The notes below the pieces were generated by a model. It ran no database searches, had not been told where the DNA came from, and was given only the letters and a program-made list of their open reading frames with translations. Positions 1-64,000 of a stretch of DNA of 64,000 bases are shown piece after piece (the first letter of the stretch is position 1; every line of letters starts with the position of its first letter). Source of the stretch: Candidatus Zixiibacteriota bacterium (GTDB lineage Bacteria > Zixibacteria > MSB-5A5 > GN15 > JAAZOE01); contig DAOUTW010000020.1 of assembly GCA_030668485.1 (NCBI GenBank), positions 1-64,000 of the forward strand, written 5' to 3'. The translations under genes were made by a program, and so were the position numbers.

Positions 1-276
1 ACCTCGCGGGGTTTCGGGAGTGAAGGTGGAATCATCGTCCTCTGAGGCAACCAACAGAACCATCCCGGAGAGGACAAGATTATCCTCGGTCACGAAGGAA
101 AGGGTATCATAGGCCAGTCCGAATTCGGTCGGATCGGGCATCGGGGTTTCCTGTTCGGGACGGTTGACGGTTTTCCCGGCCTGGTTCAGCGGATAGATCC
201 AGAGTAGAAAAAGCGCCGCCAAGACAAGGACTATGGCGGAGGTAGCCTTGATTGCTTCTTTGGTTTTTTTCGTCAT
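1..276 (-). CDS. N-terminal part of a membrane-anchored hydrolase-like protein (cut by window edge)
   Basis: The reverse strand reads an ATG at 276-274 followed by 92 open codons to the window edge. It begins MTKKTKEAIKATS, then one hydrophobic anchor (about residues 12-28, AIVLVLAALFLLWIYP). Further on, EFGLAYDTLSFVTEDNLVLSGM resembles the opening strands of membrane-anchored alpha/beta hydrolases, which typically read x-x-V-x-F-x-T-x-D-G-x-x-L-x-G. The catalytic triad would lie outside the window, so the family is an inference. No strong ribosome site precedes the start. The gene is divergent from the lipoprotein gene at 416, and the roughly 140 bases between them would hold both promoters. 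Confidence 0.6.
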   Translation of the reverse strand, partial: MTKKTKEAIKATSAIVLVLAALFLLWIYPLNQAGKTVNRPEQETPMPDPTEFGLAYDTLSFVTEDNLVLSGMVLLVASEDDDSTFTPETPRG

Positions 277-415
277 AATATCGCCAATAAACGCCACCAA
301 AGCGGAATTGGCAATAAAAAATGTCGCCGGAGACAATATTGGTTGCGCCGGGGACGGCCAATCATTAGTATAATCAATGTTAAATTTAGTGTCGGGCCGT
401 TCCGATAAAGTATAT

Positions 416-1153
416 ATGAAAAAGATTTATGCTATTTCCATACCGGTTCTGCTGATAGCGGCCCTTCTGGCCGGCTGCAGCGGAGATTTAAACACCCCCT
501 CCACCAGCAGTACTTATCGGGTGGACGCTATCCTGGTCAAAAAAATGCTTCCCGATTCGTCTGCAGTATTTCTGACTTTGCAGAAAAACGGCGCGGATTA
601 TAAGGGAGCTGGCGTCACGCTGGCGGGAATGGTGCTCGACACCAATGAGTTGGGGTATGTCGGGTATTTCGGCGCCTCTCAGATTGCGGCCGACACGAGT
701 TATATTATCAATATCAAAGATAATGACTCGCTGGATGTCGATCTGACTGTCTCGGTGCCGGAACTTTTTGCTATTAACAGCCCGGGGCTCCGTTTTTTCA
801 CCGGGGGAGCTGAGTCGGTATCGTGGTTTGCCTCCACTAACGCCGATGCCTATATTCTGGCCACCGAGCCGCCGGAAGATACGGCCGTCGTTTATGATGG
901 TTTTGAGGCTTATGTTGCCACCACCACCGAGACTATTCCTCCGGAAACGTTTCTCGACGGGCTGGATCGAATAGGCGGCATGCATTACATTCATGTGGCT
1001 GCTTATATCGGTTCTCCGATTGATATTTCCGAGTTGCCATTTATGATTCCGGTGGATGGCAATCCGGGGAATAATGTGTCGGGGTCGAATATATCGGGTC
1101 GGCTGGCCGGAATGGTCGTGGCTGCTCCCGATTCTATTTTCGTATCAGAGTAA
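416..1153 (+). CDS. Lipoprotein of unknown function upstream of murQ
   Basis: This 245-residue protein starts at MKKIYAIS. An upstream ATG at 377 adds 13 non-signal residues and is less likely. Residues 1-20 form a lipoprotein signal ending in the lipobox L-L-A-G-C, so the mature protein is lipid-anchored. The rest is acidic and beta-rich with no motif I recognise. Its stop codon overlaps the murQ start (TAATG), so the two are translationally coupled. Coupling to a cell-wall recycling enzyme hints at an envelope role, but that is inference only. Confidence 0.75.
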   Translation: MKKIYAISIPVLLIAALLAGCSGDLNTPSTSSTYRVDAILVKKMLPDSSAVFLTLQKNGADYKGAGVTLAGMVLDTNELGYVGYFGASQIAADTSYIINIKDNDSLDVDLTVSVPELFAINSPGLRFFTGGAESVSWFASTNADAYILATEPPEDTAVVYDGFEAYVATTTETIPPETFLDGLDRIGGMHYIHVAAYIGSPIDISELPFMIPVDGNPGNNVSGSNISGRLAGMVVAAPDSIFVSE

Positions 1154-2073
1154 TGGACGATAAGAAAAAAGAGCTTCTCGGACATCTCAATAGTCTGGCC
1201 ACTGAAAAACCTAATCCCAAAAGTATGCATATCGACCGCCTGGAGGCGGTCGATATTTGCCGTATAATTAACGACGAAGATCAAACGGTTGCGGCCGCTG
1301 TGGAAAGAGATATCCCTCAAATAGCCCTGGCGGCAGAGACTGTCGCCGCCGTCTTGACCGACGGTGGGCGGTTGTTTTATATCGGAGCCGGGACCTCCGG
1401 GCGGCTGGGAGTCCTCGATGCCGCCGAATGTCCGCCGACGTTTGGGTCGGACCCGTTGCAGGTGATCGGTGTTATCGCTGGAGGGCGGGATACCTTGATT
1501 CGTTCGGCTGAGGGAATCGAAGACCGCGCCGAAGAAGCCTCGGGGGATTTGCGGAAATTTGATTTCGGACCCGGTGATATGCTGATTGGACTGGCCGCCT
1601 CGGTCAAGACTCCCTATACCATAGCTGGAATCAAGTATGCATCCGAAATCGGCGCCAAAACGGTTTTAATTGTTTGCAATAAAGTCGCCGGGATCGACTG
1701 CCAGCCTGATGTTCTGATTCAACTTGAGGTCGGGCCTGAGGTTATCACCGGATCGACGCGGATGAAATCGGGCACGGCTCAGAAGATGACTCTCAATATG
1801 ATTTCCACGACAGCGATGGTTCTGCTGGGGAAATGTTATGGTAATTTGATGGTCGACCTTCGGGCCACTTCGGATAAATTGACGGCTCGGTCACGGAAAA
1901 TTCTGATCGATTTGCTTGGCATTGACTATGAGCAGGCTGATCGGCTGCTGGTTGAGGCGGGCGGATCGGTTAAGCTAGCTATTGCCATGCATCGACTGGG
2001 CGTTGATCCGGAGGAGGCTCGGAGAGTTCTTGATGAGGCGGGCGGAAAATTGTGGAAGCTGCTTGATGAATAA
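1153..2073 (+). CDS. murQ: N-acetylmuramic acid 6-phosphate etherase
   Basis: MurQ cleaves the D-lactyl ether of N-acetylmuramate 6-phosphate to give GlcNAc-6-phosphate and lactate, a cytoplasmic step in peptidoglycan recycling. The 306-residue length is normal. The SIS-domain phosphosugar site is clear: G-A-G-T-S-G-R-L-G around residue 77, followed by D-A-A-E-C-P-P-T-F. Also present are the family block G-S-T-R-M-K-S-G-T-A-Q-K around residue 200 and a C-terminal helical region. The gene overlaps the upstream lipoprotein by one base and ends at a strong terminator. No anmK or MurNAc PTS gene is adjacent. Confidence 0.95.
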   Translation: MDDKKKELLGHLNSLATEKPNPKSMHIDRLEAVDICRIINDEDQTVAAAVERDIPQIALAAETVAAVLTDGGRLFYIGAGTSGRLGVLDAAECPPTFGSDPLQVIGVIAGGRDTLIRSAEGIEDRAEEASGDLRKFDFGPGDMLIGLAASVKTPYTIAGIKYASEIGAKTVLIVCNKVAGIDCQPDVLIQLEVGPEVITGSTRMKSGTAQKMTLNMISTTAMVLLGKCYGNLMVDLRATSDKLTARSRKILIDLLGIDYEQADRLLVEAGGSVKLAIAMHRLGVDPEEARRVLDEAGGKLWKLLDE

Positions 2074-2093
2074 GACAGGACTATATCAAATAT

Positions 2094-2126
2094 AAAAAGG
2101 AGAACCGAAGCGGTTCTCCTTTTTTA
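2094..2126. terminator. Intrinsic terminator between convergent genes
   Basis: AAAGGAGAACC, a five-base loop, then GGTTCTCCTTTTTT forms an 11-bp stem followed by a U-run. It lies 25 bases after the murQ stop and just beyond the end of the minus-strand gene at 2153. The A-run and T-run on either side let it work in both directions. Confidence 0.85.
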
Positions 2127-2152
2127 TAATTGAAAAGACAATTGTGAGGTTT

Positions 2153-2920
2153 TTATGCCGGCGAATTGCCGGTTTTTCTTTGCCTTCGATAAATAAGCCC
2201 GGCGGCGATAATCAGCAGAGTAACCAGCACCGCAATCCCATATGGAGTCATCGATGGAATATCGTGGATACGCGTAACATCGGTGTTTACTATAATCTCC
2301 ACCGAATCCGGGTCATGGGCGCCATAGTCAATATTGTGGAAGGTATGTGTGATCTCAGCCGATCCTTCGCCGTGAGCAATCCCGACGGCATCGAATGCGC
2401 CGTCCACGGTCGTACTGGAGGCATCGCCGCTGTAATGAACCCCGCCTGTGAATATTGTTTCCTCACCGATAACCACCGATAGCTCACAATATGCCGTCCG
2501 GTCGCTTTGAGCATCGGATTCCAGATAACCGTAGAAATTGATATCGAGATTCCCCCGAATCGGAATAATTTCTACATAAGTACTGCAGCGAGTGGTATCG
2601 GTTCCGGCTTTTCCGGCAAAAGTCCAGGGTCCCCAAGTCCCGGCGGCAGCAATTGAAACCCTATTGCCGCCAATTATATTGCCATAGGAGAACGCCCAGG
2701 CGCCGCGTGCGGCGAGGGGCTGGAAACACCACGAGGTGATGGCAGGCGGCGGAGCACCGCCGTTGACCTTAATGCATGGAGCCAAAGGTGGGACAAATGT
2801 AGCCGCTTTGGTGCCGACGAATGGTCCGGCCCATCTGACAACCGCTCCGGCGAAAATATCGGCGCCCAAAGCAAAAATCATGACTGCGGTGAGTAAAAGA
2901 ATTATTAATTTTTTAGACAT
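2153..2920 (-). CDS. Exported protein with IPTL-like C-terminal sorting tail
   Basis: This 255-residue protein has an N-terminal signal peptide (residues 1-24, ending ADIFAG). Its secreted body is Gly-, Ser- and Thr-rich with several cysteines (C49, C66, C112 and C144 approximately). The C-terminus reads I-P-S-M-T-P-Y-G, then about 18 hydrophobic residues, then R-R-Q-R-K. That three-part plan (proline-containing motif, membrane span, basic end) is that of IPTL-CTERM/PEP-CTERM sorting tails processed by exosortase-like enzymes. No exosortase is in the window. The function of the mature part is unknown. It is monocistronic and shares the terminator with murQ. Confidence 0.75.
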   Translation of the reverse strand: MSKKLIILLLTAVMIFALGADIFAGAVVRWAGPFVGTKAATFVPPLAPCIKVNGGAPPPAITSWCFQPLAARGAWAFSYGNIIGGNRVSIAAAGTWGPWTFAGKAGTDTTRCSTYVEIIPIRGNLDINFYGYLESDAQSDRTAYCELSVVIGEETIFTGGVHYSGDASSTTVDGAFDAVGIAHGEGSAEITHTFHNIDYGAHDPDSVEIIVNTDVTRIHDIPSMTPYGIAVLVTLLIIAAGLIYRRQRKTGNSPA

Positions 2921-3492
2921 TGAACCTCTCCCTAGTTTGGGTTTGCCAGATAATTAAACCCCGCGGCGGTGCGGTTTGCCGGGCATGCATTTTCGGCATC
3001 GATATTTCCGCTCCGATAAACAACCCGAAAATATTCAAAATGAGGATGAGCGCCTGTTGAAATATCCTGATGCGTGCATTTTCAGTATACAAAGGGAGGG
3101 AACTATATACAAGCATATAATCAGGCTTCAATTTGATTTCATGAGGAGGAGATTTTCCTCTCCCATATGTAAGGCTCATTCATTGACGGTATCGAATCAT
3201 GTCGTATAGGGCCGATGGGCCGGAGCCCAGGCTTTTGGGTGGCAGGGGGGGGGGATTTCATGGCCGTATTTGCTCAATATTATAAAACATAGTCTATCAT
3301 CGTTTTATGGAATCCCTTTTCGGATATTTGCAGTTTGGGGAATACCGATAATCCGATATTGTCTGCTCCAGCGCAGAATCTCAAGATAGCCTAAAATGGC
3401 TTGCCTTTTTGTCGAAAAAGACTATATTAGTAAGCTGATTTTGACGTATTAGATAAGACAAAAGTAAGTTGCAAACTTGAGGAAAAAGTACG
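2921..3492. other. Intergenic region with a ten-G tract
   Basis: This 572-base stretch separates the exported protein gene from rpmE. Short open frames here have no recognisable protein character. Notable items are a run of ten G at 3245-3254 and the rpmE promoter at 3401-3428. I see no RNA gene or longer repeat. Confidence 0.6.
3401..3428 (+). promoter_or_regulatory. Predicted sigma-70 promoter of rpmE
   Basis: TTGCCT (3401-3406), 16 bases, TATATT (3423-3428). It is placed 65 bases before the rpmE start, where a promoter for the rpmE transcript is expected. Confidence 0.5.
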
Positions 3493-3711
3493 ATGAAAGC
3501 GAAAATTCATCCCAAATATGTGGCCACTAAGATTTCCTGTGCCTGCGGCGCAGAAATAGAAACCCGTTCTACAGTCAAGGATATCAAGGTGGAAATCTGC
3601 TCCAGTTGTCATCCTTTCTTTACCGGCAAACAAAAGCTTATTGATACTGCCGGGCGGGTGGAGCGTTTCCGTCGCAAATACAATCTGGATGAGAAGGGTA
3701 AAAAGAAATAA
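3493..3711 (+). CDS. rpmE: 50S ribosomal protein L31, zinc-binding form
   Basis: This 72-residue protein starts MKAKIHPKY. It has the zinc ligands C-A-C at residues 16-18 and C-S-S-C at 36-39, so it is the C+ (zinc-containing) type of L31, a large-subunit protein that helps bridge the subunits. A basic tail EKGKKK ends it. A GAGGAAAAAGT purine stretch precedes the ATG. It heads the group rpmE / DUF1385 gene / prfA, a common bacterial order, although a terminator follows rpmE. Confidence 0.95.
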
Positions 3712-3756
3712 ATTTTCTTCCCTTATATCCGGTCGTATAGCACGTATTAATAATTG

Positions 3757-3797
3757 GGACCGGGGGATTCGGCATTTATCCGGTCCTTTTGTTTTTT
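3757..3797 (+). terminator. Terminator after rpmE
   Basis: GGACCGG (3757-3763) pairs with CCGGTCC (3780-3786) and is followed by TTTTGTTTTTT. It separates rpmE from the DUF1385 gene, so high ribosomal-protein expression would be uncoupled from downstream genes. Confidence 0.75.
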
Positions 3798-3841
3798 GAC
3801 AAACCATAACTGGTAACCACTATTATTATACTGGAGACGGC

Positions 3842-4807
3842 ATGCCCGATTTGGCCGTAGGCGGACAGGCAGTTATTGAAGGGGTCATGATGCGTTCCGA
3901 TGATCGGATCGCGACCGCCGTGAGAATTCCGTCCGGAGAGATCAAGGTAAAAACTGAATCATTTATTTCTTTGACCAAGAAGCATAAGATACTGGGTTTC
4001 CCGGTAATCCGTGGGGCGGTTTCCTTTATCGAGATGCTGTTTGTCGGGATCAAGTCTTTGAACTTTTCTGCCGATGTCGCCGTGGCTGAGATCGAAAAAG
4101 AAGAGGCGGCCAAAAAAGGTGAAGTTTATGAGGAGCGCAAGAAAAAATCGAACGCGCTGCTTCTGGCGGGAACTGTGGTTTTCGCTCTCGCCTTGGGTGT
4201 GCTGATCTTTTTCTTCCTTCCGTTGGCCTTATCGACTTGGTTAAAAATTGAAAAGGATGCCCTGGCCTTCAACCTGGTGGCTGGAGTTATCCGGGTAACC
4301 TTTTTTCTGGTATATGTCTGGGGTATTTCTCTGATCAGTGATTTCAAGCGGGTTTTTGCCTATCATGGAGCCGAGCATAAGTCGATTTTCGCTTTTGAAT
4401 CGGGCGCCAAACTGACTCCTGAGAATGTGGTCAACTATCCCCGACGGCACCCTCGTTGCGGCACCAGCTTTATTCTGATAGTGGCTATTTTCGCCATTAT
4501 AATTTATTCGATTTCCGATACGATTTTTTCGGTGGTGGCAGGATATCCGCCGGAGCTTCTGACCCGTTTCGCCATTCATTTTTCGTTATTGCCGCTGGTC
4601 GCCGGCGGCTCGTATGAACTTCTCAAACTGTCGGGCAAAACCCGGGATTCGAAGATTACTCAGCTTTTGATTTCGCCGGGATTATGGCTTCAGAGTATCA
4701 CCACCAAGGAACCGACATACGATCAGTTGGAAGTGGCGATCGTGGCGCTGGAGACGGTTATGAACATTACCGAATCGGAGTTGGCTGTCAAGCGTGTTCC
4801 TGTTTAG
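3842..4807 (+). CDS. DUF1385 membrane protein (YqhQ family)
   Basis: This 321-residue integral membrane protein has GGAGA eight bases before its ATG. It starts with the family signature L-A-V-G-G-Q-A-V-I-E-G-V-M-M-R (residues 4-18). Hydrophobic segments lie at about 105-130, 140-165, 210-232 and 238-260, and the conserved Y-H-G-A-E-H-K is near residue 175. DUF1385 proteins occur next to prfA in many bacteria, and their molecular role is not established. The gene lies 98 bases upstream of prfA in the same direction. Confidence 0.9.
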   Translation: MPDLAVGGQAVIEGVMMRSDDRIATAVRIPSGEIKVKTESFISLTKKHKILGFPVIRGAVSFIEMLFVGIKSLNFSADVAVAEIEKEEAAKKGEVYEERKKKSNALLLAGTVVFALALGVLIFFFLPLALSTWLKIEKDALAFNLVAGVIRVTFFLVYVWGISLISDFKRVFAYHGAEHKSIFAFESGAKLTPENVVNYPRRHPRCGTSFILIVAIFAIIIYSISDTIFSVVAGYPPELLTRFAIHFSLLPLVAGGSYELLKLSGKTRDSKITQLLISPGLWLQSITTKEPTYDQLEVAIVALETVMNITESELAVKRVPV

Positions 4808-4905
4808 CTACTTTTCCTACTAAACTACATCTTTTTATGCGGCTGGAAACAGCTTGCCGCAAACCTTGCATTGGGCTATATTTTTCATAGGAAAATGAGG
4901 ATGAT

Positions 4906-5979
4906 ATGCTGGATTTACTGGATAAAATAGAACAACGATACCATGCGGTTGGGGAAGAATTGTCCAAGCCCGCGGTTTTGAAAGATCAGAACCAGTTGAA
5001 GGCGTTTTCGCGTGAGTACCGCCATTTGGAAGAAATTAGAGAGGTCGGGAATCGTTATCGCAAGATGCTGAGGGAAATCAAGGAAGCCAAAGAAATTATT
5101 TCAGCCGGTGAGGATGCCGATCTGGTTGAGATGGCCCGGGACGAACTGGAAGAAAATGAAACTGAGATTGAAGGCCTGGAGGAAAAACTGAAGGTTCTGC
5201 TTTTGCCTCGCGATCCCAATGATGATAAAAACGTGGTAGTGGAAGTACGAGCCGGTACTGGTGGCGAGGAAGCGGCGTTATTTGCCGCCGATCTTTTCCG
5301 GATGTACAACCGGTTTGCCGACGATCAGGGATGGAAGGTGGAAACTTTGTCGCTCAATCCGACCGGAGTCGGCGGGATGAAGGAAATCATTTTCGGGATT
5401 TCCGGCAATCAGGCCTATTCTTTTCTCAAATTTGAGTCGGGGGTACATCGGGTTCAGCGGGTGCCGGCGACTGAAAGTTCGGGGCGGATTCATACGTCGG
5501 CTGCTTCCGTGGCGGTATTGCCGGAAGCTGACGATGTCGATATCAAGATCAAGGAAGCGGAAATCAAGGTCGATGTTTATCGCAGTTCCGGTCCCGGCGG
5601 GCAGTCGGTCAATACGACCGATTCGGCGGTCCGGCTCACGCACCTTCCGACCGGGCTGGTAGTTACTTGTCAGGATGAAAAGTCGCAGTTAAAAAATAAA
5701 AACAAGGCGATGAAAGTTTTGCGGGCCCGTCTTCTTGATAAGGCAATTCATGAGCAGCAGAGCAAGATTGCGGCGGAGCGCAAATCGATGGTCGGATCGG
5801 GTGATCGTTCGGCCAAGATACGAACCTACAATTATCCTCAGGGGCGGGTTACCGATCATCGGATCGGTTTGACATTATATAAATTGACGGCCATTCTCGA
5901 TGGTGACCTTAATGAGGTCATCGAAGCTCTGCGCCACCACGAGCAGGAGACACAGTTGGCGGCGGTGAATGGGGAGTGA
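4906..5979 (+). CDS. prfA: Peptide chain release factor 1
   Basis: RF1 reads UAA and UAG and triggers peptide release. At 357 residues it has the usual length. The G-G-Q catalytic motif lies in S-G-P-G-G-Q-S-V-N near residue 229. The codon-reading tripeptide P-A-T near residue 187 (R-V-P-A-T-E) marks it as RF1 and not RF2, which has SPF. GAGG five bases before the ATG supports the start. In most genomes prmC, which methylates the GGQ glutamine, follows directly. Here prmC is found 6 kb downstream at 12065. Confidence 0.96.
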
Positions 5980-6108
5980 TTTCTGTAAGGTGATATTCAT
6001 CCGAGTAGGACAAATCGAATTCTGTAAAATCAAATCTATCCGCATTTAACGGTTGATAATTTTGGTGTCATCCCCTAACTTAAGATGTCTATGGGTTTGG
6101 AGGATATC

Positions 6109-7350
6109 ATGGCCAAAATTTCTATTTTTGCTGAACCGAGTTTTCCGGCAAATATCGATAAAATTGTAGAACACCTTAATCGCATGCCTCACTACATTAA
6201 ATTCAGAGCGGGAGATATGCCTATCCTGTTTGCTGGGGGCTTAATAAATCAGGTTGAAGCTGACGATCAACTACCACCTGAATTGAAGGCAGCGACCGAA
6301 AAAGATTTGAGGGCCATACTTTTCACCCAAAGAGCATACTCGGATAATTACTTTTATCACTCGGTCGGTAACCGCGTTATCATATCGCTTTCCGATTGGC
6401 CATACTTGACTAATATGCCCATAAACAATGGGATTGTCTATTTCATCGCGAATATTATAGCACATCAGGTAAACAATGATTTTAGGCATAAAAAAACGAC
6501 CGGTTGTATTTACGATTTCAAAGTTAAAAAGAGGGCAATAGATTTGGGAATGCGGAATGCCTTTGTTTGCCCGGATTGCCTGCAGAGAATTTTCACCTCT
6601 AAACTCACCCAAAATCAACTGCAATATCTACATGATCTGCGCTTCATACTCAACGATTTGGGTTCTGCGAGTAAATGGAATGAGGATATTGTGGATTACT
6701 GGGAAAATTCTGAACTTGAAGAAGTGAGGGAAGAACAGGAACAATTGGACGATTTAATTAATGTCGCCGATTTCATCCCCGATGATGATACCTACAATTA
6801 TATTGATATTACCAACACGACAATGAAAGATCTGCTAAAGAGCTATGTTTATCTGATGGATCCCAACTTATCGATAGTCAATAAAGGTCCCGCGCTTGAA
6901 CAGTTTGCCAAACACTTTTTCGGCATTATAAAAGGTTGGAAGTTGGAAGAAACTAACCACTTATTACCTGATTGTGAAATTGATTTAATATGGGATATCG
7001 TGGGCGGGCCAGAGAAACTCAAGGAAAGGATAAAATGTGATTTGATATTTATGGAATGTAAAAATCTAAAATCTGCAGTCACGGCAAGACATATAAGTCA
7101 TTTTGCAGCAAATCTGATCACTCATAAAATTAGAACAGGTATTTTTATATCTTCAGGAGGTATCACAGGATATAATCCTATGAATTGGAAAAGCGCCAGC
7201 AAGGGGGCCTACAAACTGATTATAGATTTGCACAAATCCAATGGCACAGCCATTATCCCATTTGTAGGAGAAGATATCGAAGCTGTAAAAAATGGTGCAA
7301 ATCTAGCGGAGCTTTTAGAAAAAAAGTGTATGCGTTTACACATGGTATAG
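6109..7350 (+). CDS. PD-(D/E)xK nuclease-like protein with novel N-terminal domain
   Basis: GGAGG at 6099-6103, five bases before the ATG at 6109, fixes the start at MAKISIF (413 residues). An upstream ATG at 6085 is less likely. The N-terminal half (to about residue 190) contains I-I-A-H-Q, then T-G-C-I-Y-D-F and a C-P-D-C knuckle, a layout I cannot assign to a named family. The last third looks like a restriction-endonuclease fold: P-D-C-E-I-D-L-I-W followed by I-F-M-E-C-K-N (D and ExK of the active site), then a Q/H-rich helix. The gene is more AT-rich than its neighbours and abuts the next gene by three bases. It may be an acquired defence or DNA-processing gene. No methylase partner is present. 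Confidence 0.6.
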   Translation: MAKISIFAEPSFPANIDKIVEHLNRMPHYIKFRAGDMPILFAGGLINQVEADDQLPPELKAATEKDLRAILFTQRAYSDNYFYHSVGNRVIISLSDWPYLTNMPINNGIVYFIANIIAHQVNNDFRHKKTTGCIYDFKVKKRAIDLGMRNAFVCPDCLQRIFTSKLTQNQLQYLHDLRFILNDLGSASKWNEDIVDYWENSELEEVREEQEQLDDLINVADFIPDDDTYNYIDITNTTMKDLLKSYVYLMDPNLSIVNKGPALEQFAKHFFGIIKGWKLEETNHLLPDCEIDLIWDIVGGPEKLKERIKCDLIFMECKNLKSAVTARHISHFAANLITHKIRTGIFISSGGITGYNPMNWKSASKGAYKLIIDLHKSNGTAIIPFVGEDIEAVKNGANLAELLEKKCMRLHMV

Positions 7351-7353
7351 ATT

Positions 7354-7809
7354 ATGGAAATTATGGAAGTCACCCGACAGAGCCCCTGGGGGCAGATTGC
7401 CGATATGACCACCCTGCTGATCGAGCAGATGAAGGTAATCGGCAAGGATCTCGACGAAAAGCATGTTAAAGCCGGTATGGAAAACGCCCTCAAACCGGGC
7501 ACGACCGCAAGATTTTTTATTTGTTATGACGACGATGAAAAGGCGGCGGCCTGCTGTCTACTCAATATCGGCAGCGGGATCGAGGCTGGGGGCGATTATA
7601 TCTGGATCAATGAATTTCATGTTCGCGAAGACAAACGCCGCATGGGATTCGGGCAGGCGCTTCTTAAACATGTTCTCCAGTGGGCCAATGAAGAGGGTTA
7701 CGACTATATCGCCTCGGTGACATCGCCGGAGAATAAGGCGGCGCGCGAATTGTTCAAACAGAATGGTTTCGGCGATTCGGAAATGATTTGGCTGGAGCGT
7801 ACGAGGTAA
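7354..7809 (+). CDS. GNAT-family N-acetyltransferase
   Basis: This 151-residue protein shows the GNAT fold pattern. The core strand I-W-I-N-E-F-H-V (residues 81-88) leads into the acetyl-CoA pyrophosphate loop R-R-M-G-F-G-Q-A-L-L (about 93-102). A C-terminal motif B follows (A-A-R-E-L-F-K-Q-N-G-F). The substrate cannot be told from sequence. Two ATGs, at 7354 and 7363, are both possible starts, and neither has a good ribosome site. The gene starts three bases after the nuclease-like gene, so insertion of that gene may have cut away its original leader. Confidence 0.85.
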   Translation: MEIMEVTRQSPWGQIADMTTLLIEQMKVIGKDLDEKHVKAGMENALKPGTTARFFICYDDDEKAAACCLLNIGSGIEAGGDYIWINEFHVREDKRRMGFGQALLKHVLQWANEEGYDYIASVTSPENKAARELFKQNGFGDSEMIWLERTR

Positions 7810-7971
7810 ACTCCACCTGGTGAATTCAATCCATAAACAGAAGATACGCCATTTTTTGATTGCATAACGAGGCATGGTATATTTACTTAAATTATAGGGT
7901 GTGATTGGGGCTAGAACTATATCTTTGACAGCTTGAATATTGTTTCGCATTGCCGGGAGGGATGAACGAAA

Positions 7972-8544
7972 ATGTGTCGTATCGTATCTATCCTGTTCCT
8001 GGTGGGTATAATTTTCTGTGCCTGCCAGAGCGACGAGGAGCCGGGGGAGGAAACCGCAGTTCCAAAGCAAGGAGAACGGAAGATGGCGATCACAGTGAGC
8101 AGTCCGGCATTCGATGATGGGGGTATGATTCCGCTTAAGTATACCTGCGACGGCGGGGATATGTCACCACCGCTTGTTTTCGACGGTGTACCGGGCGAGG
8201 CAAAAAGTTTGACCTTGATTGTCGATGATCCCGATGCTCCGATGGGAACATGGGTTCATTGGGTGATGTATAATCTCCCCCCTGATTCTAAAGAATTGCA
8301 TGAGAATGTTTCTTCTGAAGAAAAACTCGAAAACGGCGCCCTTCATGGGGTAACCGATTTCGGAAAATTCGGGTATGGAGGGCCCTGCCCTCCCAGTGGA
8401 ACGCACCGGTATTATTTCAAGCTCTACGCCCTCGATGCCATACTTGACCTCTCGGGTCAGATTTCCAAAGATGACCTCAAGGCGGCTATGGAAGGACATA
8501 TCCTGGCTGAAGGTCAATTGATGGGGAAATACAAACGCCAATAG
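7972..8544 (+). CDS. YbhB/YbcL-family (PEBP-like) lipoprotein
   Basis: This 190-residue protein belongs to the bacterial phosphatidylethanolamine-binding-protein family. The lipobox F-C-A-C ends a short signal (residues 1-18), and an acidic linker follows. The PEBP core starts at about residue 38 and includes C-D-G-G-D-M-S-P-P-L, the ligand-site block D-D-P-D-A-P-M-G-T-W-V-H-W and the G-T-H-R-Y-Y-F-K strand. Bacterial members are small periplasmic or cytosolic proteins of uncertain ligand. Lipidation places this one at the membrane. It appears monocistronic. Confidence 0.88.
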   Translation: MCRIVSILFLVGIIFCACQSDEEPGEETAVPKQGERKMAITVSSPAFDDGGMIPLKYTCDGGDMSPPLVFDGVPGEAKSLTLIVDDPDAPMGTWVHWVMYNLPPDSKELHENVSSEEKLENGALHGVTDFGKFGYGGPCPPSGTHRYYFKLYALDAILDLSGQISKDDLKAAMEGHILAEGQLMGKYKRQ

Positions 8545-8649
8545 ACTGTAATCTAGAGTCTGGCGTAAATTTGAGAACGAATTCTGTCTCCCCGCGATAA
8601 GGGGGATTTTGTGCAACTAATCGTAATTTAATCCGTCTATTTGAGTACT

Positions 8650-8877
8650 ATGGAAAAATTATTCAGATCCAGAAGCGATTCCAAGATCGCCGGAATTTGT
8701 GGCGGATTGGGCGAAATGTTAAATGTCGACCCGACTGTGGTCCGGCTGGCAATGATTTTTGCCGCTCTTTTGACAGTTATCTTCCCCTTTGTAATAATCT
8801 ACATCGTCGGTTGGATAATTATCCCCGAGGGCAATTCTCGCAACGTCCAGGTCAAAGATCCGGCAACTGCCGATTGA
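8650..8877 (+). CDS. PspC-domain small membrane protein
   Basis: This protein of about 75 residues has the PspC signature: K-L-F-R-S-R-S-D-S-K-I-A-G-I-C-G-G-L-G near the start, D-P-T-V-V-R-L, then one hydrophobic span and the ending I-I-P-E. PspC proteins are inner-membrane partners in phage-shock-type stress responses. No pspA or pspB lies nearby. I chose the ATG at 8650. A TTG at 8641 would add three residues, and there is no clear ribosome site for either. Confidence 0.88.
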   Translation: MEKLFRSRSDSKIAGICGGLGEMLNVDPTVVRLAMIFAALLTVIFPFVIIYIVGWIIIPEGNSRNVQVKDPATAD

Positions 8878-9039
8878 TTTTTCATCCGGTGTTTAGAGGC
8901 TGACATCCTGTTGCTATCGCAGCCGGGCCTCCTCACCCCCTTATTATTCCCCGCACCACCCAAATTGGGGCTTTGACTAAATCCAAGTTTTTCATTAAAT
9001 TGTCATATTGAAAAAATCCAAAATACAGGTATAACTAAT

Positions 9040-10479
9040 ATGGACATAACGAAAACTGCCATGGATGGTCTGGCGGCAGCGGCAGGCAAAAAAGCCGGCT
9101 ACTGCGATATTCGCTATGAAATCATACGTGATGAATCTCTGTCATACTCCGACGGTAAACCAGATCCGATCGAAAGTTCTTATTCGACCGGATGGGCGGT
9201 GCGACTTCTGATCAACGGCGCCTGGGGTTTTGCGTCGTCGGATGATTCTTCACTGACAATCGACAAACTGGTAGCAAGGGCTGCCGATGTCGCGATCGCG
9301 TCTTCGAGGGCGATGAAAGAACCGGTCGAGCTGATACCGGACCGGGTGGAAGAGGGGATGTATTATTCGTCCCATGAGATCGATCCTTTTAAGGTGCCGC
9401 TGGCCGACAAGATTGCCTTTTTGGCCGATCTTGACAATGCTATGGCGGCTTATGATACGATCAACAGTCACAGTTGTTTTGCCTCTTTCCGCAAGCAGGA
9501 AAAATTCTTTTTCTCTTCTGAGGGAAGCGATATTTACCAGCATATTGTCCAGACCGGATCGGGAATGAGCCTGGGCCAGGCCAAGTCGCGCCGCGAGCGA
9601 GCGGAAAGATCATACCCGCGACCGTCGGGCCAATACGAGATCAAGGGATACGAGCTTCTCGGTGAGCTGGATATGAAGGCTCAAATCCCCAAGCTGGTCG
9701 AGGAGGTCGGGATGCTTTTGGTGGCTCCTTCCTGCCCGGAGAAAACAACCAATCTGGTCCTGGCCGGTAATATTCTTTCGCTGGTGATTCATGAGTCGAT
9801 CGGGCATCCGCTGGAATTGGACCGCGTCTTCGGCGCGGAACGTAATTTTTCCGGGATATCCTTTGCGACCCCGGAAAATGTCGATACGCTTCAATATGCC
9901 TCGCCTATGGTCAATGTTATCAACGATCCGACCGACTCGCATGGTTTGGGATCATTCGGATGGGACGACGAAGGAGTCAAATGTCGGAAGACTCATTTGA
10001 TCAAGGACGGCATTCTCAAGAATTACCTGTCATCCCGTGAAACCGCCGCCCGGATCGGGAAAAATTCGACCGGAGCGATGCGGGCCGAGGGGTGGCAGAA
10101 CCTGCCGATAGTCAGGATGTGCAATACTATCCTCGAACCGGGCGACAAGAGTTTTGAGCAACTGATCGGTGAAGTCGACGACGGGATATATATGGCCGGA
10201 CCGACTTCGTGGTCGATTGATGATTTGCGCAAAAATTTCCAATTCGGCTGTGAGATCGGCTGGGAAATCAAAGGCGGCAAGCTGGCCGGAGTGGTGAAAG
10301 ATCCGACCTTTTCCGGATGTACCACTCAGTTCTGGAATAACTGCGACGCTATAGGCGATAAATCGCAGTTTGTCCTGCGCGGCACACCTAATTGCGGCAA
10401 AGGTCAGCCCGGTCAAAATGCACGCACCGCTGAGGGGGCTTCCCCCGCGAGATTCACCGACATTCAGGTGGGGGGTTAA
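9040..10479 (+). CDS. tldD: Metalloprotease TldD (catalytic subunit)
   Basis: TldD is the zinc-bearing subunit of the TldD/TldE protease, which unfolds and digests small peptides and, in some bacteria, matures peptide products or antitoxins. The HExxxH zinc motif is present as H-E-S-I-G-H-P-L-E-L-D near residue 250. The C-terminal beta domain carries the usual glycine-rich end (N-C-G-K-G-Q-P-G-Q). At 479 residues the length is normal. The gene is followed three bases later by its partner tldE, so both subunits are made together. Confidence 0.94.
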   Translation: MDITKTAMDGLAAAAGKKAGYCDIRYEIIRDESLSYSDGKPDPIESSYSTGWAVRLLINGAWGFASSDDSSLTIDKLVARAADVAIASSRAMKEPVELIPDRVEEGMYYSSHEIDPFKVPLADKIAFLADLDNAMAAYDTINSHSCFASFRKQEKFFFSSEGSDIYQHIVQTGSGMSLGQAKSRRERAERSYPRPSGQYEIKGYELLGELDMKAQIPKLVEEVGMLLVAPSCPEKTTNLVLAGNILSLVIHESIGHPLELDRVFGAERNFSGISFATPENVDTLQYASPMVNVINDPTDSHGLGSFGWDDEGVKCRKTHLIKDGILKNYLSSRETAARIGKNSTGAMRAEGWQNLPIVRMCNTILEPGDKSFEQLIGEVDDGIYMAGPTSWSIDDLRKNFQFGCEIGWEIKGGKLAGVVKDPTFSGCTTQFWNNCDAIGDKSQFVLRGTPNCGKGQPGQNARTAEGASPARFTDIQVGG

Positions 10480-10482
10480 GTC

Positions 10483-11850
10483 ATGCTGGAAAAAACAAGA
10501 GCGTCGGAAATCCTTCAGGCCGCCCTCCGGCATTCAAGCGCCGATCAAACCGAAGTGGTTTTGATGGGCGAGCAAACCTGGCTGACGCGATTTACCGAGT
10601 CGGTTATCAATCAGAATATCGCCCGCGAGGAAACCACGCTGGTGATTACAGCCGTTAATGATAAGAAGGTCGGATTGATAGCGACCAATGATATCAGTGA
10701 TGAAGGAATTAAAAAGGCAGTCGGATCAGCGAATGAAATCAGCCTTCTGCAGCCGCCCGATGAACGGTTTGTTTCTTTTCCCGATTCGGAGATGGCGCCG
10801 CTGATGGAAAAGACGGTGTTGGTAGAACCGAACCTCGGATATACTCCAGATGATATGTCACGAGTCGTGGCTGGAGTCGCCAAGTTTGCATCAAAGGAAA
10901 ACCTCACCGCATCGGGAGCTTTTCGTCATGATATAAACACCGTGGCGATAGCCAATTCACTCGGTGTCGAGCAATCCGGCCGGAGCGGCAAAAGTGAATT
11001 GTCGCTGACAATTGTGGGACAGCAGGAACAGCAGTCGGGTTTTGCGATCGGGGCTCATCCCGATCCGGCGCAGATCGATTACCGAGATGTAGCGCAGAAA
11101 GCGATAGGCAAAGCGGCACACAATGTCGATCCGGTCACATTGCCTGAAGGACAATATACGGTCATACTGGAACCGGCGGCGGTGGGGCAGCTATTGCTGT
11201 TTTTGGGATTTCTCGGTTTTGGCGGGCGGACAATGATGCAGCGACGGTCGTTTCTTTCGGGCAAAACCGGTGAGGTTATCACCGGGGAGAATATTACGAT
11301 CACCGACGAGCCGGACAACCCGGTATTCGGAACTTTGCTGTTCGATTATGAGGGCATTGCCCGTAAGCGTATCACGCCGATCGATCATGGTAAGGCTGGC
11401 GAGGGCGCTTTCGACAGTTATTACGCAAACCTGATGGGTGTTCCGCCGACCGGTCATTCGGTTCAGCCCAACAATGCCTATGGGCCGTATCCGAAAAATT
11501 TGGTGATGGCCGCAGGAGACAGCTCCGTTGATGAGATGATCGCCTCGACCGAGCGCGGAGTGCTGATAACTCATTTCTGGTATATCAATTTTCTTAATCC
11601 GATGCGGACGATGATTACCGGTACGACTTTTGACGGTACCTTCCTGATAGAAAGCGGCAAAGTCGGACCGGCGATCAAGAACATGCGTACCAACCAGTCG
11701 ATTCTGGAGGCGTTTTCGAAAGTTGAAATGATATCAAAAACTCGCTTGTTGTATCCCCAGTACTCTTCGATGATGCTGGTGCCGGCAATGAAGATAAACG
11801 ATTTCAATTTGGTGCAGGAGACCAAAGAGGAGTGGGAGGGCAAATGCTGA
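10483..11850 (+). CDS. pmbA: Metalloprotease TldE/PmbA (non-catalytic subunit)
   Basis: This 455-residue paralogue of TldD forms the other half of the heterodimer and, as in the family, lacks the HExxxH motif. Recognisable blocks are N-S-L-G-V near residue 160, and F-D-Y-E-G-I and the H-F-W-Y-I-N-F segment in the C-terminal half. The start lies three bases after tldD. The stop overlaps the ATG of the next small gene (ATGCTGA), so translation is likely to continue into that gene. Confidence 0.92.
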   Translation: MLEKTRASEILQAALRHSSADQTEVVLMGEQTWLTRFTESVINQNIAREETTLVITAVNDKKVGLIATNDISDEGIKKAVGSANEISLLQPPDERFVSFPDSEMAPLMEKTVLVEPNLGYTPDDMSRVVAGVAKFASKENLTASGAFRHDINTVAIANSLGVEQSGRSGKSELSLTIVGQQEQQSGFAIGAHPDPAQIDYRDVAQKAIGKAAHNVDPVTLPEGQYTVILEPAAVGQLLLFLGFLGFGGRTMMQRRSFLSGKTGEVITGENITITDEPDNPVFGTLLFDYEGIARKRITPIDHGKAGEGAFDSYYANLMGVPPTGHSVQPNNAYGPYPKNLVMAAGDSSVDEMIASTERGVLITHFWYINFLNPMRTMITGTTFDGTFLIESGKVGPAIKNMRTNQSILEAFSKVEMISKTRLLYPQYSSMMLVPAMKINDFNLVQETKEEWEGKC

Positions 11851-12065
11851 ACCGTCGTGAATTTATGAAGCTGTCGTCGATTCTGGCGGCAGGGGCTGTG
11901 GTGGCTTTGTCTTCGGCAAGCGAAGTTCTTGCCTGGGGAGAAAAACAGCCTTCGGCCAGGCCGATTTACCATATGCATGGTCACAGTAAATCGGGATGCG
12001 CCTATCGTCCGGAACTGGTTGATTTGTGGAACGGAGGAGGCGCGCAATTGCCCGATATGCTCTGA
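11844..12065 (+). CDS. Very small Tat-signal protein
   Basis: This 73-residue protein starts with M-L-N-R-R-E-F-M-K-L-S-S and a hydrophobic stretch, a textbook twin-arginine export signal. After a likely cleavage near residue 32 only about 40 residues remain. These include a single cysteine (S-G-C-A-Y-R-P-E-L) and a Gly-rich end. The ATG lies inside the tldE end, and the TGA overlaps the prmC start, so it is coupled on both sides. I do not recognise the mature part. Tat export of so short a protein suggests a folded cofactor peptide or a peptide product. The neighbouring TldD/E makes the second idea worth testing. Confidence 0.7.
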   Translation: MLNRREFMKLSSILAAGAVVALSSASEVLAWGEKQPSARPIYHMHGHSKSGCAYRPELVDLWNGGGAQLPDML

Positions 12066-12928
12066 TGCCTGATATCAATCTCAACAAGCTGATCGCTCAG
12101 GCGGGCGAGAAATTGCAGGAGGTGGGGATCGAAGCCGGACTGGTTGAGGCCGAGTTGATCCTTTGTGATCTGCTCGATTTCGACCGCCTGCATTTATACC
12201 TGCATGGGCCGTCGATGTTGGATGACAAATTGCTGCAAAAGTTCAATCAGGTCATCGAAAAACGGCTTACTCGGTATCCCCTGCAATACATCCTCGGCAA
12301 CGCCTGGTTTTACGGACGCAAATTTCTGGTCAACGAAGATGTTATGGTGCCGTGTCCGGAAACGGAGTTGCTGCTTGATTCCGTTGTGCGAGCGGCTCGT
12401 TTTTGCAAATCCGATCCGGTGCGATTGCTTGATATCGGAACCGGTTCGGGAGTGGTTTCGATTTCGGCCAAACTGGAAAATGAAAATCTTGAAGTAACCG
12501 CTGTCGATATATCGGATGAGGCGCTGCATGTGGCGCAGGTCAACGCGGGGCGCTTCGAAATTGAAGATGAGATTCGGTTTATCAGGTCGGACCTGTTCGA
12601 GGCGCTTGAGGCCGGTGAGAGGTTTGATATCATTGCATCCAATCCACCCTATATCAGCGTTAGCGAATATGAAGAGGTTGAGCCGGAGGTAAAGGCCGAT
12701 CCGAAGCTGTCGCTACTGGGCGGACCGAAGGGTCTCGATATTATCAACCGGCTGGTTGCCGAGGCACCCGATTATTTGATGCGACCGGGATTTTTGATAT
12801 TTGAAATCGGGTTTGATCAGGCCGAAGTGATATTCGATATGGTCAAGAGCGACGGTCGCTATTCCGACTGTTCCCTTTTGAAAGACCTGGCCGATATTGA
12901 TCGCATTATCATTTGCAAGGTCAACTAA
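12065..12928 (+). CDS. prmC: Release factor glutamine methyltransferase
   Basis: PrmC transfers a methyl group from S-adenosylmethionine to the glutamine of the GGQ motif of RF1 and RF2. The 287-residue protein has the N-terminal helical domain. It also has a Rossmann motif L-D-I-G-T-G-S-G (near residue 122) and the substrate loop N-P-P-Y (near residue 193). The start at 12065 overlaps the stop of the small Tat gene (TGATG). It is separated from its usual neighbour prfA by seven genes but stays in the same orientation. Confidence 0.93.
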   Translation: MPDINLNKLIAQAGEKLQEVGIEAGLVEAELILCDLLDFDRLHLYLHGPSMLDDKLLQKFNQVIEKRLTRYPLQYILGNAWFYGRKFLVNEDVMVPCPETELLLDSVVRAARFCKSDPVRLLDIGTGSGVVSISAKLENENLEVTAVDISDEALHVAQVNAGRFEIEDEIRFIRSDLFEALEAGERFDIIASNPPYISVSEYEEVEPEVKADPKLSLLGGPKGLDIINRLVAEAPDYLMRPGFLIFEIGFDQAEVIFDMVKSDGRYSDCSLLKDLADIDRIIICKVN

Positions 12929-12963
12929 GTTTTATCCGGGGTGAAGTAATATCGAATTCTATC

Positions 12964-13941
12964 ATGCATAAATTCGTACACCTGTTCAAACTGGGCTGGG
13001 CTTATAAGATAACGAAAGCCGTCACGCTGTCCTATCCCCCGTATCAATACACCATCGAACCGACCAATCAATGCAACCTCGGCTGCGATTTTTGTCCTCA
13101 AAGCGATCCTGAACATGAAAAATTGCGACCGGTTGGTATGCTGACTTCCGATAATCTGCAGTTGTTTTTGGAGCGGGCGAAAGAGGCCGGGTCGAGTAAC
13201 CGTAATCTTAATTTCACCCTGGATGGTGAGCCGTTTCTTAATAAAGAATTTATCAGCTTTATCGAGATGGCTAATCGGGCCGGTTTTTTTCCAAGATTCG
13301 CCACCAACGGGACCATGCTGGATCGGGATAAAATCGACCGGCTGATTGCGGCCGGGCCGTTTCTGGCGTCAATCGATTTTTCTTCCGATCTGGAGATATT
13401 CGAGGCTATTCGCGGCAAGCCGGGCCATTTTGCGAAGTTGCATGAGAACCTGCTATATTTGATCGAAAAGTCGCATACCGAACCGGGGGTGCATCTCGAT
13501 ATTCATGATATCACCTCATATGCCGGATATGATCCGGATCGATCATTGGATCGAATGCGCGTACTCTTCCCGGTCAATATTCCATCGCGGATCAAATTCG
13601 ACTATCGGAAATTTCACAGTTTCTGCGGTCATCTGAAGGCAAAAAGCGACAAATCATCGTATCGTCTTTGTCCTTATCCGTGGATACAGATGGCGATTGC
13701 GCATAATGGCGACTGCGTGGCATGCTGTCGCGACACCGCCGGGCGGAGTGTGCTTGGTAATGTTTTTGATGATCCGATTATGACAGTGTGGAATAATGAC
13801 AAGTACCGGCAGTTCCGACAGAATTTACTCGATCAGCGTCCCAATCTCAACGGGGCTTGCAAAGACTGCGATCTCCCCTATGCCGATGATCCGGTGCGGT
13901 GGAAACTGAAGTATATGCTCCATTCCCTGCTGGGCCGTTAG
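12964..13941 (+). CDS. Radical SAM protein with SPASM-like tail
   Basis: This 325-residue protein has the radical SAM cluster motif C-N-L-G-C-D-F-C (near residue 39). A C-terminal SPASM-type cysteine set (C-P-Y-P-W-I-Q, C-V-A-C-C-R, C-K-D-C) would bind a second iron-sulfur cluster. Such proteins modify peptides or small metabolites, often aryl or sugar substrates. The substrate is not evident here, as no precursor peptide is coded nearby except perhaps the small Tat protein at 11844. The start is the ATG at 12964, 36 bases after prmC. Confidence 0.88.
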   Translation: MHKFVHLFKLGWAYKITKAVTLSYPPYQYTIEPTNQCNLGCDFCPQSDPEHEKLRPVGMLTSDNLQLFLERAKEAGSSNRNLNFTLDGEPFLNKEFISFIEMANRAGFFPRFATNGTMLDRDKIDRLIAAGPFLASIDFSSDLEIFEAIRGKPGHFAKLHENLLYLIEKSHTEPGVHLDIHDITSYAGYDPDRSLDRMRVLFPVNIPSRIKFDYRKFHSFCGHLKAKSDKSSYRLCPYPWIQMAIAHNGDCVACCRDTAGRSVLGNVFDDPIMTVWNNDKYRQFRQNLLDQRPNLNGACKDCDLPYADDPVRWKLKYMLHSLLGR

Positions 13942-13992
13942 GGCGCTCACGCCCTCTCCCTCCCGAAGACTAAACGCGAATATTACGGTTCC

Positions 13993-14020
13993 GCCGGATG
14001 CTTTTCATCCGGCAGCCTTT
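13993..14020 (+). terminator. Terminator-like hairpin after the radical SAM gene
   Basis: GCCGGATG (13993-14000), loop CTTTT, CATCCGGC (14006-14013), then AGCCTTTT. It lies 50 bases after the radical SAM stop and just before the end of the convergent minus-strand gene. Confidence 0.65.
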
Positions 14021-14059
14021 TCCCCTCGCCCCCTGGAGAACGACCAATATTTGATATAT

Positions 14060-14455
14060 TTATTCCTGTTCGATGGTATCGATGATTTCAACCTGCCAGT
14101 TGATATCCATCCATATACCGTAAATGGTCACCGGCAGATTCCAACCGTTGATTACCTGCATCGCTTTTTTAACGTCGGCAATATGTTGTTCCTTCGGAAC
14201 GGGATTGCCGGCACAGTCGTCGTGACCCATAATTACGATCACCTGTGAACCATGCTTGTCGACCGATATTTCGACTTTGCTACGGACGGCGGCAATCTGT
14301 TCGGGAGTACCCGACGCGACGATTTTATCCGGTCCCGGTTCGGTGATCATGTCGACATAATCGAGGTTGAACTTCTTTGTCATCCAGTCGATCATCGGCT
14401 GCTGGACACGGCCGTCCATACAGTTGATTGATGTTCCGAATTTGCCTTTAGCCAT
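14060..14455 (-). CDS. Short beta-carbonic-anhydrase-like protein
   Basis: This 131-residue cytosolic protein starts at MAKGKFGTS. GGAG about nine bases upstream fixes the start, although the frame is open further. It carries both beta-carbonic-anhydrase zinc motifs: C-M-D-G-R (CxDxR) near residue 14 and H-D-D-C (HxxC) near residue 79. It is much shorter than true beta anhydrases (about 200 residues). Activity is therefore uncertain. It may be an anhydrase-like zinc protein with a different job. Confidence 0.75.
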   Translation of the reverse strand: MAKGKFGTSINCMDGRVQQPMIDWMTKKFNLDYVDMITEPGPDKIVASGTPEQIAAVRSKVEISVDKHGSQVIVIMGHDDCAGNPVPKEQHIADVKKAMQVINGWNLPVTIYGIWMDINWQVEIIDTIEQE

Positions 14456-14745
14456 TGTATCAAGCTCCTGCCTTATTATTTTTAATTTCCCCCAAGATAT
14501 CGGGCGATAATCAGAAGTCAATGATAATCGGATTTGTGGGCGGTCCGCTGCGGCGAGTTTCGATCTACGCCTTTCTGTCATTCCCGCGAAGGCGGGAATC
14601 CACGGTCATGCACCAGATCATCGAAACCGCCCTCGCCACGGATTTCTACCTACTCATCCAATAGGATTCTCTAATGTTATAAAAATCGATCAGGATGTCA
14701 AGGGGATGTGATGGGAAAACGCAGCTCCGGCACCCGCAGGGCCGT
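14456..14745. other. Intergenic region with an inverted-repeat element
   Basis: These 290 bases separate two minus-strand genes. At 14579-14599 is ATTCCCGCGAAGGCGGGAAT, an 8-bp palindromic arm pair with a four-base loop. It is part of a GTCATTCCCGCGAAGGCGGGAATCCA-type hairpin repeat seen in many bacterial genomes. I find no gene here. Confidence 0.6.
14579..14599. repeat. Dispersed hairpin repeat (TTCCCGC...GCGGGAA)
   Basis: TTCCCGC pairs perfectly with GCGGGAA around a short loop. The sequence TCATTCCCGCGAAGGCGGG is a familiar REP-like element of many bacteria. Only one copy was noticed in this window. Confidence 0.6.
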
Positions 14746-16986
14746 TCAAGAACCACAGATTTCTTCGAGCACGGATAAGTTGTGAATTAACCGCTGATGC
14801 TGTAATGGTAGTTTTTCCTTTGTGTATACTTTTAAGGCTTCATCAAAGGCTCTTTTCGCCATTTTATAGTTTTGCGCTTTATCTTCCACCATAGCAAGTG
14901 TTCCATATGCCGCCATTATATTGTTCTGCGTCATAGCATAGTCCATCGGGAAACGCTCAAGGGTGTAAACTGTCAAGGCTTTTTCATAGGCCGAGATCGC
15001 CGCCCGGCTATTATTTTCTGGCTCCTCAACATCCGCCAAAATGCTATAGGCATTACCCATATTACTCAGCGTCATCGCGTATTGCATTGGGAATGTCTCA
15101 AGGGTGAATACTTTAATAGCTTTTTCAAAAGCCGATATCGCCATCCGGCAATGAGCGGCTTTCTCCCTAACCGGCGCCAGCGTGCTATAAGCATTCCCCA
15201 GATTGTTCTGCGTCATGGCATAGTCCATCGGGAAGCTCTCACGAGTTCTTACTTTCAAGGCTTTTTCAAAGGCTGAGATCGCCGCCCGGCATTTCAACAC
15301 TTTCTTCTCCACATCCACCTCCGCTTCCGCCAGCTGGCGGTATGCATTCCCCAGATTGTTTTGGGTTGTCGCGTAATACCTTGGGTAGCGCTCAAGGGTG
15401 TAAACTTTAAGGGCTTTTTCATAGGCCGAGATCGCCGCCTGGCAATTAGACACTGGGTCCTTCACCTGTGCCAATATTTTGTATGCTCCGCCCAGATTGG
15501 TCTGCGTCATCGCGTATTGCATCGGGAAACGCTCAGGGGTTCTCACTGTCAAGGCTTTTTCATAGGCCGAAATCGCCGCCCGGCAATTAGACGCTGGCTC
15601 CTCGATCTCCGCCAGAGTGCGATACGCATTCCCCAGATTGTTCTGCGTCATACCATAGCCCATCGGTAAGCGCTCAAGGGTGTAAACTGTCAAGGCTTCG
15701 CCAAAGGCGGTTATCGCAGCCCGGCAATTAGACGCTTTATCCTCGACCTCCGCCAGAGTGCTATACGCAGTCCCCAGATTGATCTGCGTCATGGCATAGT
15801 GTTCGGGTGATGTTTCGAACGGCCTCAAAATAAGACTTTGCCCGCATATCTCAATCGCCATTTTCTGATAAGCAGCCTTCCTTACATCTACAAGTCCGCG
15901 ATTGTAGGTTGTCGTTCTTATTTTATGCAACGTATTAAAATCATCATTGAATACTTTTGATATCACAAGCAGATCGTCAGGATCATTAAATGAATTGGGA
16001 ATGACCTTTTGCAGATACGTCTCTTCTATTTGTATCGTGTCACATGAAATCCTATAAAATCCCTTTTGCTCCAGGCGGCGTAAGACATCCTGCCACTGAT
16101 CCTCGGTTGCGGTCATCTTCTCGATTTCAGTATACACTTTCCTGATATGCTCGATGACAAAATCCTCACCCGTGTTGTATATTCCTGCATCATAAAGGCA
16201 TTTGATCGATTGAAGTAATTTCTTGCCTTCATAAGAAACATCCTTATACCTCTCCATAATCTCCTGTAGAGGCACAAAGATACTGCCGATAGTGCCGTCG
16301 AATGTATCGGGAACATTGCGGTTGGTATCTTTCGCCACATCTTCCGCCTCTTCCCGCTCGAATACTTCAATCTCAATCGGCTCGCCAAAGATAGTAAGAT
16401 GATCTTTCATGCTGTCGCATAACCGGTCATATTCCGGCCCTTTGCGGCAGGTGGCGATGACAATAGCTCCCTTCTTCTGATACTGCCGTAGATGATGTGC
16501 CATACTATCACGGACAGTGTATTTGTGAATATCGTCGAAAAGTAAAATGGTTCGCTCGGTAGTTGTTATGTTTTGCGGGTCAGGATATTTCTCATCCTGA
16601 ATATCCTGAATACTGGGCATGATAACAAACGGCTGGGGCTTAAGTTTTTTCAAGGCTTCGTATAATGCACGTGTCTTACCCGCCAGCGGCGCGCCGGTAA
16701 CCAGCAGGCTTTTAAAATTATCGATACGTTTGTAGATTTCATCGTCAAGATATTCCCGACGATGATAATAAGGATCATACCCAAATTTCTTATCGGCACG
16801 AATACCCAGTAGGTATGCCGGATCGTCGAGGTCGTGATGACCGTCTTTGGTTTCCACCCCGGGTTTGGGCGCGCTGCGTTTTTTAATCATTCCGCGAATC
16901 CAGACAAATATAATGGAGGCGATGACGCTCCCAAGTACACCAAGACCCAGTCCGATTACCCAATCAGGTACTGAATTGTTGTCCAT
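14746..16986 (-). CDS. Membrane-anchored STAND-type ATPase with seven TPR units
   Basis: This 746-residue protein starts at MDNNSVPDW. Residues about 9-30 form one membrane span, followed by a basic stop-transfer R-G-M-I-K-K-R. Next is a P-loop NTPase: Walker A G-A-P-L-A-G-K-T near residue 98 and Walker B T-I-L-L-F-D-D-I-H near 145, with a helical region to about 410. The C-terminal half holds seven TPR-like units of about 47 residues, each with Y-A-M-T-Q-x-N-L-G-N-A-Y and R-A-A-I-S-A-Y-E-K-A-L. The layout (effector or anchor, NTPase, repeats) is that of STAND sensors, some of which act in phage defence. It stands alone between a mini anhydrase and clpX. The ligand and output are unknown. Confidence 0.8.
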   Translation of the reverse strand: MDNNSVPDWVIGLGLGVLGSVIASIIFVWIRGMIKKRSAPKPGVETKDGHHDLDDPAYLLGIRADKKFGYDPYYHRREYLDDEIYKRIDNFKSLLVTGAPLAGKTRALYEALKKLKPQPFVIMPSIQDIQDEKYPDPQNITTTERTILLFDDIHKYTVRDSMAHHLRQYQKKGAIVIATCRKGPEYDRLCDSMKDHLTIFGEPIEIEVFEREEAEDVAKDTNRNVPDTFDGTIGSIFVPLQEIMERYKDVSYEGKKLLQSIKCLYDAGIYNTGEDFVIEHIRKVYTEIEKMTATEDQWQDVLRRLEQKGFYRISCDTIQIEETYLQKVIPNSFNDPDDLLVISKVFNDDFNTLHKIRTTTYNRGLVDVRKAAYQKMAIEICGQSLILRPFETSPEHYAMTQINLGTAYSTLAEVEDKASNCRAAITAFGEALTVYTLERLPMGYGMTQNNLGNAYRTLAEIEEPASNCRAAISAYEKALTVRTPERFPMQYAMTQTNLGGAYKILAQVKDPVSNCQAAISAYEKALKVYTLERYPRYYATTQNNLGNAYRQLAEAEVDVEKKVLKCRAAISAFEKALKVRTRESFPMDYAMTQNNLGNAYSTLAPVREKAAHCRMAISAFEKAIKVFTLETFPMQYAMTLSNMGNAYSILADVEEPENNSRAAISAYEKALTVYTLERFPMDYAMTQNNIMAAYGTLAMVEDKAQNYKMAKRAFDEALKVYTKEKLPLQHQRLIHNLSVLEEICGS
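14800..15830 (-). repeat. Tandem coding repeats (about 141-bp period) in the TPR region
   Basis: Seven units of 47 codons (one of them 51) repeat with strong nucleotide similarity, for example the recurring GTAAACT-x-TCAAGGCTTTTTC and CCCAGATTGTTCTGCGTCAT blocks. The high identity suggests recent unit duplication. Copy number may therefore vary between strains, and the region is prone to misassembly. Confidence 0.8.
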
Positions 16987-17325
16987 AAATGATCCAATTC
17001 TTCCCGGCAGACAACCTGCCGGTCCCATTCCCCCCCGATGATCGCTGGGGCGACTTTCTGGGCGGGATACTCAAAAGTTATGTTGTTGGCGAGTGCGCAG
17101 ATGTCCCAGTCCGATATTAATATATGATAATAGTCGGAAATATTCAATATGAACCATCACAAATATATTGCTCGAATAATATCCGGTTCTCCCTCCCAGG
17201 TCTAAAGACCTGGGGCACCCCATCTTTGCAGCTAATGAAAAGGCCCGCATGATGGCGGGCCTTTTATAATTCAGATCATTGTCTTGTGTTATACGGGCGA
17301 CAGCAGAAAACAGGCTTTTGCCTGC
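16987..17325. other. Intergenic region with two hairpins
   Basis: Upstream of the STAND gene and downstream of clpX. It contains a perfect 8-bp inverted repeat CCCAGGTC-TAAA-GACCTGGG (17195-17214) and the clpX terminator (17238-17265). The start of a hairpin repeat at 17295-17324 runs into the clpX end. I see no gene I can support. Confidence 0.55.
17238..17265 (-). terminator. Terminator after clpX
   Basis: AAAAGGCCCGC, loop ATGATG, GCGGGCCTTTT: an 11-bp stem with T/A runs on both sides, 61 bases beyond the clpX stop. Confidence 0.8.
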
Positions 17326-18579
17326 TTAGGCCGATTTTTTGCCTTTTCTGGCTTTGTACTTGTATTTCGGTTTGCCCGTTTTGTTGATCACCTTCTGGGT
17401 GACGACTACTTCGGACAGTTCCGGGAGGGTCGGAGCTTCATACATGATATCAAGCATCGCCGTTTCGAATATCGACCGCAACGACCGCGCACCGGTTTTG
17501 TGTTTGACCGCTTTGCCGACAGCGGCGCGCAGTGCGCCCGGCTCGAAGTTGAGTTTAAGACCGTCCATCTCGAACATCTTCTGATACTGCTTAATCAGCG
17601 CGTTTTTAGGTTCGGTGAGGATACGCAACAGCGCCTTTTCGGTCAGGGGCTGAAGCGCCGTCACCACCGGCAAACGTCCGATCATCTCGGGGATCAGACC
17701 GTATTCGAGGAGGTCGGTCGGCTCCACCAGAGTCAGTAGTTTGGCCTTGTCTTCCTCAACCACAATTTTCTGTGAATCGAACCCTACTGTTTTATGTCCG
17801 ATCCGGCGAGCGATGATCTTTTCCAGACCTTCGAACGCGCCGCCGCAGATGAACAGAATATTGCTGGTATCAATTTTGACAAACGACTGTTCGGGATGTT
17901 TGCGGCCACCCTTGGGCGGTATATTGGCAATCGTGCCCTCGAGGATTTTGAGCAATGCCTGCTGCACACCCTCGCCGGACACATCGCGTGTGATCGACGG
18001 ATTACCGTCGGTGCGGGAAATTTTGTCGATCTCGTCGATGTAAACAATCCCTCGCTCGGTTTTTTCGGCATCGTAGTTGGATGCCTGATACAGGCGGACG
18101 AGGATATTTTCCACATCCTCGCCGACATAACCGGCCTCGGTCAGGACGGTCGCATCGGCAATGGTAAACGGTACCGACAGATATTTGGCCAGAGTTTGAG
18201 CGATGAGGGTTTTTCCGGTTCCGGTCGGTCCCAGGAGCATAATATTGGACTTTTCCAGTTCCACATCGTCGACCACAGAGCCGGCCTGAATCCGTTTGTA
18301 ATGATTATACACGGCGACAGCTACCGTCTTTTTCGATTCCTCCTGATCGATAACATACTGATCGAGGAATTCCTTGATCTCAGTCGGGGTCGGGAGCATC
18401 AACTCCTCGGCCTTTTTCTCCTTTTCGGGAGAGGCCGCCATGAGATCATGGCAGAGAGTAACGCAGTCGTTACATATATACGCCTGGTATCCGGAATAAA
18501 GCCGTTTTACCTGGTTGGCGGTTTTGCCGCAGAAGGAGCATCGCTCCACCGGGCGAGTTGTCTTGGATTCGTCATCCAT
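17326..18579 (-). CDS. clpX: ATP-dependent Clp protease ATP-binding subunit ClpX
   Basis: ClpX is the hexameric AAA+ unfoldase that feeds substrates into ClpP. The 417-residue protein has the N-terminal zinc finger C-S-F-C...C-N-D-C (residues 14-38). It also has Walker A G-P-T-G-T-G-K-T, Walker B V-Y-I-D-E-I-D-K, the I-G-R-L-P box region and the C-terminal sensor-2 part. A basic tail (K-Y-K-A-R-K-G-K-K) extends the end. It lies 12 bases after clpP, in the order tig-clpP-clpX. The stop overlaps a dispersed hairpin repeat. Confidence 0.97.
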
Positions 18580-18591
18580 GCGCCTAAAATC

Positions 18592-19194
18592 CTATTTTTT
18601 GTCAGAGTCCTTTATTTCTACCTTATAGACCTTGTCGATCAGGCCGTAATCTTTGGACTCATCGGCCGACATGAAGTAATTGCGATCGGTATCTACCTCG
18701 ATTTTGTCCAGAGGCTGACCGGTATGGAGAACCAGGAGTTCATTGAGGCGTTTTTTGGTTCCGAGGAATTCTTTGGTCATAATTTCAATATCGGATACCT
18801 GACCCTGAGTTCCGGCCATCGGCTGATGAATCATAATCCGTGAATTGGGCAGCGCGGCCCGCTTGCCTTTGGTTCCGGCAGCCAGCAGAAAGGCGCCCAT
18901 CGAGGCGGCCATGCCCATGCAGGTGGTGACCACATCCGGTTTGATAAACTGCATCGTATCGTATATGGCCATACCGGCCGTCACGGAGCCACCGGGCGAA
19001 TTGATATAAAGGAACACATCCTTGGCCGGGTCTTCCGCCTCGAGAAAGAGCATCTGGGCGATGACCAGGTTGGCGACGTGATCGTCGATGGGTGAACCGA
19101 TAAAGATGATTCTGTCTTTGAGCAGACGGGAATAAATATCATAGGCGCGCTCGCCGCGACCGCTTGTTTCGACCACCATGGGTACCCACATCAT
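18592..19194 (-). CDS. clpP: ATP-dependent Clp protease proteolytic subunit ClpP
   Basis: This 200-residue serine protease forms the two-ring chamber used with ClpX. The catalytic serine lies in G-M-A-A-S-M-G-A (near residue 100), the histidine in M-I-H-Q-P-M-A-G (near 125), and the acidic residue in the following helix region. GGAAGG seven bases before the ATG supports the start at 19194. A second ATG follows directly. The start overlaps the tig stop (TAATG), so translation is coupled. Confidence 0.96.
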
Positions 19195-20468
19195 TAATTA
19201 CCTTCCTTGTTTACGACCGTCCCCTTTATTTTATCCGCTTTCGACATCAGAAAGTCGACGGCTTTTTCTTCCAGCATGCCGTCCTTGATTTCCGAAGCCT
19301 TTCCGGTTTTGGCCAAAAGTTCCTTGGCCTTAGGGACTTCCATTCGATAATTTTCAGCAAACTTCTTAATCCAGTTTTCGGTATCCTCGACCGAAACTTC
19401 AATTTTTTCCTGTGCCGCAAGGCGATGGAAGAGCAAATACCAGGTTACCGAGTTGACTCCCACCGGCCGGAATTTTTCACGGAGCTCTTTTTCGTCGAAT
19501 TTTTCTTCGTTTTTCTTGTAATCTTCGACAACACCGTTAAGGTACGATTCGACCATCGATTCCGGCACGTCCATCGGGTTCTTTTCCACCAACTGGTCGA
19601 TAATGCTTTTCTTGATCCCGCGGGCAGCTTCGGCGCTCTTCTCCTGTTCGATATGCTTACGAATCGCCAGTTTCAGTTCCAGTAGGGTTTCGCCCTGGCC
19701 GACCAACTTGGCGAAATCGTCGTTCATTTGCGGCAGGATTCTCTCTTTGACTTCCTTGGCCATGACTTTGTAAACCAGAGACTTACCGGCAAAATTTTCA
19801 TCGGAATAATCAGCCGGATATAAAATTTTAATCTCGCGGGTTTCGTCGCTTTTGATACCGACCAGGCCTTCGCGGAATTCCTTGACGGTGTATTCGTTAT
19901 CGAGGTCTATTTCCTGATTCTGCATCGTTTTGGTGTCAGTGTCCACATCGCCTTCGATAATCTCCAGATCGCTGATTAAAATATCATGCTCACCGGCAGG
20001 GCGATTTACCGACCGGACCTCGGCGTTGCCTTTTCGCATTTGCTCCAAGACCTTATCGACCTCATCATCAGGAACTTCTACCACCGGTTCTTCGATGGTC
20101 ATGTCGTCGTATTTGACCGCCTCGATTTCGGGCAATACTTCGAAACCGATGGTAAAAGTAAGCGGTTTGCCTTCCTCGATTTCAATATCCGACAACACCG
20201 GTTTCCCGATCGGTTCCAGCTTCTTTTCCTTGAGCGCCTCGGGGAAATATTTATTAATCAGGCTGTCAACGACGTCGGCTGTAGCTTCCTGTTTGAACCG
20301 ATTGCGGACCACGTTAGCAGGTATTTTTCCGGGGCGAAAGCCCTTGATTTTTGCCTTCTTACGATACTCGTCGTAGGTTTTTTCGTATTCTTCATTAACG
20401 ATTTCGGTCGGGAGCTCGATATTTAATTCTCGTTTCAGGCCTTCTTTTTCGACAACTTCTATATTCAA
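19194..20468 (-). CDS. tig: Trigger factor chaperone, TTG start
   Basis: Trigger factor binds nascent chains at the ribosome exit. The protein has the N-terminal ribosome-binding motif G-F-R-P-G-K-I-P. A PPIase-type middle region follows (D-E-V-D-K-V-L-E-Q then L-E-I-I-E-G-D), then the long helical C-terminus. I place the start at TTG 20468: GGAGG lies five bases upstream, and the product then begins [11 protein letters not shown], like other trigger factors. The ATG at 20480 has no proper ribosome site. The tRNA-Leu gene ends only 21 bases upstream, so tRNA and mRNA are probably cut from one transcript. Confidence 0.93.
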
Positions 20469-20489
20469 CCAGTCCTCCATCCTATGAAA

Positions 20490-20571
20490 TGCGAAAGGGG
20501 GGACTCGAACCCCCACCCCAAAAAGGACTGGATCCTAAATCCAGCGCGTCTACCAGTTCCGCCACTTTCGC
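20490..20571 (-). tRNA. tRNA-Leu (UAG anticodon)
   Basis: Read on the minus strand, the gene folds with acceptor GCGAAAG/CTTTCGC, D-arm GGCGGAACTGGTAGACGC and anticodon stem CTGGA/TCCAG with loop TTTAGGA, so the anticodon is UAG. A class II variable arm and T-arm GGGGGTTCGAGTCCCCC complete it. Discriminator A is encoded and CCA is not. It sits directly upstream of tig in the same orientation. Confidence 0.95.
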
Positions 20572-20863
20572 AAAGTTTGGCGGAATCAATTTACGCTTTT
20601 TGGGACGTGTGCGCAATGGACTTTTTGCCCGCTGCCAAGTTTCTCCCTCCCTACAATAACGTCATTGATGGCAAAGGGTTCAGAAATTTTGCGCCCCGCA
20701 ATTGATTTCCTTCTGCGTATATGGATATAATGGATATTAAAGGCTTGCTGCCGGCGTTATCGGAAAATAATCGGATGACGAAGAGAGGCAAATCACATTT
20801 GGGTTACAGGTGTAAAATCTGTACATTGTTCAGGCGGTTAAGATTTTCTAAACGGAGTTATTC
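20572..20863. other. Divergent intergenic region (tRNA-Leu/tig and histidine kinase)
   Basis: These 292 bases must hold the promoters of the tRNA-tig-clpP-clpX unit and of the two-component pair. AT-rich candidates such as TATATGGATATAATGG near 20719-20734 are visible, but I cannot assign exact boxes. No gene is seen. Confidence 0.4.
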
Positions 20864-22210
20864 ATGAGATCGATTGATACCCCGCAGGGGATCCGTTTCG
20901 GGCTGTATGTTTTTATCTTTTTGATATTTTTCTGCCTGGCGCAACTGACATGGTGGATTATCTACCAGTTGGATCTTCATCAGCAGCTTTATCAAAGTCA
21001 GGTTGACCTTCTGACACTGAAAACGGCGACGACCACAGAGCAGGTAAACAACGATTTCGGTCGGATGGTGGCATTGGCCGGTTATGCCTATCGCTCCTCC
21101 GGTGAAGATCGGGCCGAGTTGGCCGCATGTATGAATAACTTATTGTCGGACCGCGCTTTGTTGGGTTATGTAATTGCGTCTGAACCGGGCCATACGATTG
21201 TCATCGGCGGAAAAATCGATTCCACTTTCTATCATGATCTCGGCATCGGCCTGACCTTATTTTTTGATCCCGATTATCCCCGCAGGCTGATCGGTGACCC
21301 TCCCGATTTGATCTTTGCGGGTGAAGGTTATCGTTCCGGAGATGAAATGAAATGGGTGCAACCGGAGATGTTTCGCATAGCGCCGGAAGTATCTGAGCGA
21401 ATTGAGAGCGAATCGCAACGTGGCTCGAAAATGTTCGTTTTCGAGGGTGGCTTTTTCATGCTTATCGTCCTGTTCGGGGCTTATCTGATTTATCGGACGC
21501 TGCAGAAATCGGAGGACCTCAAGGCCCGGCAGGTCAATTTTATCCATTCGGTCACCCATGAATTTCGAACGCCGCTGACATCGATTCGGCTTTACCTTGA
21601 AACCCTTCAATCGGGCCGAATCGAAGCTTCGCGATCTCAGGATATTTATACTAAGATGCTCAACGATTGCGACCGTATCGACAGCATGGTCGATAATGTG
21701 CTTGAGGCTGGGCATTTCGGGCGGGAGAAATATGAGTTGGAGTTATCAGAGGCTGATCTGGCAAAGGATATTGAGGATTATATCAACGACCTCAAACCGT
21801 ATATCGAGCGTCAGAACGCCACTTTGGAATCGGACCTGGAGGAAAATGTCAGGATACAATCCGATTATAATGCTCTGGGACGGGCGATTCGAGCACTGAT
21901 CGATAATGCTATGAAATATTCACCGCCTGATCGGCGAATTATTTCGGTCACTCTCAAGCGATCAGGGCGAAAAGCGGAGATGATCGTTGCCGATCAGGGG
22001 ATAGGGATTTCCGGTCGGGAACTGAAGAAGATATTCGATCGTTTTTACCGTATTGAAGACGCTGCCTCGGCAGGCGAAAAGGGAACAGGACTGGGATTGT
22101 ACCTGGTACGGCATATTATCAAGGCTCATGGCGGGACAATTACGGTCGAGTCGCGAGGAAGCGGTCAGGGTACGCGGTTTATTATAAAATTGCCATTGGT
22201 GAAACGATGA
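20864..22210 (+). CDS. Sensor histidine kinase
   Basis: This 448-residue inner-membrane kinase has TM1 at about 12-35, a periplasmic sensor region of about 155 residues and TM2 at about 192-211. The H-box follows (T-H-E-F-R-T-P-L, His232), then the ATPase with N-box D-N-A-M-K-Y-S, G1 D-Q-G-I-G-I-S and G2 G-T-G-L-G-L-Y-L. There is no clear HAMP domain between TM2 and the H-box. The sensor region resembles no family I know. Its end overlaps the response regulator start by four bases (ATGA). Confidence 0.92.
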   Translation: MRSIDTPQGIRFGLYVFIFLIFFCLAQLTWWIIYQLDLHQQLYQSQVDLLTLKTATTTEQVNNDFGRMVALAGYAYRSSGEDRAELAACMNNLLSDRALLGYVIASEPGHTIVIGGKIDSTFYHDLGIGLTLFFDPDYPRRLIGDPPDLIFAGEGYRSGDEMKWVQPEMFRIAPEVSERIESESQRGSKMFVFEGGFFMLIVLFGAYLIYRTLQKSEDLKARQVNFIHSVTHEFRTPLTSIRLYLETLQSGRIEASRSQDIYTKMLNDCDRIDSMVDNVLEAGHFGREKYELELSEADLAKDIEDYINDLKPYIERQNATLESDLEENVRIQSDYNALGRAIRALIDNAMKYSPPDRRIISVTLKRSGRKAEMIVADQGIGISGRELKKIFDRFYRIEDAASAGEKGTGLGLYLVRHIIKAHGGTITVESRGSGQGTRFIIKLPLVKR

Positions 22211-22929
22211 AACGAAGAATATTGATCGTCGAAGACGAAGAACATATTGCCGACGGGCTGAATCTGAACCTGGAAATGGCCGGGTATGAAACGGTGGTGG
22301 CCGGTGACGGCCAGACGGCATTGGAGCTTTGGAGCCAGGGTGGTTTCGACTTGATTTTGCTTGATATCATGTTGCCGGGCAAGGATGGTTTGGAGGTTTG
22401 CCGGACGATTCGCAAGGAGTCGGGTCGCATTCCGATCCTTTTCCTGACCGCTCGGGACCGTGATGATGATCGGGTAGCCGGGCTGTTGGCCGGTGGTGAC
22501 GATTATTTAACCAAGCCGTTTAATTTGCAGGAGCTACTGCTCAGAGTGGCGGCTATTTTCCGTCGTCAGACCTGGTACAGCGCCAGTGAATTACCGGAAA
22601 CTCGTTATCAATTCGGCGATTATTGGGTTGATTTTGCCTCCTACCAGGCGCTGGGAGTGACCGGGGAAATCGGCTTATCCCAAAAAGAGTGCATGATTAT
22701 GAAATTTCTGGCCGAACATGCCAACGAAGTGGTCCCGCGCGACATGATTTTGGATGCTGTCTGGGGCTATAATGTTTACCCATCAAATCGGACAGTGGAT
22801 AATTTCGTCGCCAGATTACGAAAGATCTTTGAGACTGATCCATCGCATCCCAAATATATCCATACCATTCGTGGTGTCGGCTACAAATTCACCCCTTCCG
22901 GGGAGTCTGGCACAAGTATAGAACTCTGA
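22207..22929 (+). CDS. OmpR-family response regulator
   Basis: This 240-residue protein has an N-terminal receiver with acidic pocket E9-D10, phospho-acceptor D53 (L-L-D-I-M-L-P-G) and the conserved K in Y-L-T-K-P-F. The C-terminal winged-helix domain ends with N-R-T-V-D-N-F-V-A-R-L-R-K and I-H-T-I-R-G-V-G-Y-K-F, typical of OmpR/PhoB DNA-binding domains. It is translationally coupled to the kinase gene. Target genes are unknown. Confidence 0.94.
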   Translation: MKRRILIVEDEEHIADGLNLNLEMAGYETVVAGDGQTALELWSQGGFDLILLDIMLPGKDGLEVCRTIRKESGRIPILFLTARDRDDDRVAGLLAGGDDYLTKPFNLQELLLRVAAIFRRQTWYSASELPETRYQFGDYWVDFASYQALGVTGEIGLSQKECMIMKFLAEHANEVVPRDMILDAVWGYNVYPSNRTVDNFVARLRKIFETDPSHPKYIHTIRGVGYKFTPSGESGTSIEL

Positions 22930-23173
22930 TTTTCGAGGTAGTTGGTTAGGCCATCCGGGCGACAGCCAAAAACCGGCCCCTGCCGGTCGCCGTTCCGGCT
23001 GGTCTTGCTCCGCTCATGCGGAGTGTGACCTGCCGGTCTTCGAACCCAGTCCTTGTAATGTGTACCCCGCCCAGAGGCCATTCTTATGGCCGTCGGGTGG
23101 GAATTCGTGCCCGGCAGATGTCCACATCTGCCGGGCGATCGGGCACATGTGGACATGTGCCGCGCACAGTAAA
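22930..23173. repeat. Cluster of hairpin repeats
   Basis: Five perfect inverted repeats lie within about 190 bases: ACCGGC/GCCGGT (22972-22987), CTCCGC/GCGGAG (23008-23023), GGCCAT/ATGGCC (23076-23091), GCCCGGCAGATG/CATCTGCCGGGC (23109-23136) and GGCACATGT/ACATGTGCC (23142-23161). The first is preceded by GCGACAGCCAAAAA, shared with copies near 17298 and 24474. There is no coding signal. Confidence 0.75.
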
Positions 23174-23410
23174 CTACTTTGTTATTGTAATACTACCACC
23201 ATCACGGTAATCGTGTGTTCCCTCGTTCGAGCCGTCGACGTAAACGTTAATTTCACCCTCCTCGTAGTCGCTAAAATTGGCAGTACCGTCTGAACCGGTA
23301 TATTCTTCTGCGCTCATCGCCCGCGTGCGGGAGGTGAACTCCAGCCTGACCCGAACACCGCTAATCCCATCCTGATTATCATTAACGACTTGAACCTCAA
23401 ATGATGCCAT
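23174..23410 (-). CDS. Small cytosolic Ig-like/transthyretin-fold protein
   Basis: This 78-residue protein has no signal peptide. V-N-D-N-Q-D-G-I-S-G-V-R-V-R-L and T-G-S-D-G-T-A-N-F follow the pattern of carboxypeptidase-regulatory-like or Big-type beta sandwiches (x-G-x-x-V-x-V... T-D-x-x-G-x-A-x-F). A good GGAGGT purine box precedes the ATG. Such domains are normally exported adhesion or regulatory modules, so an unexported single domain is unusual. Partner genes are not evident, and it sits among hairpin repeats and a gene relic. Confidence 0.7.
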   Translation of the reverse strand: MASFEVQVVNDNQDGISGVRVRLEFTSRTRAMSAEEYTGSDGTANFSDYEEGEINVYVDGSNEGTHDYRDGGSITITK

Positions 23411-23552
23411 ATCGTACCTCCTTTATTAAATAGCTGCCCCCTATTGTGATTGACTAGTGGCCCATCCGGTCGGTCGGCTTTGCGGCCGTGCGGGTGGCGT
23501 ACAAAGTCCTCTCGATCTGAAATTACCTGTGATTTTAGCAAAATTGCATTTT

Positions 23553-24075
23553 CTAATTTTTGTTTTGAATCTGCGTCACCCTGAACCCAACATTTAGACC
23601 CATCAAATCTCTGTTAAGGCGCTGTAGAGATATTTTGGCTATATTTGATCTAAATTGTTTTATGTTTTTCAAGTCTCTATTTTTTGGATTCGTATCGCAT
23701 ATCGCCATGACAAATATTAAATTCTTTGATTTGAATAATTTCACAAAATCATTTTCAGAAATTTTTAAAGTCTGATTTCCTTGTGAATTAATTAATACAT
23801 CATCATTGTCGATTTTCTTCTTTAAGAGTTTGTAAATTTCCTTCAAATATTCGCCTTTGGAACTTACGGCTTCTTTTATTATGCTAGCTGAAATCTGTAT
23901 TTGAGAGCAAACCTCCCTCATTTTGTTATTAAAGCCAGCCTTCACATGACATAAATACAAATTTTCTGAATCCCATTTTAGGATATCACACGGTTCAATA
24001 TTTTTTGGTGTAATTTTATGTAGGACTAATGTAGAATTTTCGTTCAGATAACTAAAATTATAAGTATCTTCAGTT
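23553..24075 (-). pseudogene. C-terminal relic of a DUF6119/TIGR04141-family gene
   Basis: The minus strand encodes about 170 residues containing C-D-I-L-K-W-D-S-E-N-L-Y-L-C-H-V-K-A-G and M-R-E-V-C-S-Q-I. This matches the end of the sporadically distributed DUF6119 family (about 500-600 residues, often in defence-rich regions). The N-terminal two thirds are missing. The frame simply runs upstream into an 82-bp repeat copy. The fragment is very AT-rich compared with flanking DNA, which fits a horizontally acquired gene that was later truncated. Confidence 0.6.
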
Positions 24076-24157
24076 TCACCGGTGGCCCACCCCGGCATGT
24101 CCGGGGTGGGTTTGTACGTACCGAGACCTTGGTAACAGAATAGACCCAGCACCTAGG
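24076..24157. repeat. 82-bp direct repeat, copy 1
   Basis: Starts TCACCGGTGGCCCACCCC, includes a strong hairpin (CCCACCCCGG/CCGGGGTGGG) and ends AGCACCTAGG. It differs from copy 2 at four positions. It supplies the artificial N-terminus of the truncated DUF6119 frame. Confidence 0.85.
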
Positions 24158-24230
24158 TAACACATTTTTTTATTAAGATCAACAACGTTTCCTTTTTTTC
24201 TGTTTTGGTTTTATGATTTTCTTTCTAGCG

Positions 24231-24312
24231 TCACCGGTGGCCCACCCCGGCTTGTCCGGGGTGGGTTTGTACGTACCGAAGCCTTGGTAACAGAGTAGAC
24301 CCAGCACCTAGG
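24231..24312. repeat. 82-bp direct repeat, copy 2
   Basis: Same orientation as copy 1, with 73 bases between the two copies. A further hairpin, GTGGCCCGGAGC/GCTCCGGGTTT, begins right after it (24318-24343) and shares the GTGGCCC...GGGTTT frame with the 82-bp repeat. Confidence 0.85.
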
Positions 24313-24857
24313 GGGCGGGTGGCCCGGAGCTCTGCTCCGGGTTTCTAAGGGTAATAGTCGACATCGCGGGGAAAACTACATTTTCAACATAGAATCGCTG
24401 TTAATCCTGTCCCTTCCCTATTAAGTGAACCTGAACAAGGAAGGTATATGCATGAAGCAGAGTATTGTAAACAACAGCCAAAAAGCGGCCCCTGCCGCAA
24501 AATTCTTTAAAAATGAGCAAACAAAGCCATTTTATCGTTGTGCGACAACAGCTTAGTTTTTTCCAAAGCCATTCAAAGCCATTTAAGCCATTTTTAACCC
24601 ATTTTAGGGCCAAAAAGGGGTCAAAAAAGGGTATAAAATGGCTTTTCGTGATTGTCTTATATCACTATGCACCGACCTAAGAGGGAGGTTTTGACAATCC
24701 CATGCACCCAACTCAGTCCGCACACGGCTTGTTACTTTTTTCACTTTTTATGGAATTTTTTTTATTCTGTGACACTTCTGTGACAATTTTTGTCCTCTAT
24801 CCCCTAATTTGGGAGTGAAATTAAAAAACAACAATGTCGCGAGGTGACTTAAGCACT
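24313..24857. other. Repeat-rich intergenic region upstream of hemA
   Basis: Contains a hairpin-repeat copy (24474-24497, ACAGCC plus A-run then GCGGC-CCCT-GCCGC). It also contains an array of AAGCCATTT-like blocks (24524-24600) and an inverted pair AAGCCATTTTAT (24524-24535) / ATAAAATGGCTT (24633-24644). The last 150 bases before hemA are T-rich and should contain its promoter. No gene is supported. Confidence 0.55.
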
Positions 24858-26126
24858 ATGGGAATTGGCATAATCGGAACATCAGTTTGGCAGCAAAACA
24901 TGCCCCTCTTGGAAAGCCTGACCCTCGACCGCGAACAAAGGGCTTCAATCTTAAACGAACTCAAAACTACTCTTGGACTTAGCGAACTGGTTTACCTCGG
25001 CACCTGTAATCGCGTCGAATTTATTTATGCCACTCCGGAAAAGAATGATAATAAGCAGCAGTTGCACGGTTTGATCGACTTTTTCTTCAGCGATGGTAAA
25101 TCGATCAACTTCTTCCCCAACGAGTTTTATCATTACACCGGTAAGGACGCTGTCACTCATCTTTTTCGTACTGCCTCATCGCTGGAATCTCTTGTCCTGG
25201 GCGAGAATCAGATTACCGGTCAGATTAAGAACGCTCATCAGGATGCGATTGATGACGGATTGTCCGGCCCGGAGCTGGACGGTCTGATTCGGGAAGCTCT
25301 GGCTATTTCTCGCAAAGTTAAAAGCAAAACCGAGATCAGCAAGGGAGCCGTTTCGATGGCCTCCCTGGCTTCGAGCGAACTTTGCAAGGCGCTTGAGCAA
25401 ACTGAAAAACCTAACATTGCGCTGGTCGGTTCGGGCCCGATGCAGGGAAAGCTGGCCCGGTATATCAATGACAACCTTTCCGCCAGCCTGTTGTTTGTCA
25501 ATCGGACAGTCGAGAAGGCTGAAAAGCTGGCCGAAGAATTCGGTGGCAAGGCTGTTTCACTGGATCAGTTCAAGGCTCAACCAGCCGTAGTCGATGCCAT
25601 TATTTCAGCGACTGCCGCTGTCGATCCGATCTTTTCCTGCGATTTCCTGGGTAAGCTGGAGCGGAACGGTAAGCATGTTGTTTGTGTCGACCTGGCAGTA
25701 CCTCGCGATTTTTCACCGGAATTCAAGGATCAGTCCCAGGTGACCCTGATCGATATTCCCCATTTGAAATCGAAGAGTCAGGGCAGCCTGCGGCAGAAAT
25801 TCGTCGAAGCGGGCAAGGCCAATGAAATCGTTCGCGCCGCCGTTGACAAATATCTTTCCAGTCGGATAGAAGTTTCGTACAAGCCGCTGTTCAATGACAG
25901 TTATGAGGAATCGATGGAACTGGCTCAGAAGATGCTGGGCGATCTTTTCTCGAAGCGTGTGACTTCGCTGGGGCAGGAAGATCAGGATGCGGTTTTGCGG
26001 ACGGTCACCAAGCTTATTGGGCAGTCGACTTTCGGGCCGTTGAAGAAGTTGTCACGGCAGATTATTGACGAACAGCCGGAAACCTCCTCTGAGGATATGT
26101 CGATGCGTTACCGCGAGGCGATGTAG
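24858..26126 (+). CDS. hemA: Glutamyl-tRNA reductase
   Basis: HemA reduces glutamyl-tRNA to glutamate-1-semialdehyde, the first step of C5 tetrapyrrole synthesis. With the start at ATG 24858 (GAGGTG upstream; another ATG lies at 24834), the product is 422 residues and the catalytic cysteine in G-T-C-N-R-V-E is near residue 50, as in characterised enzymes. L-V-L-G-E-N-Q-I, the NADPH domain (V-G-S-G-P-M) and the C-terminal dimer helix are present. The N-terminus lacks the usual K-T-A-P-x-x-x-R-E block. No hemBCD genes follow. Confidence 0.92.
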   Translation: MGIGIIGTSVWQQNMPLLESLTLDREQRASILNELKTTLGLSELVYLGTCNRVEFIYATPEKNDNKQQLHGLIDFFFSDGKSINFFPNEFYHYTGKDAVTHLFRTASSLESLVLGENQITGQIKNAHQDAIDDGLSGPELDGLIREALAISRKVKSKTEISKGAVSMASLASSELCKALEQTEKPNIALVGSGPMQGKLARYINDNLSASLLFVNRTVEKAEKLAEEFGGKAVSLDQFKAQPAVVDAIISATAAVDPIFSCDFLGKLERNGKHVVCVDLAVPRDFSPEFKDQSQVTLIDIPHLKSKSQGSLRQKFVEAGKANEIVRAAVDKYLSSRIEVSYKPLFNDSYEESMELAQKMLGDLFSKRVTSLGQEDQDAVLRTVTKLIGQSTFGPLKKLSRQIIDEQPETSSEDMSMRYREAM

Positions 26127-26252
26127 GCTCATCCGGCGTCAGTATTTCCCATCTACCCACAATCAAGTCAAAGGCGTTGAATCGGGATAATTTTGTATAA
26201 AGGCGGGCGGGCTTTTGGCCGATAAAATCAGGGTTGACGGTTTGAAAATAGC

Positions 26253-26280
26253 TTGACAAACCGTATGGTGGTATTATATT
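26253..26280 (+). promoter_or_regulatory. Promoter of tRNA-Asn
   Basis: TTGACA (26253-26258), 16 bases, TATATT (26275-26280): near-consensus sigma-70 boxes 53 bases before the tRNA. Confidence 0.7.
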
Positions 26281-26288
26281 TACATGCT

Positions 26289-26312
26289 TTGGGGCAGGGA
26301 GCCCCAATTTTT
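26289..26312 (+). terminator. Terminator-like hairpin in the tRNA-Asn leader
   Basis: TTGGGGC, loop AGGGA, GCCCCAA, then TTTTT. It lies at the expected 5' end of the transcript, between promoter and tRNA. So early in the transcript it may not terminate and could instead be a processing signal. Confidence 0.5.
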
Positions 26313-26332
26313 GTAGCAAGCGAAAATTATAC

Positions 26333-26408
26333 TCCCCTGTAGCTCAGTTGGTAGAGCAGCTGACTGTTAATCAGCGGGTCGCTGGTTCGAGTCCAGCCGG
26401 GGGAGCCA
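26333..26408 (+). tRNA. tRNA-Asn (GUU anticodon), CCA encoded
   Basis: Acceptor TCCCCTG/CGGGGGA, D-arm GCTCAGTTGGTAGAGC, anticodon stem CTGAC.../...TCAG with loop containing GTT, T-arm GCTGGTTCGAGTCCAGC, discriminator G and encoded CCA. The 3' half is overlapped on the other strand by the end of a serine recombinase frame, marking it as an integration site. Confidence 0.96.
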
Positions 26409-27869
26409 TGATGTACAGGAGAGCCCTTTGTCGAGAAAGACGAAGGGCTTTCTGTATGTGGGACAAAGAGTTTGGTCAGCTAGGGAGTAGTTCGAAGCTA
26501 TCAGTTTTGCTATTTGGGCCTTTTCGTCGTAGTCAGCCTTTAAGTATAAAGAAAACAACCGCTTAGAAAGTTCGAGGATTCTCCGGGCATCATCGATGTA
26601 GTTGGGATTGATGATCTTTGCGCTCTCCGTTTGTGATTTGACATCGAATAGCTGGCGTTTATACTCCTCTTCCTTCAATGTGAATACATCATTGTCAATA
26701 TCACCATCGAATTTGCAGTCATACAGTTTACTGAGCCGGGCTTTGGCACGATCATGCTCCTTCTGCAATGTCTCCATGCGCTTCTCTTGAGTATTCGCAG
26801 CCTTCTTATCATCATGATGCAATGCCTCGAGTATCCAGTCGGCTTTCTCCTTATCGATTGTTACTCGCCGTACTGGCTCTTCGAACATTCCTGCAATTTT
26901 CTCTTCCCTAAAATAGGTCAATCCCTGGTGCCGGCCTTTTGAAAACGTGCAGTGGTAATATGTATACTTGCCCTTCTTTCGCTCGCCGATCACTTTGCAA
27001 TCGCATTCCCCACAGGTGACAAGGTTGTTGAAATGGAAGATCGGGATATGCTTCGCGGGATGAGTTTTGCCAGCCAACACATCCCGAACAGTATCAAATT
27101 CAGTTTTAGTAATTAAGGGTTCGTGGCTACCCTCGTACATTTTGCCCTTCCACTTGAAGGCACCATAGTAGATGGGATTTTTTAGCATCTGTGCTATAGT
27201 GCTTTTCTGGACTCGGTGCCCCTTCTTGCTACGAAATCCTTCTCGATAAAGTGTGTCAACGAGCATATTCAGCGAATAATCCCCGGTTGCCATCAGCGAA
27301 AATGCCCTCTTAACATAGGGAGCAGCATCAGGATCAACTTCCATCAGACGGGTGAGTTTGTTATTCAGATATCCAAGCGGCGCTATCGAAGGGTAAAAAC
27401 CTTGTTCAGCCTTCTCCTCCATGCCCATCTTGGTTTTACGAGATATATCGTTCGACATCTTCTTGGCTACTGCGACCTCGATGTCGAACATGAACTCCTC
27501 ATCCGGGCCAGCATTTTTATCATACACTTTGCCGGTTCGGGAAAAGTGAATGGTCTTATCGTGTTCTTTTATCAGCGTGTAGATTTTGAGTTTGTCAAAG
27601 TCATTTCGCGTCATGCGATCAGTAATGTCAAAAATGATGTGGCCGATTTCATCATGTCTCTGGGAATATTCAATCATTTGATTAAAGGCCTTGCGTTCTG
27701 CCTTCCATGCAGATTCGGAGACCTTCCATTCTCTGTCTATCTTGAAGCCCATTCTCTGGGCATAATCACGCCCCAGCTTCTCTTGGGCATCAAGCGAATA
27801 GCCTTCGTTTTCCTGCTCTTTACTTGATACCCGGACGTAGAGCAAAGCCTTTTTTGAGCTTTTACCCAT
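26367..27869 (-). CDS. Large serine recombinase (integrase)
   Basis: GGGAGG upstream sets the start at ATG 27869, giving 500 residues. The N-terminal resolvase domain has the catalytic serine in Y-V-R-V-S-S-K-E-Q (Ser15). A recombinase domain follows from about residue 165, then a zinc ribbon (C-G-E-C-D-C-K ... Y-Y-H-C, near 290-320) and a coiled coil, as in phage and ICE integrases. The last 14 residues, S-W-L-P-R-L-D-S-N-Q-R-P-A-D, are translated from the antisense of tRNA-Asn. The native C-terminus was therefore fused to the target site on integration. Confidence 0.92.
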   Translation of the reverse strand: MGKSSKKALLYVRVSSKEQENEGYSLDAQEKLGRDYAQRMGFKIDREWKVSESAWKAERKAFNQMIEYSQRHDEIGHIIFDITDRMTRNDFDKLKIYTLIKEHDKTIHFSRTGKVYDKNAGPDEEFMFDIEVAVAKKMSNDISRKTKMGMEEKAEQGFYPSIAPLGYLNNKLTRLMEVDPDAAPYVKRAFSLMATGDYSLNMLVDTLYREGFRSKKGHRVQKSTIAQMLKNPIYYGAFKWKGKMYEGSHEPLITKTEFDTVRDVLAGKTHPAKHIPIFHFNNLVTCGECDCKVIGERKKGKYTYYHCTFSKGRHQGLTYFREEKIAGMFEEPVRRVTIDKEKADWILEALHHDDKKAANTQEKRMETLQKEHDRAKARLSKLYDCKFDGDIDNDVFTLKEEEYKRQLFDVKSQTESAKIINPNYIDDARRILELSKRLFSLYLKADYDEKAQIAKLIASNYSLADQTLCPTYRKPFVFLDKGLSCTSWLPRLDSNQRPAD

Positions 27870-27884
27870 CGACAACCCTCCCAA

Positions 27885-28073
27885 TCACTTGCGCCCCTTT
27901 TTAAGCAAACCAAGTAATTTCTTGATGTGGTATGTCTGGATTTGATTCGGTGTTGACTTGCGGTTGAACCACCGATTGACGGTTGAAAAGGAAACTCCCA
28001 ACGATCCCGCGAGATCCTGCTGCGAAATCTTATTCTCCAATCGGTAAATTTCCAACTTTTCGATGATATCCAT
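27885..28073 (-). CDS. XRE/Cro-type regulator
   Basis: This 62-residue protein is essentially one helix-turn-helix: K-I-S-Q-Q-D-L-A-G-S-L-G-V-S-F-S-T-V-N-R-W (residues 15-35), with a basic tail. It is coded 15 bases upstream of the serine recombinase and probably controls it or acts as an excision-direction switch. Confidence 0.8.
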   Translation of the reverse strand: MDIIEKLEIYRLENKISQQDLAGSLGVSFSTVNRWFNRKSTPNQIQTYHIKKLLGLLKKGRK

Positions 28074-28108
28074 ATCTATTCTCCTATTTGCAAAATATAG
28101 CGTTTTAT

Positions 28109-29200
28109 TTACCGGTCAAGAACAATCTTTCTAATTTCTTCCAACTTCTCACCCGATCCTTCAATTTGTGTCTTAGAAGATCTTTGCGACAATGATGAAA
28201 TTATCTCGCCCTGGCTATGTTGACTAATATTGCCATAGCTCGTAAATGTGGTTAATACCTGCTCGTGCCCAAGATTTTGACTCCATGCCTTAAATTCTTC
28301 CGGAGTACGACAAATCTTCTCGCCAAGTCTTGTTAAAGTTTTTCGAAATGAATGTGGGCTATAATACTCTAATCCCGCATTCTCAAATGCCTCCTTGAAT
28401 ACCTCCCTTATTGGTGCTGCAGTTGTCCAAAAGACGGGATCTACTCCAGAGGATTTAAAACAGTTGTTTTCATCCTGTATCATTTTCGTCTTTGGGAAAA
28501 GGGGGGCATCTTCATTAAACAGCAATGCCTTAAGAAGATATTCTACCCATTCAATAAAGATTGATTCTATTTCATTATCTATAGGAAAGAAAAAGGTATT
28601 TATGAGTTTGCTGTTTTTTGTTTTTACTTCTTTAGGATTTTGAACTATCAATCGATCTTCCAGCTTTACATGTTTAAGCCTTAATGAAATCAAGGCACCG
28701 TCTCGAATACCGGTCAGAATTGTACAGGCAATTATGGCTCTATCTCTAAGCTGAATATCTCCGGTTGCTGGCATAAGATCAATTACTCTCTTAATCTGTT
28801 CTAAGGTAGGTGCTCGAGCAGAATCACCACCAGTTGCTTCACGGCTCTCTTTTTCGGTAAGATTGAAATACTCAATTTGGTTTACATCAATTCTCCTATA
28901 ACCTGGTCGGAAGGCTAACCACTTAAAGAACTTTTTTACGTGGTGCAGTGTTGATTTAATCGTAGATATACTTAAGGCTTTTCCAGTTTTTAGTGATTTC
29001 CTCTTAAATAGATTCTTTTTATACCCAATTGCCTGATGCTTATTAAATGATTTAAAACTGGAAAATGTTGTGTGGACCTCAAAATCGTAAATTGCCTTCC
29101 GTGCAATATCGACAGTACTACAAGATTTTCTGTCCGCCTGATTCATCCATTCAAAATACTCACGCTTTATTCGCTCGTTCTCTGGATTACATCTTTTCAT
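28109..29200 (-). CDS. Tyrosine recombinase
   Basis: This 363-residue phage-integrase-family protein has the N-terminal SAM-like DNA-binding part (about 10-110). The catalytic domain carries the first Arg in L-T-G-I-R-D-G-A-L, H-S-F-R (second His/Arg pair) in S-P-H-S-F-R-K-T, H in N-L-G-H-E and the nucleophile Tyr in F-T-S-Y-G. It lies within the same element as a serine recombinase, so it may serve a separate function such as resolution, or be the remains of a second element. Confidence 0.9.
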   Translation of the reverse strand: MKRCNPENERIKREYFEWMNQADRKSCSTVDIARKAIYDFEVHTTFSSFKSFNKHQAIGYKKNLFKRKSLKTGKALSISTIKSTLHHVKKFFKWLAFRPGYRRIDVNQIEYFNLTEKESREATGGDSARAPTLEQIKRVIDLMPATGDIQLRDRAIIACTILTGIRDGALISLRLKHVKLEDRLIVQNPKEVKTKNSKLINTFFFPIDNEIESIFIEWVEYLLKALLFNEDAPLFPKTKMIQDENNCFKSSGVDPVFWTTAAPIREVFKEAFENAGLEYYSPHSFRKTLTRLGEKICRTPEEFKAWSQNLGHEQVLTTFTSYGNISQHSQGEIISSLSQRSSKTQIEGSGEKLEEIRKIVLDR

Positions 29201-29339
29201 TGCTTAAAATCCCTTCTTTGTCAGTGTTAACGACAAGACCGTTCAAATCAAATGTGTCGAATACTCTACCCGTCAAGCTCGTCCGCTCACAATTACTGAC
29301 CCTTATAGAAGGCGCATTTTGTCGATTACATCTTTTCAT
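29187..29339 (-). CDS. Possible 50-residue coupled small protein
   Basis: An ATG at 29339 overlaps the stop of the upstream HTH gene (ATGA). The stop at 29187-29189 overlaps the first codons of the recombinase gene. It starts M-K-R-C-N, the same as the recombinase, and ends near V-V-N-T-D-K-E-G-I-L, like the end of the HTH protein (I-V-N-T-D-K-Q-G-D-L). The frame thus looks as if it arose by duplicating a gene junction. Function unknown. It may be non-coding. Confidence 0.35.
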   Translation of the reverse strand: MKRCNRQNAPSIRVSNCERTSLTGRVFDTFDLNGLVVNTDKEGILSNEKM

Positions 29340-29815
29340 TGAAAAAGGTCCCCTTGTTTGTCAGTGTTGACGATACTATTCTTCGACACTGATAAGTTTA
29401 CCTTATGTTCCTTGTGCTTCTCGAATAATTTGACGATTTGTGATATATTTCTGGCTGAGGCAAATCGATTCATCTTAGTTCCGCATATATCGCACTTACC
29501 AATAATTAGTACTTTCTTTTTATTAATAGCCTGTGTTTCAACAACTCTGTTAGCTGGTTTGCGTGGCGCCCTGCAGCTAACACAGTACATTTCATCCGGT
29601 CTGCATGGCTTTTTCCGGTCAGCTGCCATTTTTTGTAGAAATTCTTTTAGCTCACATCCGCGAACCAAAAAAGGTCTCCTCTCGTCTATTTTAGGCAAAC
29701 CCTTAGTATACCACACATGTACGGTTCTCACATGAACACCAATAAGATCAGCGATTTCCTGGGCGGAATAAGTAGATAGTGTCTTGATCCTTTGTAAATT
29801 ATATCTCTTTGCCAT
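29336..29815 (-). CDS. HTH protein with zinc knuckles
   Basis: This 159-residue protein starts at MAKRYNLQR. Residues 10-45 form a helix-turn-helix of the MerR/excisionase sort (Y-S-A-Q-E-I-A-D-L-I-G-V-H-V-R-T-V-H-V-W). A zinc ribbon follows with C-V-S-C and C-D-I-C pairs (near 80 and 112). It probably binds element DNA. Its start overlaps the preceding small gene by 17 bases. The ribosome site is weak, consistent with coupling. Confidence 0.7.
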   Translation of the reverse strand: MAKRYNLQRIKTLSTYSAQEIADLIGVHVRTVHVWYTKGLPKIDERRPFLVRGCELKEFLQKMAADRKKPCRPDEMYCVSCRAPRKPANRVVETQAINKKKVLIIGKCDICGTKMNRFASARNISQIVKLFEKHKEHKVNLSVSKNSIVNTDKQGDLFQ

Positions 29816-29987
29816 TTTTGTTGTACTTCTTGTCCAGTTTATTGAGAAATCGGAAAAGACGGCACACATTATCGGTAATTTCTGCAGCATCATCTAATGT
29901 AAGTGGTTTACTGCAATGGACTTGCCAGGCTTGAATAGTCTTTTGCAGAAATTCCTTAGTGTAGTGATATGTGGCCTTTCTTTTCAT
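29799..29987 (-). CDS. Small element-borne protein of unknown function
   Basis: A 62-residue basic protein (M-K-R-K-A-T-Y-H-Y-T-K-E-F) predicted to be all-helical, with no motif I recognise. It overlaps the HTH gene downstream, so the two are probably one translational unit. Confidence 0.5.
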   Translation of the reverse strand: MKRKATYHYTKEFLQKTIQAWQVHCSKPLTLDDAAEITDNVCRLFRFLNKLDKKYNKNGKEI

Positions 29988-30055
29988 TATAGAGATAAGA
30001 AAGGCATTCCAGGAATTTTATGAACTCTACTTAAACATAGCGATATTGCGAAGTT

Positions 30056-31204
30056 TCAGTAGTTTTTTTTCTGTTTTTCCCCATCTTTTTCGATTAATCG
30101 CCTGAACTCGCGGTCCTCTCGCATCCTCTCACGGCTTTTCTTGCGCCTTTCGTCAATGTGTATTGTATAATCCCGCTCACTTCGCGATGCTCTACCACAG
30201 TCCTTTCCCTCAAGTTTAGCAGAGCAGAAGCGTTTGTTGCACCTGAAAAATATATAATCTCCGCAATATTCACATGTTTTAAGTACATGGGTTTCAACTA
30301 AGTACTCCCCAAAACACTCAAAACAATACTGTAGAAATTGTACAAGAGGGTCCTCAACTGAGGGGAAATCGAGAGGAAATCGGCTGAAGAAATCATTCAG
30401 TAACCAGCGAGTGTCGGCTAATCGGAATCTATATGCCGTCTCTCTTGATATTTTGTCATCTTCAAGCATTTGTTTCCAGGCACTACGACCGAACGATTCA
30501 TATTCTTCACAATATTTGTCTTTAACTATTGTTTTTAACAGGTCCAATCGATTTTCCCAGTTATTCTCCCTTGCGATAGAATTATCCAAAATATCGTGAA
30601 AAACTGCATCAAGTTTGTTAAGCCATACCCTAAATTCAAGCTCTGAGATATCTGCATTACCGACACGGGCACAATAGTACTTCCAGATATTTGGAGCATA
30701 TCGCACAAACTCTGATCCGATTCTGGTATGAAATGTGACGCATTTGGCAATTATTTTCTCCCTTGACTGAAGGCGGTGGATCAAACCTTTGTAGCTTGGG
30801 TATTCACTATAGTCAATGCCATGTTCGGTATGGTGAATCTTCCAGAAATTGCAACGAAATAGAATCAACGGGTGAACTCGAGGCTCAAACTCGGCCTTTT
30901 CTATATTCCGGGCCAATACTAAATCGATATCTTCGATCATGGGCTGAAATTCATTGATCTGTTCAGGAAGATAATATTTTATAAATGGCTTCATATACGT
31001 AGAATTAAGATACTTGAAAAACGACTTTTTATCCGAGAAAATTCGATCACTCAGTAGAGGCTTTACAAAAATGTTTTGCCTATCATTAGATCCTGACATC
31101 TTTTCTACATCCGAAATTAATCTCGAATAAGTATGCAGTTTCGCCTTGCAAAATATGGTGTTTTGAAGCGAACTAACTATATACTGTGGCCAAATTGCTT
31201 TCAA
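30056..31204 (-). CDS. Hypothetical protein with C-terminal zinc finger
   Basis: Up to 382 residues. The frame opens with TTG at 31204, and the first ATG is at 31099 (347 residues). The start is undecided, as neither has a clear ribosome site. The body is helical and unrecognised. Near the C-terminus C-E-Y-C-G-D-Y-I ... R-F-C-S ... C-G-R-A-S-R-S-E-R-D-Y resembles the CGNR/DUF6076-type treble clef found in transcription-like proteins of mobile elements. A highly charged tail follows. It is probably element cargo or a DNA-binding regulator. Confidence 0.6.
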   Translation of the reverse strand: MKAIWPQYIVSSLQNTIFCKAKLHTYSRLISDVEKMSGSNDRQNIFVKPLLSDRIFSDKKSFFKYLNSTYMKPFIKYYLPEQINEFQPMIEDIDLVLARNIEKAEFEPRVHPLILFRCNFWKIHHTEHGIDYSEYPSYKGLIHRLQSREKIIAKCVTFHTRIGSEFVRYAPNIWKYYCARVGNADISELEFRVWLNKLDAVFHDILDNSIARENNWENRLDLLKTIVKDKYCEEYESFGRSAWKQMLEDDKISRETAYRFRLADTRWLLNDFFSRFPLDFPSVEDPLVQFLQYCFECFGEYLVETHVLKTCEYCGDYIFFRCNKRFCSAKLEGKDCGRASRSERDYTIHIDERRKKSRERMREDREFRRLIEKDGEKQKKNY

Positions 31205-31303
31205 GTCAAGAAAACACTGCTCATATTCTGGGGTTTAACAAAACTGTGGTATCGGGTACCCGGCATTCACTGGAGATTTAGGAGTAATGTCGGTCGTAAG
31301 CGC

Positions 31304-32173
31304 TCAAAATTCGAAGGATACTTTAAGCAACATCGGTTCTGATGAATCCTCGCGAACGTTATTGCCGAAGCTGTAGAATAGTTCGCCGATAAGCCAACCG
31401 GCCACTGCGCCGGCGACAACATCAGTGAAATAGTGTTTATGGGCATGAATGCGGCTTCCGGCGACGTATGTTGCCCAACCGTAGGTTACGACCGGTGATA
31501 GCCAGCTCCAAGAATCAAATTCTGAACTGGTCATTTGCTGTCGCATTGCATCCCGGATACGCTTGTTTAAAAACGTCATGGCATAGAAGGAACTTGAGGA
31601 ATGCCCTGAAAAAAAGGACTGCTGGTAAAAGGCTTTGGAATACCGGTTATCTTGTGACACTACATTGGGATAAAGTCGAGCGATGGGACGTTGTCGGGCG
31701 ACAACTCCCTTGAATATACCTCCAATTCCCTTTTGTGCAAGAAGTCCCGAATAGTACAAGAATTGTCCCTGCAATATATCTTTGGTACGATCAGCATTAG
31801 GATATGCGGCATCAAGGGAGGCGACAATACTCCCGGCAATGAAAACATTAATTCCAGAGGCTCTATTAGAATCCATGAAGTTCAGGGGGCCGGGCCGGGG
31901 TTTGGTACCGAGGCTATTAGCAAACCAGAGATCAATTCCGGGCGGTTCAGTCCATCGGGGCTTAGTCTTACCAAAAGTATTTTTTAAGTACTGACCGGCA
32001 GCGAATGATCCAGCTGATACAATTGTTATTGCGCCAATTTCCGAGCTTGATAAATAGCCTTCGTCATCGGCACATGCTGGCTGGGTCGATACAAAAATGC
32101 CCAGTACAAAAAAAAGGATTAATCTTTGCGCAGTATTGCGATAAGTGGCTATCCGGGCTTTAATGAGAATCAT
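31304..32173 (-). CDS. PAP2-family phosphatase, exported
   Basis: With the start at ATG 32173 the 289-residue product has a signal peptide (to about C-A-D-D-E). A TTG at 32299 would overlap the upstream gene but adds an unlikely leader. The three PAP2 motifs are complete: K-G-V-V-A-R-Q-R-P, F-S-G-H-S-S-S-S-F and G-S-R-I-H-A-H-K-H-Y-F-T-D. The enzyme would remove phosphate from lipid phosphates or similar substrates on the periplasmic side. It is the third gene of a unit with a kinase-like lipoprotein and an Omp85-like barrel. Confidence 0.88.
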   Translation of the reverse strand: MILIKARIATYRNTAQRLILFFVLGIFVSTQPACADDEGYLSSSEIGAITIVSAGSFAAGQYLKNTFGKTKPRWTEPPGIDLWFANSLGTKPRPGPLNFMDSNRASGINVFIAGSIVASLDAAYPNADRTKDILQGQFLYYSGLLAQKGIGGIFKGVVARQRPIARLYPNVVSQDNRYSKAFYQQSFFSGHSSSSFYAMTFLNKRIRDAMRQQMTSSEFDSWSWLSPVVTYGWATYVAGSRIHAHKHYFTDVVAGAVAGWLIGELFYSFGNNVREDSSEPMLLKVSFEF

Positions 32174-32288
32174 CCTTGTGTACTTTTCCAGAGAATGCGA
32201 AATCTGTTTTGAAACCGATAGCCAGAATATTGAGGTACTGGCTACCATCACAAGACGGATAAATTCATAATCACATCCCCTTATCTTC

Positions 32289-34064
32289 CTAATGCTCAAT
32301 GGCCACTATCCGGGGTTGTCCGCTCGATTGATCGCGCACCAATTTGAAGACTGCTGCCTCGCTCCACTTTTTATTGTCGCGGCTTGTTTTAATTTGGAAA
32401 TCTAAAGTTGTTAGCCGGACGGAGTTTTCGCTCGTGCCGGTACCCTCGGAAAATGTCTGCCACTGTTCGGATGTTAGACTAACTTGAGATTCAATTACTT
32501 CGATCGGACCATAGAGGGTCTCTCCCGACCGCTTTATTGTTACCTGATATACGGCACCGGGCTTTTCCAAACCATGCAGGACGGATAAGTCGTCGAAATC
32601 TAATATGATAGTTCCACTTTCCTGCTTAACTATGGGAAAATCCAATGGATTGATTTTGCCAAACCAGTAGCGGCCGATTTTGTCCCGGCGTTCCTTCAGA
32701 ACCTGCAAAATTATGGCTTCGGCTTCGGGATCGGTGTATTGGCCAGTCTTGACCAGGGCCGCCATATCCTGATCCGAAAAAGCCATGACAATTTTGGCGC
32801 CCCAGTATCCATCCCGGGCTGTCATATTTTCGAAAGTAGGCAAGGCATAGCTCGGGTCAAATTTATTAGGATGAAATATCTCAGACTCAAAATATCCCAC
32901 TGCAGGATTGGTCCAGGGCTTGCCATCTTCCCATGGCCATTTCCACAAACCCAGCGTCAGGATAGAAACTCCCATGTCCCGGGTATCAGTATAATTGGCA
33001 TACCCGCTCTTGGGCTTCTTGGGACCATACCCGGCAGCCCCAAGGGTAGATCCAAAGTCCATCAGGAAGTGCTTTATATATCCCTCTCCGTCCTTCCCGA
33101 CATAGGTATCCATACTGTTATGATCTTTACAATCCTCGTGGTTGATAAGAGAAGCAATGGCGTACAGACCGCGAAGGTCCCTTCTATGCTGATGCGGGCA
33201 CCAATCGTTGGGATCATCTTTTCTAGTCCCTTTGAGCATATAGGGCCCTTTGACATTTCCGAGCAGCAACGATGCCACCGAGCGAATACTGCCGTCGGGA
33301 TTCTTTTCTATGGAATCCAATATCTCTTGAAGATCATCCATGGTAAAGGGACGTTTTTCGCCATCGTCGCCCTTTATTGTCGCGCCCTCTTTAATTCGGA
33401 GGTTATCCGGCCTCCAATAGACTATTGTCTCCTGGGCGACATTATATCCACAGGCGTGTAAAAACCTTCCGCTTATAATGGTAGCGCCGGTGGACAGTTC
33501 GGAAAATCCTTTGAGATCGAACTTGATGATATATTGATTATCTTGGGCGTCTTCAATCCAGAATCCGGGAGTTATCCCGCCGACCTTGGGGCGGAACACC
33601 GTCCAGCCGCCGGTGGTATCCGGGCCGCCGGTGATATTGACCCCGGTGGCAATTTCTTCCGACGTCATACGGGTTTGCGGTAGACCATGACGGTTGGTGA
33701 ACCAGGACGAGTTGAGAACCTCATCGAATGAATTGACATTTTTGGCCTGAGTCATATTTCCTGATATTTTTCGGACGTTGCGGTCCATATCGAATAATTC
33801 CAGACCCTGATCAAAAAACGATCGATCAATCGAGGTCCACATCAGGTTCGGCTCATCAAACTCAGGTTCGGGAATCGGTTTGCGGTCATCGTCGACCCAG
33901 TAAGGGCCTTCGGCATTTATCACCGGCTTGGGCGCACAGGATATAAGCAGGGTGCCCAAGAATGCAATAATTATAAACTGTATGCTATGCTTTGCCAGAA
34001 AAGGATTGAATTTTATTCCTGCAATCTTTATCCGGTACTGATTATTATTCCAAGTCACTATCAT
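32289..34064 (-). CDS. Lipoprotein with protein-kinase-like motifs
   Basis: This 591-residue protein has a long basic N-region before a lipobox (L-L-I-S-C, Cys43). The catalytic hallmarks of kinase-like folds appear in order: Y-I-I-K-F (Lys181, a beta-3 lysine candidate), S-E-L near 189 (possible alpha-C Glu), H-E-D-C-K-D-H-N near 309 (HxDxKxxN, like HRDLKxxN) and D-F-G-S near 336 (DFG). A C-terminal beta domain follows from about 475. The spacing resembles HipA/secretory-kinase-like enzymes more than classic kinases. The lipoprotein anchor puts it in the periplasm or at the cell surface. GGAGG lies just before the ATG. It is seven bases from the barrel gene upstream and overlaps the PAP2 region downstream. 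Confidence 0.65.
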   Translation of the reverse strand: MIVTWNNNQYRIKIAGIKFNPFLAKHSIQFIIIAFLGTLLISCAPKPVINAEGPYWVDDDRKPIPEPEFDEPNLMWTSIDRSFFDQGLELFDMDRNVRKISGNMTQAKNVNSFDEVLNSSWFTNRHGLPQTRMTSEEIATGVNITGGPDTTGGWTVFRPKVGGITPGFWIEDAQDNQYIIKFDLKGFSELSTGATIISGRFLHACGYNVAQETIVYWRPDNLRIKEGATIKGDDGEKRPFTMDDLQEILDSIEKNPDGSIRSVASLLLGNVKGPYMLKGTRKDDPNDWCPHQHRRDLRGLYAIASLINHEDCKDHNSMDTYVGKDGEGYIKHFLMDFGSTLGAAGYGPKKPKSGYANYTDTRDMGVSILTLGLWKWPWEDGKPWTNPAVGYFESEIFHPNKFDPSYALPTFENMTARDGYWGAKIVMAFSDQDMAALVKTGQYTDPEAEAIILQVLKERRDKIGRYWFGKINPLDFPIVKQESGTIILDFDDLSVLHGLEKPGAVYQVTIKRSGETLYGPIEVIESQVSLTSEQWQTFSEGTGTSENSVRLTTLDFQIKTSRDNKKWSEAAVFKLVRDQSSGQPRIVAIEH

Positions 34065-34070
34065 ATCCTC

Positions 34071-35378
34071 CTACCAAGCGGCGCCGGTTTCAATGTAGAA
34101 CCTGGCACCCTCATCACTTGCAGCCACCAGGGTCGAGAGTGAAACAGTATTTACGTTCCAGATTCGTAAGCCAAAACCGGCTGAGTATTTCCAGTCCCTA
34201 AAGAATGCCTCATCGGGCATCTGTTCATAAACTCGTCCCTCATCCAGGAAAACATAACCGTCCAATATTTCCCAAACCGGAAACCTCCATTCGACCGAGG
34301 CAAGGACTATATCATTGTCATGATATCGTCCTTTTGCATATCCCCGAGCCCCATCGAAACCGCCCATGCGACTGGTCAAGTGAATGGGCGTAGCCCGCTT
34401 ATTATTATTGTCCGCATCAAATCTTTGAATATAAAAACGAGTTGCGAGGATTCTTTTCTTAAAAACATTCAGGTAATGTCTGAAATCTATTTTTGTTTCA
34501 TAAAAGTTCTCATCTTCTGATCGATCCGTTCCAAAGTACCTGACAAACCTCGACAGTACATGAAAACCCTTGGAAGGCTGGCCGCCGCTGTCCCGGCCAT
34601 CAAAGGCAAAAATTAATCCAGCCTTAATGTATCGGGACCCGTCAAGGCGACCTTCTTCCAGAGCAAAATCCGGATCAGCCATTATCGAATCGATATTACC
34701 GGGTAAATCCGGATCTCGACCGTCATAAACATTTGTGATGACGACCCCCCCTGTCACACCGGCGGTAATTTTGGGGTGAATTCTAACAGGAATATCCAGT
34801 CTGAATTCTGTGTTCTCGAAAGTATAGTTCGCCTCTTTATCCTCTTTGGCGTCCATTCCGATTCCATAAAAACTTTCTCGGGGACGTTTTTTATAACGGA
34901 AGTACAAATCAGCCTCGAGCCTTCGTGTGCCGATGATCTCGCGGGCTTTGTACCTGAATTTGTATGATTGATAATCATTGGTTGAGTAATACCAGTTAAA
35001 TTCCAGCCTGTCGTCCCAAAAATCTTTTTTCAGCTTACGAAGACCGAATCCAAGTTTTAGGCCAGCCGAGGGTGAATACCCAGCAACGGGGACATACCTT
35101 CTTGCAGGGGCCGTGAAATCGATCAATGATAATGCTTTAGAAGTCACCGGGCCGAAGGCTATCCCATATGAAACGAATTTTATTGTGTAAACCGGGAGCT
35201 TAACAATCTCGCCCGGAATATCGGCAATTATTTCGCCGGTGGTTTTTTTGATTTTTTTTGTTTCCCGCACCCTTGTAGTATCAAGTCCCCGGGTGTTATC
35301 GTTTGCTGTAACAGGTACGGATAATGTTATAATCAGGGCGAAAACTCCAAAACATGCCCTCAGTCTTAATCTCATCAT
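34071..35378 (-). CDS. Omp85/D15-like outer-membrane barrel
   Basis: This 435-residue protein has a signal peptide (to about V-T-A-N), a region of about 75 residues and then a beta barrel. It has the Omp85 hallmarks F-D-G-R-D-S-G-G-Q-P-S-K-G-F near residue 255 and a G-G-F-D-G-A-R-G-Y strand, the lid-lock region with R-G-Y. It ends with terminal aromatic W. There is no room for POTRA domains, so it is not BamA itself. It is a short surface-antigen-type member that could thread or anchor its neighbours' products. It heads the unit barrel, kinase-like lipoprotein, PAP2 phosphatase. Confidence 0.82.
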   Translation of the reverse strand: MMRLRLRACFGVFALIITLSVPVTANDNTRGLDTTRVRETKKIKKTTGEIIADIPGEIVKLPVYTIKFVSYGIAFGPVTSKALSLIDFTAPARRYVPVAGYSPSAGLKLGFGLRKLKKDFWDDRLEFNWYYSTNDYQSYKFRYKAREIIGTRRLEADLYFRYKKRPRESFYGIGMDAKEDKEANYTFENTEFRLDIPVRIHPKITAGVTGGVVITNVYDGRDPDLPGNIDSIMADPDFALEEGRLDGSRYIKAGLIFAFDGRDSGGQPSKGFHVLSRFVRYFGTDRSEDENFYETKIDFRHYLNVFKKRILATRFYIQRFDADNNNKRATPIHLTSRMGGFDGARGYAKGRYHDNDIVLASVEWRFPVWEILDGYVFLDEGRVYEQMPDEAFFRDWKYSAGFGLRIWNVNTVSLSTLVAASDEGARFYIETGAAW

Positions 35379-35403
35379 ATCCTCCAGATCATACCATCAA
35401 TAA

Positions 35404-35455
35404 ATAGCGCGATCATCAGGAGAGATTTATTCTGACGAACCACCTTCACGGTGTC
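35404..35455 (-). pseudogene. Relic of a nucleotide-translocase-like gene
   Basis: The minus strand of this short piece reads V-K-V-V-R-Q-N-K-S-L-L-M-I-A-L-F-I, close to M-K-V-V-F-R-N-K-Y-L-L-M-I-A-L-L-I of the carrier coded at 50093. Nineteen bases (TAGCGCGATCATCAGGAGA) match exactly in the same orientation. Nothing else of the gene remains. Confidence 0.6.
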
Positions 35456-35528
35456 CTTCTAACTTCGGTGCGAGCGATGAAATCTGATGTTTCTATCCTT
35501 TGAATGAAATTCATATCATGCGCAAATG

Positions 35529-37451
35529 TCAAGCTGTTCCTTCTTGCCTGCCTGTGGCGCGAATCCTGGCAACAACCAGGGTCAGATCATCATCTGCCTG
35601 CGCGTCCTTCCGTCGACCCGTCCAGGACTGGACTTTTTTCAATACTCCTTCAACGACGTCTGTCGACTGTTGTGGTCGAGAGCTAACAACCGACTGACTG
35701 AGCCCTTCGACACCGAATTGCTCTCCTGATTCCCCTTCTGCTTCCGTGATTCCATCAGTGTACATTATTAAAGTATCTCCGCCCTCGAGATCAATCTCTA
35801 CGTATGAATATGCTGCTTCCGGAAAGAGGCCGAGAATGAGACCGTTTTCCTCCAGTTCGCGCACCTGCGATTCAGACCGGCGATACAGCAGTAATGGTGG
35901 ATGCCCCGCGCCCGCATAGCGCAGGGTATTCTTTTCGATGTCGACATAAGCATAACCAGCTGTCACAAACTGGTTCTTGATCTTCCCGCAAAGGCAATCG
36001 TTCATTCCCCGCATCACCATGGCTGGATCGTCGGCATGCGGGAGCTGAGCTGCGATAGCGATCTTCACCATTGACGCAACGAGTGCCGCTGGAATGCCAT
36101 GCCCGGAAACATCCGCCACGAGTATTCCAATTCGATGGTCATCGATCACCAAGAAATCATAGAAATCTCCTGCAACGCCAGTCATGGGGATATACTCTGC
36201 AGCTATATCAAAGGCCTCACTGCCCGGGTTTTCCTCAGGAAGGATAGATAACTGTATGGTCCTGGCGGCCTTGATCTCGGCCTTGACGCTCACCAACTGT
36301 TCCTCGGACCGAATGAACTTCGCGACAGCCACATAAAGAAGCGCTCCCACAAGAACATAGGAGCCAATCAAACCCAGATCGACATCCCAGGGAAGCACCG
36401 ACAGGTAAACAAGCCGATCATGAAGAATAAATAGTAAACTCAACCCAAAACCGATGCGCAGAGCGGTGAGGTCCTTGTTGGCCTTACTTCTGATACCCGC
36501 CAGATTAATAATGATGACGGCCGCTGTTACGGCAGCAGCACCACTATGAACCTTTTCCAGGACCAGCGGATTGCCGGTCATCACGACAACGACCGGAGTC
36601 AAAATGGCATAGGCCATAAGTAGGAAATGCAAACTTTGGAGCGACCTAATGAGACCGGTTCCGACAATTTTGAGAGTTGTATATGTTACCAGAAATAATA
36701 CGAGTGGCAGATACATCGATCTCAGCCATAACAAGAGATCAGACGGTGGTCCAAAAAGCCCCGAGTAAATGCTGGAGAGGAGCATTTTTTCAAAGCCGAC
36801 GACGAACGCAATAATACCGACCAAGAGCAGTGTCCAATGACGGGACCGCCAGCGGATGGCAGCAATTACTATCAAGCAGAGCCCAATCGCCTCGAGTGCA
36901 ACACTGCCGAGAAATTTCGGCAGTCCACGGCGCGCTATCCCAGCCTGGACCCCGGATTCATCGCCTTTCTCCACCACCACGGCGACGTCAGGTATTCGAA
37001 ATGAGTTGCCGTTCTGATACCGCAAATACACTGTACCAGTGTCATTTCTAACGGGAAGAGAGATAAAGAACCATTTGGGACGGTGTAGTTGATCCCCTGA
37101 CTCCGGAGCATTGTTGGTAAAAACCAGAGAGTCCTTTACATAGCAATCAAAGGAGATGTCGGCAGTCCGTAATACCAGGGTTGGATATTCGAACGAAGCT
37201 TTAGGCAGGCAGGCGCGCAACCAAATATGACCTTCTGACGAAACATCACCCGAGAACAACTTGTCCTCCGATTCCCAATGCAATTGGTCTGGAGAGGGTG
37301 AAAGGTGCTGAAGATCGGCTATGACGTCAACCGAATCCAATATGGCATAATCCCATTTCCCAAGCTCTATGGCGTTATCTGAAGGAATTCCGCCGGAACC
37401 ACATCCGATCACAACTGCAGCGCACATTATAAGTACGGACCAGCGAGTCAT
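35529..37451 (-). CDS. Membrane receptor with RsbU/SpoIIE-type phosphatase
   Basis: This 640-residue protein has a signal with a lipobox-like V-I-G-C-G-S and a periplasmic beta domain of about 150 residues. Seven or so membrane spans follow (about 185-385, a 7TM-DISM-like layout), then a C-terminal PPM phosphatase. The phosphatase shows V-A-G-D-F-Y-D, V-A-D-V-S-G-H-G and D-D-D-L-T-L-V metal-site motifs. Such phosphatases dephosphorylate STAS anti-anti-sigma proteins, switching partner-switching pathways. A STAS protein is coded at 59472. The gene lies downstream of a small barrel gene in the same direction. A hairpin between them may limit read-through. Confidence 0.9.
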   Translation of the reverse strand: MTRWSVLIMCAAVVIGCGSGGIPSDNAIELGKWDYAILDSVDVIADLQHLSPSPDQLHWESEDKLFSGDVSSEGHIWLRACLPKASFEYPTLVLRTADISFDCYVKDSLVFTNNAPESGDQLHRPKWFFISLPVRNDTGTVYLRYQNGNSFRIPDVAVVVEKGDESGVQAGIARRGLPKFLGSVALEAIGLCLIVIAAIRWRSRHWTLLLVGIIAFVVGFEKMLLSSIYSGLFGPPSDLLLWLRSMYLPLVLFLVTYTTLKIVGTGLIRSLQSLHFLLMAYAILTPVVVVMTGNPLVLEKVHSGAAAVTAAVIIINLAGIRSKANKDLTALRIGFGLSLLFILHDRLVYLSVLPWDVDLGLIGSYVLVGALLYVAVAKFIRSEEQLVSVKAEIKAARTIQLSILPEENPGSEAFDIAAEYIPMTGVAGDFYDFLVIDDHRIGILVADVSGHGIPAALVASMVKIAIAAQLPHADDPAMVMRGMNDCLCGKIKNQFVTAGYAYVDIEKNTLRYAGAGHPPLLLYRRSESQVRELEENGLILGLFPEAAYSYVEIDLEGGDTLIMYTDGITEAEGESGEQFGVEGLSQSVVSSRPQQSTDVVEGVLKKVQSWTGRRKDAQADDDLTLVVARIRATGRQEGTA

Positions 37452-37572
37452 TTCAAGCCTACCTGTCTAATATCCTCAAATCCCTTGTGTGCGACGACAG
37501 CTGTCTCTTCTACTTGATTGCATAATGATTGCATGTGTGACTTGTCGTTTGTGAATATCACGGCACACAAGA

Positions 37573-37597
37573 TGACGGGCGCCTGGGGCGCCCGTCA
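37573..37597. terminator. Perfect 11-bp hairpin
   Basis: TGACGGGCGCC, loop TGG, GGCGCCCGTCA, 91 bases downstream of the barrel gene stop and upstream of the phosphatase gene. It lacks a T-run, so it may be an attenuator or processing stem more than a terminator. Confidence 0.5.
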
Positions 37598-37687
37598 AAC
37601 AGCAGGGCATCTAAACGCCTCAGAAACTCACTCACAATTAGTACGTGAGGGAGGTCTACACCGGAGGCGGATGTGCGAAGTCACCAC

Positions 37688-38392
37688 CTAAAAAGCGATG
37701 ACAATTCCCCCGGAAAGCTCGCCCTGGAAAAATAAATTGGTTTCATTGACCTCCCAGACATACCCGTAGCGATCAACCCAGAATTCCTCTGACGGAAGAG
37801 ATGTGAAGTAGCCCCTGAGTTGCAAACGGGTACCGAAAGTATCATTGAACATTCTTGTCACACCGCCACCCAAAGACAATGAGAACTTCGACTCTTCCAT
37901 ATCCCCGTCAGTGCCAGAGAAAATTGTCGCACCCAGGCCGAGGTTGACGTGGGGATTCCATCCCGACATTTTCCCGAACTGGTAGACAACCCCCCCGTGA
38001 ATGTATGACACATTGACTTCCCCGAGGATAAGCTTGTCGCCATCCTGCTCGAACTGGGAGGTAATCGAATCCGGGAGATTCGAAAGGGGTTCGAAACGGA
38101 GATCTGAAGTCGCCGTGTTGTAGAAGACTTCTAATTTGAGCGCTTTCCCCATCGGGCTTGGGCCACGTAGCGGAGCGTAAAAGTTCACGGCGAACTGAGT
38201 GCCGGGTGCTATATCCAATTGTTCAAGGTAAACGTCGTCAGCGTACAATGGATGATAGTAGGATCCTTCGCTGAACGAACCGCCGAACCGCAGCCCTCCA
38301 CCAACCCTGATCTCAAATTTCGGTCTTGCCTCCGCAGTAGTCATGGCGATTAACATGAGGACCGCGACCAAACACATGATCTTTCGAAGCAT
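37688..38392 (-). CDS. Small outer-membrane beta-barrel protein
   Basis: GGAGGAAATT before ATG 38392 fixes the start (MLRKIMCLV), giving 234 residues. A signal peptide ends at T-A-E-A-R. The rest is alternating beta strands with glycine turns and terminal aromatic I-V-I-A-F, typical of OmpW/OmpA-like small barrels. I cannot name the family. Upstream lies a sigma-54 promoter (38557-38572) with three activator sites, so expression is likely controlled by an enhancer-binding protein. Confidence 0.8.
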   Translation of the reverse strand: MLRKIMCLVAVLMLIAMTTAEARPKFEIRVGGGLRFGGSFSEGSYYHPLYADDVYLEQLDIAPGTQFAVNFYAPLRGPSPMGKALKLEVFYNTATSDLRFEPLSNLPDSITSQFEQDGDKLILGEVNVSYIHGGVVYQFGKMSGWNPHVNLGLGATIFSGTDGDMEESKFSLSLGGGVTRMFNDTFGTRLQLRGYFTSLPSEEFWVDRYGYVWEVNETNLFFQGELSGGIVIAF

Positions 38393-38469
38393 AATTTCCT
38401 CCGTTTTTTTATAAGTCAATGATCTATTTTGAACACGCCGACTGAAAATCGCAACCCATTCAACACTAC

Positions 38470-38550
38470 TGATCGGATCGCACGCCTCTCTGAACTGTGT
38501 GATCGTGGCCCCTCGGATGCGATGTAGATGCGACTTTCCATGATGCGAAA
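38470..38550 (-). pseudogene. Relic of a STAS gene
   Basis: GCACGCCTCTCTGAACTGTGTGA and CCTCGGATGCGATGTAGATGCG match the 5' part of the STAS gene at 59472-59735 (CACACGCCTCTCTAAGCTGTG and CCTCGGATGCGATGTCTATGCG) with the intervening 40 bases lost. The frame is broken. It is part of the larger duplication that includes the promoter and activator sites. Confidence 0.7.
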
Positions 38551-38556
38551 AGTACT

Positions 38557-38572
38557 ACAAAATGCGTGCCAA
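38557..38572 (-). promoter_or_regulatory. Sigma-54 promoter, copy 1
   Basis: On the minus strand TTGGCACGCATTTTGT fits the -24/-12 pattern: GG, exactly ten bases, then GT. It points to the small barrel gene, with a leader of about 150 bases. The same sequence recurs at 59751-59766. Confidence 0.7.
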
Positions 38573-38671
38573 TGGACGTGGAGGGCCGCGCATTTCCTCT
38601 ATCTTATTGTTATTATACAAGTTATACCGATAACATTAGCGCCTGGGAGATAAAATCAGGTTTTGGCGGAC

Positions 38672-38726
38672 GATATTTCGGTCAGAACAAACCATATTTT
38701 CGGCCGTTTTGGTTGATATTTCGGCC
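38672..38726. promoter_or_regulatory. Triple activator-binding sites, copy 1
   Basis: Three direct repeats, GATATTTCGGTC (38672), CATATTTTCGGCC (38693) and GATATTTCGGCC (38715), spaced 21 and 22 bases apart, about two helical turns. They lie 100-170 bases upstream of the sigma-54 promoter, the usual distance for enhancer sites. Confidence 0.7.
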
Positions 38727-38878
38727 AGGTCGGCGAATTATTTAATCGTACACTTCGAGTTGGAATCGGCTGCCGTCAGTTGAAGCTTTTCTGTTGGCTA
38801 ACTCCATAACTTACATTGACGTATCAAGTTTGGTTAAGGCTCGAAAAACCAGGAGACGCCAAAATATCTTGACATCAA

Positions 38879-38907
38879 ACCGGAGTCTTAGTAAGTTATT
38901 ATACTCA
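38879..38907 (+). promoter_or_regulatory. Possible promoter of the cytochrome operon
   Basis: TTGACA (38879-38884), 17 bases, TAAGTT (38902-38907). The -35 box is perfect and the -10 box weak. The operon starts at 38936. Confidence 0.4.
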
Positions 38908-38935
38908 TGGATTCACTTCATTTTGATAGTCAGAG

Positions 38936-40225
38936 ATGAGTCGTAAGTATCGGCCTCTCTTCAACAGTCTGTTGCTTCACTTCCGGCCACGCACTGTACC
39001 GGAACGTACGCTTCAATTCACGCTGACATGGGGGCTGGGCGGCTCTGCGGTAATATTGACCATCCTACTATTCTGCACGGGCATTCTGCTCAAATTCGTT
39101 TACGAACCAGTTATTTCAACAGCTTATGAGTCAATCGTCAGTCTGCAACAGGATGTGCTGTTCGGACGGCTGGTACGTAACGTACACCACTGGAGCGCCA
39201 ATCTCCTGTTATTGATAGCGTTTCTTCATCTCATGCGGGTCTTCTTCACGGGTGCATATCATCACCCTCGCCGATTTAATTGGATAATCGGTTTCAGCAT
39301 GCTCCTGCTGGTGATGGCTTCTAACCTTACCGGATACCTGATGCCATGGGACCAATTGGCTTACTGGGCCGTTACTATAATTACAGGTATGTTGGAGTAT
39401 ATTCCCGTAGTCGGCCTCTGGCTTCAAACGATGATTCGAGGTGGTTCTGAAGTTGGCTCGAATACGTTATCGAATTTCTATGCTTTTCATACAGCAGTTT
39501 TGCCGATTGTACTTATGATTATTATGCCGTTCCACTTCTGGCGTATTCGAAAGGCCGGTGGATTGGTTATCCCCCGGGCGCCTGAGGAGGAGGACGAGAG
39601 CGAGATTGGTCAGCGAGTTCCCTCAATTCCCAATCTGCTGCTTCGCGAGGTAGTAATGGCATTGGTCGTAGTAGCCGGTGTCATGCTGTTTTCGGCTTTC
39701 GTTGATGCGCCTCTTCAAGCCAAGGCCAATCCTGGTCTGAGCCTCAATCCGGTCAAGGCTCCCTGGTATTTCGCGGGCATTCAAGAATTGCTGCTTCACT
39801 TTCACCCGCTGTATGCACTTTTCATCATACCATTGCTGACGCTGGGTGCGATGGTATTCCTGCCTTATGTCAATCAGATAGGACACTGTCCCGGTGTGTG
39901 GTTTATCTCTTATAGGGGTCGACGGACCGCGATTGCCGCTGCCATCACAGCGGGCATTCTTGCTCCCCTCGGAATTATAACCCACGAAATTCTTCGGGAT
40001 TCCACGTGGGTTCCAGATCTTCTGCCGATTGTTAGTGGCCTGATATCCTTCCTGATTGTCATAATATTGATCATCGCTATCGCATTTTTAATCAAAAGGC
40101 GCTATAGCGCTACCCGCGCGGAAATAATACAGTCTGTTTATGTCCTGTTGGTGATAGTTTATATTGTTCTGACAATCACCAATGTGTACTTTCGCGGTGA
40201 GGGGATGAAACTGGTGTGGCCATGA
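38936..40225 (+). CDS. Cytochrome b of a bc-type quinol oxidoreductase
   Basis: This 429-residue fused cytochrome b has both the b6 and subunit-IV halves. Haem ligands lie in the paired H-H-W ... F-L-H (helix B, near 82 and 96) and F-H-T ... P-F-H (helix D, near 183 and 197). The Qo motif is K-A-P-W-Y-F in place of P-E-W-Y, a form common in menaquinol-using lineages. Eight to ten membrane helices are evident, plus extra C-terminal spans. With the following Rieske and octaheme genes it would make a quinol:cytochrome c reductase with an unusual cytochrome partner. Confidence 0.92.
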   Translation: MSRKYRPLFNSLLLHFRPRTVPERTLQFTLTWGLGGSAVILTILLFCTGILLKFVYEPVISTAYESIVSLQQDVLFGRLVRNVHHWSANLLLLIAFLHLMRVFFTGAYHHPRRFNWIIGFSMLLLVMASNLTGYLMPWDQLAYWAVTIITGMLEYIPVVGLWLQTMIRGGSEVGSNTLSNFYAFHTAVLPIVLMIIMPFHFWRIRKAGGLVIPRAPEEEDESEIGQRVPSIPNLLLREVVMALVVVAGVMLFSAFVDAPLQAKANPGLSLNPVKAPWYFAGIQELLLHFHPLYALFIIPLLTLGAMVFLPYVNQIGHCPGVWFISYRGRRTAIAAAITAGILAPLGIITHEILRDSTWVPDLLPIVSGLISFLIVIILIIAIAFLIKRRYSATRAEIIQSVYVLLVIVYIVLTITNVYFRGEGMKLVWP

Positions 40226-40247
40226 CACGTTCACGGAGTGCTGTTAT

Positions 40248-40769
40248 ATGACTGAGAATCACAGGTCCATGAATGAACCCCTGGATTCTTCCCGGCGCAG
40301 CTTCCTAACCAAGCTTTGGCTTTTACTCGGAGGCGTCGCGCTGGCCGGGTATTCTTCCGCCGTTGTCGCGTTCTTGCGGCCCCGGAAGACTGGCGGGACA
40401 AGCGACGATTCGGCGCGGATTATTGAGGCGGGTCCGGTGGAGAGATTCCATCCTGATTCGGTTACTGCGTTCATAAGAGGCAGATTCTACCTTTGCCGAT
40501 TAGATGATGGTGGGTTTCTAGCCATTTCAAGCAAATGTACACATCTTGGGTGTTCCATTCCCTGGGTTGAGGATGAGAGAAGATTCGTATGCCCCTGTCA
40601 CGCATCTACTTTCGGCATTTCCGGCACTGTACTCAATTCACCGGCTCCTCGGCCCCTGGACCTGTATCCCGTGATAATTCAGAACAACATCGTGAGAGTA
40701 GATACTGGTAAAGCGATCCGACGAGGGAGATTCGAGGCCTCGCAGGTGGTCTATCCCAGAAAAATCTAA
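40248..40769 (+). CDS. Rieske iron-sulfur protein
   Basis: This 173-residue protein has a Tat-type N-terminus (S-S-R-R-S-F-L-T-K-L) and one membrane span serving as anchor. The 2Fe-2S ligands are C-T-H-L-G-C (near 110) and C-P-C-H-A-S (near 130). It shuttles electrons from quinol at cytochrome b to a c-type cytochrome. It is 22 bases after the cytochrome b gene. Confidence 0.95.
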   Translation: MTENHRSMNEPLDSSRRSFLTKLWLLLGGVALAGYSSAVVAFLRPRKTGGTSDDSARIIEAGPVERFHPDSVTAFIRGRFYLCRLDDGGFLAISSKCTHLGCSIPWVEDERRFVCPCHASTFGISGTVLNSPAPRPLDLYPVIIQNNIVRVDTGKAIRRGRFEASQVVYPRKI

Positions 40770-40785
40770 CTGGCTTGGTGCTGAT

Positions 40786-43083
40786 ATGACTGGTTGGAAG
40801 ATCACAGGTATTATCTCAACCTTTGTTATCATACTAGCGATACCATTGTATTTACTGAATGTGAACTACTTCTCGATCTCTGACGATTATGATCGCCCGG
40901 ATGCGACCAACCTTTTTGTCGGCAGCTTAAAATGCATGGATTGCCACCAGAAGGAATACGACTTGTGGCAAGAGTCTCACCACGATCACGCCATGGATGT
41001 GGCCGCGGTAGGTACCGTGCTCGGGGATTTTGATGATGCTACCTTTGAGATCTTCGGCGTCGCTTCCCGTTTCTACAAAAAGGATGACCGGTTTTATGTC
41101 CACACCCAGGGACCGGGTGGTGAAATGGGAGAATTTGAAATCACCCATGTTTTTGGCTGGTACCCCCTGCAACAATACCTCGTACCATTTTCCGGTGGAC
41201 GGTTGCAATGTTTACCATTGGCCTGGGATGTGAGAGAGGAGAGATGGTACCATCTTTATCCGGACGAACCACTCGAACACAATGATTGGCTCTACTGGAC
41301 CAACGCCGGACAGAATTGGAACGGTATGTGTGCCGAGTGCCATTCCACCAACCTGCAAAAGAACTATGACATGGAGAGCGACAGTTATCAGACTACCTGG
41401 TCCGAAATCGATGTGGGCTGTGAGGCTTGCCACGGTCCTGGATCGGGTCATGTCGAGTGGGGCCAGCTGCCCGATCTGGCCAGACCACAAGTGGGAAATT
41501 ATGAATTGGTAGTGAAAACCTCTGACCAGGAATCACGTGAAGCCGTTGAGCTCTGCGCTCCATGTCACTCACGGCGAGCTATTCTTGGGGACTATACTCA
41601 TGCGGAGAAGGATTTGCTTGACGTGATGCTTCCCCGTCTTCTCACAGAACCATTATATTATGCAGATGGACAGATCCTGGATGAGGTTTATGTTTATGGT
41701 TCATTCACCCAGAGCAAGATGTATCATCGCGATGTGCGCTGCAGTGATTGCCATGATGTACACAGCATCAAAACGGTGCGGGATGGAAACGATCTTTGTT
41801 TACAGTGCCATCGAGCTGCGGTATATGACACGAGCGTTCACCATCTCCACAAAATGAAAGGTGAACAGGGGGAACCGATCAGGTCTGCAGACGGACGCGT
41901 TCTATTTGAGGTCGGCACCGGTGCTGAGTGCGTGTTGTGCCACATGCCAGGACGCATTTACATGGGTAATGACTATCGACCGGATCACAGTTTTATAATA
42001 CCCCGCCCCGATCTTTCGGTAACGCTTGGAATCCCCAATGCTTGTAACCGCTGTCACATGGATCAGACCGCCAACTGGTCGGATGATTATATGACAAAGT
42101 GGTACGGTCCCGGGCGTCGACCTCATTTCGGTGTTATCCTTGACGCTGGACATAAACGGCAGCCCGAAGCTCGTGAGGAACTAATCCACCTTGCCGGCGA
42201 TCAACTCTACCCGGTAATCGTGCGGGCCACTGCCATTCAGCTTTTGAATGGCTATACTGCCGGTGAGGATACCGATGATCTGCTTTTGCTGGCGCTTATG
42301 GATGAGGAAGCCCTCATCCGTCGTACCGCCCTGGAGTTTCTGGCACTGTCCGATCCAGGGAGACAGAGCGAGCTTATCGTACCTATGCTCTATGATCCGG
42401 TAAGGGCCGTGCGTATCGAGGCCGCGGTTAGACTCGCGGGTGAGCCTGCCAAGCTGCTGCCGCCAGATGAATTTGAAATCTACCAGAAAGACCTGCAAGA
42501 GTACATGGCTGCGATGACATACTCCGGAGACTTCCCCTTCGGCCGATTTAATCTGGGAAATCTTAGTCTTGCCCTGGATCAAACCCAGAAAGCAACCCAA
42601 CACTACCGTGCGGCCATCAGGATCGATGACCAATTCTATCCAGCAAGGGTCAACCTCGCTATGCTTTATAATCAACTTGGCGAGAACTCAGAGGCGGAGA
42701 CGTTATTGCGTCAGGTTATTGCAGCACATCCGGAGTCTTACGACGTGGCCTATTCGTTGGCATTGTTACTCGCCGAGATGGGTAACTACAATGAAGCAGA
42801 GTTGTATTTTGAGAGGGCCGTCTCCGGCCTGCCGGATCGCCCCCGCATTCATTATAACTATGGGTTACTTCTGCAGCATCTGATGCAGGATGATCAAGCA
42901 GAGGAGGAAATGCAACGTGCCCGGCAACTGGAGCCTGATAATCTGGATTTTCTTTACGCGCTTGCGGATTTCTACTTAAAGCGGGGCAGACTCGATGAAG
43001 CCCGTGTGATGGCGCAGGAGATTATTGACAGACACCCAGATCAGCAAATCGGTTATGATATTTTAAATCATATCAACCAATAG
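40786..43083 (+). CDS. Octaheme cytochrome c with HEAT- and TPR-type repeats
   Basis: This 765-residue protein has an N-terminal membrane anchor (about 5-25). Eight CxxCH haem sites are seen at about residues 50, 182, 212, 257, 319, 338, 382 and 420, in a cytochrome c554-like arrangement. HEAT-like repeats (near 460-550) and about five TPR units (from about 570) follow. Haem-bearing TPR proteins of this type are known in planctomycete and related genomes but are poorly characterised. As the last gene of the cytochrome b/Rieske operon, it probably replaces cytochrome c1 or carries electrons onward. The TPR part could dock other proteins. Confidence 0.9.
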   Translation: MTGWKITGIISTFVIILAIPLYLLNVNYFSISDDYDRPDATNLFVGSLKCMDCHQKEYDLWQESHHDHAMDVAAVGTVLGDFDDATFEIFGVASRFYKKDDRFYVHTQGPGGEMGEFEITHVFGWYPLQQYLVPFSGGRLQCLPLAWDVREERWYHLYPDEPLEHNDWLYWTNAGQNWNGMCAECHSTNLQKNYDMESDSYQTTWSEIDVGCEACHGPGSGHVEWGQLPDLARPQVGNYELVVKTSDQESREAVELCAPCHSRRAILGDYTHAEKDLLDVMLPRLLTEPLYYADGQILDEVYVYGSFTQSKMYHRDVRCSDCHDVHSIKTVRDGNDLCLQCHRAAVYDTSVHHLHKMKGEQGEPIRSADGRVLFEVGTGAECVLCHMPGRIYMGNDYRPDHSFIIPRPDLSVTLGIPNACNRCHMDQTANWSDDYMTKWYGPGRRPHFGVILDAGHKRQPEAREELIHLAGDQLYPVIVRATAIQLLNGYTAGEDTDDLLLLALMDEEALIRRTALEFLALSDPGRQSELIVPMLYDPVRAVRIEAAVRLAGEPAKLLPPDEFEIYQKDLQEYMAAMTYSGDFPFGRFNLGNLSLALDQTQKATQHYRAAIRIDDQFYPARVNLAMLYNQLGENSEAETLLRQVIAAHPESYDVAYSLALLLAEMGNYNEAELYFERAVSGLPDRPRIHYNYGLLLQHLMQDDQAEEEMQRARQLEPDNLDFLYALADFYLKRGRLDEARVMAQEIIDRHPDQQIGYDILNHINQ

Positions 43084-43104
43084 GCGTGACGAAAAGTCCA
43101 ACAT

Positions 43105-44304
43105 CTACTCTGTTTTCTGGAAATCGTAGTTGGATATCGTTACTTCAATATCCTCACCCGGAATCCGGACATTGGCTCCTCTGATCTGCATGAAACCGTC
43201 ATCAGCCGCTACGTAAGTGACCTCGCCTTGCAGCGCTTTCTCCTCCATGAACGTCTTGAAGAGCAGCCTTCGCGGACTCATTGTCGAGTTGTCAAACCAG
43301 ATGGTCACCCAGTCGTTAAGACCAATCACGTCAATATCCTCGAATTGAATCGTTCCTGCCATGTCATCTGAGGCATGTGAGGCGACAGCCCGCTCAAAGA
43401 ACTTCTGCGACAGTTCAGGATTCGGCAGCGAATATGCGGTGAGTAATTTTTGTATACCTGCCACCAGCTCATCCATCTTTTTCAACTTCTTTTCTTTTAA
43501 TTTTCCACGAATACCGCGTCCACCTTCATCCTGCTCTCCTATTGGCTCCTCCGTCTGATTTCCAAGGTCATCGTGCCGGATCAACAACAGATTATTCGAT
43601 TTGACGTCACCACCTTTGGAGACTGTGACTTCACGAGTCCAACCGTATTCACCCTGGAGCTTCAAGTTCTTATTTGTGGCATTCTGAAAAACGCTGAGTG
43701 CAGTATTTTTATCAGAATATCCGACATTCGCCAAGATTGGCATAGTGGCAGGCTCGGCCAGATAAAATTCCATGAGCAAGCCCTCGGCGACTTCAATCTG
43801 GTCCCCGGGGGTGAGCACAGCAATAGCCGAACCAGTGGCAACCATTCGCTTGGCCATCGCGGCTCCCCCAACCACTTTGCCAATAGCGGCCTTGGCCACC
43901 ATCTTTTTAAGTTCCTTGGATTTCTCACCCTCTACCCCCCACACGACAGACTTGATGGGGACAGAAGATCCCTCAGTGTGAATGCTATCGAGCTGGAGTT
44001 CCAGTTCCGCTTTTCCGGCGACCCGTCTCGCCTTTTTCGCTTTAACGACAATGCCAGTCGCTGTGTCACCCCGTTTGGCTGTCAGCGAGCCATTGAAAAC
44101 AAGGTCTGTAACGAGGACCGCTGCAAAACGATTACCTGATTTAATATCTCCGGTACGGAGGGTGGATGTCGGCGCCACCACCAACCGTGAGCCCGCTGGC
44201 GCTGTGACCTGCTGCTGGGACAGTGCCGGCGGCGCGAGAGTCAGAAAAGCCAATGCGAAGAGCGCGACTCGAACCGCGACTGACGTAACTGTATACACAA
44301 ACAT
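43105..44304 (-). CDS. Exported protein with outer-membrane-cluster repeat domain
   Basis: This 399-residue protein has a signal peptide (to about A-L-S-Q-Q). The N-terminal half is a beta domain of unknown type, with an internal glycine-rich hydrophobic stretch (A-I-G-K-V-V-G-G-A-A). The C-terminal part (from about 265, R-G-I-R-G-K-L-K) is clearly homologous to the whole of the 231-residue protein at 54692. Shared blocks are K-K-M-(D/E)-E-L, D-M-A-G, T-I-W-x-D-x-S-T and an L-Q-G-E/V-D-G-T strand. GGAAAGGAATAGATT before the ATG gives a good start. It ends the long minus-strand cluster. Confidence 0.7.
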   Translation of the reverse strand: MFVYTVTSVAVRVALFALAFLTLAPPALSQQQVTAPAGSRLVVAPTSTLRTGDIKSGNRFAAVLVTDLVFNGSLTAKRGDTATGIVVKAKKARRVAGKAELELQLDSIHTEGSSVPIKSVVWGVEGEKSKELKKMVAKAAIGKVVGGAAMAKRMVATGSAIAVLTPGDQIEVAEGLLMEFYLAEPATMPILANVGYSDKNTALSVFQNATNKNLKLQGEYGWTREVTVSKGGDVKSNNLLLIRHDDLGNQTEEPIGEQDEGGRGIRGKLKEKKLKKMDELVAGIQKLLTAYSLPNPELSQKFFERAVASHASDDMAGTIQFEDIDVIGLNDWVTIWFDNSTMSPRRLLFKTFMEEKALQGEVTYVAADDGFMQIRGANVRIPGEDIEVTISNYDFQKTE

Positions 44305-44319
44305 AATCTATTCCTTTCC

Positions 44320-45543
44320 CTACTTGATTTTGATTGAGAAATCCAGCATGAGGCTCTGAAAAGTGTCACCATCGTTGAGGCCTATTTGATTGTGAAAATA
44401 AGATAATGTCCCGGCGATATCCTGATCCAACGCGAACTGGAGACTAATCAAATGTCCTTTGGTATCCGTGCTACCATCGCCAAAATTGGAGTCACTGAAC
44501 GTACCATAGAGAGCATCTTTCTCAACACGCCGATAATTGTATCGGCACTGCCAGGATCCCCGTTTGTCTAACTTACCATATATGAGCCCAGCTAACCAGC
44601 CAATGTTGTCAGCACTAAGATAAGTATTAATGGCCAGATCTGCTATCAGGACTATCGGCCGCCCGTGCCAGTAAAGTGATGCTTCGGTGAACAGCTCCAG
44701 TTCGTGGTATTCAGCAGCATGGCGCTCGTCTGTACCATCGAAATACGAGGAGTTGCCAAAGAAATCATTGCCGAATAGTGGTGTTCTATCCTTAATTTCC
44801 GTTAGGTGGAAATATCCGATACCGAATTTCAGCAGTTCCTTGTCATCCTGCAGAGAATAACCGCCGATGAATTGCCCAACCAGCAATTCAGACTCAACGT
44901 CGTTCTCCCTTTCCTTCAGGATATACATGCCGCCGAGCATCTTGGTCTCAATGGAACCGATCCTGCTCGAGACAAAGGCGGTTAATCCTTCTGGACGAAG
45001 GTCATTATCCCACAGTAGCTCGGTTGCGCCGGGCCGATAGACAGGCAAAATAACCTTGCCTGCCTGAAAAGTAAACATCTTCTTGAAGATAGGCGGTTTG
45101 TACTCACCGTAGGCCAGATCAAAGGTAACGTTCTTGCTGGAGAAGGCATCGGTTAGTGTTTGGTTGGACGAAACCAAGTCATCTGAACCTGACGCAAGCT
45201 GAAAAACAACCGCGGCATCGTCACGGATCAATACCTTGATGCCGAACCTCGCTCTTATACGATGGCGTACCCGCTTGACATTATCGTCATCATCACGGTC
45301 AGACACATGGTAACGGTATAGGAAGTCAGCGGTAAATCTAAATTTGCCGGTCTCTTCTGCCCCACCTTCGCTAGCCTCGCGACTGTCATACGCCGTAACT
45401 TGTTTGAGACCATTCCCAGACATCTGCCCGGATGTAGGTTCCTGAGCTTTCAATTCTGTAGTCCCAGCCCATAGACCAAAGAAAAGGATCGCAGCTATCA
45501 CAGGGAGTCGACAGCTTGCCAAAAGAAGTTGCAGACTATTCAT
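44320..45543 (-). CDS. Putative porin
   Basis: With the start at ATG 45543 (MNSLQLLL) the product has 407 residues and a signal peptide ending near L-K-A-Q. The signature R-V-R-H-R-I-R-A-R-F-G followed by A-S-G-S-D-D and E-Y-K-P fits the Porin_5-type barrel family. About sixteen strands are likely. It lies 15 bases upstream of the previous gene. The solute is unknown. Confidence 0.82.
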   Translation of the reverse strand: MNSLQLLLASCRLPVIAAILFFGLWAGTTELKAQEPTSGQMSGNGLKQVTAYDSREASEGGAEETGKFRFTADFLYRYHVSDRDDDDNVKRVRHRIRARFGIKVLIRDDAAVVFQLASGSDDLVSSNQTLTDAFSSKNVTFDLAYGEYKPPIFKKMFTFQAGKVILPVYRPGATELLWDNDLRPEGLTAFVSSRIGSIETKMLGGMYILKERENDVESELLVGQFIGGYSLQDDKELLKFGIGYFHLTEIKDRTPLFGNDFFGNSSYFDGTDERHAAEYHELELFTEASLYWHGRPIVLIADLAINTYLSADNIGWLAGLIYGKLDKRGSWQCRYNYRRVEKDALYGTFSDSNFGDGSTDTKGHLISLQFALDQDIAGTLSYFHNQIGLNDGDTFQSLMLDFSIKIK

Positions 45544-45758
45544 GCCTACTAACATGATTCGACAAAGAACCCACAGATCAGAATGAGGACTATTATGTTG
45601 CATGAATTTCTCCATAGAAATGCTGGTTCTCATCAAAAGCAACCCCATTGTATCCTCCTGCACAGTCTGGCGAAGAGTCTCCTTCGTAGCATGTTTCCAT
45701 ATACGAAGGTTTATGCATTATGCTTTCTCCGTAACCCATGTCCACCCATACTTCGTTC

Positions 45759-47144
45759 TCAGAAAGATACTCCGAGAATGAACTTATACTTCCTGTATTT
45801 GAAGTAACCGCTGTTACCCGTGCCAATAAAACCGTTATCCTCGTCGGCTCCCGTGAAGTCAAGCGGTATCGTGGCCTTCTCCTTACCCGAAGCATAACCT
45901 AATCCGATGGTTAGCCGGGCTCCGCGAATCGTCAGCGATGATCCGCCCGTGATGTGATAGATATCCCACACGCTGGCGGATAATCCTGATGTACTTTCGG
46001 GCAAGCTGGCAGTGAAATCAGTCGCATAACTCGCGAATACGGACACAACCTCACTGAGTATGTGCTCGACGCCGATACCGTAGTTAATAACGTCGTCCAG
46101 TTGGTGCTGGATTATAGCCCGTGTCGAATCGCCGGAGCTTTGCCAGGTAAAATATCCAGCATCCATTACGGTAAAGAGATCAACCGCATCAAACCATTCG
46201 GAACTAAAGTGAACAGATGTCCGGCCGATCGAATACGATACGCCGACACCAATCGAAAGAGGTGAGTGATACTCTGCGTTGATATCATCTTCGAATCCAC
46301 CTAGCAGTTGATCCTCACTCACTCCATCACCATCGCGATCAACCCCGCTGGAGGTGTTCGTGAGCCCAAGAGAACCGCTTCCCCAAAGATTGACACTGGG
46401 TGTGGTTAGCGAAAAACCGAAACCTAGCTTGCGGTATTGCCATGCCAATCCAATCTTCCACAACATGCGCGCATTTTCGAAGTCGTATTCCCGGGCGCGA
46501 AAGACTGACGCAACATTTCCATCGATCTGCAACGCTTGAGCGTTTCGTGATGATCTACCCTTCTGATTACGGATAGCAAGGTAGGATGTCAATCCGATAC
46601 CGATACCGGATCCTATCCTGTGTGATGCCGTCAGTCCCGCCCATGTTTCGCTTAATTTCTCCTCGATCTGGGCTTCACCAACAAAATTCTCGCTTCCCGG
46701 CGACTGGCTGACGACATCTCGCGAATCAATCCTTCGACCTTCAAGTCCCATTTTATACTTATAGCGTACAAGCAGTGAATATGATAACCGTGTTTTGCCC
46801 GGCAGCAGGAAGGGAAGTGAGCCCGCCACAAGTGTTGGAACCGGGTTCAAATCTTTGTCATCGAGCTCGACATCTTCCTGCAATCCATTGGTAAAAGTGT
46901 ACTTGGTGTACTGAAAAGCCCGGGCGGCCAGGATGACCTGGCCGGAATCAAGTAAGGTCATTGCGCCGGGATTGTAATAAGTAGCGCTCAGATCGTCAGC
47001 ATCACCAATGATCGCACCACCGAGCAAAGTCGATCGCGTGCCGTATTGGAGCGACCAATAGTGGCTGCCTTGACCATAAGCTGAGGTCGCAGTTGTTATC
47101 AGCAAAACCGCTATGACTATAACCTTCTTTCGAGTGCTGCTCAT
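45759..47144 (-). CDS. FadL-like outer-membrane transport protein
   Basis: GGAGAG before ATG 47144 sets the start (MSSTRKKVIV), giving 461 residues with a signal peptide. N-terminal S-A-T-Y-Y-N-P-G-A-M-T is the typical FadL/TodX hatch signature. The rest is barrel ending V-S-F. Such proteins import hydrophobic compounds. It belongs to the cluster of exported proteins running from the sulfatase gene. The 215 bases after it hold no supported gene. Confidence 0.85.
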   Translation of the reverse strand: MSSTRKKVIVIAVLLITTATSAYGQGSHYWSLQYGTRSTLLGGAIIGDADDLSATYYNPGAMTLLDSGQVILAARAFQYTKYTFTNGLQEDVELDDKDLNPVPTLVAGSLPFLLPGKTRLSYSLLVRYKYKMGLEGRRIDSRDVVSQSPGSENFVGEAQIEEKLSETWAGLTASHRIGSGIGIGLTSYLAIRNQKGRSSRNAQALQIDGNVASVFRAREYDFENARMLWKIGLAWQYRKLGFGFSLTTPSVNLWGSGSLGLTNTSSGVDRDGDGVSEDQLLGGFEDDINAEYHSPLSIGVGVSYSIGRTSVHFSSEWFDAVDLFTVMDAGYFTWQSSGDSTRAIIQHQLDDVINYGIGVEHILSEVVSVFASYATDFTASLPESTSGLSASVWDIYHITGGSSLTIRGARLTIGLGYASGKEKATIPLDFTGADEDNGFIGTGNSGYFKYRKYKFILGVSF

Positions 47145-47191
47145 TCCAATTCTCTCCAGCGCCTTATTTGGGGCTGGCCTTTGCCACAAGA

Positions 47192-49312
47192 TCAACGTCG
47201 GGACCGGCCTCCACCACTACGGCTGCGTTTTGTGCTCGAGCTACGCTTTTTCGTCTTGGTATCACCTTGTTTCCGAGATTTGTGGTCGCGATCAAGTTGC
47301 GAGGTTCCACCGGATGTTTTTGACCAGCCGTTCTTCGTTTGCTTCTCCCAGCCTTTATTAGTATTCCGGTGGACGTTTCCTTGTTTGTCCGTGTATACGT
47401 TGTTGGGACGTTCCTGAGTGTGTACCGGATTTCTCATACCTGTCCCGGCCCGCGAATCATGCGGACCACGGGGATCAGCCGGGCCTCGAGGATCATATCT
47501 ACCGCGCGGATCTCGCACGCCCCGAGGATCATATCTGCCTCTGGGATCCCGCGCTCCACGGGGGTCGTAAGGGCCACGAGGATTGTACCGTCCAGCCGGT
47601 GTCCAGGCGTAACGGTGAGGTCCCCAGTATCCAGCCGGGTGAGCCCAGACCGCATAGTGGAAATAGGCACTATGATAGCTGAATCCTACTCCCCACCCCC
47701 CCCAAGGGGTATAGTATACGTGGAGTCCCCACGTCGCTGGATGCGCATAGTAATATGTTCCGACCCATGGATGATAATAATAACCCGTTCCGTATACTAT
47801 CACCACCGTGCTAGTACTCGACGACTCTTCGGAGGGAGTGGCTGCAACGTAGTAGCCCAGATAGCCGGATGTATATCCGAAGTGCACAATTTCATCCGTA
47901 TAACTATAAACCTGTAGGTACTTGACATTGTAAAGGGGGCACTCCGCTGGAATCGTTAAAATGTCATTGGGGATTTCGATTGCCACCTTCCATGGACCCA
48001 GCGGATCAGCCGATACATACCAGGCTGCTTCGCGTGCGCAGTAAAACAAACCGTCGACTCGGATAATCTGATCAGAGGTGTTCGCAATGTACTTGAGGTC
48101 CGTTTTGGGGATGTCTCGGAATTTAGGCTCACCATCGTATGTTATGACGATTGTCTGATTTCGAGGCACCGTGTTTGTCTGAGGCAAGTGAGCATCAAGG
48201 ACGGCTTCCTCCGCCTCTTCAGTTCCTGCGACAAAAGTGCGGACATTGGCACGCTCCGATTCTGGTGGAATCGCAGCAAAGTCCTTTGGTAGCTGGTTGA
48301 CTGGCGTGTGGGTCCACGGGCCGCTGAGCGATCCGCTTGCGTACCATCGCCCCGAGATCAGCAGATAGTACTTCTGCGACTCGATGTCCATGAACAGATC
48401 GCTTTCAGTATTGGACACGTATAACAAACCGGTCCCCTGGATCGGCTTGAAACCGGCCGCTCCGTCAGTGACGATCAGTTCGGTAGGCTCGGTAGTAACA
48501 ACAATGCGTGGCTGTTCAGATGGTTCAGGGGTAGCCCCGCTCTTCACCGCCTCTTCGGCATCGACAGGTGTTCTGGCCTTGACCTCCGCAGGGATCGCCT
48601 GAGCTGTCTGCCAAGGTCCCATGTATTCACTTGCCGCAACCCATGTACGCCCATCAAACAGATAATAAGTGTTTGTCGCCGGATCGAAGACCATCTGAAA
48701 AGGGGTGTTGACGACATCCATGAGCTTCGAACCTTCCTGTTGCCGGAGAATCGGTTCGCCATCAATAATCACCAGCAGGGCCGGATAATCGACGTATATG
48801 ATTTTCGGCGGATTGTTGTTCAAGTCCGTGGCCTGTTCTCGTTCCAATTCGGCCATTTCCAAGTCCGCCAGTACGCGGTCGAGACTCAGGGTGATATTCC
48901 ACTTAGGAATTTCTGACTCTACTATCTTTTCGATCTCTGCACGTTGAGCTTCAGTTGTGTTGGGGAAGTGAACTCGGGTAACATCAATCGGTCCGGTATC
49001 AATTAATCGAGCATCGCGATCAACCGACACCTGGGCCGAAATCCACATTGCTCCAAAGACTGGCTCAGGTTTGCCTGTCGTGGACACTGAAATAGCCAGC
49101 CGGCCGGTCATGACATTGCCCTTAAAGCTGTCGAGCTGCGGCTGGTACAAGATTATGGTAACCGAGTCAGCCTCAATCTGCCTGGGCCAGGAGATCTCTT
49201 GAGACACAGCAGACAGTGTCATGGAAATCAAAATGCAGATGACCAGAAGACTCGTCCACAGCGCCGGCCGGATCTTTTGTGAGGCCGTGGCGTTGTTTTT
49301 CAAACTAAACAT
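47192..49312 (-). CDS. Large exported protein with DPRG-type repeats
   Basis: This 706-residue protein has a signal peptide (to about A-V-S-Q). Its middle part has three related modules with Y-Y-L-x-x-G-R-W and G-P-W (near 215, 335 and 430), which resemble proteins labelled carbohydrate-binding family V/XII. A Tyr-, His- and Trp-rich stretch (near 500-560) is followed by low-complexity R-G-x-Y-D-P-R-G units (near 560-625) and a very basic Lys/Arg/Ser tail. The function is unknown. The basic tail suggests binding to polyanions or the cell wall. The repeat DNA is prone to length change. Confidence 0.75.
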   Translation of the reverse strand: MFSLKNNATASQKIRPALWTSLLVICILISMTLSAVSQEISWPRQIEADSVTIILYQPQLDSFKGNVMTGRLAISVSTTGKPEPVFGAMWISAQVSVDRDARLIDTGPIDVTRVHFPNTTEAQRAEIEKIVESEIPKWNITLSLDRVLADLEMAELEREQATDLNNNPPKIIYVDYPALLVIIDGEPILRQQEGSKLMDVVNTPFQMVFDPATNTYYLFDGRTWVAASEYMGPWQTAQAIPAEVKARTPVDAEEAVKSGATPEPSEQPRIVVTTEPTELIVTDGAAGFKPIQGTGLLYVSNTESDLFMDIESQKYYLLISGRWYASGSLSGPWTHTPVNQLPKDFAAIPPESERANVRTFVAGTEEAEEAVLDAHLPQTNTVPRNQTIVITYDGEPKFRDIPKTDLKYIANTSDQIIRVDGLFYCAREAAWYVSADPLGPWKVAIEIPNDILTIPAECPLYNVKYLQVYSYTDEIVHFGYTSGYLGYYVAATPSEESSSTSTVVIVYGTGYYYHPWVGTYYYAHPATWGLHVYYTPWGGWGVGFSYHSAYFHYAVWAHPAGYWGPHRYAWTPAGRYNPRGPYDPRGARDPRGRYDPRGVRDPRGRYDPRGPADPRGPHDSRAGTGMRNPVHTQERPNNVYTDKQGNVHRNTNKGWEKQTKNGWSKTSGGTSQLDRDHKSRKQGDTKTKKRSSSTKRSRSGGGRSRR

Positions 49313-49527
49313 GTTACTCTCCTATCTTTACCTTATTTCATTCACTGATTGCTTACAGTCTTATGCTTCGAGTACGTCAAATGTCGCACCAAGGTCAGTG
49401 TTGGCCAATTCTCTCCGAACGACACACACAACCGTCTGATTGTGCTGGTATCAATTCCTAAGACCAGGGCAGAGATAGTCCAAAATCCAGAACTGAATCA
49501 GCCGGAATCCTATCTGCTTGCCCCAGA

Positions 49528-50040
49528 TCAGGACTTCGGCGGGTATTTGCCGAGAATTTTACCAACCACCTTGGCCACTTTCTGATCGTCCTGACCGGGC
49601 TTGTCATGCAGCACACCGGTAGCCGTTCCTCGCCAGACTAGTTCGTCTGCTCTTTTGTCCACAATATCTATGACAAGAGTACCCTCTTCGTATTCATAGA
49701 TATCGTTAACACTCATCCTGTAGGTATACTCAATAACTGTAACCTCAGCTTTCGTTATCTTCGACCCGTGAACGGCGATAAGAACGTCAGCCTGATTTGA
49801 CGCAGCCTCTTGGTATCCCTTGGCCTTCATTTCCGTCATGATGGCCCTTTCGACGCGTTTGTATACAAGTGGAGCCTGCGTCTTAAGATTGGACTGATCG
49901 TGCATGGCGAAAGAATGATATCCTGCATAATTCGCCTCGCTGTCGAAATCAGATTTTATCGTATACGGCGAACAACTCAATGATACTGCCACAATCAAAA
50001 CGGCAATCAAAACGGCGAAAAGACAATTGCGATTTCTCAT
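49528..50040 (-). CDS. DUF4136-family lipoprotein
   Basis: This 170-residue protein has lipobox L-S-C-S (near residue 23). It shows the DUF4136 pattern: K-S-D-F-D, Y-H-S-F near 42, and the C-terminal Y-E-E-G-T-L-V-I-D-I-V-D-K-R-A-D-E-L-V-W-R-G. A second member, more divergent, is at 63147. The role of this family is not known. It lies 52 bases downstream of a carrier gene. Confidence 0.85.
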   Translation of the reverse strand: MRNRNCLFAVLIAVLIVAVSLSCSPYTIKSDFDSEANYAGYHSFAMHDQSNLKTQAPLVYKRVERAIMTEMKAKGYQEAASNQADVLIAVHGSKITKAEVTVIEYTYRMSVNDIYEYEEGTLVIDIVDKRADELVWRGTATGVLHDKPGQDDQKVAKVVGKILGKYPPKS

Positions 50041-50092
50041 TTGTTTCTCCTTGTGCTATCTGTTGACGCAAGGCTGGTGACTTGGCAACGAC

Positions 50093-51433
50093 TCAACTTT
50101 TGCGCGTCTCTAATTTTCTATTCTCTATACCTATCATGAACGCGAGAACAAGCCAAATGGCAACCAAGGCGAGGCAGGTCACTGCGAAATGGCTAATACT
50201 AAACGACAACCATGTCACTCCGATGAAAACGAGGCCTGCCGACAGAACATCGCCCGCCCTCACAAAGAAGGAGTCAATGGCAACTTTTGCCTTGTATTTT
50301 TCCTCCCTTGTAGTAGGTAGGAAGAGTATGTGTCGAACCGTATTATTTAGGGAATAGTCAGTGGCGTTTTCAGCCGTCTTTCCCCATCTTATCACCAGTA
50401 GGATTGGGAATAGGGCCATTGACACGTATGTGCCCAGAGCTATTATCGGTAGCGCCATTATCGCAAACCTGACACCAAAATATTTCAAAATCCGGGATAC
50501 AATCAGCAGTTGCAGCAACAGGCCGACAGAGCCTACAATTGTATAAAAATCGGCATAGAATTTTCCGATAAAGGCCTTATCGGCATCGGCAGCAGCTCCC
50601 GGCGCCGCAGCCAATTCCGCCGCAGCTTCTTCAACACCTCGACCAAGAATATATTCACCGGTGGTGTTCACAAAATTACTGACGAGTATCAGTAGCGCGA
50701 TCATCAGGAGATACTTATTCCGGAAGACCACCTTCATGGCCCCATCTTTACTCATTGGGGGCTCTTCCTCAACCGGTTTATCCGGAGTGTCCGCTTTTGG
50801 TTCTGACTCCACCCGGGAAATAATATAATTTGTCAGGACAAGACTTACCAAAAGCACACCGGCCGAAACCAGAAGCAAGTTGTATACGCCGACCAGGTCC
50901 AGTATCAATCCGGCCAGCATGGGGCCAAAGACGCCGCCAGCCGAGGCCCCAAAGGCGAGCAGAACAAAAAGGCGTTTACCCTGTTCGGGCGTGTAGACAT
51001 CGTTGGCAAATGACCAGAACTGTGCGATAACCACCAGGCTGAAGATTCCTACCCACAAGAAATAGACGATTCCATTCCAGGGTCCAATGATGACGAGCAT
51101 CAGGTAAAAGACAATGATACAGCCAAAGAAGAAAAGTGTCACAGAATTGATTAATTTGCGCCGAGGCAATATTGTAGCCAGCCACCCGAAAACTTGTACG
51201 ACACCTAAGAGCAGGACCACTTGAATGGCTGAGGCATAGCTTTTTAGTTCAGCTCCGCCGCCGCTAAGGATGAGCGGTTCGCGAACAACTTTTGCAATCA
51301 AATACGCTGTAAGGATCAGGAAGATATTCAGAGTCATAAGCAGGGCTCTTTGAGCCTCTCCCGCCTTCACTTCGGTGAAAATGCCAAGCAATTTCTCCAG
51401 AGGACTCTTCGAACCTTCTATCGACCTGGCCAT
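50093..51433 (-). CDS. Nucleotide-translocase-like carrier A (Npt1/Npt2 family)
   Basis: This 446-residue membrane protein with about twelve spans starts at MARSIEGS. It resembles the ATP/ADP and nucleotide translocases of Rickettsia and Chlamydia. Shared features are E-V-K-x-G-E near the N-terminus, K-V-V-R-E-P-L-I, the W-S-F-A-N-D-V-Y-T-P-E-Q-G-K-R-L-F block near 155, and K-A-K-V-A-I-D near 390. In free-living bacteria the substrate is unproven. The start lies one base after the stop of its paralogue (TAATATG). Confidence 0.82.
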   Translation of the reverse strand: MARSIEGSKSPLEKLLGIFTEVKAGEAQRALLMTLNIFLILTAYLIAKVVREPLILSGGGAELKSYASAIQVVLLLGVVQVFGWLATILPRRKLINSVTLFFFGCIIVFYLMLVIIGPWNGIVYFLWVGIFSLVVIAQFWSFANDVYTPEQGKRLFVLLAFGASAGGVFGPMLAGLILDLVGVYNLLLVSAGVLLVSLVLTNYIISRVESEPKADTPDKPVEEEPPMSKDGAMKVVFRNKYLLMIALLILVSNFVNTTGEYILGRGVEEAAAELAAAPGAAADADKAFIGKFYADFYTIVGSVGLLLQLLIVSRILKYFGVRFAIMALPIIALGTYVSMALFPILLVIRWGKTAENATDYSLNNTVRHILFLPTTREEKYKAKVAIDSFFVRAGDVLSAGLVFIGVTWLSFSISHFAVTCLALVAIWLVLAFMIGIENRKLETRKS

Positions 51434-51434
51434 A

Positions 51435-52793
51435 TTATTTCTCCTCTGTGACCTTGACCAATGCCGCTTTGGCCACAAGCATCCGGTTTGCCTTGCCTAC
51501 CCGGTAGGCCAGTACCAACCAGATTGCTGCGAAGCAGATATTTAATATGGCGAATTGTCTGATACTCATGGCGAAGTAGGTCACGCCCACAAAAACCAGG
51601 GCGGCCGCCAAGATATCACCCGCCTTGAATACAAATGAATCTATCACTATTTTCCCAATGTACTTCTCCTCCCAGGTGGTCGGGAGAAACAGGATATGCC
51701 TGGTTGTACTGTTAATTGATGTGTCACTAGCATTCTCAATGAGCTTCATCCAGCCTATCACGGCTGCCACGGTTACAATAGAAATCAGGAAGTATCCTCC
51801 GAATGCGATCACAGGCGACACCATAATGGCGAAGATGATTCCCATGTACTTCAGTATGCGGGAGACCACGAGCACCTGCATGAGTAGACTTGCTATGCCC
51901 AATATCAGATAGAAGGTCGAGTAGAACTTGCCGATAAACATTTCCGTGTTAAAACCAGCCCCAATAACAGCGGCCTGCTGGGACGCGACATCTTCAAGGC
52001 TTTTGTTCAGGATATATTCTCCGGTTGAGTTTACCACATTGGTGAGAAGGACAACCGCCGCGATCGCCAGTAGATACTTGCTCTTAAAAACCAGCTTAAA
52101 AGCCATTATCCCCTTCGCCGATGGCGGCTTGATTGCGGAATCTGATGAAGTAATCGCACCAGAAGCCCCACTTACTCGTTTATCGACACGGACAGCAAAC
52201 ACGAGGCCAAGGAGCAGGATACTATTGACTACGAATCCAATGCTCAGCAGACTCAGGTATTCCAGTAGGACACGGGCAACCATCGGCCCAACCACAGCTC
52301 CTGCAGATGCTCCAAAACCCAGCAAAACAAACAACCTTTTCCCCTGTTCAGGCGTGCAAACGTCATTTGCATAGGCCCAGAATAAGGCAATCATAACTAA
52401 TGCAGGCAACCCGCCCAGGAAATAGAACACCAGCTTTCCCCCATTATGGGCATAATAAAGAATGGGGAGCAACGTCATGAGGCCAATTACAGATAGAAAC
52501 ATAATCTTGATTAATCGTCGCCGGGAGAAACGTACCGCTAACCGCGAGTAGACATTCAAGATACCAACCAATACTATTGTCTGCACTGCGGCCGTGTAGT
52601 TCTTCATTTCCGCGCCAACGTCGGCAATGATTAGTGTCGTGCGGATAACCTTGATGATGATAAACGCCATCAGGATTAGAAAGATGCCCACAGTCATCAA
52701 CAGAATCGTTTTGCCCTCACCCGGCCGCACTTCGGTAACCGTGCTGAGAAAACGCTCCAGTCTACTTCTGGAATCTTCATACCTGGCGGACAT
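51435..52793 (-). CDS. Nucleotide-translocase-like carrier B (Npt1/Npt2 family)
   Basis: A 452-residue paralogue of the next gene with the same plan and the near-identical central block W-A-Y-A-N-D-V-C-T-P-E-Q-G-K-R-L-F. The pair is translationally coupled and could form a heterodimer, or the two could handle different substrates. A third copy once existed, as shown by the relic at 35404. Located 54 bases after the hydrolase gene. Confidence 0.82.
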   Translation of the reverse strand: MSARYEDSRSRLERFLSTVTEVRPGEGKTILLMTVGIFLILMAFIIIKVIRTTLIIADVGAEMKNYTAAVQTIVLVGILNVYSRLAVRFSRRRLIKIMFLSVIGLMTLLPILYYAHNGGKLVFYFLGGLPALVMIALFWAYANDVCTPEQGKRLFVLLGFGASAGAVVGPMVARVLLEYLSLLSIGFVVNSILLLGLVFAVRVDKRVSGASGAITSSDSAIKPPSAKGIMAFKLVFKSKYLLAIAAVVLLTNVVNSTGEYILNKSLEDVASQQAAVIGAGFNTEMFIGKFYSTFYLILGIASLLMQVLVVSRILKYMGIIFAIMVSPVIAFGGYFLISIVTVAAVIGWMKLIENASDTSINSTTRHILFLPTTWEEKYIGKIVIDSFVFKAGDILAAALVFVGVTYFAMSIRQFAILNICFAAIWLVLAYRVGKANRMLVAKAALVKVTEEK

Positions 52794-52847
52794 TCTACAT
52801 CTCCCTGTGTAAGGACCGGAAACTGATCAATCCGGATTCCTTCTCAA

Positions 52848-54632
52848 TCACGCTTCTCTTGATTGTACTTTGGGCACCAGCAGAAAGGAATCGTGTCTCC
52901 CCCCGAAGTGGATGACATGTTTGCCAATATTGCAGTCCACTGATTTTTTGAAGATCGGAGAGCGAATAATCTCGTCGGAGGCTATGATAAGCTGAAGGGT
53001 TTCTCCAATCGAAAAGAAAGTGCTACTGGGATATATTTCAATATCGACAAGCACGATTTCGCCTGCCTTCAACTTCTGTTCCGAAGTCCCTTTCTGCACC
53101 GGGTGCCATTCGGTTGATTCTACAGGATCAAGCTCACGTCGGGAGACTTTGCAATAACCCCGCGTAACCATATCCTCTATATTTCCAGCCGAACCGTGGA
53201 AACAAACAGTCTTCCCATCTTGATCCAGTTTATTGACAGCTATAAACATTGCCATATCATCCGGGGATATTTCTCCCGTCTTTTCGGGACGGGCCTCTAC
53301 CCAAATTCTTAGTTTCATATAGCCACTCAACTCAGTGTTTTCGGTAAATTTGAAATTGAATAATGCTCTCCCCTTTTTGGCTGGGTACACCAACTCCATT
53401 TGTTTTTCCGGTTTTTCAAGCGACAGGGATTGTGGTTGTTCACCTAAATAAAGTTTGGTGTATTGGGTACGAGCGAGTGGCCATTCATTTTCATGACGAA
53501 CCTCATGGATATTATCGCGGCTGGATCGGACCTCGAGTCGTACAGGGGGCATATCCAGAAAACCACTGGAGGTATCATCTTTTAGAAAACAGTCCATGAA
53601 GTCTTTGGTAATCTTTTGCACTTCCGGCGAATAGTAGGCGACCCATTTGCCGGTGCGATGTGTGTACACCCATTTATGTTTCGAGTTTGCCTTTTCAAAT
53701 GCCCGGAATGAACCCATAGTATGCAAGCCATGGTCAGAGAATGAGGCACAAACCAGCATGGGAATGGTAATCTCTTCCAGCTTGGCTGCTTTGGCCTTCC
53801 AGAATTCATCGTAGAAAGGGTGGTTTTTTAAATAGTCTGTAGCGATGCACCCCTCGAATTTTGCAAAGTCTTCTACTGTGCCGTTAATTGATGGTTTTAC
53901 TTCCGTATTCCACCAAAAGACAGGAAAGAGGCCTTCCGGTACCCCGCCAAAGCAAAAGATATCACGATACGGGTCAGTAAGTCCTTCCCAGGGAGAGATG
54001 CAACATAATGAGGGCGGCGGTCCTCCATAGGCCTGGCAGGCGGCCACATGGAATTGGGATATGGCCAGGAAACTAACTCCATTGAGCCCTACTTTACCAC
54101 TACACCAGGGCTGTTTCGCAATCCATTCAATAGCCTCGTAATAACATTTTCCCTGATGTTCAGAGAATGCGGATGGTGGACCTTCACTGTTAGCGTAACC
54201 CGGCAAATTCATATTAACGACGGCATATCCGGCAGGTACCCAGAAATTCGGATCGGGTGATTCCCAGCTTGTCAATTTGGAGAAAACCGGTTTTCCTCCG
54301 GCCTGGGGGAGCAGACGATATTGTTGAGGCGGGCCTCCCAACGGAGTTTTCTTAAGAGCCGGGGTGAGACGATTGTCATAAGGGTGGGCGCACATCACTA
54401 CCGGAACTTTTTCGTTTTTCTCCACCGTTTTCTTTGATCGATAAATATTGGCCGTTACATAAAATCCTTCGTTCATCGGAATCTTAACATCATACTCACA
54501 CAGAATATCCGGATCAGGTTCGGTAAGCTCACATTGAGGATTAAAGAGCTGACCGCTCTTGACGGCATGGCCTAATATGGGACCGACGGCCTCGAATGTC
54601 CGAATTATGTTTGCAATTTCTTTATTCATCAC
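52848..54632 (-). CDS. CocE/NonD-family (S15-like) hydrolase
   Basis: This 594-residue alpha/beta hydrolase has no evident signal. The nucleophile serine lies in G-L-N-G-V-S-F-L-A (near residue 185), and the acid/His region is near F-S-D-H-G-L-H (near 298). The C-terminal jelly-roll seen in CocE and X-Pro dipeptidyl peptidases runs from about 360. It would cleave esters or acyl bonds in the cytoplasm. Its place in a sulfatase/porin cluster suggests breakdown of an imported esterified compound, but that is inference. Confidence 0.85.
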   Translation of the reverse strand: MMNKEIANIIRTFEAVGPILGHAVKSGQLFNPQCELTEPDPDILCEYDVKIPMNEGFYVTANIYRSKKTVEKNEKVPVVMCAHPYDNRLTPALKKTPLGGPPQQYRLLPQAGGKPVFSKLTSWESPDPNFWVPAGYAVVNMNLPGYANSEGPPSAFSEHQGKCYYEAIEWIAKQPWCSGKVGLNGVSFLAISQFHVAACQAYGGPPPSLCCISPWEGLTDPYRDIFCFGGVPEGLFPVFWWNTEVKPSINGTVEDFAKFEGCIATDYLKNHPFYDEFWKAKAAKLEEITIPMLVCASFSDHGLHTMGSFRAFEKANSKHKWVYTHRTGKWVAYYSPEVQKITKDFMDCFLKDDTSSGFLDMPPVRLEVRSSRDNIHEVRHENEWPLARTQYTKLYLGEQPQSLSLEKPEKQMELVYPAKKGRALFNFKFTENTELSGYMKLRIWVEARPEKTGEISPDDMAMFIAVNKLDQDGKTVCFHGSAGNIEDMVTRGYCKVSRRELDPVESTEWHPVQKGTSEQKLKAGEIVLVDIEIYPSSTFFSIGETLQLIIASDEIIRSPIFKKSVDCNIGKHVIHFGGRHDSFLLVPKVQSREA

Positions 54633-54691
54633 AATCTCTCAAAGATCGTTATCACTCCCTAATTACTTAGTTGACCAATCCTCAACGGTCA

Positions 54692-55387
54692 TCATAGCTG
54701 CTTGATAAAGTCAAAACGCTCGCTCTTAATACTGATTTTCTGAGATGATATATTAAGCACGGATATAGAGGCGGTGGTCGGGCCACCTTTGATGGCCTTA
54801 TAATCGATTGTACCGTCTACAATGGTTTTCTCGTCGAGTGGCGCCTTAATCGTGAGTTTTTGATTGAGCCCGGTTGATGGATCAACCCAGATGGTCAGTT
54901 CATCGCCAGCAGCAAGGACGCTTTTGCCATGGATTCTCTTCATCCCTGCCATATCGCCCATGCCATCCTGAAATGCGGCATTCTCGAAGAAGTCCACCAG
55001 CTGACCTTTGGACATGACAACATAGGAACCTTGCAGGCGTACTACCGCTTCGATCAGTTGGCTGAGTTCCTCCATCTTTTTCTTCTGTTTTTTCCCCCTC
55101 ACACCACGCTTTTTGTCAACATGAGATTCATTGCTTATTGTGGTATGCTGAAGTTTTCCTTTGGCGTCGAAACGTGCCTGAATAAGCATCGTCATCATCG
55201 GCTTTTCGTCCTTGGTGACCACCGTCCGCGTTTTCCAGCTGTAGGTCTTGAGCGCATCTGTATTCTTTTGCTGTACTTCAGAATATTTTAATGCGCGCTG
55301 GGCCGGATCGGTCTCCTGCGCTGTCACCGGGGACACAAATGCAAGTGCGAAGGCGATGACGATCATGACCTGTATTAAGTATTTCAT
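54692..55387 (-). CDS. Periplasmic protein with cluster-specific domain
   Basis: This 231-residue protein has a signal peptide (to V-T-A-Q-E). A helical region with a strongly basic loop (K-K-R-G-V-R-G-K-K-Q-K-K-K-M) follows, then beta strands. Its whole mature length is homologous to the C-terminal half of the protein at 43105. I know no named family. Two such proteins at the two ends of one cluster suggest a shared structural task in it. Confidence 0.7.
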   Translation of the reverse strand: MKYLIQVMIVIAFALAFVSPVTAQETDPAQRALKYSEVQQKNTDALKTYSWKTRTVVTKDEKPMMTMLIQARFDAKGKLQHTTISNESHVDKKRGVRGKKQKKKMEELSQLIEAVVRLQGSYVVMSKGQLVDFFENAAFQDGMGDMAGMKRIHGKSVLAAGDELTIWVDPSTGLNQKLTIKAPLDEKTIVDGTIDYKAIKGGPTTASISVLNISSQKISIKSERFDFIKQL

Positions 55388-55439
55388 ATCAAATTCTCCT
55401 CAATCTGATTTACCCAAGATGTTCATCTTTCCTGCATCT

Positions 55440-56348
55440 TTAGAAGAACCATCGGAACCCTACCTCAGTGGTAAATTCACGATCTGTGGACTCTGAATTA
55501 TCAATTCCCCATCCGGGTTTGATATATGCGATTCTGCCCGGTGCCAGCATCTTGCCGAGCTCAACACCAATCCATAAGGAAAAATCTTCAGTCTCGAAAT
55601 CGTAGATTGGCTGAAATTCGGGCAGCAAAAAGAGCCCGCCCCACGGAGGACCCGGTTTCGTCAAGGGCTGCATTAAGTAAATCTTTCCGACGTACCGTGA
55701 TGTCTTCGGGCCGGGGTGCTCCCTATAAACATCAAAATAGTAAAGGTTCAATGCAGCGATGAATCCATGAAAAGGCGTATCGAAAATAAATCCGGCTATT
55801 GGGGCGAACAGAAGCGAATTGCCGGCTAACGCACTATCCGTTGCCGTGGGGAGAACAAAATCGGTACCGAGCAGCACATTAGGAATCCCGGTATAAATGA
55901 ACTTTATATCCACATCTCCAACGCCAATACCATCGGTACCCTCATCAACTCCCGGAATATCACTAAAATCACGATACTGCGCGAGCGGCAGTTCAAAGAA
56001 CATGCCCATCTTAGGGGCGAAGGGAACAGTGCCAGCGGCGGTCAGATCTTGTTGTATCATTCCGTTGTCCAGAGTCGTATATCGATAAAAGGGCGTCCAC
56101 TTGAGAGTAAAATCGCGCGGATCAGTTCCGGTCTTATTTCCTTCCACGGCCTTTTCTATCCTCTTCTCTTTAGCGGCCGCTTTTGTTTCTTCGTGTTTTT
56201 CTATCTGTTCTTGAGATACACCCGGTGTGTCCGGTTTTTCCTGGGCAACCGCCGCCGGTAGGCCAAGAAATGTGACCATCGCAACTGACAAAAAGACAAG
56301 AAGGAAACCGTCCAGCATCCGGTGTTTCAGTTTTTTTCTGCCTTTCAT
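55440..56348 (-). CDS. Outer-membrane barrel of the MetA-pathway/transporter type
   Basis: This 302-residue protein has a signal peptide (to about A-V-A-Q-E). A charged helical linker (K-H-E-E-T-K-A-A-A-K-E-K-R-I-E-K) is followed by a barrel that ends V-G-F-R-W-F-F. G-V-G-D-V-D-I-K-F-I-Y near 140 is typical of the phenol MetA-like transporter fold. The linker could span the periplasm or bind peptidoglycan. Nineteen bases separate it from the next barrel gene upstream. Confidence 0.72.
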   Translation of the reverse strand: MKGRKKLKHRMLDGFLLVFLSVAMVTFLGLPAAVAQEKPDTPGVSQEQIEKHEETKAAAKEKRIEKAVEGNKTGTDPRDFTLKWTPFYRYTTLDNGMIQQDLTAAGTVPFAPKMGMFFELPLAQYRDFSDIPGVDEGTDGIGVGDVDIKFIYTGIPNVLLGTDFVLPTATDSALAGNSLLFAPIAGFIFDTPFHGFIAALNLYYFDVYREHPGPKTSRYVGKIYLMQPLTKPGPPWGGLFLLPEFQPIYDFETEDFSLWIGVELGKMLAPGRIAYIKPGWGIDNSESTDREFTTEVGFRWFF

Positions 56349-56367
56349 TTTAAACCTCCATCAATTC

Positions 56368-57402
56368 TTAGTGTCCCTGCATAAGCTTCTCGGCGTTTAT
56401 GTTGTCCTTATTCCAGAGGTAGACAAACTGAAGCCGGCCGACACTTGTTTCCAGATTCTCATCGCCAAACACATTCGAGGTGAATTCCGTGCGTATCATG
56501 ACATTGTGCGTAACGCTATAATTCAGGGTGAAGCCGAGAATTCCGATATCGAGCTTGTCGCCTACCTCCAGAGTGTCCATTTTTGACTGGAAGCCTTGCT
56601 GGTAAAGCATATCCAACGAGCCAAAGAGGCCGGGGGCAAAATCGTGAGTCAGATGCGCCTCGAGTGAAAACAAGGGATCATTTTTCAATGTCTTTCCCAT
56701 AAAATCACAGTTATCAGCAAAGAGCCAGACGGAGGGAGTCAGTTCGAAACTCGACATGTAACCGGGAGAGAATACGCCGAAATGCCATTTGAAGGGAAGC
56801 GCGACACGGCCATACCAGCGGTTTAGCCCCAAGTTGATCAGCTTATCGTTGTCGTACTGACCCACTGGGAATGCGACCATCACCGCCGCATCGAGGCTAA
56901 CCGTCGGTTCGTAGTTCAGCATATCGACGTTGCTGATGAGCCTTGGGGTGCCGAAAAGATTAGTCACAAACTGTACACTGGGATCTGCAAACCCAGAGCT
57001 TGACTGGCTGAACGCTAAGTCGGGATCCATGCCCGGAGGCAAAAACTCCGATGGTACGCTAGCGTCTACGCTGGCGTTGACACTCCCCCCAATGACGTTA
57101 ACAGCCAGCACCGACGGTCGTCTGAACAACGTCATGTGGCGTGCCCAGGTACCGAAAAAGACGTTGGCGTCAATGTACGAATTCGGATAAATGTATTTGT
57201 CGGGCGCAAATGCCACCGAACCTGATGCTCCGATGTTCATGGACAGATACTGAAATGAGAACATTTGCGTTCCCGATCTTGTGTTCCAGTAGGCGCGAGC
57301 GCCATCGTCCTGGGCAAGAACAGGCACGGCAAACGATAAGATGCTGACCAGGGTTACAAGAAGGGCCAGCAAACGGGTATATCTGTTATTTTTTTTCATC
57401 AC
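56368..57402 (-). CDS. Outer-membrane transporter of the SphA/MetA type
   Basis: This 344-residue protein has a signal peptide (to P-V-L-A-Q-D). D-P-S-V-Q-F near 142 and V-A-F-P-V-G-Q-Y-D near 175, with the N-L-G-L-N-R-W-Y block, fit the phenol MetA-pathway transporter family, which forms outer-membrane channels for hydrophobic or aromatic solutes. It follows the sulfatase gene by nine bases and should be coexpressed. Confidence 0.8.
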   Translation of the reverse strand: MMKKNNRYTRLLALLVTLVSILSFAVPVLAQDDGARAYWNTRSGTQMFSFQYLSMNIGASGSVAFAPDKYIYPNSYIDANVFFGTWARHMTLFRRPSVLAVNVIGGSVNASVDASVPSEFLPPGMDPDLAFSQSSSGFADPSVQFVTNLFGTPRLISNVDMLNYEPTVSLDAAVMVAFPVGQYDNDKLINLGLNRWYGRVALPFKWHFGVFSPGYMSSFELTPSVWLFADNCDFMGKTLKNDPLFSLEAHLTHDFAPGLFGSLDMLYQQGFQSKMDTLEVGDKLDIGILGFTLNYSVTHNVMIRTEFTSNVFGDENLETSVGRLQFVYLWNKDNINAEKLMQGH

Positions 57403-57411
57403 TAACCCTCC

Positions 57412-59211
57412 TTATTTATTCATAGCTTCAAGAAGTTTTTGGTAGGGGATCGCTTCCATACCGCGAACGGGCGGGTAGTTATCAAACTCCGGCACCCGAT
57501 TGGGGAGCGCTTTACTCGCTTGCTCAAAGGGTGATCTTGCTCCAATGATTACCCCGTTCGTCTTTACGTACTCATCCCACAAAGCGATAAGCTCTGCCCT
57601 CTTCTCGGGGAACTTGTCGGAGAGGTCATACTGCTCACCCAGATCCTCGGCAAGGTTGAATAGCTGCCAATCTTCAGAGCCGAACGGTTCATATAGCCAG
57701 CTGATCTTCCAGTCACCCTGCCGAATCGCCCGGTTACCGAATAATTCCCATCCCAGCCAGTCTGCTGATGTTCGTGGTGATTGCGTCTTGCCTTCAAGCA
57801 TCCCTACCCATGACTTACCCTGTACAGGGGCAATTTCACGACCCTTGTAGGTAGAGGGATGCTGGATACCGGCCAGCTCCAGCACGGTTGGTGCGATATC
57901 CATTACATGGAGTACCGCCTCTTTGTTCCATCCGCCGGCGCCTTTCACGCCGGGGCCACTTACGATAAGCGGGGAGCGGGTACCGCCTTCTGCGAGCTGT
58001 CCTTTCCAAAGGCGAAAGGGAGTCATGGATACCTGTGCCCATGCCGGCCCGTATTCGGCGTAAGTGCCTTTCCGGCCAATGGAATTGTGCCCGTTTTCGG
58101 CAAAATTATTCATGGCGTGAAGAAATCCAAACGTTCCCGGTTGCCCTGCCATCATTCCTCTCAGGTCGTTTCCTTCAGCCCCGTTATCAGAGATGAAGAT
58201 AACGATGGTGTTGTCGTACTCACCTATCTCCTTCAGATAATCGAATACCCGCCCGATCTGATCGTCCATGTACTCAACCATTGCGGCATAGATTTCCATC
58301 TTCCGCCCCGACGCCACGCGCACCGCCGGCGCGAGTCCCGTGGACCGCGGCAGGAAAAAAGCGCGGTCAGCAGTATTGGCGCCTTTATCTACGATGCCAA
58401 GTTCCTGCATCCGCGCCAGGCGCTGGTGTCGGATACCATCCCAGCCTTCGTCATAGCGGTTCTTATACCGGCGTAACCATTCATCCGGCACTTGAAGCGG
58501 GCCGTGGGGGGCCGTATAGGCCATGTAGGCAAAGAAGGGCTTGCCGTCTGCGCGCCCTTCTTCAATGAACTGGAGAGTCTTGTCGGTGTAGGTCCTCGAC
58601 GAGTAAAAATTCTTGGGCAGTTTCTTGACGGGGCGACCGTCTTCTGTATACGGCATTTTTGGTATCTGCCACTCAATATTCCAACCGTTGTTGAAGTGGC
58701 TGCCACCGCCGACAAGGGTCGAGAAATCACGCTCAAAACCGCGAGCGTGTGGGATTTGGTTCGGTTTCATACCCAAATGCCATTTACCGGCCATGTAGGT
58801 GTGATAGCCATTGTCACTCAGAATCTCGGCGACCGAAGCTACACGCTCGTTGAGCGCACCCTCGTATCCGGGCTGGCCCACCTGGTTAGGAGCTGCCAAT
58901 TCACCCATGTTACCCAGGCCGGCAACATGGTTGTCCGTTCCGGAAAGCAGCATGGACCGGGTGACTGAGCATGTCGGGCTCACATAAAAGTTGGTGTAGC
59001 GTACACCACTATTCGCCAGATTGTCCAATACCGGCGTGTTGATCTCACCTCCGTAACACCCCATGTCCGAGTAGCCCATGTCATCGGCCACAATTAGGAG
59101 GATATTGGGTCTCTTGCCCTCCTGGGCGGCCACATCGGCTGCTGTAAAACCGATGGCGAATCCCACAAGCAACAAGGCTGTGAATGAGATTGTCAATGGA
59201 TTATTTTTCAT
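57412..59211 (-). CDS. Arylsulfatase with unusual active-site motif
   Basis: GGAGGAG before ATG 59211 sets the start; the product has 599 residues and a signal peptide. Metal ligands are at A-D-D-M-G (near 42), with further D-N-G and H ligands (G-K-W-H-L-G). The formylglycine site, normally C-x-P-x-R, reads C-S-V-T-R here (Cys81), so the proline is replaced by valine. The protein would cut sulfate from sulfated aromatics or sugars in the periplasm if matured. It is the first gene of the long minus-strand cluster. Confidence 0.9.
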   Translation of the reverse strand: MKNNPLTISFTALLLVGFAIGFTAADVAAQEGKRPNILLIVADDMGYSDMGCYGGEINTPVLDNLANSGVRYTNFYVSPTCSVTRSMLLSGTDNHVAGLGNMGELAAPNQVGQPGYEGALNERVASVAEILSDNGYHTYMAGKWHLGMKPNQIPHARGFERDFSTLVGGGSHFNNGWNIEWQIPKMPYTEDGRPVKKLPKNFYSSRTYTDKTLQFIEEGRADGKPFFAYMAYTAPHGPLQVPDEWLRRYKNRYDEGWDGIRHQRLARMQELGIVDKGANTADRAFFLPRSTGLAPAVRVASGRKMEIYAAMVEYMDDQIGRVFDYLKEIGEYDNTIVIFISDNGAEGNDLRGMMAGQPGTFGFLHAMNNFAENGHNSIGRKGTYAEYGPAWAQVSMTPFRLWKGQLAEGGTRSPLIVSGPGVKGAGGWNKEAVLHVMDIAPTVLELAGIQHPSTYKGREIAPVQGKSWVGMLEGKTQSPRTSADWLGWELFGNRAIRQGDWKISWLYEPFGSEDWQLFNLAEDLGEQYDLSDKFPEKRAELIALWDEYVKTNGVIIGARSPFEQASKALPNRVPEFDNYPPVRGMEAIPYQKLLEAMNK

Positions 59212-59471
59212 TATACTCTCCTCCTCTTGTAGAGGCAAAGTTTATGGTTTTCGAATTAGTATATCTTTTCCTTTCGATGAGTAGATGACATGCGGTCAAC
59301 TCAATCGAATTGGAAGTCAGAAAATTGCTAGATTGCCTGATTGAAATTCGTTTTCCCATCTTAGGTTTCCATCCTGCTTTATCTTCCCTTTTATGTTTTT
59401 GTCAAGTGAACCGTTGGGCCGACCTCCGCGCCCAGGCAAATCCTTCTTTGAAAGATCAGACTCGGATTTAT

Positions 59472-59735
59472 TCAATATTCTCCAGTTGTGTCGTCGAGGA
59501 GCAACTGAATAAACGGTGAAGCCCTGCGGATTTCCGCTCCCTTCTCACCCAGCGCCCGAATGAAGTCGATTCCCGCGGAGTCAAGGGACCGCAGGTTTGA
59601 GAGATCCAATACAAATGCATCCTTAATCTGATCACACGCCTCTCTAAGCTGTGTGACCGCGGCCCGGGAAAGTCGCCCGGTGATGAAAACAACGGTTACC
59701 GGACCCTCGGATGCGATGTCTATGCGGATTTCCAC
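59472..59735 (-). CDS. STAS-domain anti-sigma factor antagonist
   Basis: This 87-residue single STAS domain begins with a GTG start (M-E-I-R-I-D). The phosphorylatable serine is in L-R-S-L-D-S-A-G-I (Ser53), as in SpoIIAA/RsbV. These proteins bind anti-sigma kinases when unphosphorylated. No anti-sigma kinase is in the window. The RsbU-like phosphatase at 35529 is a candidate for reactivating it. A sigma-54 promoter ends only about five bases from the GTG start. The leader would therefore be extremely short, unless the true start or TSS differs. Confidence 0.85.
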   Translation of the reverse strand: MEIRIDIASEGPVTVVFITGRLSRAAVTQLREACDQIKDAFVLDLSNLRSLDSAGIDFIRALGEKGAEIRRASPFIQLLLDDTTGEY

Positions 59736-59750
59736 GATGCGAATAGTATT

Positions 59751-59766
59751 ACAAAATGCGTGCCAG
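59751..59766 (-). promoter_or_regulatory. Sigma-54 promoter, copy 2
   Basis: Minus strand CTGGCACGCATTTTGT: GG, ten bases, GT, identical in the core to the copy at 38557-38572. It points to the STAS gene. Confidence 0.7.
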
Positions 59767-59866
59767 TGGACGCGGATGCTTGCGCATCTTGGTTATCTTA
59801 TTGTTAACGTGTAAGTTATACCGATAGCATATAATGACTATGAGGACTGGTCAGGTTATGGCGGCC

Positions 59867-59921
59867 GATATTTCGGTCGGCATGAAACATATTTTCGGCC
59901 ATTCTGGTTGACATTTCGGCC
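59867..59921. promoter_or_regulatory. Triple activator-binding sites, copy 2
   Basis: GATATTTCGGTC (59867), CATATTTTCGGCC (59888) and GACATTTCGGCC (59910), spaced 21 and 22 bases exactly as in copy 1. They lie 100-170 bases upstream of the sigma-54 promoter and just before the activator gene, so the activator may also control itself. Confidence 0.7.
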
Positions 59922-59967
59922 AACGTGCTGCATTAACGTGCCGTATTAATGCATAGGAGCAAAAAAT

Positions 59968-62610
59968 ATGAATGAGAAAAAAAGAAAGTCGGGCGAGCGT
60001 TCTCGCTTCTACCCTCTTGTCCAGGAAATCACGGCTCGGCTCGTCAGTGCCCGGGGTGAAGAAATCGATGCGGCGGTGGATGATTGCCTGGCGTGGATGG
60101 GGGAACATTTCGGTGTCGGTGCTGTCTCGTTGGGAGGAATCACAAAGTCGGGTGAACTTACGCCTGCGCTGCGAGTATGGGGCGGATTACCTCGAATTGA
60201 CAAGAGTCTGGCCCTCGACCCCTCTCCCGGGCCGGAGATGGCAGCTCAATTTGCCCGCGAAGGATCGTTTATTTACGGTCGACTTGAAGATCTCGATGAA
60301 TTTCCCCAGTATCGCGATCACACCCGGCGGATGGGCGCCGCGGCAGCGGTATTCTGGGCACACCGTGATATGGGATCTTATGTAGAAGGAATGGCGATTT
60401 CTTCTCCTGATCCCAAGGTCTGGCCGGACGACATCGTCGAGCGCCTTGCTACCATCGGCGGGGTTCTTTTCAACGCTCTTTACCGCCGGCGGGCAGAGAT
60501 GGAAGCAGAGCGACTGCGGGTGTTCGAACACTTTGTCTCCGAGACCGCCTCCAAGTTTGTTCACCTGCCTACCGAACAAGTTGATGGGGAGATCGAAAAG
60601 GTTCTGGGGCGGATTTGCGAGTGCGTAGATGCCGATATGGTTACTACCCTATATTGGAAAGATGAGAAGAGGATGGAGTTCACCGTGAGCCATGAATGGC
60701 ATGCCAGTTCCATCGACGCGCCTTTCCATCGCGGCACCATTATTCCTGCTGATTCATGGCTGACCGCGCGCCTGAAGGATGCCAATGCTGTCGTCATCTC
60801 TAATCTGGACGAATTTCCGCCTGAAGCGGCGAGCGTGCGGGAAACATGTGTCCAACTCGGACTTTGGTCAATATTATGGGCACCTTTCTCAACCCCACGT
60901 GGCCTTCAGGGTTATTTGGCTATAGGTACGATCAACCGCCCGGGATCATGGTCGGAAGATGTTATATCACTACTTGGTCTTGTGGGAAATGTCTTCGCCA
61001 GCGCACTGGAACGCCGGAAGGCAGAACTGGAAACAAAGCGACTGCAGATGTTCGAACACGTTGTCTCCGAGGCTACCTCCAGGTTTGTTTACCTGCCCAC
61101 CGACCAAGTTGATGGGGAGATCGAAAAGGTCCTGGGGCAGGTCTGCAAGTGTATAGATGCTGATATAGCCAACCTCCTTTATTGGAACGATCAGAAGAAA
61201 ACTGCGTTCACTGTTAGCCACGAGTGGGTCGCCAGTGCCATCGACGGGCCCTCCTTTCGCGGTACTGTTATTTCTGATGAATATCCCTGGCTGGCCGCGC
61301 GCTTAAGAGAGGGAAAAGCTATCCTCATCTCTGAACCGGACGATCTTCCGCCTGAAGCGGCGAGAGAGCGGGAAGCATTTGAGCGAATTGGCCTTCGGTC
61401 GATTATATATGCCCCTTTTTTGGCCTCGCATGGTCTTCAGGGTTATGTGGCACTGCATACGGTCAACCGTCCGGGATTATGGCCGGAGGGCGTGGCATCA
61501 CAGCTTGGTCTAATGGGAAATGTCTTCGCCAGCGCCATGGAACGACGGCAGGCGGACATCGAATTGGAGCAGGCATACAATGAGATCCGGAAACTCAAGG
61601 ATCACATTGAGGCCGAGAACATTACCTTGCGGGAGGAAATCAAAGATTCCTTTACAGAGAACGAACTTATTGGTAAGAGCCACACTTTCCGCACCGTTCT
61701 CCATCAGGCGGAACAGGTGGGATGTACAGATTCGACTGTGCTCCTACTGGGCGATACCGGAACCGGTAAGGGCCTCATTGCCCGCAGAATCCACCAGCTG
61801 AGTGGGCGTAAAGATCGTTTACTGGTAACCGTGAACTGTGCGGCACTTCCTGCCGCGCTGATCGAGAGCGAGCTATTTGGGCACGAAAAGGGAGCTTTTA
61901 CGGGAGCGACTGAACGAAAGATCGGCCGCTTCGAACTGGCAGATGGTGGTACGATCTTTCTCGACGAGGTCGGCGATCTACCCCTCGAGCTCCAGGCCAA
62001 ACTGCTCAGGGTTTTACAGGATCAGGAATTCGAGCGACTGGGATCATCGACCACAATGACTGTGGATGCGCGGGTCATGGCCGCCACCAACCGGGATCTC
62101 GACCAGTTGATCTCGCGGGGAGCGTTCAGGACTGATCTGTATTACCGGTTGGGCGTTTTTCCGATTCGAATTCCCCCGCTTCGTGAACGCCGCGATGATA
62201 TTCCCTTACTCGTTTGGTTCTTTATCACAAGTTTGCAGACCCGACTGGGAAAGACATTCAAAACGATTCCCACAACGGTGATGGATGCCCTGATCTCGTA
62301 CGATTGGCCGGGCAACGTAAGGGAACTTCGGAATGTAATTGAGCGCGCCATGATATTATCACCGGGCTCTGAGCTGGAACTCAAGGATATCTTGCCTGTA
62401 ACCCGAAAAGGGACGGGCGCATCCACACGAACAAGTGAAGGTCCCGATGCAAGCCTTGAAGAGGTTGATCGCGCTCACATTATAAGTGTGCTGGAGGATT
62501 GCAGCTGGAGAGTCCGTGGAGAAGATGGTGCGGCCGAACGCCTCGGGCTCAAGCGATCGACGTTGCAGTCTCGGATGCAAAAGCTTGGGATACGTCGGCC
62601 TACGAATTGA
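59968..62610 (+). CDS. Sigma-54-dependent activator with three GAF-like domains
   Basis: This 880-residue protein has three GAF-like sensory domains (about 20-170, 195-350 and 375-525). The last two are near-copies, each with F-V[16 protein letters not shown]. The AAA+ domain has Walker A G-D-T-G-T-G-K-G (near 596) and the sigma-54 contact loop G-A-F-T-G-A (near 641). The C-terminal Fis-type HTH ([15 protein letters not shown]) should bind the ATATTTCGG sites. It is divergent from the STAS gene. GAF ligands may be aromatic compounds, as in XylR-like activators, but this is not shown. Confidence 0.92.
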
Positions 62611-62742
62611 TTGTAATGCCGGATCGAAATGTCCCGGGAGTTACTGGTTGATTAGTTGGTCACTTTACCAATAGGAATCAGAGTAGTTCGAATTTTCTCA
62701 CCATTTCAGGTTAACAACCATAACTTCTTAATTGACTGAAGA

Positions 62743-63117
62743 TTGCGCCAATTGGCCGGAGATCACTCAAGGTTAAAAAGTTGCGAAATTCGTCCAATTG
62801 TCGGTTCCATAGTGGCTGTAATAATTGTCTTGATAATGTATGCCCTGACTATCGGGGCTTCTATCAATTTGCTTTGGCTATTTCTTGCATTAATGGCGGT
62901 TCAGGTGTTTTTCGGAAATATCCTTGAGCCGAAAATTGCTGGTAAGCGTTTGAATATGTCACCAATCCTGATTGTTATCAGCCTGTATGTTTGGGGTTGG
63001 ATCTGGGGAGTGGTTGGAATGTTCTTGCCGGTACCATTGACAATCGTTATTTTGATATTAATCAAGCATCTGGGACCGGAGAAGACACCTGTGTCAGCTG
63101 TATCGGAGAAAATTTAG
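62743..63117 (+). pseudogene. C-terminal relic of an AI-2E-family transporter
   Basis: About 90 residues with N-I-L-E-P-K-I-A-G-K-R-L-N-M-S-P and W-G-W-I-W-G-V-V-G-M match the end of the PerM/AI-2E exporter family (about 350 residues). A stop lies directly upstream in frame and no N-terminal part is found, so the gene is a remnant. It precedes an intact lipoprotein gene. Confidence 0.7.
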
Positions 63118-63146
63118 AGGCGAAAAACCTTAAGACTGGAGAATTA

Positions 63147-63788
63147 ATGATGAAGAAACGAAATGTGGTTTTTCTTTTGCTTACAAGTGCAGCGCTGATG
63201 CTACAACTTGGATGTGCAGGTAGTGTATCACTTACCAGCGTATGGACTAATCCTGAATATACCGGCCCACCAGCAAAGAAAATCCTGGTTGTGGGGTTGG
63301 CTCAGAAACTTCAAATCCGTAGAGTTTTTGAACACCAATTGAGGTTTGAATTTGCGTCGCGAGGCGTTGACGCCGAGGCCTCGATTGATGGCATGCCAGA
63401 TGATGCCAAACTCGATAAACAGGCTTTTGCAGAATATTTCGGCGACAGGAATATCAATGCTGTTCTTGTAACCGGCCTGGTTAGTGCAGATACCACAAAA
63501 GAATACACCCCTGGCGCGTCCTACGTTGCGCCAGCAGTGCATACCACCTGGTATGGGTACTATGACGGTGTTTATGCTGTGCATCATGAACCCGGGTACT
63601 GGACTCAAAATACCCAGTTTGTACTGGAATCCAGTCTATACGATGTCGCCAGCGAAAAATTAGTCTGGCGAGGTATGTCCAAAGCGGTGAATCCGGAAGA
63701 TGTCATGGAAATCATTGAGGATCTCAGCAAGACACTGGTCAACCGCTTAGGTCAAGATGGCCTCGTGACGCTTAAGGAAGAGGAATGA
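63147..63788 (+). CDS. DUF4136-like lipoprotein
   Basis: GGAG five bases before ATG 63147 sets the start, with a second ATG following. The 213-residue protein has lipobox L-G-C-A (near 23) and ends with a DUF4136-like strand block (L-E-S-S-L-Y-D-V-A-S-E-K-L-V-W-R-G). An internal loop is rich in Tyr and His (W-Y-G-Y-Y-D-G-V-Y-A-V-H-H-E-P-G-Y). It is a distant relative of the lipoprotein at 49528. The role is unknown. Confidence 0.75.
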   Translation: MMKKRNVVFLLLTSAALMLQLGCAGSVSLTSVWTNPEYTGPPAKKILVVGLAQKLQIRRVFEHQLRFEFASRGVDAEASIDGMPDDAKLDKQAFAEYFGDRNINAVLVTGLVSADTTKEYTPGASYVAPAVHTTWYGYYDGVYAVHHEPGYWTQNTQFVLESSLYDVASEKLVWRGMSKAVNPEDVMEIIEDLSKTLVNRLGQDGLVTLKEEE

Positions 63789-63828
63789 TGTTTATCACAA
63801 AGGCTTCCGAATCGAATAGGTGATTACG

Positions 63829-64000
63829 ATGCCAACTGTTATTTACATGGAGAAAATAGTGATAATCAAAATTTCCCTCTCGATTGCTATCATGGGTTTA
63901 CTAATTTTCATTTACCACTCTGACAACCCTTGGCTACGGCGATATTTCTCCGGTTGGGCCTATTTCCCGGGCACTAACTACCTTGGAAGCGATCGCAGGC
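63829..64000 (+). pseudogene. Frameshifted ion-channel (TLGYGD) fragment
   Basis: From about 63910 the plus strand reads F-S-F-T-T-L-T-T-L-G-Y-G-D-I-S-P, the selectivity filter of Ion_trans_2 potassium channels, followed by A-L-T-T-L-E-A-I-A-G. The preceding frame that starts at ATG 63829 (M-P-T-V-I-Y-M-E-K, one hydrophobic span) is out of phase, and TAA precedes the filter frame. The gene is thus broken or carries a sequencing frameshift. It continues beyond the window. Confidence 0.6.

Follow-up and report, generated by a model that had tools for sequence, protein, structure and literature searches.

Organization of the locus

The window, a stretch of 64,000 nucleotides from a Candidatus Zixiibacteriota contig, carries near its right end the gene of an FhlA-like sigma-54 activator and, divergent from it, a STAS-domain gene followed on the minus strand by a sulfatase gene and an outer-membrane barrel-like gene (Table 1). 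The region between the activator and STAS genes holds a predicted sigma-54 promoter and three enhancer half-sites (copy 2), and a direct repeat of it (copy 1) stands about 21 kb away, upstream of another barrel gene and, behind this, of a gene for an RsbU-like phosphatase with a SpoIIE domain. The activator matches Sigma54_activat (PF00158) with 229 bits, possesses PF02954 (HTH_8) at its C-terminus and bears GAFTGA in its sequence. The STAS_2 and STAS scores of the divergent gene are 22.9 and 20.1 bits, under the cut-offs of 29.2 and 22.6, respectively.

Table 1. Features of the two control regions and of their surroundings (positions in the window)
Feature	Position	Strand	Basis or remark
Second collinear duplicate fragment, 47 nt, intergenic	35405..35451	+	Matches 50693-50739 at 83%, E 3e-7
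Terminator-like hairpin, 11-bp stem	37573..37597	-	Between barrel gene and RsbU-like phosphatase gene
Outer-membrane beta-barrel gene downstream of copy 1	37688..38395	-	Pfam OMP_b-brl, below curated cut-off
STAS 5'-end relic of copy 1	38472..38541	-	ATG kept; 40-bp deletion shifts frame; similarity stops at codon 37
Sigma-54 -24/-12 element, copy 1, TGGCACGCATTTTGT	38557..38571	-	Consensus scan; identical to copy 2
Three enhancer half-sites, copy 1	38673..38726	+	Spacing 21 and 22
Outer-membrane barrel-like gene	55440..56348	-	Homologs directly behind same site type in L006 and L009
Sulfatase gene, likely in the same operon as STAS	57412..59238	-	STAS-sulfatase order kept in Woeseiaceae L197
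STAS-domain gene	59472..59735	-	GTG start at +5 of predicted transcript; weak Pfam STAS_2/STAS matches
Sigma-54 -24/-12 element, copy 2, TGGCACGCATTTTGT	59751..59765	-	Consensus scan; predicted +1 at 59739
Three enhancer half-sites, copy 2 (ATATTTCGGTC, ATATTTTCGGCC, ACATTTCGGCC)	59868..59921	+	Spacing 21 and 22
FhlA-like sigma-54 activator gene (GAF repeats, AAA+ with GAFTGA, Fis-type HTH), 880 aa	59968..62610	+	Pfam

Within its GAF repeats, the activator gene is internally duplicated in tandem over about 530 nt (60471-61563), with 75-78% DNA identity; the homologous activator L005 has a single GAF region, whereas that of Woeseiaceae appears to be divided between two contigs at the GAF repeat. 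Behind the activator, a short ORF at 62743-63117, read by eye, resembles the C-terminal part of an AI-2E-type transporter and is apparently a truncated gene. Elsewhere in the window, a TPR-protein gene (14920-15936) possesses a 141-nt tandem-type repeat with copies 62-78% alike, an 82-nt direct repeat (24076-24312, 95% identical) contains a GC-rich palindrome, CACCCCGG..CCGGGGTG, and two adjacent paralogous genes for ADP/ATP-carrier-like (TLC) transporters occupy 50093-52793. At 26333-29200, a tRNA-Asn lies beside a large serine recombinase (26370-27884) and a phage-type integrase (28112-29200) at a GC dip; because these signs occur together, the region to their right may be a genomic island, and no att repeat of the tRNA-Asn was found up to the contig end.

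Duplication of the control region

Copy 1 (38472-38727) is a direct repeat of copy 2 (59626-59922) with about 79-86% identity. Their local alignment reaches a score of 245, compared to at most 28 in 100 shuffles, and a repeat search delimits a block of 130 nt at 81% and another of 72 nt at 86%. Both -24/-12 elements lie on the minus strand and agree at 15/15 positions, and the half-sites start at 38673, 38694 and 38716 in copy 1 and at 59868, 59889 and 59911 in copy 2. Thus, the base alignment bears out what the initial annotation had described, a duplicated control region in the form of a same-strand repeat with a sigma-54 promoter and three sites at preserved spacing. That annotation overlooked the truncated STAS start of copy 1 and the TTGT at -12. 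Its further claim, that the intervening sequence has drifted, holds for 38572-38600, only 62% identical, and for 38637-38655, which cannot be aligned with copy 2, but not for 38601-38636, which is 83% identical. This last segment, with its counterpart at 59795-59830, is a CAATNNGATA block between the sites and the promoter that is kept in 5/7 of the regions compared here (copy 1, copy 2, L148, L009 and L006); it resembles an IHF/HU-type bending site and could serve as one, which is offered as a lead only.

The pattern TGGCACGN4TTGY has nine exact occurrences in the 4.5-Mb genome, two of them being copy 1 and copy 2. The search of the whole genome for further three-site arrays, by DNA, pattern and profile, gave no third copy. 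The pair pattern TTTCGG..ATTTCGG has 40 matches in the genome; all but the two arrays were taken as background, without case-by-case inspection, since coding sequence often contains TTTCGG. Besides copy 2, no occurrence of CCGATATTTCGG in the same genome has a sigma-54 promoter nearby, and two of these occurrences are terminator-like palindromes.

Conservation in other lineages

Close homologs of the activator occur in other phyla with 60-80% identity. In Phycisphaerae L009 and Woeseiaceae L006, the activator is followed by CCGATATTTCGGC with a sigma-54 element and then by a homolog of the window gene 55440-56348, with identities of 54% and 65%, respectively. At locus L148, in the genome of Desulfobacterales L007, the triple array is complete and occurs with a sigma-54 element and a STAS gene whose identity to the window counterpart is 50%. 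A sequence profile built from five regions (copy 1, copy 2, L148, L009 and L006) retrieves two loci outside its training set: L191, in the genome of Desulfobacterales L008 (E 4e-10), with triple array, promoter and STAS gene, and L197, in the Woeseiaceae genome (E 4e-5), where the sulfatase and STAS genes are followed by the promoter with its array and then by the divergent activator, in the order of the window. The offsets of the sites from the promoter element are -151 to -153, -130 to -132 and -109 to -110 in copy 1, copy 2, L148, L191 and L197, and the -24/-12 element of copy 2 can be aligned with its counterparts in Desulfobacterales, Phycisphaerae and Woeseiaceae. The comparison with relatives, run for the parent copy 2 alone, thus finds array, promoter and spacing kept; this conservation across phyla, together with the activator, supports the earlier proposal of a sigma-54 promoter controlled by the adjacent activator gene. 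Judged by these alignments, copy 2 is almost certainly a conserved sigma-54 module and a real control system.

Among 395 genomes of the Desulfobacterales phylum, the pattern GGCCGAAATN10-14GGCCGAA yields one true array, L148, the rest being judged chance matches by their spacer sequence, without one-by-one inspection. No array is detectable in the genomes of the activator homologs L005 and L022, a DNA search for the promoter block finds none in 60 relatives, and matches to the activator on plasmids are at FhlA-level identity only. A search of the phylum with the N-terminal 184 residues of the activator gave no match in 131 other genomes, and footprinting within the phylum is therefore impossible. 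Because of this absence and of the 60-80% identity to activators of other phyla, the module was probably acquired horizontally. No STAS/sulfatase sigma-54 module was found in the literature searched, and that of copy 2 is apparently undescribed, being newly recognised here. In a Desulfobacterales genome, a pyruvate-formate-lyase-like enzyme with its likely activase lies about 3.5 kb past the STAS locus (L163, 4434-7790), an observation of interest because the activator is FhlA-like.

Promoter class and predicted transcript start

The consensus used for sigma-54 places the -24 GG and the -12 GC 10 nt apart, as TGGCACGN4TTGC. The -12 motif of copy 1, copy 2 and L191 is TTGT, a weaker form, instead of TTGC, while L148, L197, L009 and L006 possess the consensus C; all remaining consensus positions agree in the window copies. 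The genome encodes rpoN once, as seen by a single Sigma54_DBD match (E 5e-56), and the three sites lie at -110 to -153 upstream of the promoter element, inside the range of about 80-200 bp expected for sigma-54 activators.

With transcription predicted to begin 12 nt past the -12, the STAS start codon falls at +5 of the transcript in copies 1 and 2, L148 and L191 and at +6 in L197, implying, if the predicted starts are right, that the STAS mRNA is nearly leaderless; leaders are longer in L009 and L006, where the targets are barrel genes. Such a start would be odd, and together with the TTGT it could indicate that the -24/-12 element is a chance match and that the array belongs to some other regulator acting on ordinary promoters. 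However, the position of the element is kept in seven regions from at least four lineages, and the elements adjoin, or share a genome with, close homologs of the GAFTGA activator, which makes a chance match extremely unlikely. Regarding direction, each array also lies upstream of plus-strand genes and the sites are roughly palindromic, as would suit autoregulation of the activator by copy 2 and control of the cytochrome b operon (38936-43083) by copy 1. This arrangement is hardly more plausible than the chance match, as there is no plus-strand sigma-54 element near either copy, and the conserved element and geometry point to the STAS side in L148, L191 and L197. A minus-strand sigma-54 promoter facing the STAS gene is thus the preferred reading of copy 2.

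Origin and possible activity of copy 1

Copy 1 still begins a STAS reading frame, MESRIYIASEG.., comparable to VEIRIDIASEG.. in copy 2. The frame in copy 1 stops about 20 nt short of the barrel-gene ATG. Because this STAS start is truncated and frameshifted, copy 1 is read as the derived duplicate and copy 2 as the parent. The intergenic fragment at 35405-35451 matches part of an ADP/ATP-carrier-like gene (50093-51478) in the same order and on the same strand as copy 1 and copy 2; this collinearity suggests a larger duplication, since decayed, of which copy 1 could be the last remnant. No larger duplicated flanks are detectable directly beside copy 1.

The initial annotation suggested that both copies are functional. 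This is supported for the control by copy 2, while for copy 1 there is a modest signal of selection, by which it may be active. Promoter and core sites differ at 1/49 positions between the copies, compared to 11/70 in the dead STAS piece (one-sided Fisher p = 0.012, optimistic because the element boundaries were defined after the sequences had been seen); against all other alignable positions, p = 0.0006. The comparison with the STAS piece is the fairer one, because a dead copy 1 would gather changes in both classes on its own branch alone, and the test rests on two sequences because no close relative carries copy 1. Downstream, the barrel gene 37688-38395 has its own strong SD, GGAGGAAATTATG, and no usable sigma-70-type promoter was seen for it. 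Against its control by copy 1, a 45% barrel homolog in a relative lacks a promoter of the copy 1 kind.

A dead copy 1, the last recognisable trace of a larger, decayed duplication of the interval at about 50.7-59.9 kb, holding promoter and sites intact by chance and youth alone, would account for the truncated and frameshifted STAS piece, for the collinear fragment at similar divergence and for flanks without further similarity. This is a serious possibility but the less probable one, given the unequal changes just described, a net spacing change of 1 bp in about 165 bp, and an array directed at a gene that has a good SD and for which no alternative promoter was seen. We therefore somewhat favour a copy 1 that is still active, on the modest support of these comparisons.

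The phosphatase, which had also been placed under copy 1, lies 237 bp beyond the barrel gene, and this gap and the hairpin make its control by copy 1 a weak proposal; because the terminator-like hairpin precedes its gene, the phosphatase is probably separate from the copy 1 transcript. The same two features count against a partner-switching circuit in which the activator co-regulates STAS from copy 2 and the phosphatase from copy 1. Such a circuit would fit the LDSAG motif of the window STAS protein, with its phosphorylatable serine, and the SpoIIE domain of the phosphatase; however, no RsbW-like kinase was found among the ORFs scanned, and the circuit is unlikely to be conserved because the orthologs in L148, L191 and L197 have D or Q in place of the serine. 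Altogether, we regard it as improbable. Compared to STAS anti-sigma-factor antagonists of the SpoIIAA/RsbV type, the window protein shares the STAS signature and LDSAG, but its family scores are weak, its orthologs lack the serine, and its gene would stand under a sigma-54 activator with a start 4-5 nt past the predicted transcript start.

Comparison with known activators

The activator shares 41% identity over 563 aa with Escherichia coli FhlA and a recognition helix near-identical to GAAQRLGLKRTTLLSRMKRLGI of FhlA; it scores 413 bits against an FhlA equivalog cut-off of 830. The published FhlA site is CATTTCGTACGAAATG (PMC4987338), which has the ATTTCG hexamer in common with the window sites, with the half-site order reversed. 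As in the formate hydrogenlyase regulon of E. coli and Salmonella, a GAF-AAA+-Fis HTH activator is associated with sites upstream of sigma-54 promoters. However, the window activator has extra GAF repeats, its half-sites read CGAAAT..ATTTCG instead of ATTTCG..CGAAAT, and its targets would be STAS, sulfatase and outer-membrane genes, formate genes being absent here. A second relevant system is NorR, whose gene is divergent from its target. The norVW control region is likewise served by a GAF activator with three enhancer sites, all of them required (PMC4987338), but NorR recognises GT(N)7AC, and its sites, targets and presumably its signal differ from those of the window module.

Proposed mechanism and significance

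Sigma-54 activators in general reach Esigma54 through a DNA loop and hydrolyse ATP to open the promoter. In the window, the FhlA-like activator would bind the three GGCCGAAAT-type sites, which lie upstream of the minus-strand promoter 59751-59765 at a distance of about 110-153 bp, and oligomerise on the array; DNA looping would then bring it to Esigma54, and its ATP hydrolysis would open the promoter. Transcription is predicted to start about 4 nt ahead of the STAS start codon (at 59739, and at 38545 in copy 1), yielding STAS and probably also the sulfatase and outer-membrane genes behind it. The copy 1 array would most likely put the barrel gene 37688-38395, and probably not the phosphatase, under the same activator. 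We infer activator binding, the direction of control and the extent of the operon from sequence comparison. The explanation as a whole, in which a horizontally spread sigma-54 module has its control region in copy 2 and copy 1 is a derived duplicate with a surviving array, is considered likely. Against it count the weaker TTGT at -12, although L191 shares it, the half-site order opposite to that of FhlA, and the genomes of L005 and L022 with an activator homolog but no detectable array.

The case has a wider bearing. As a natural example, it would concern the duplication of a complete enhancer-plus-promoter cassette and not of a single site, with a parent copy for which the conservation across phyla gives independent support. 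The analysis also names a candidate sigma-54 regulon, composed of the activator, STAS, sulfatase and outer-membrane genes, and raises the question of sigma-54 transcripts with almost no leader. The most general form of the proposal, for which we see an even balance, is that of a mobile sigma-54 module in which a GAF activator and a rigid three-site array drive a nearly leaderless STAS mRNA, and whose cassette, once copied before an unrelated outer-membrane gene, may have enlarged the regulon in one step.
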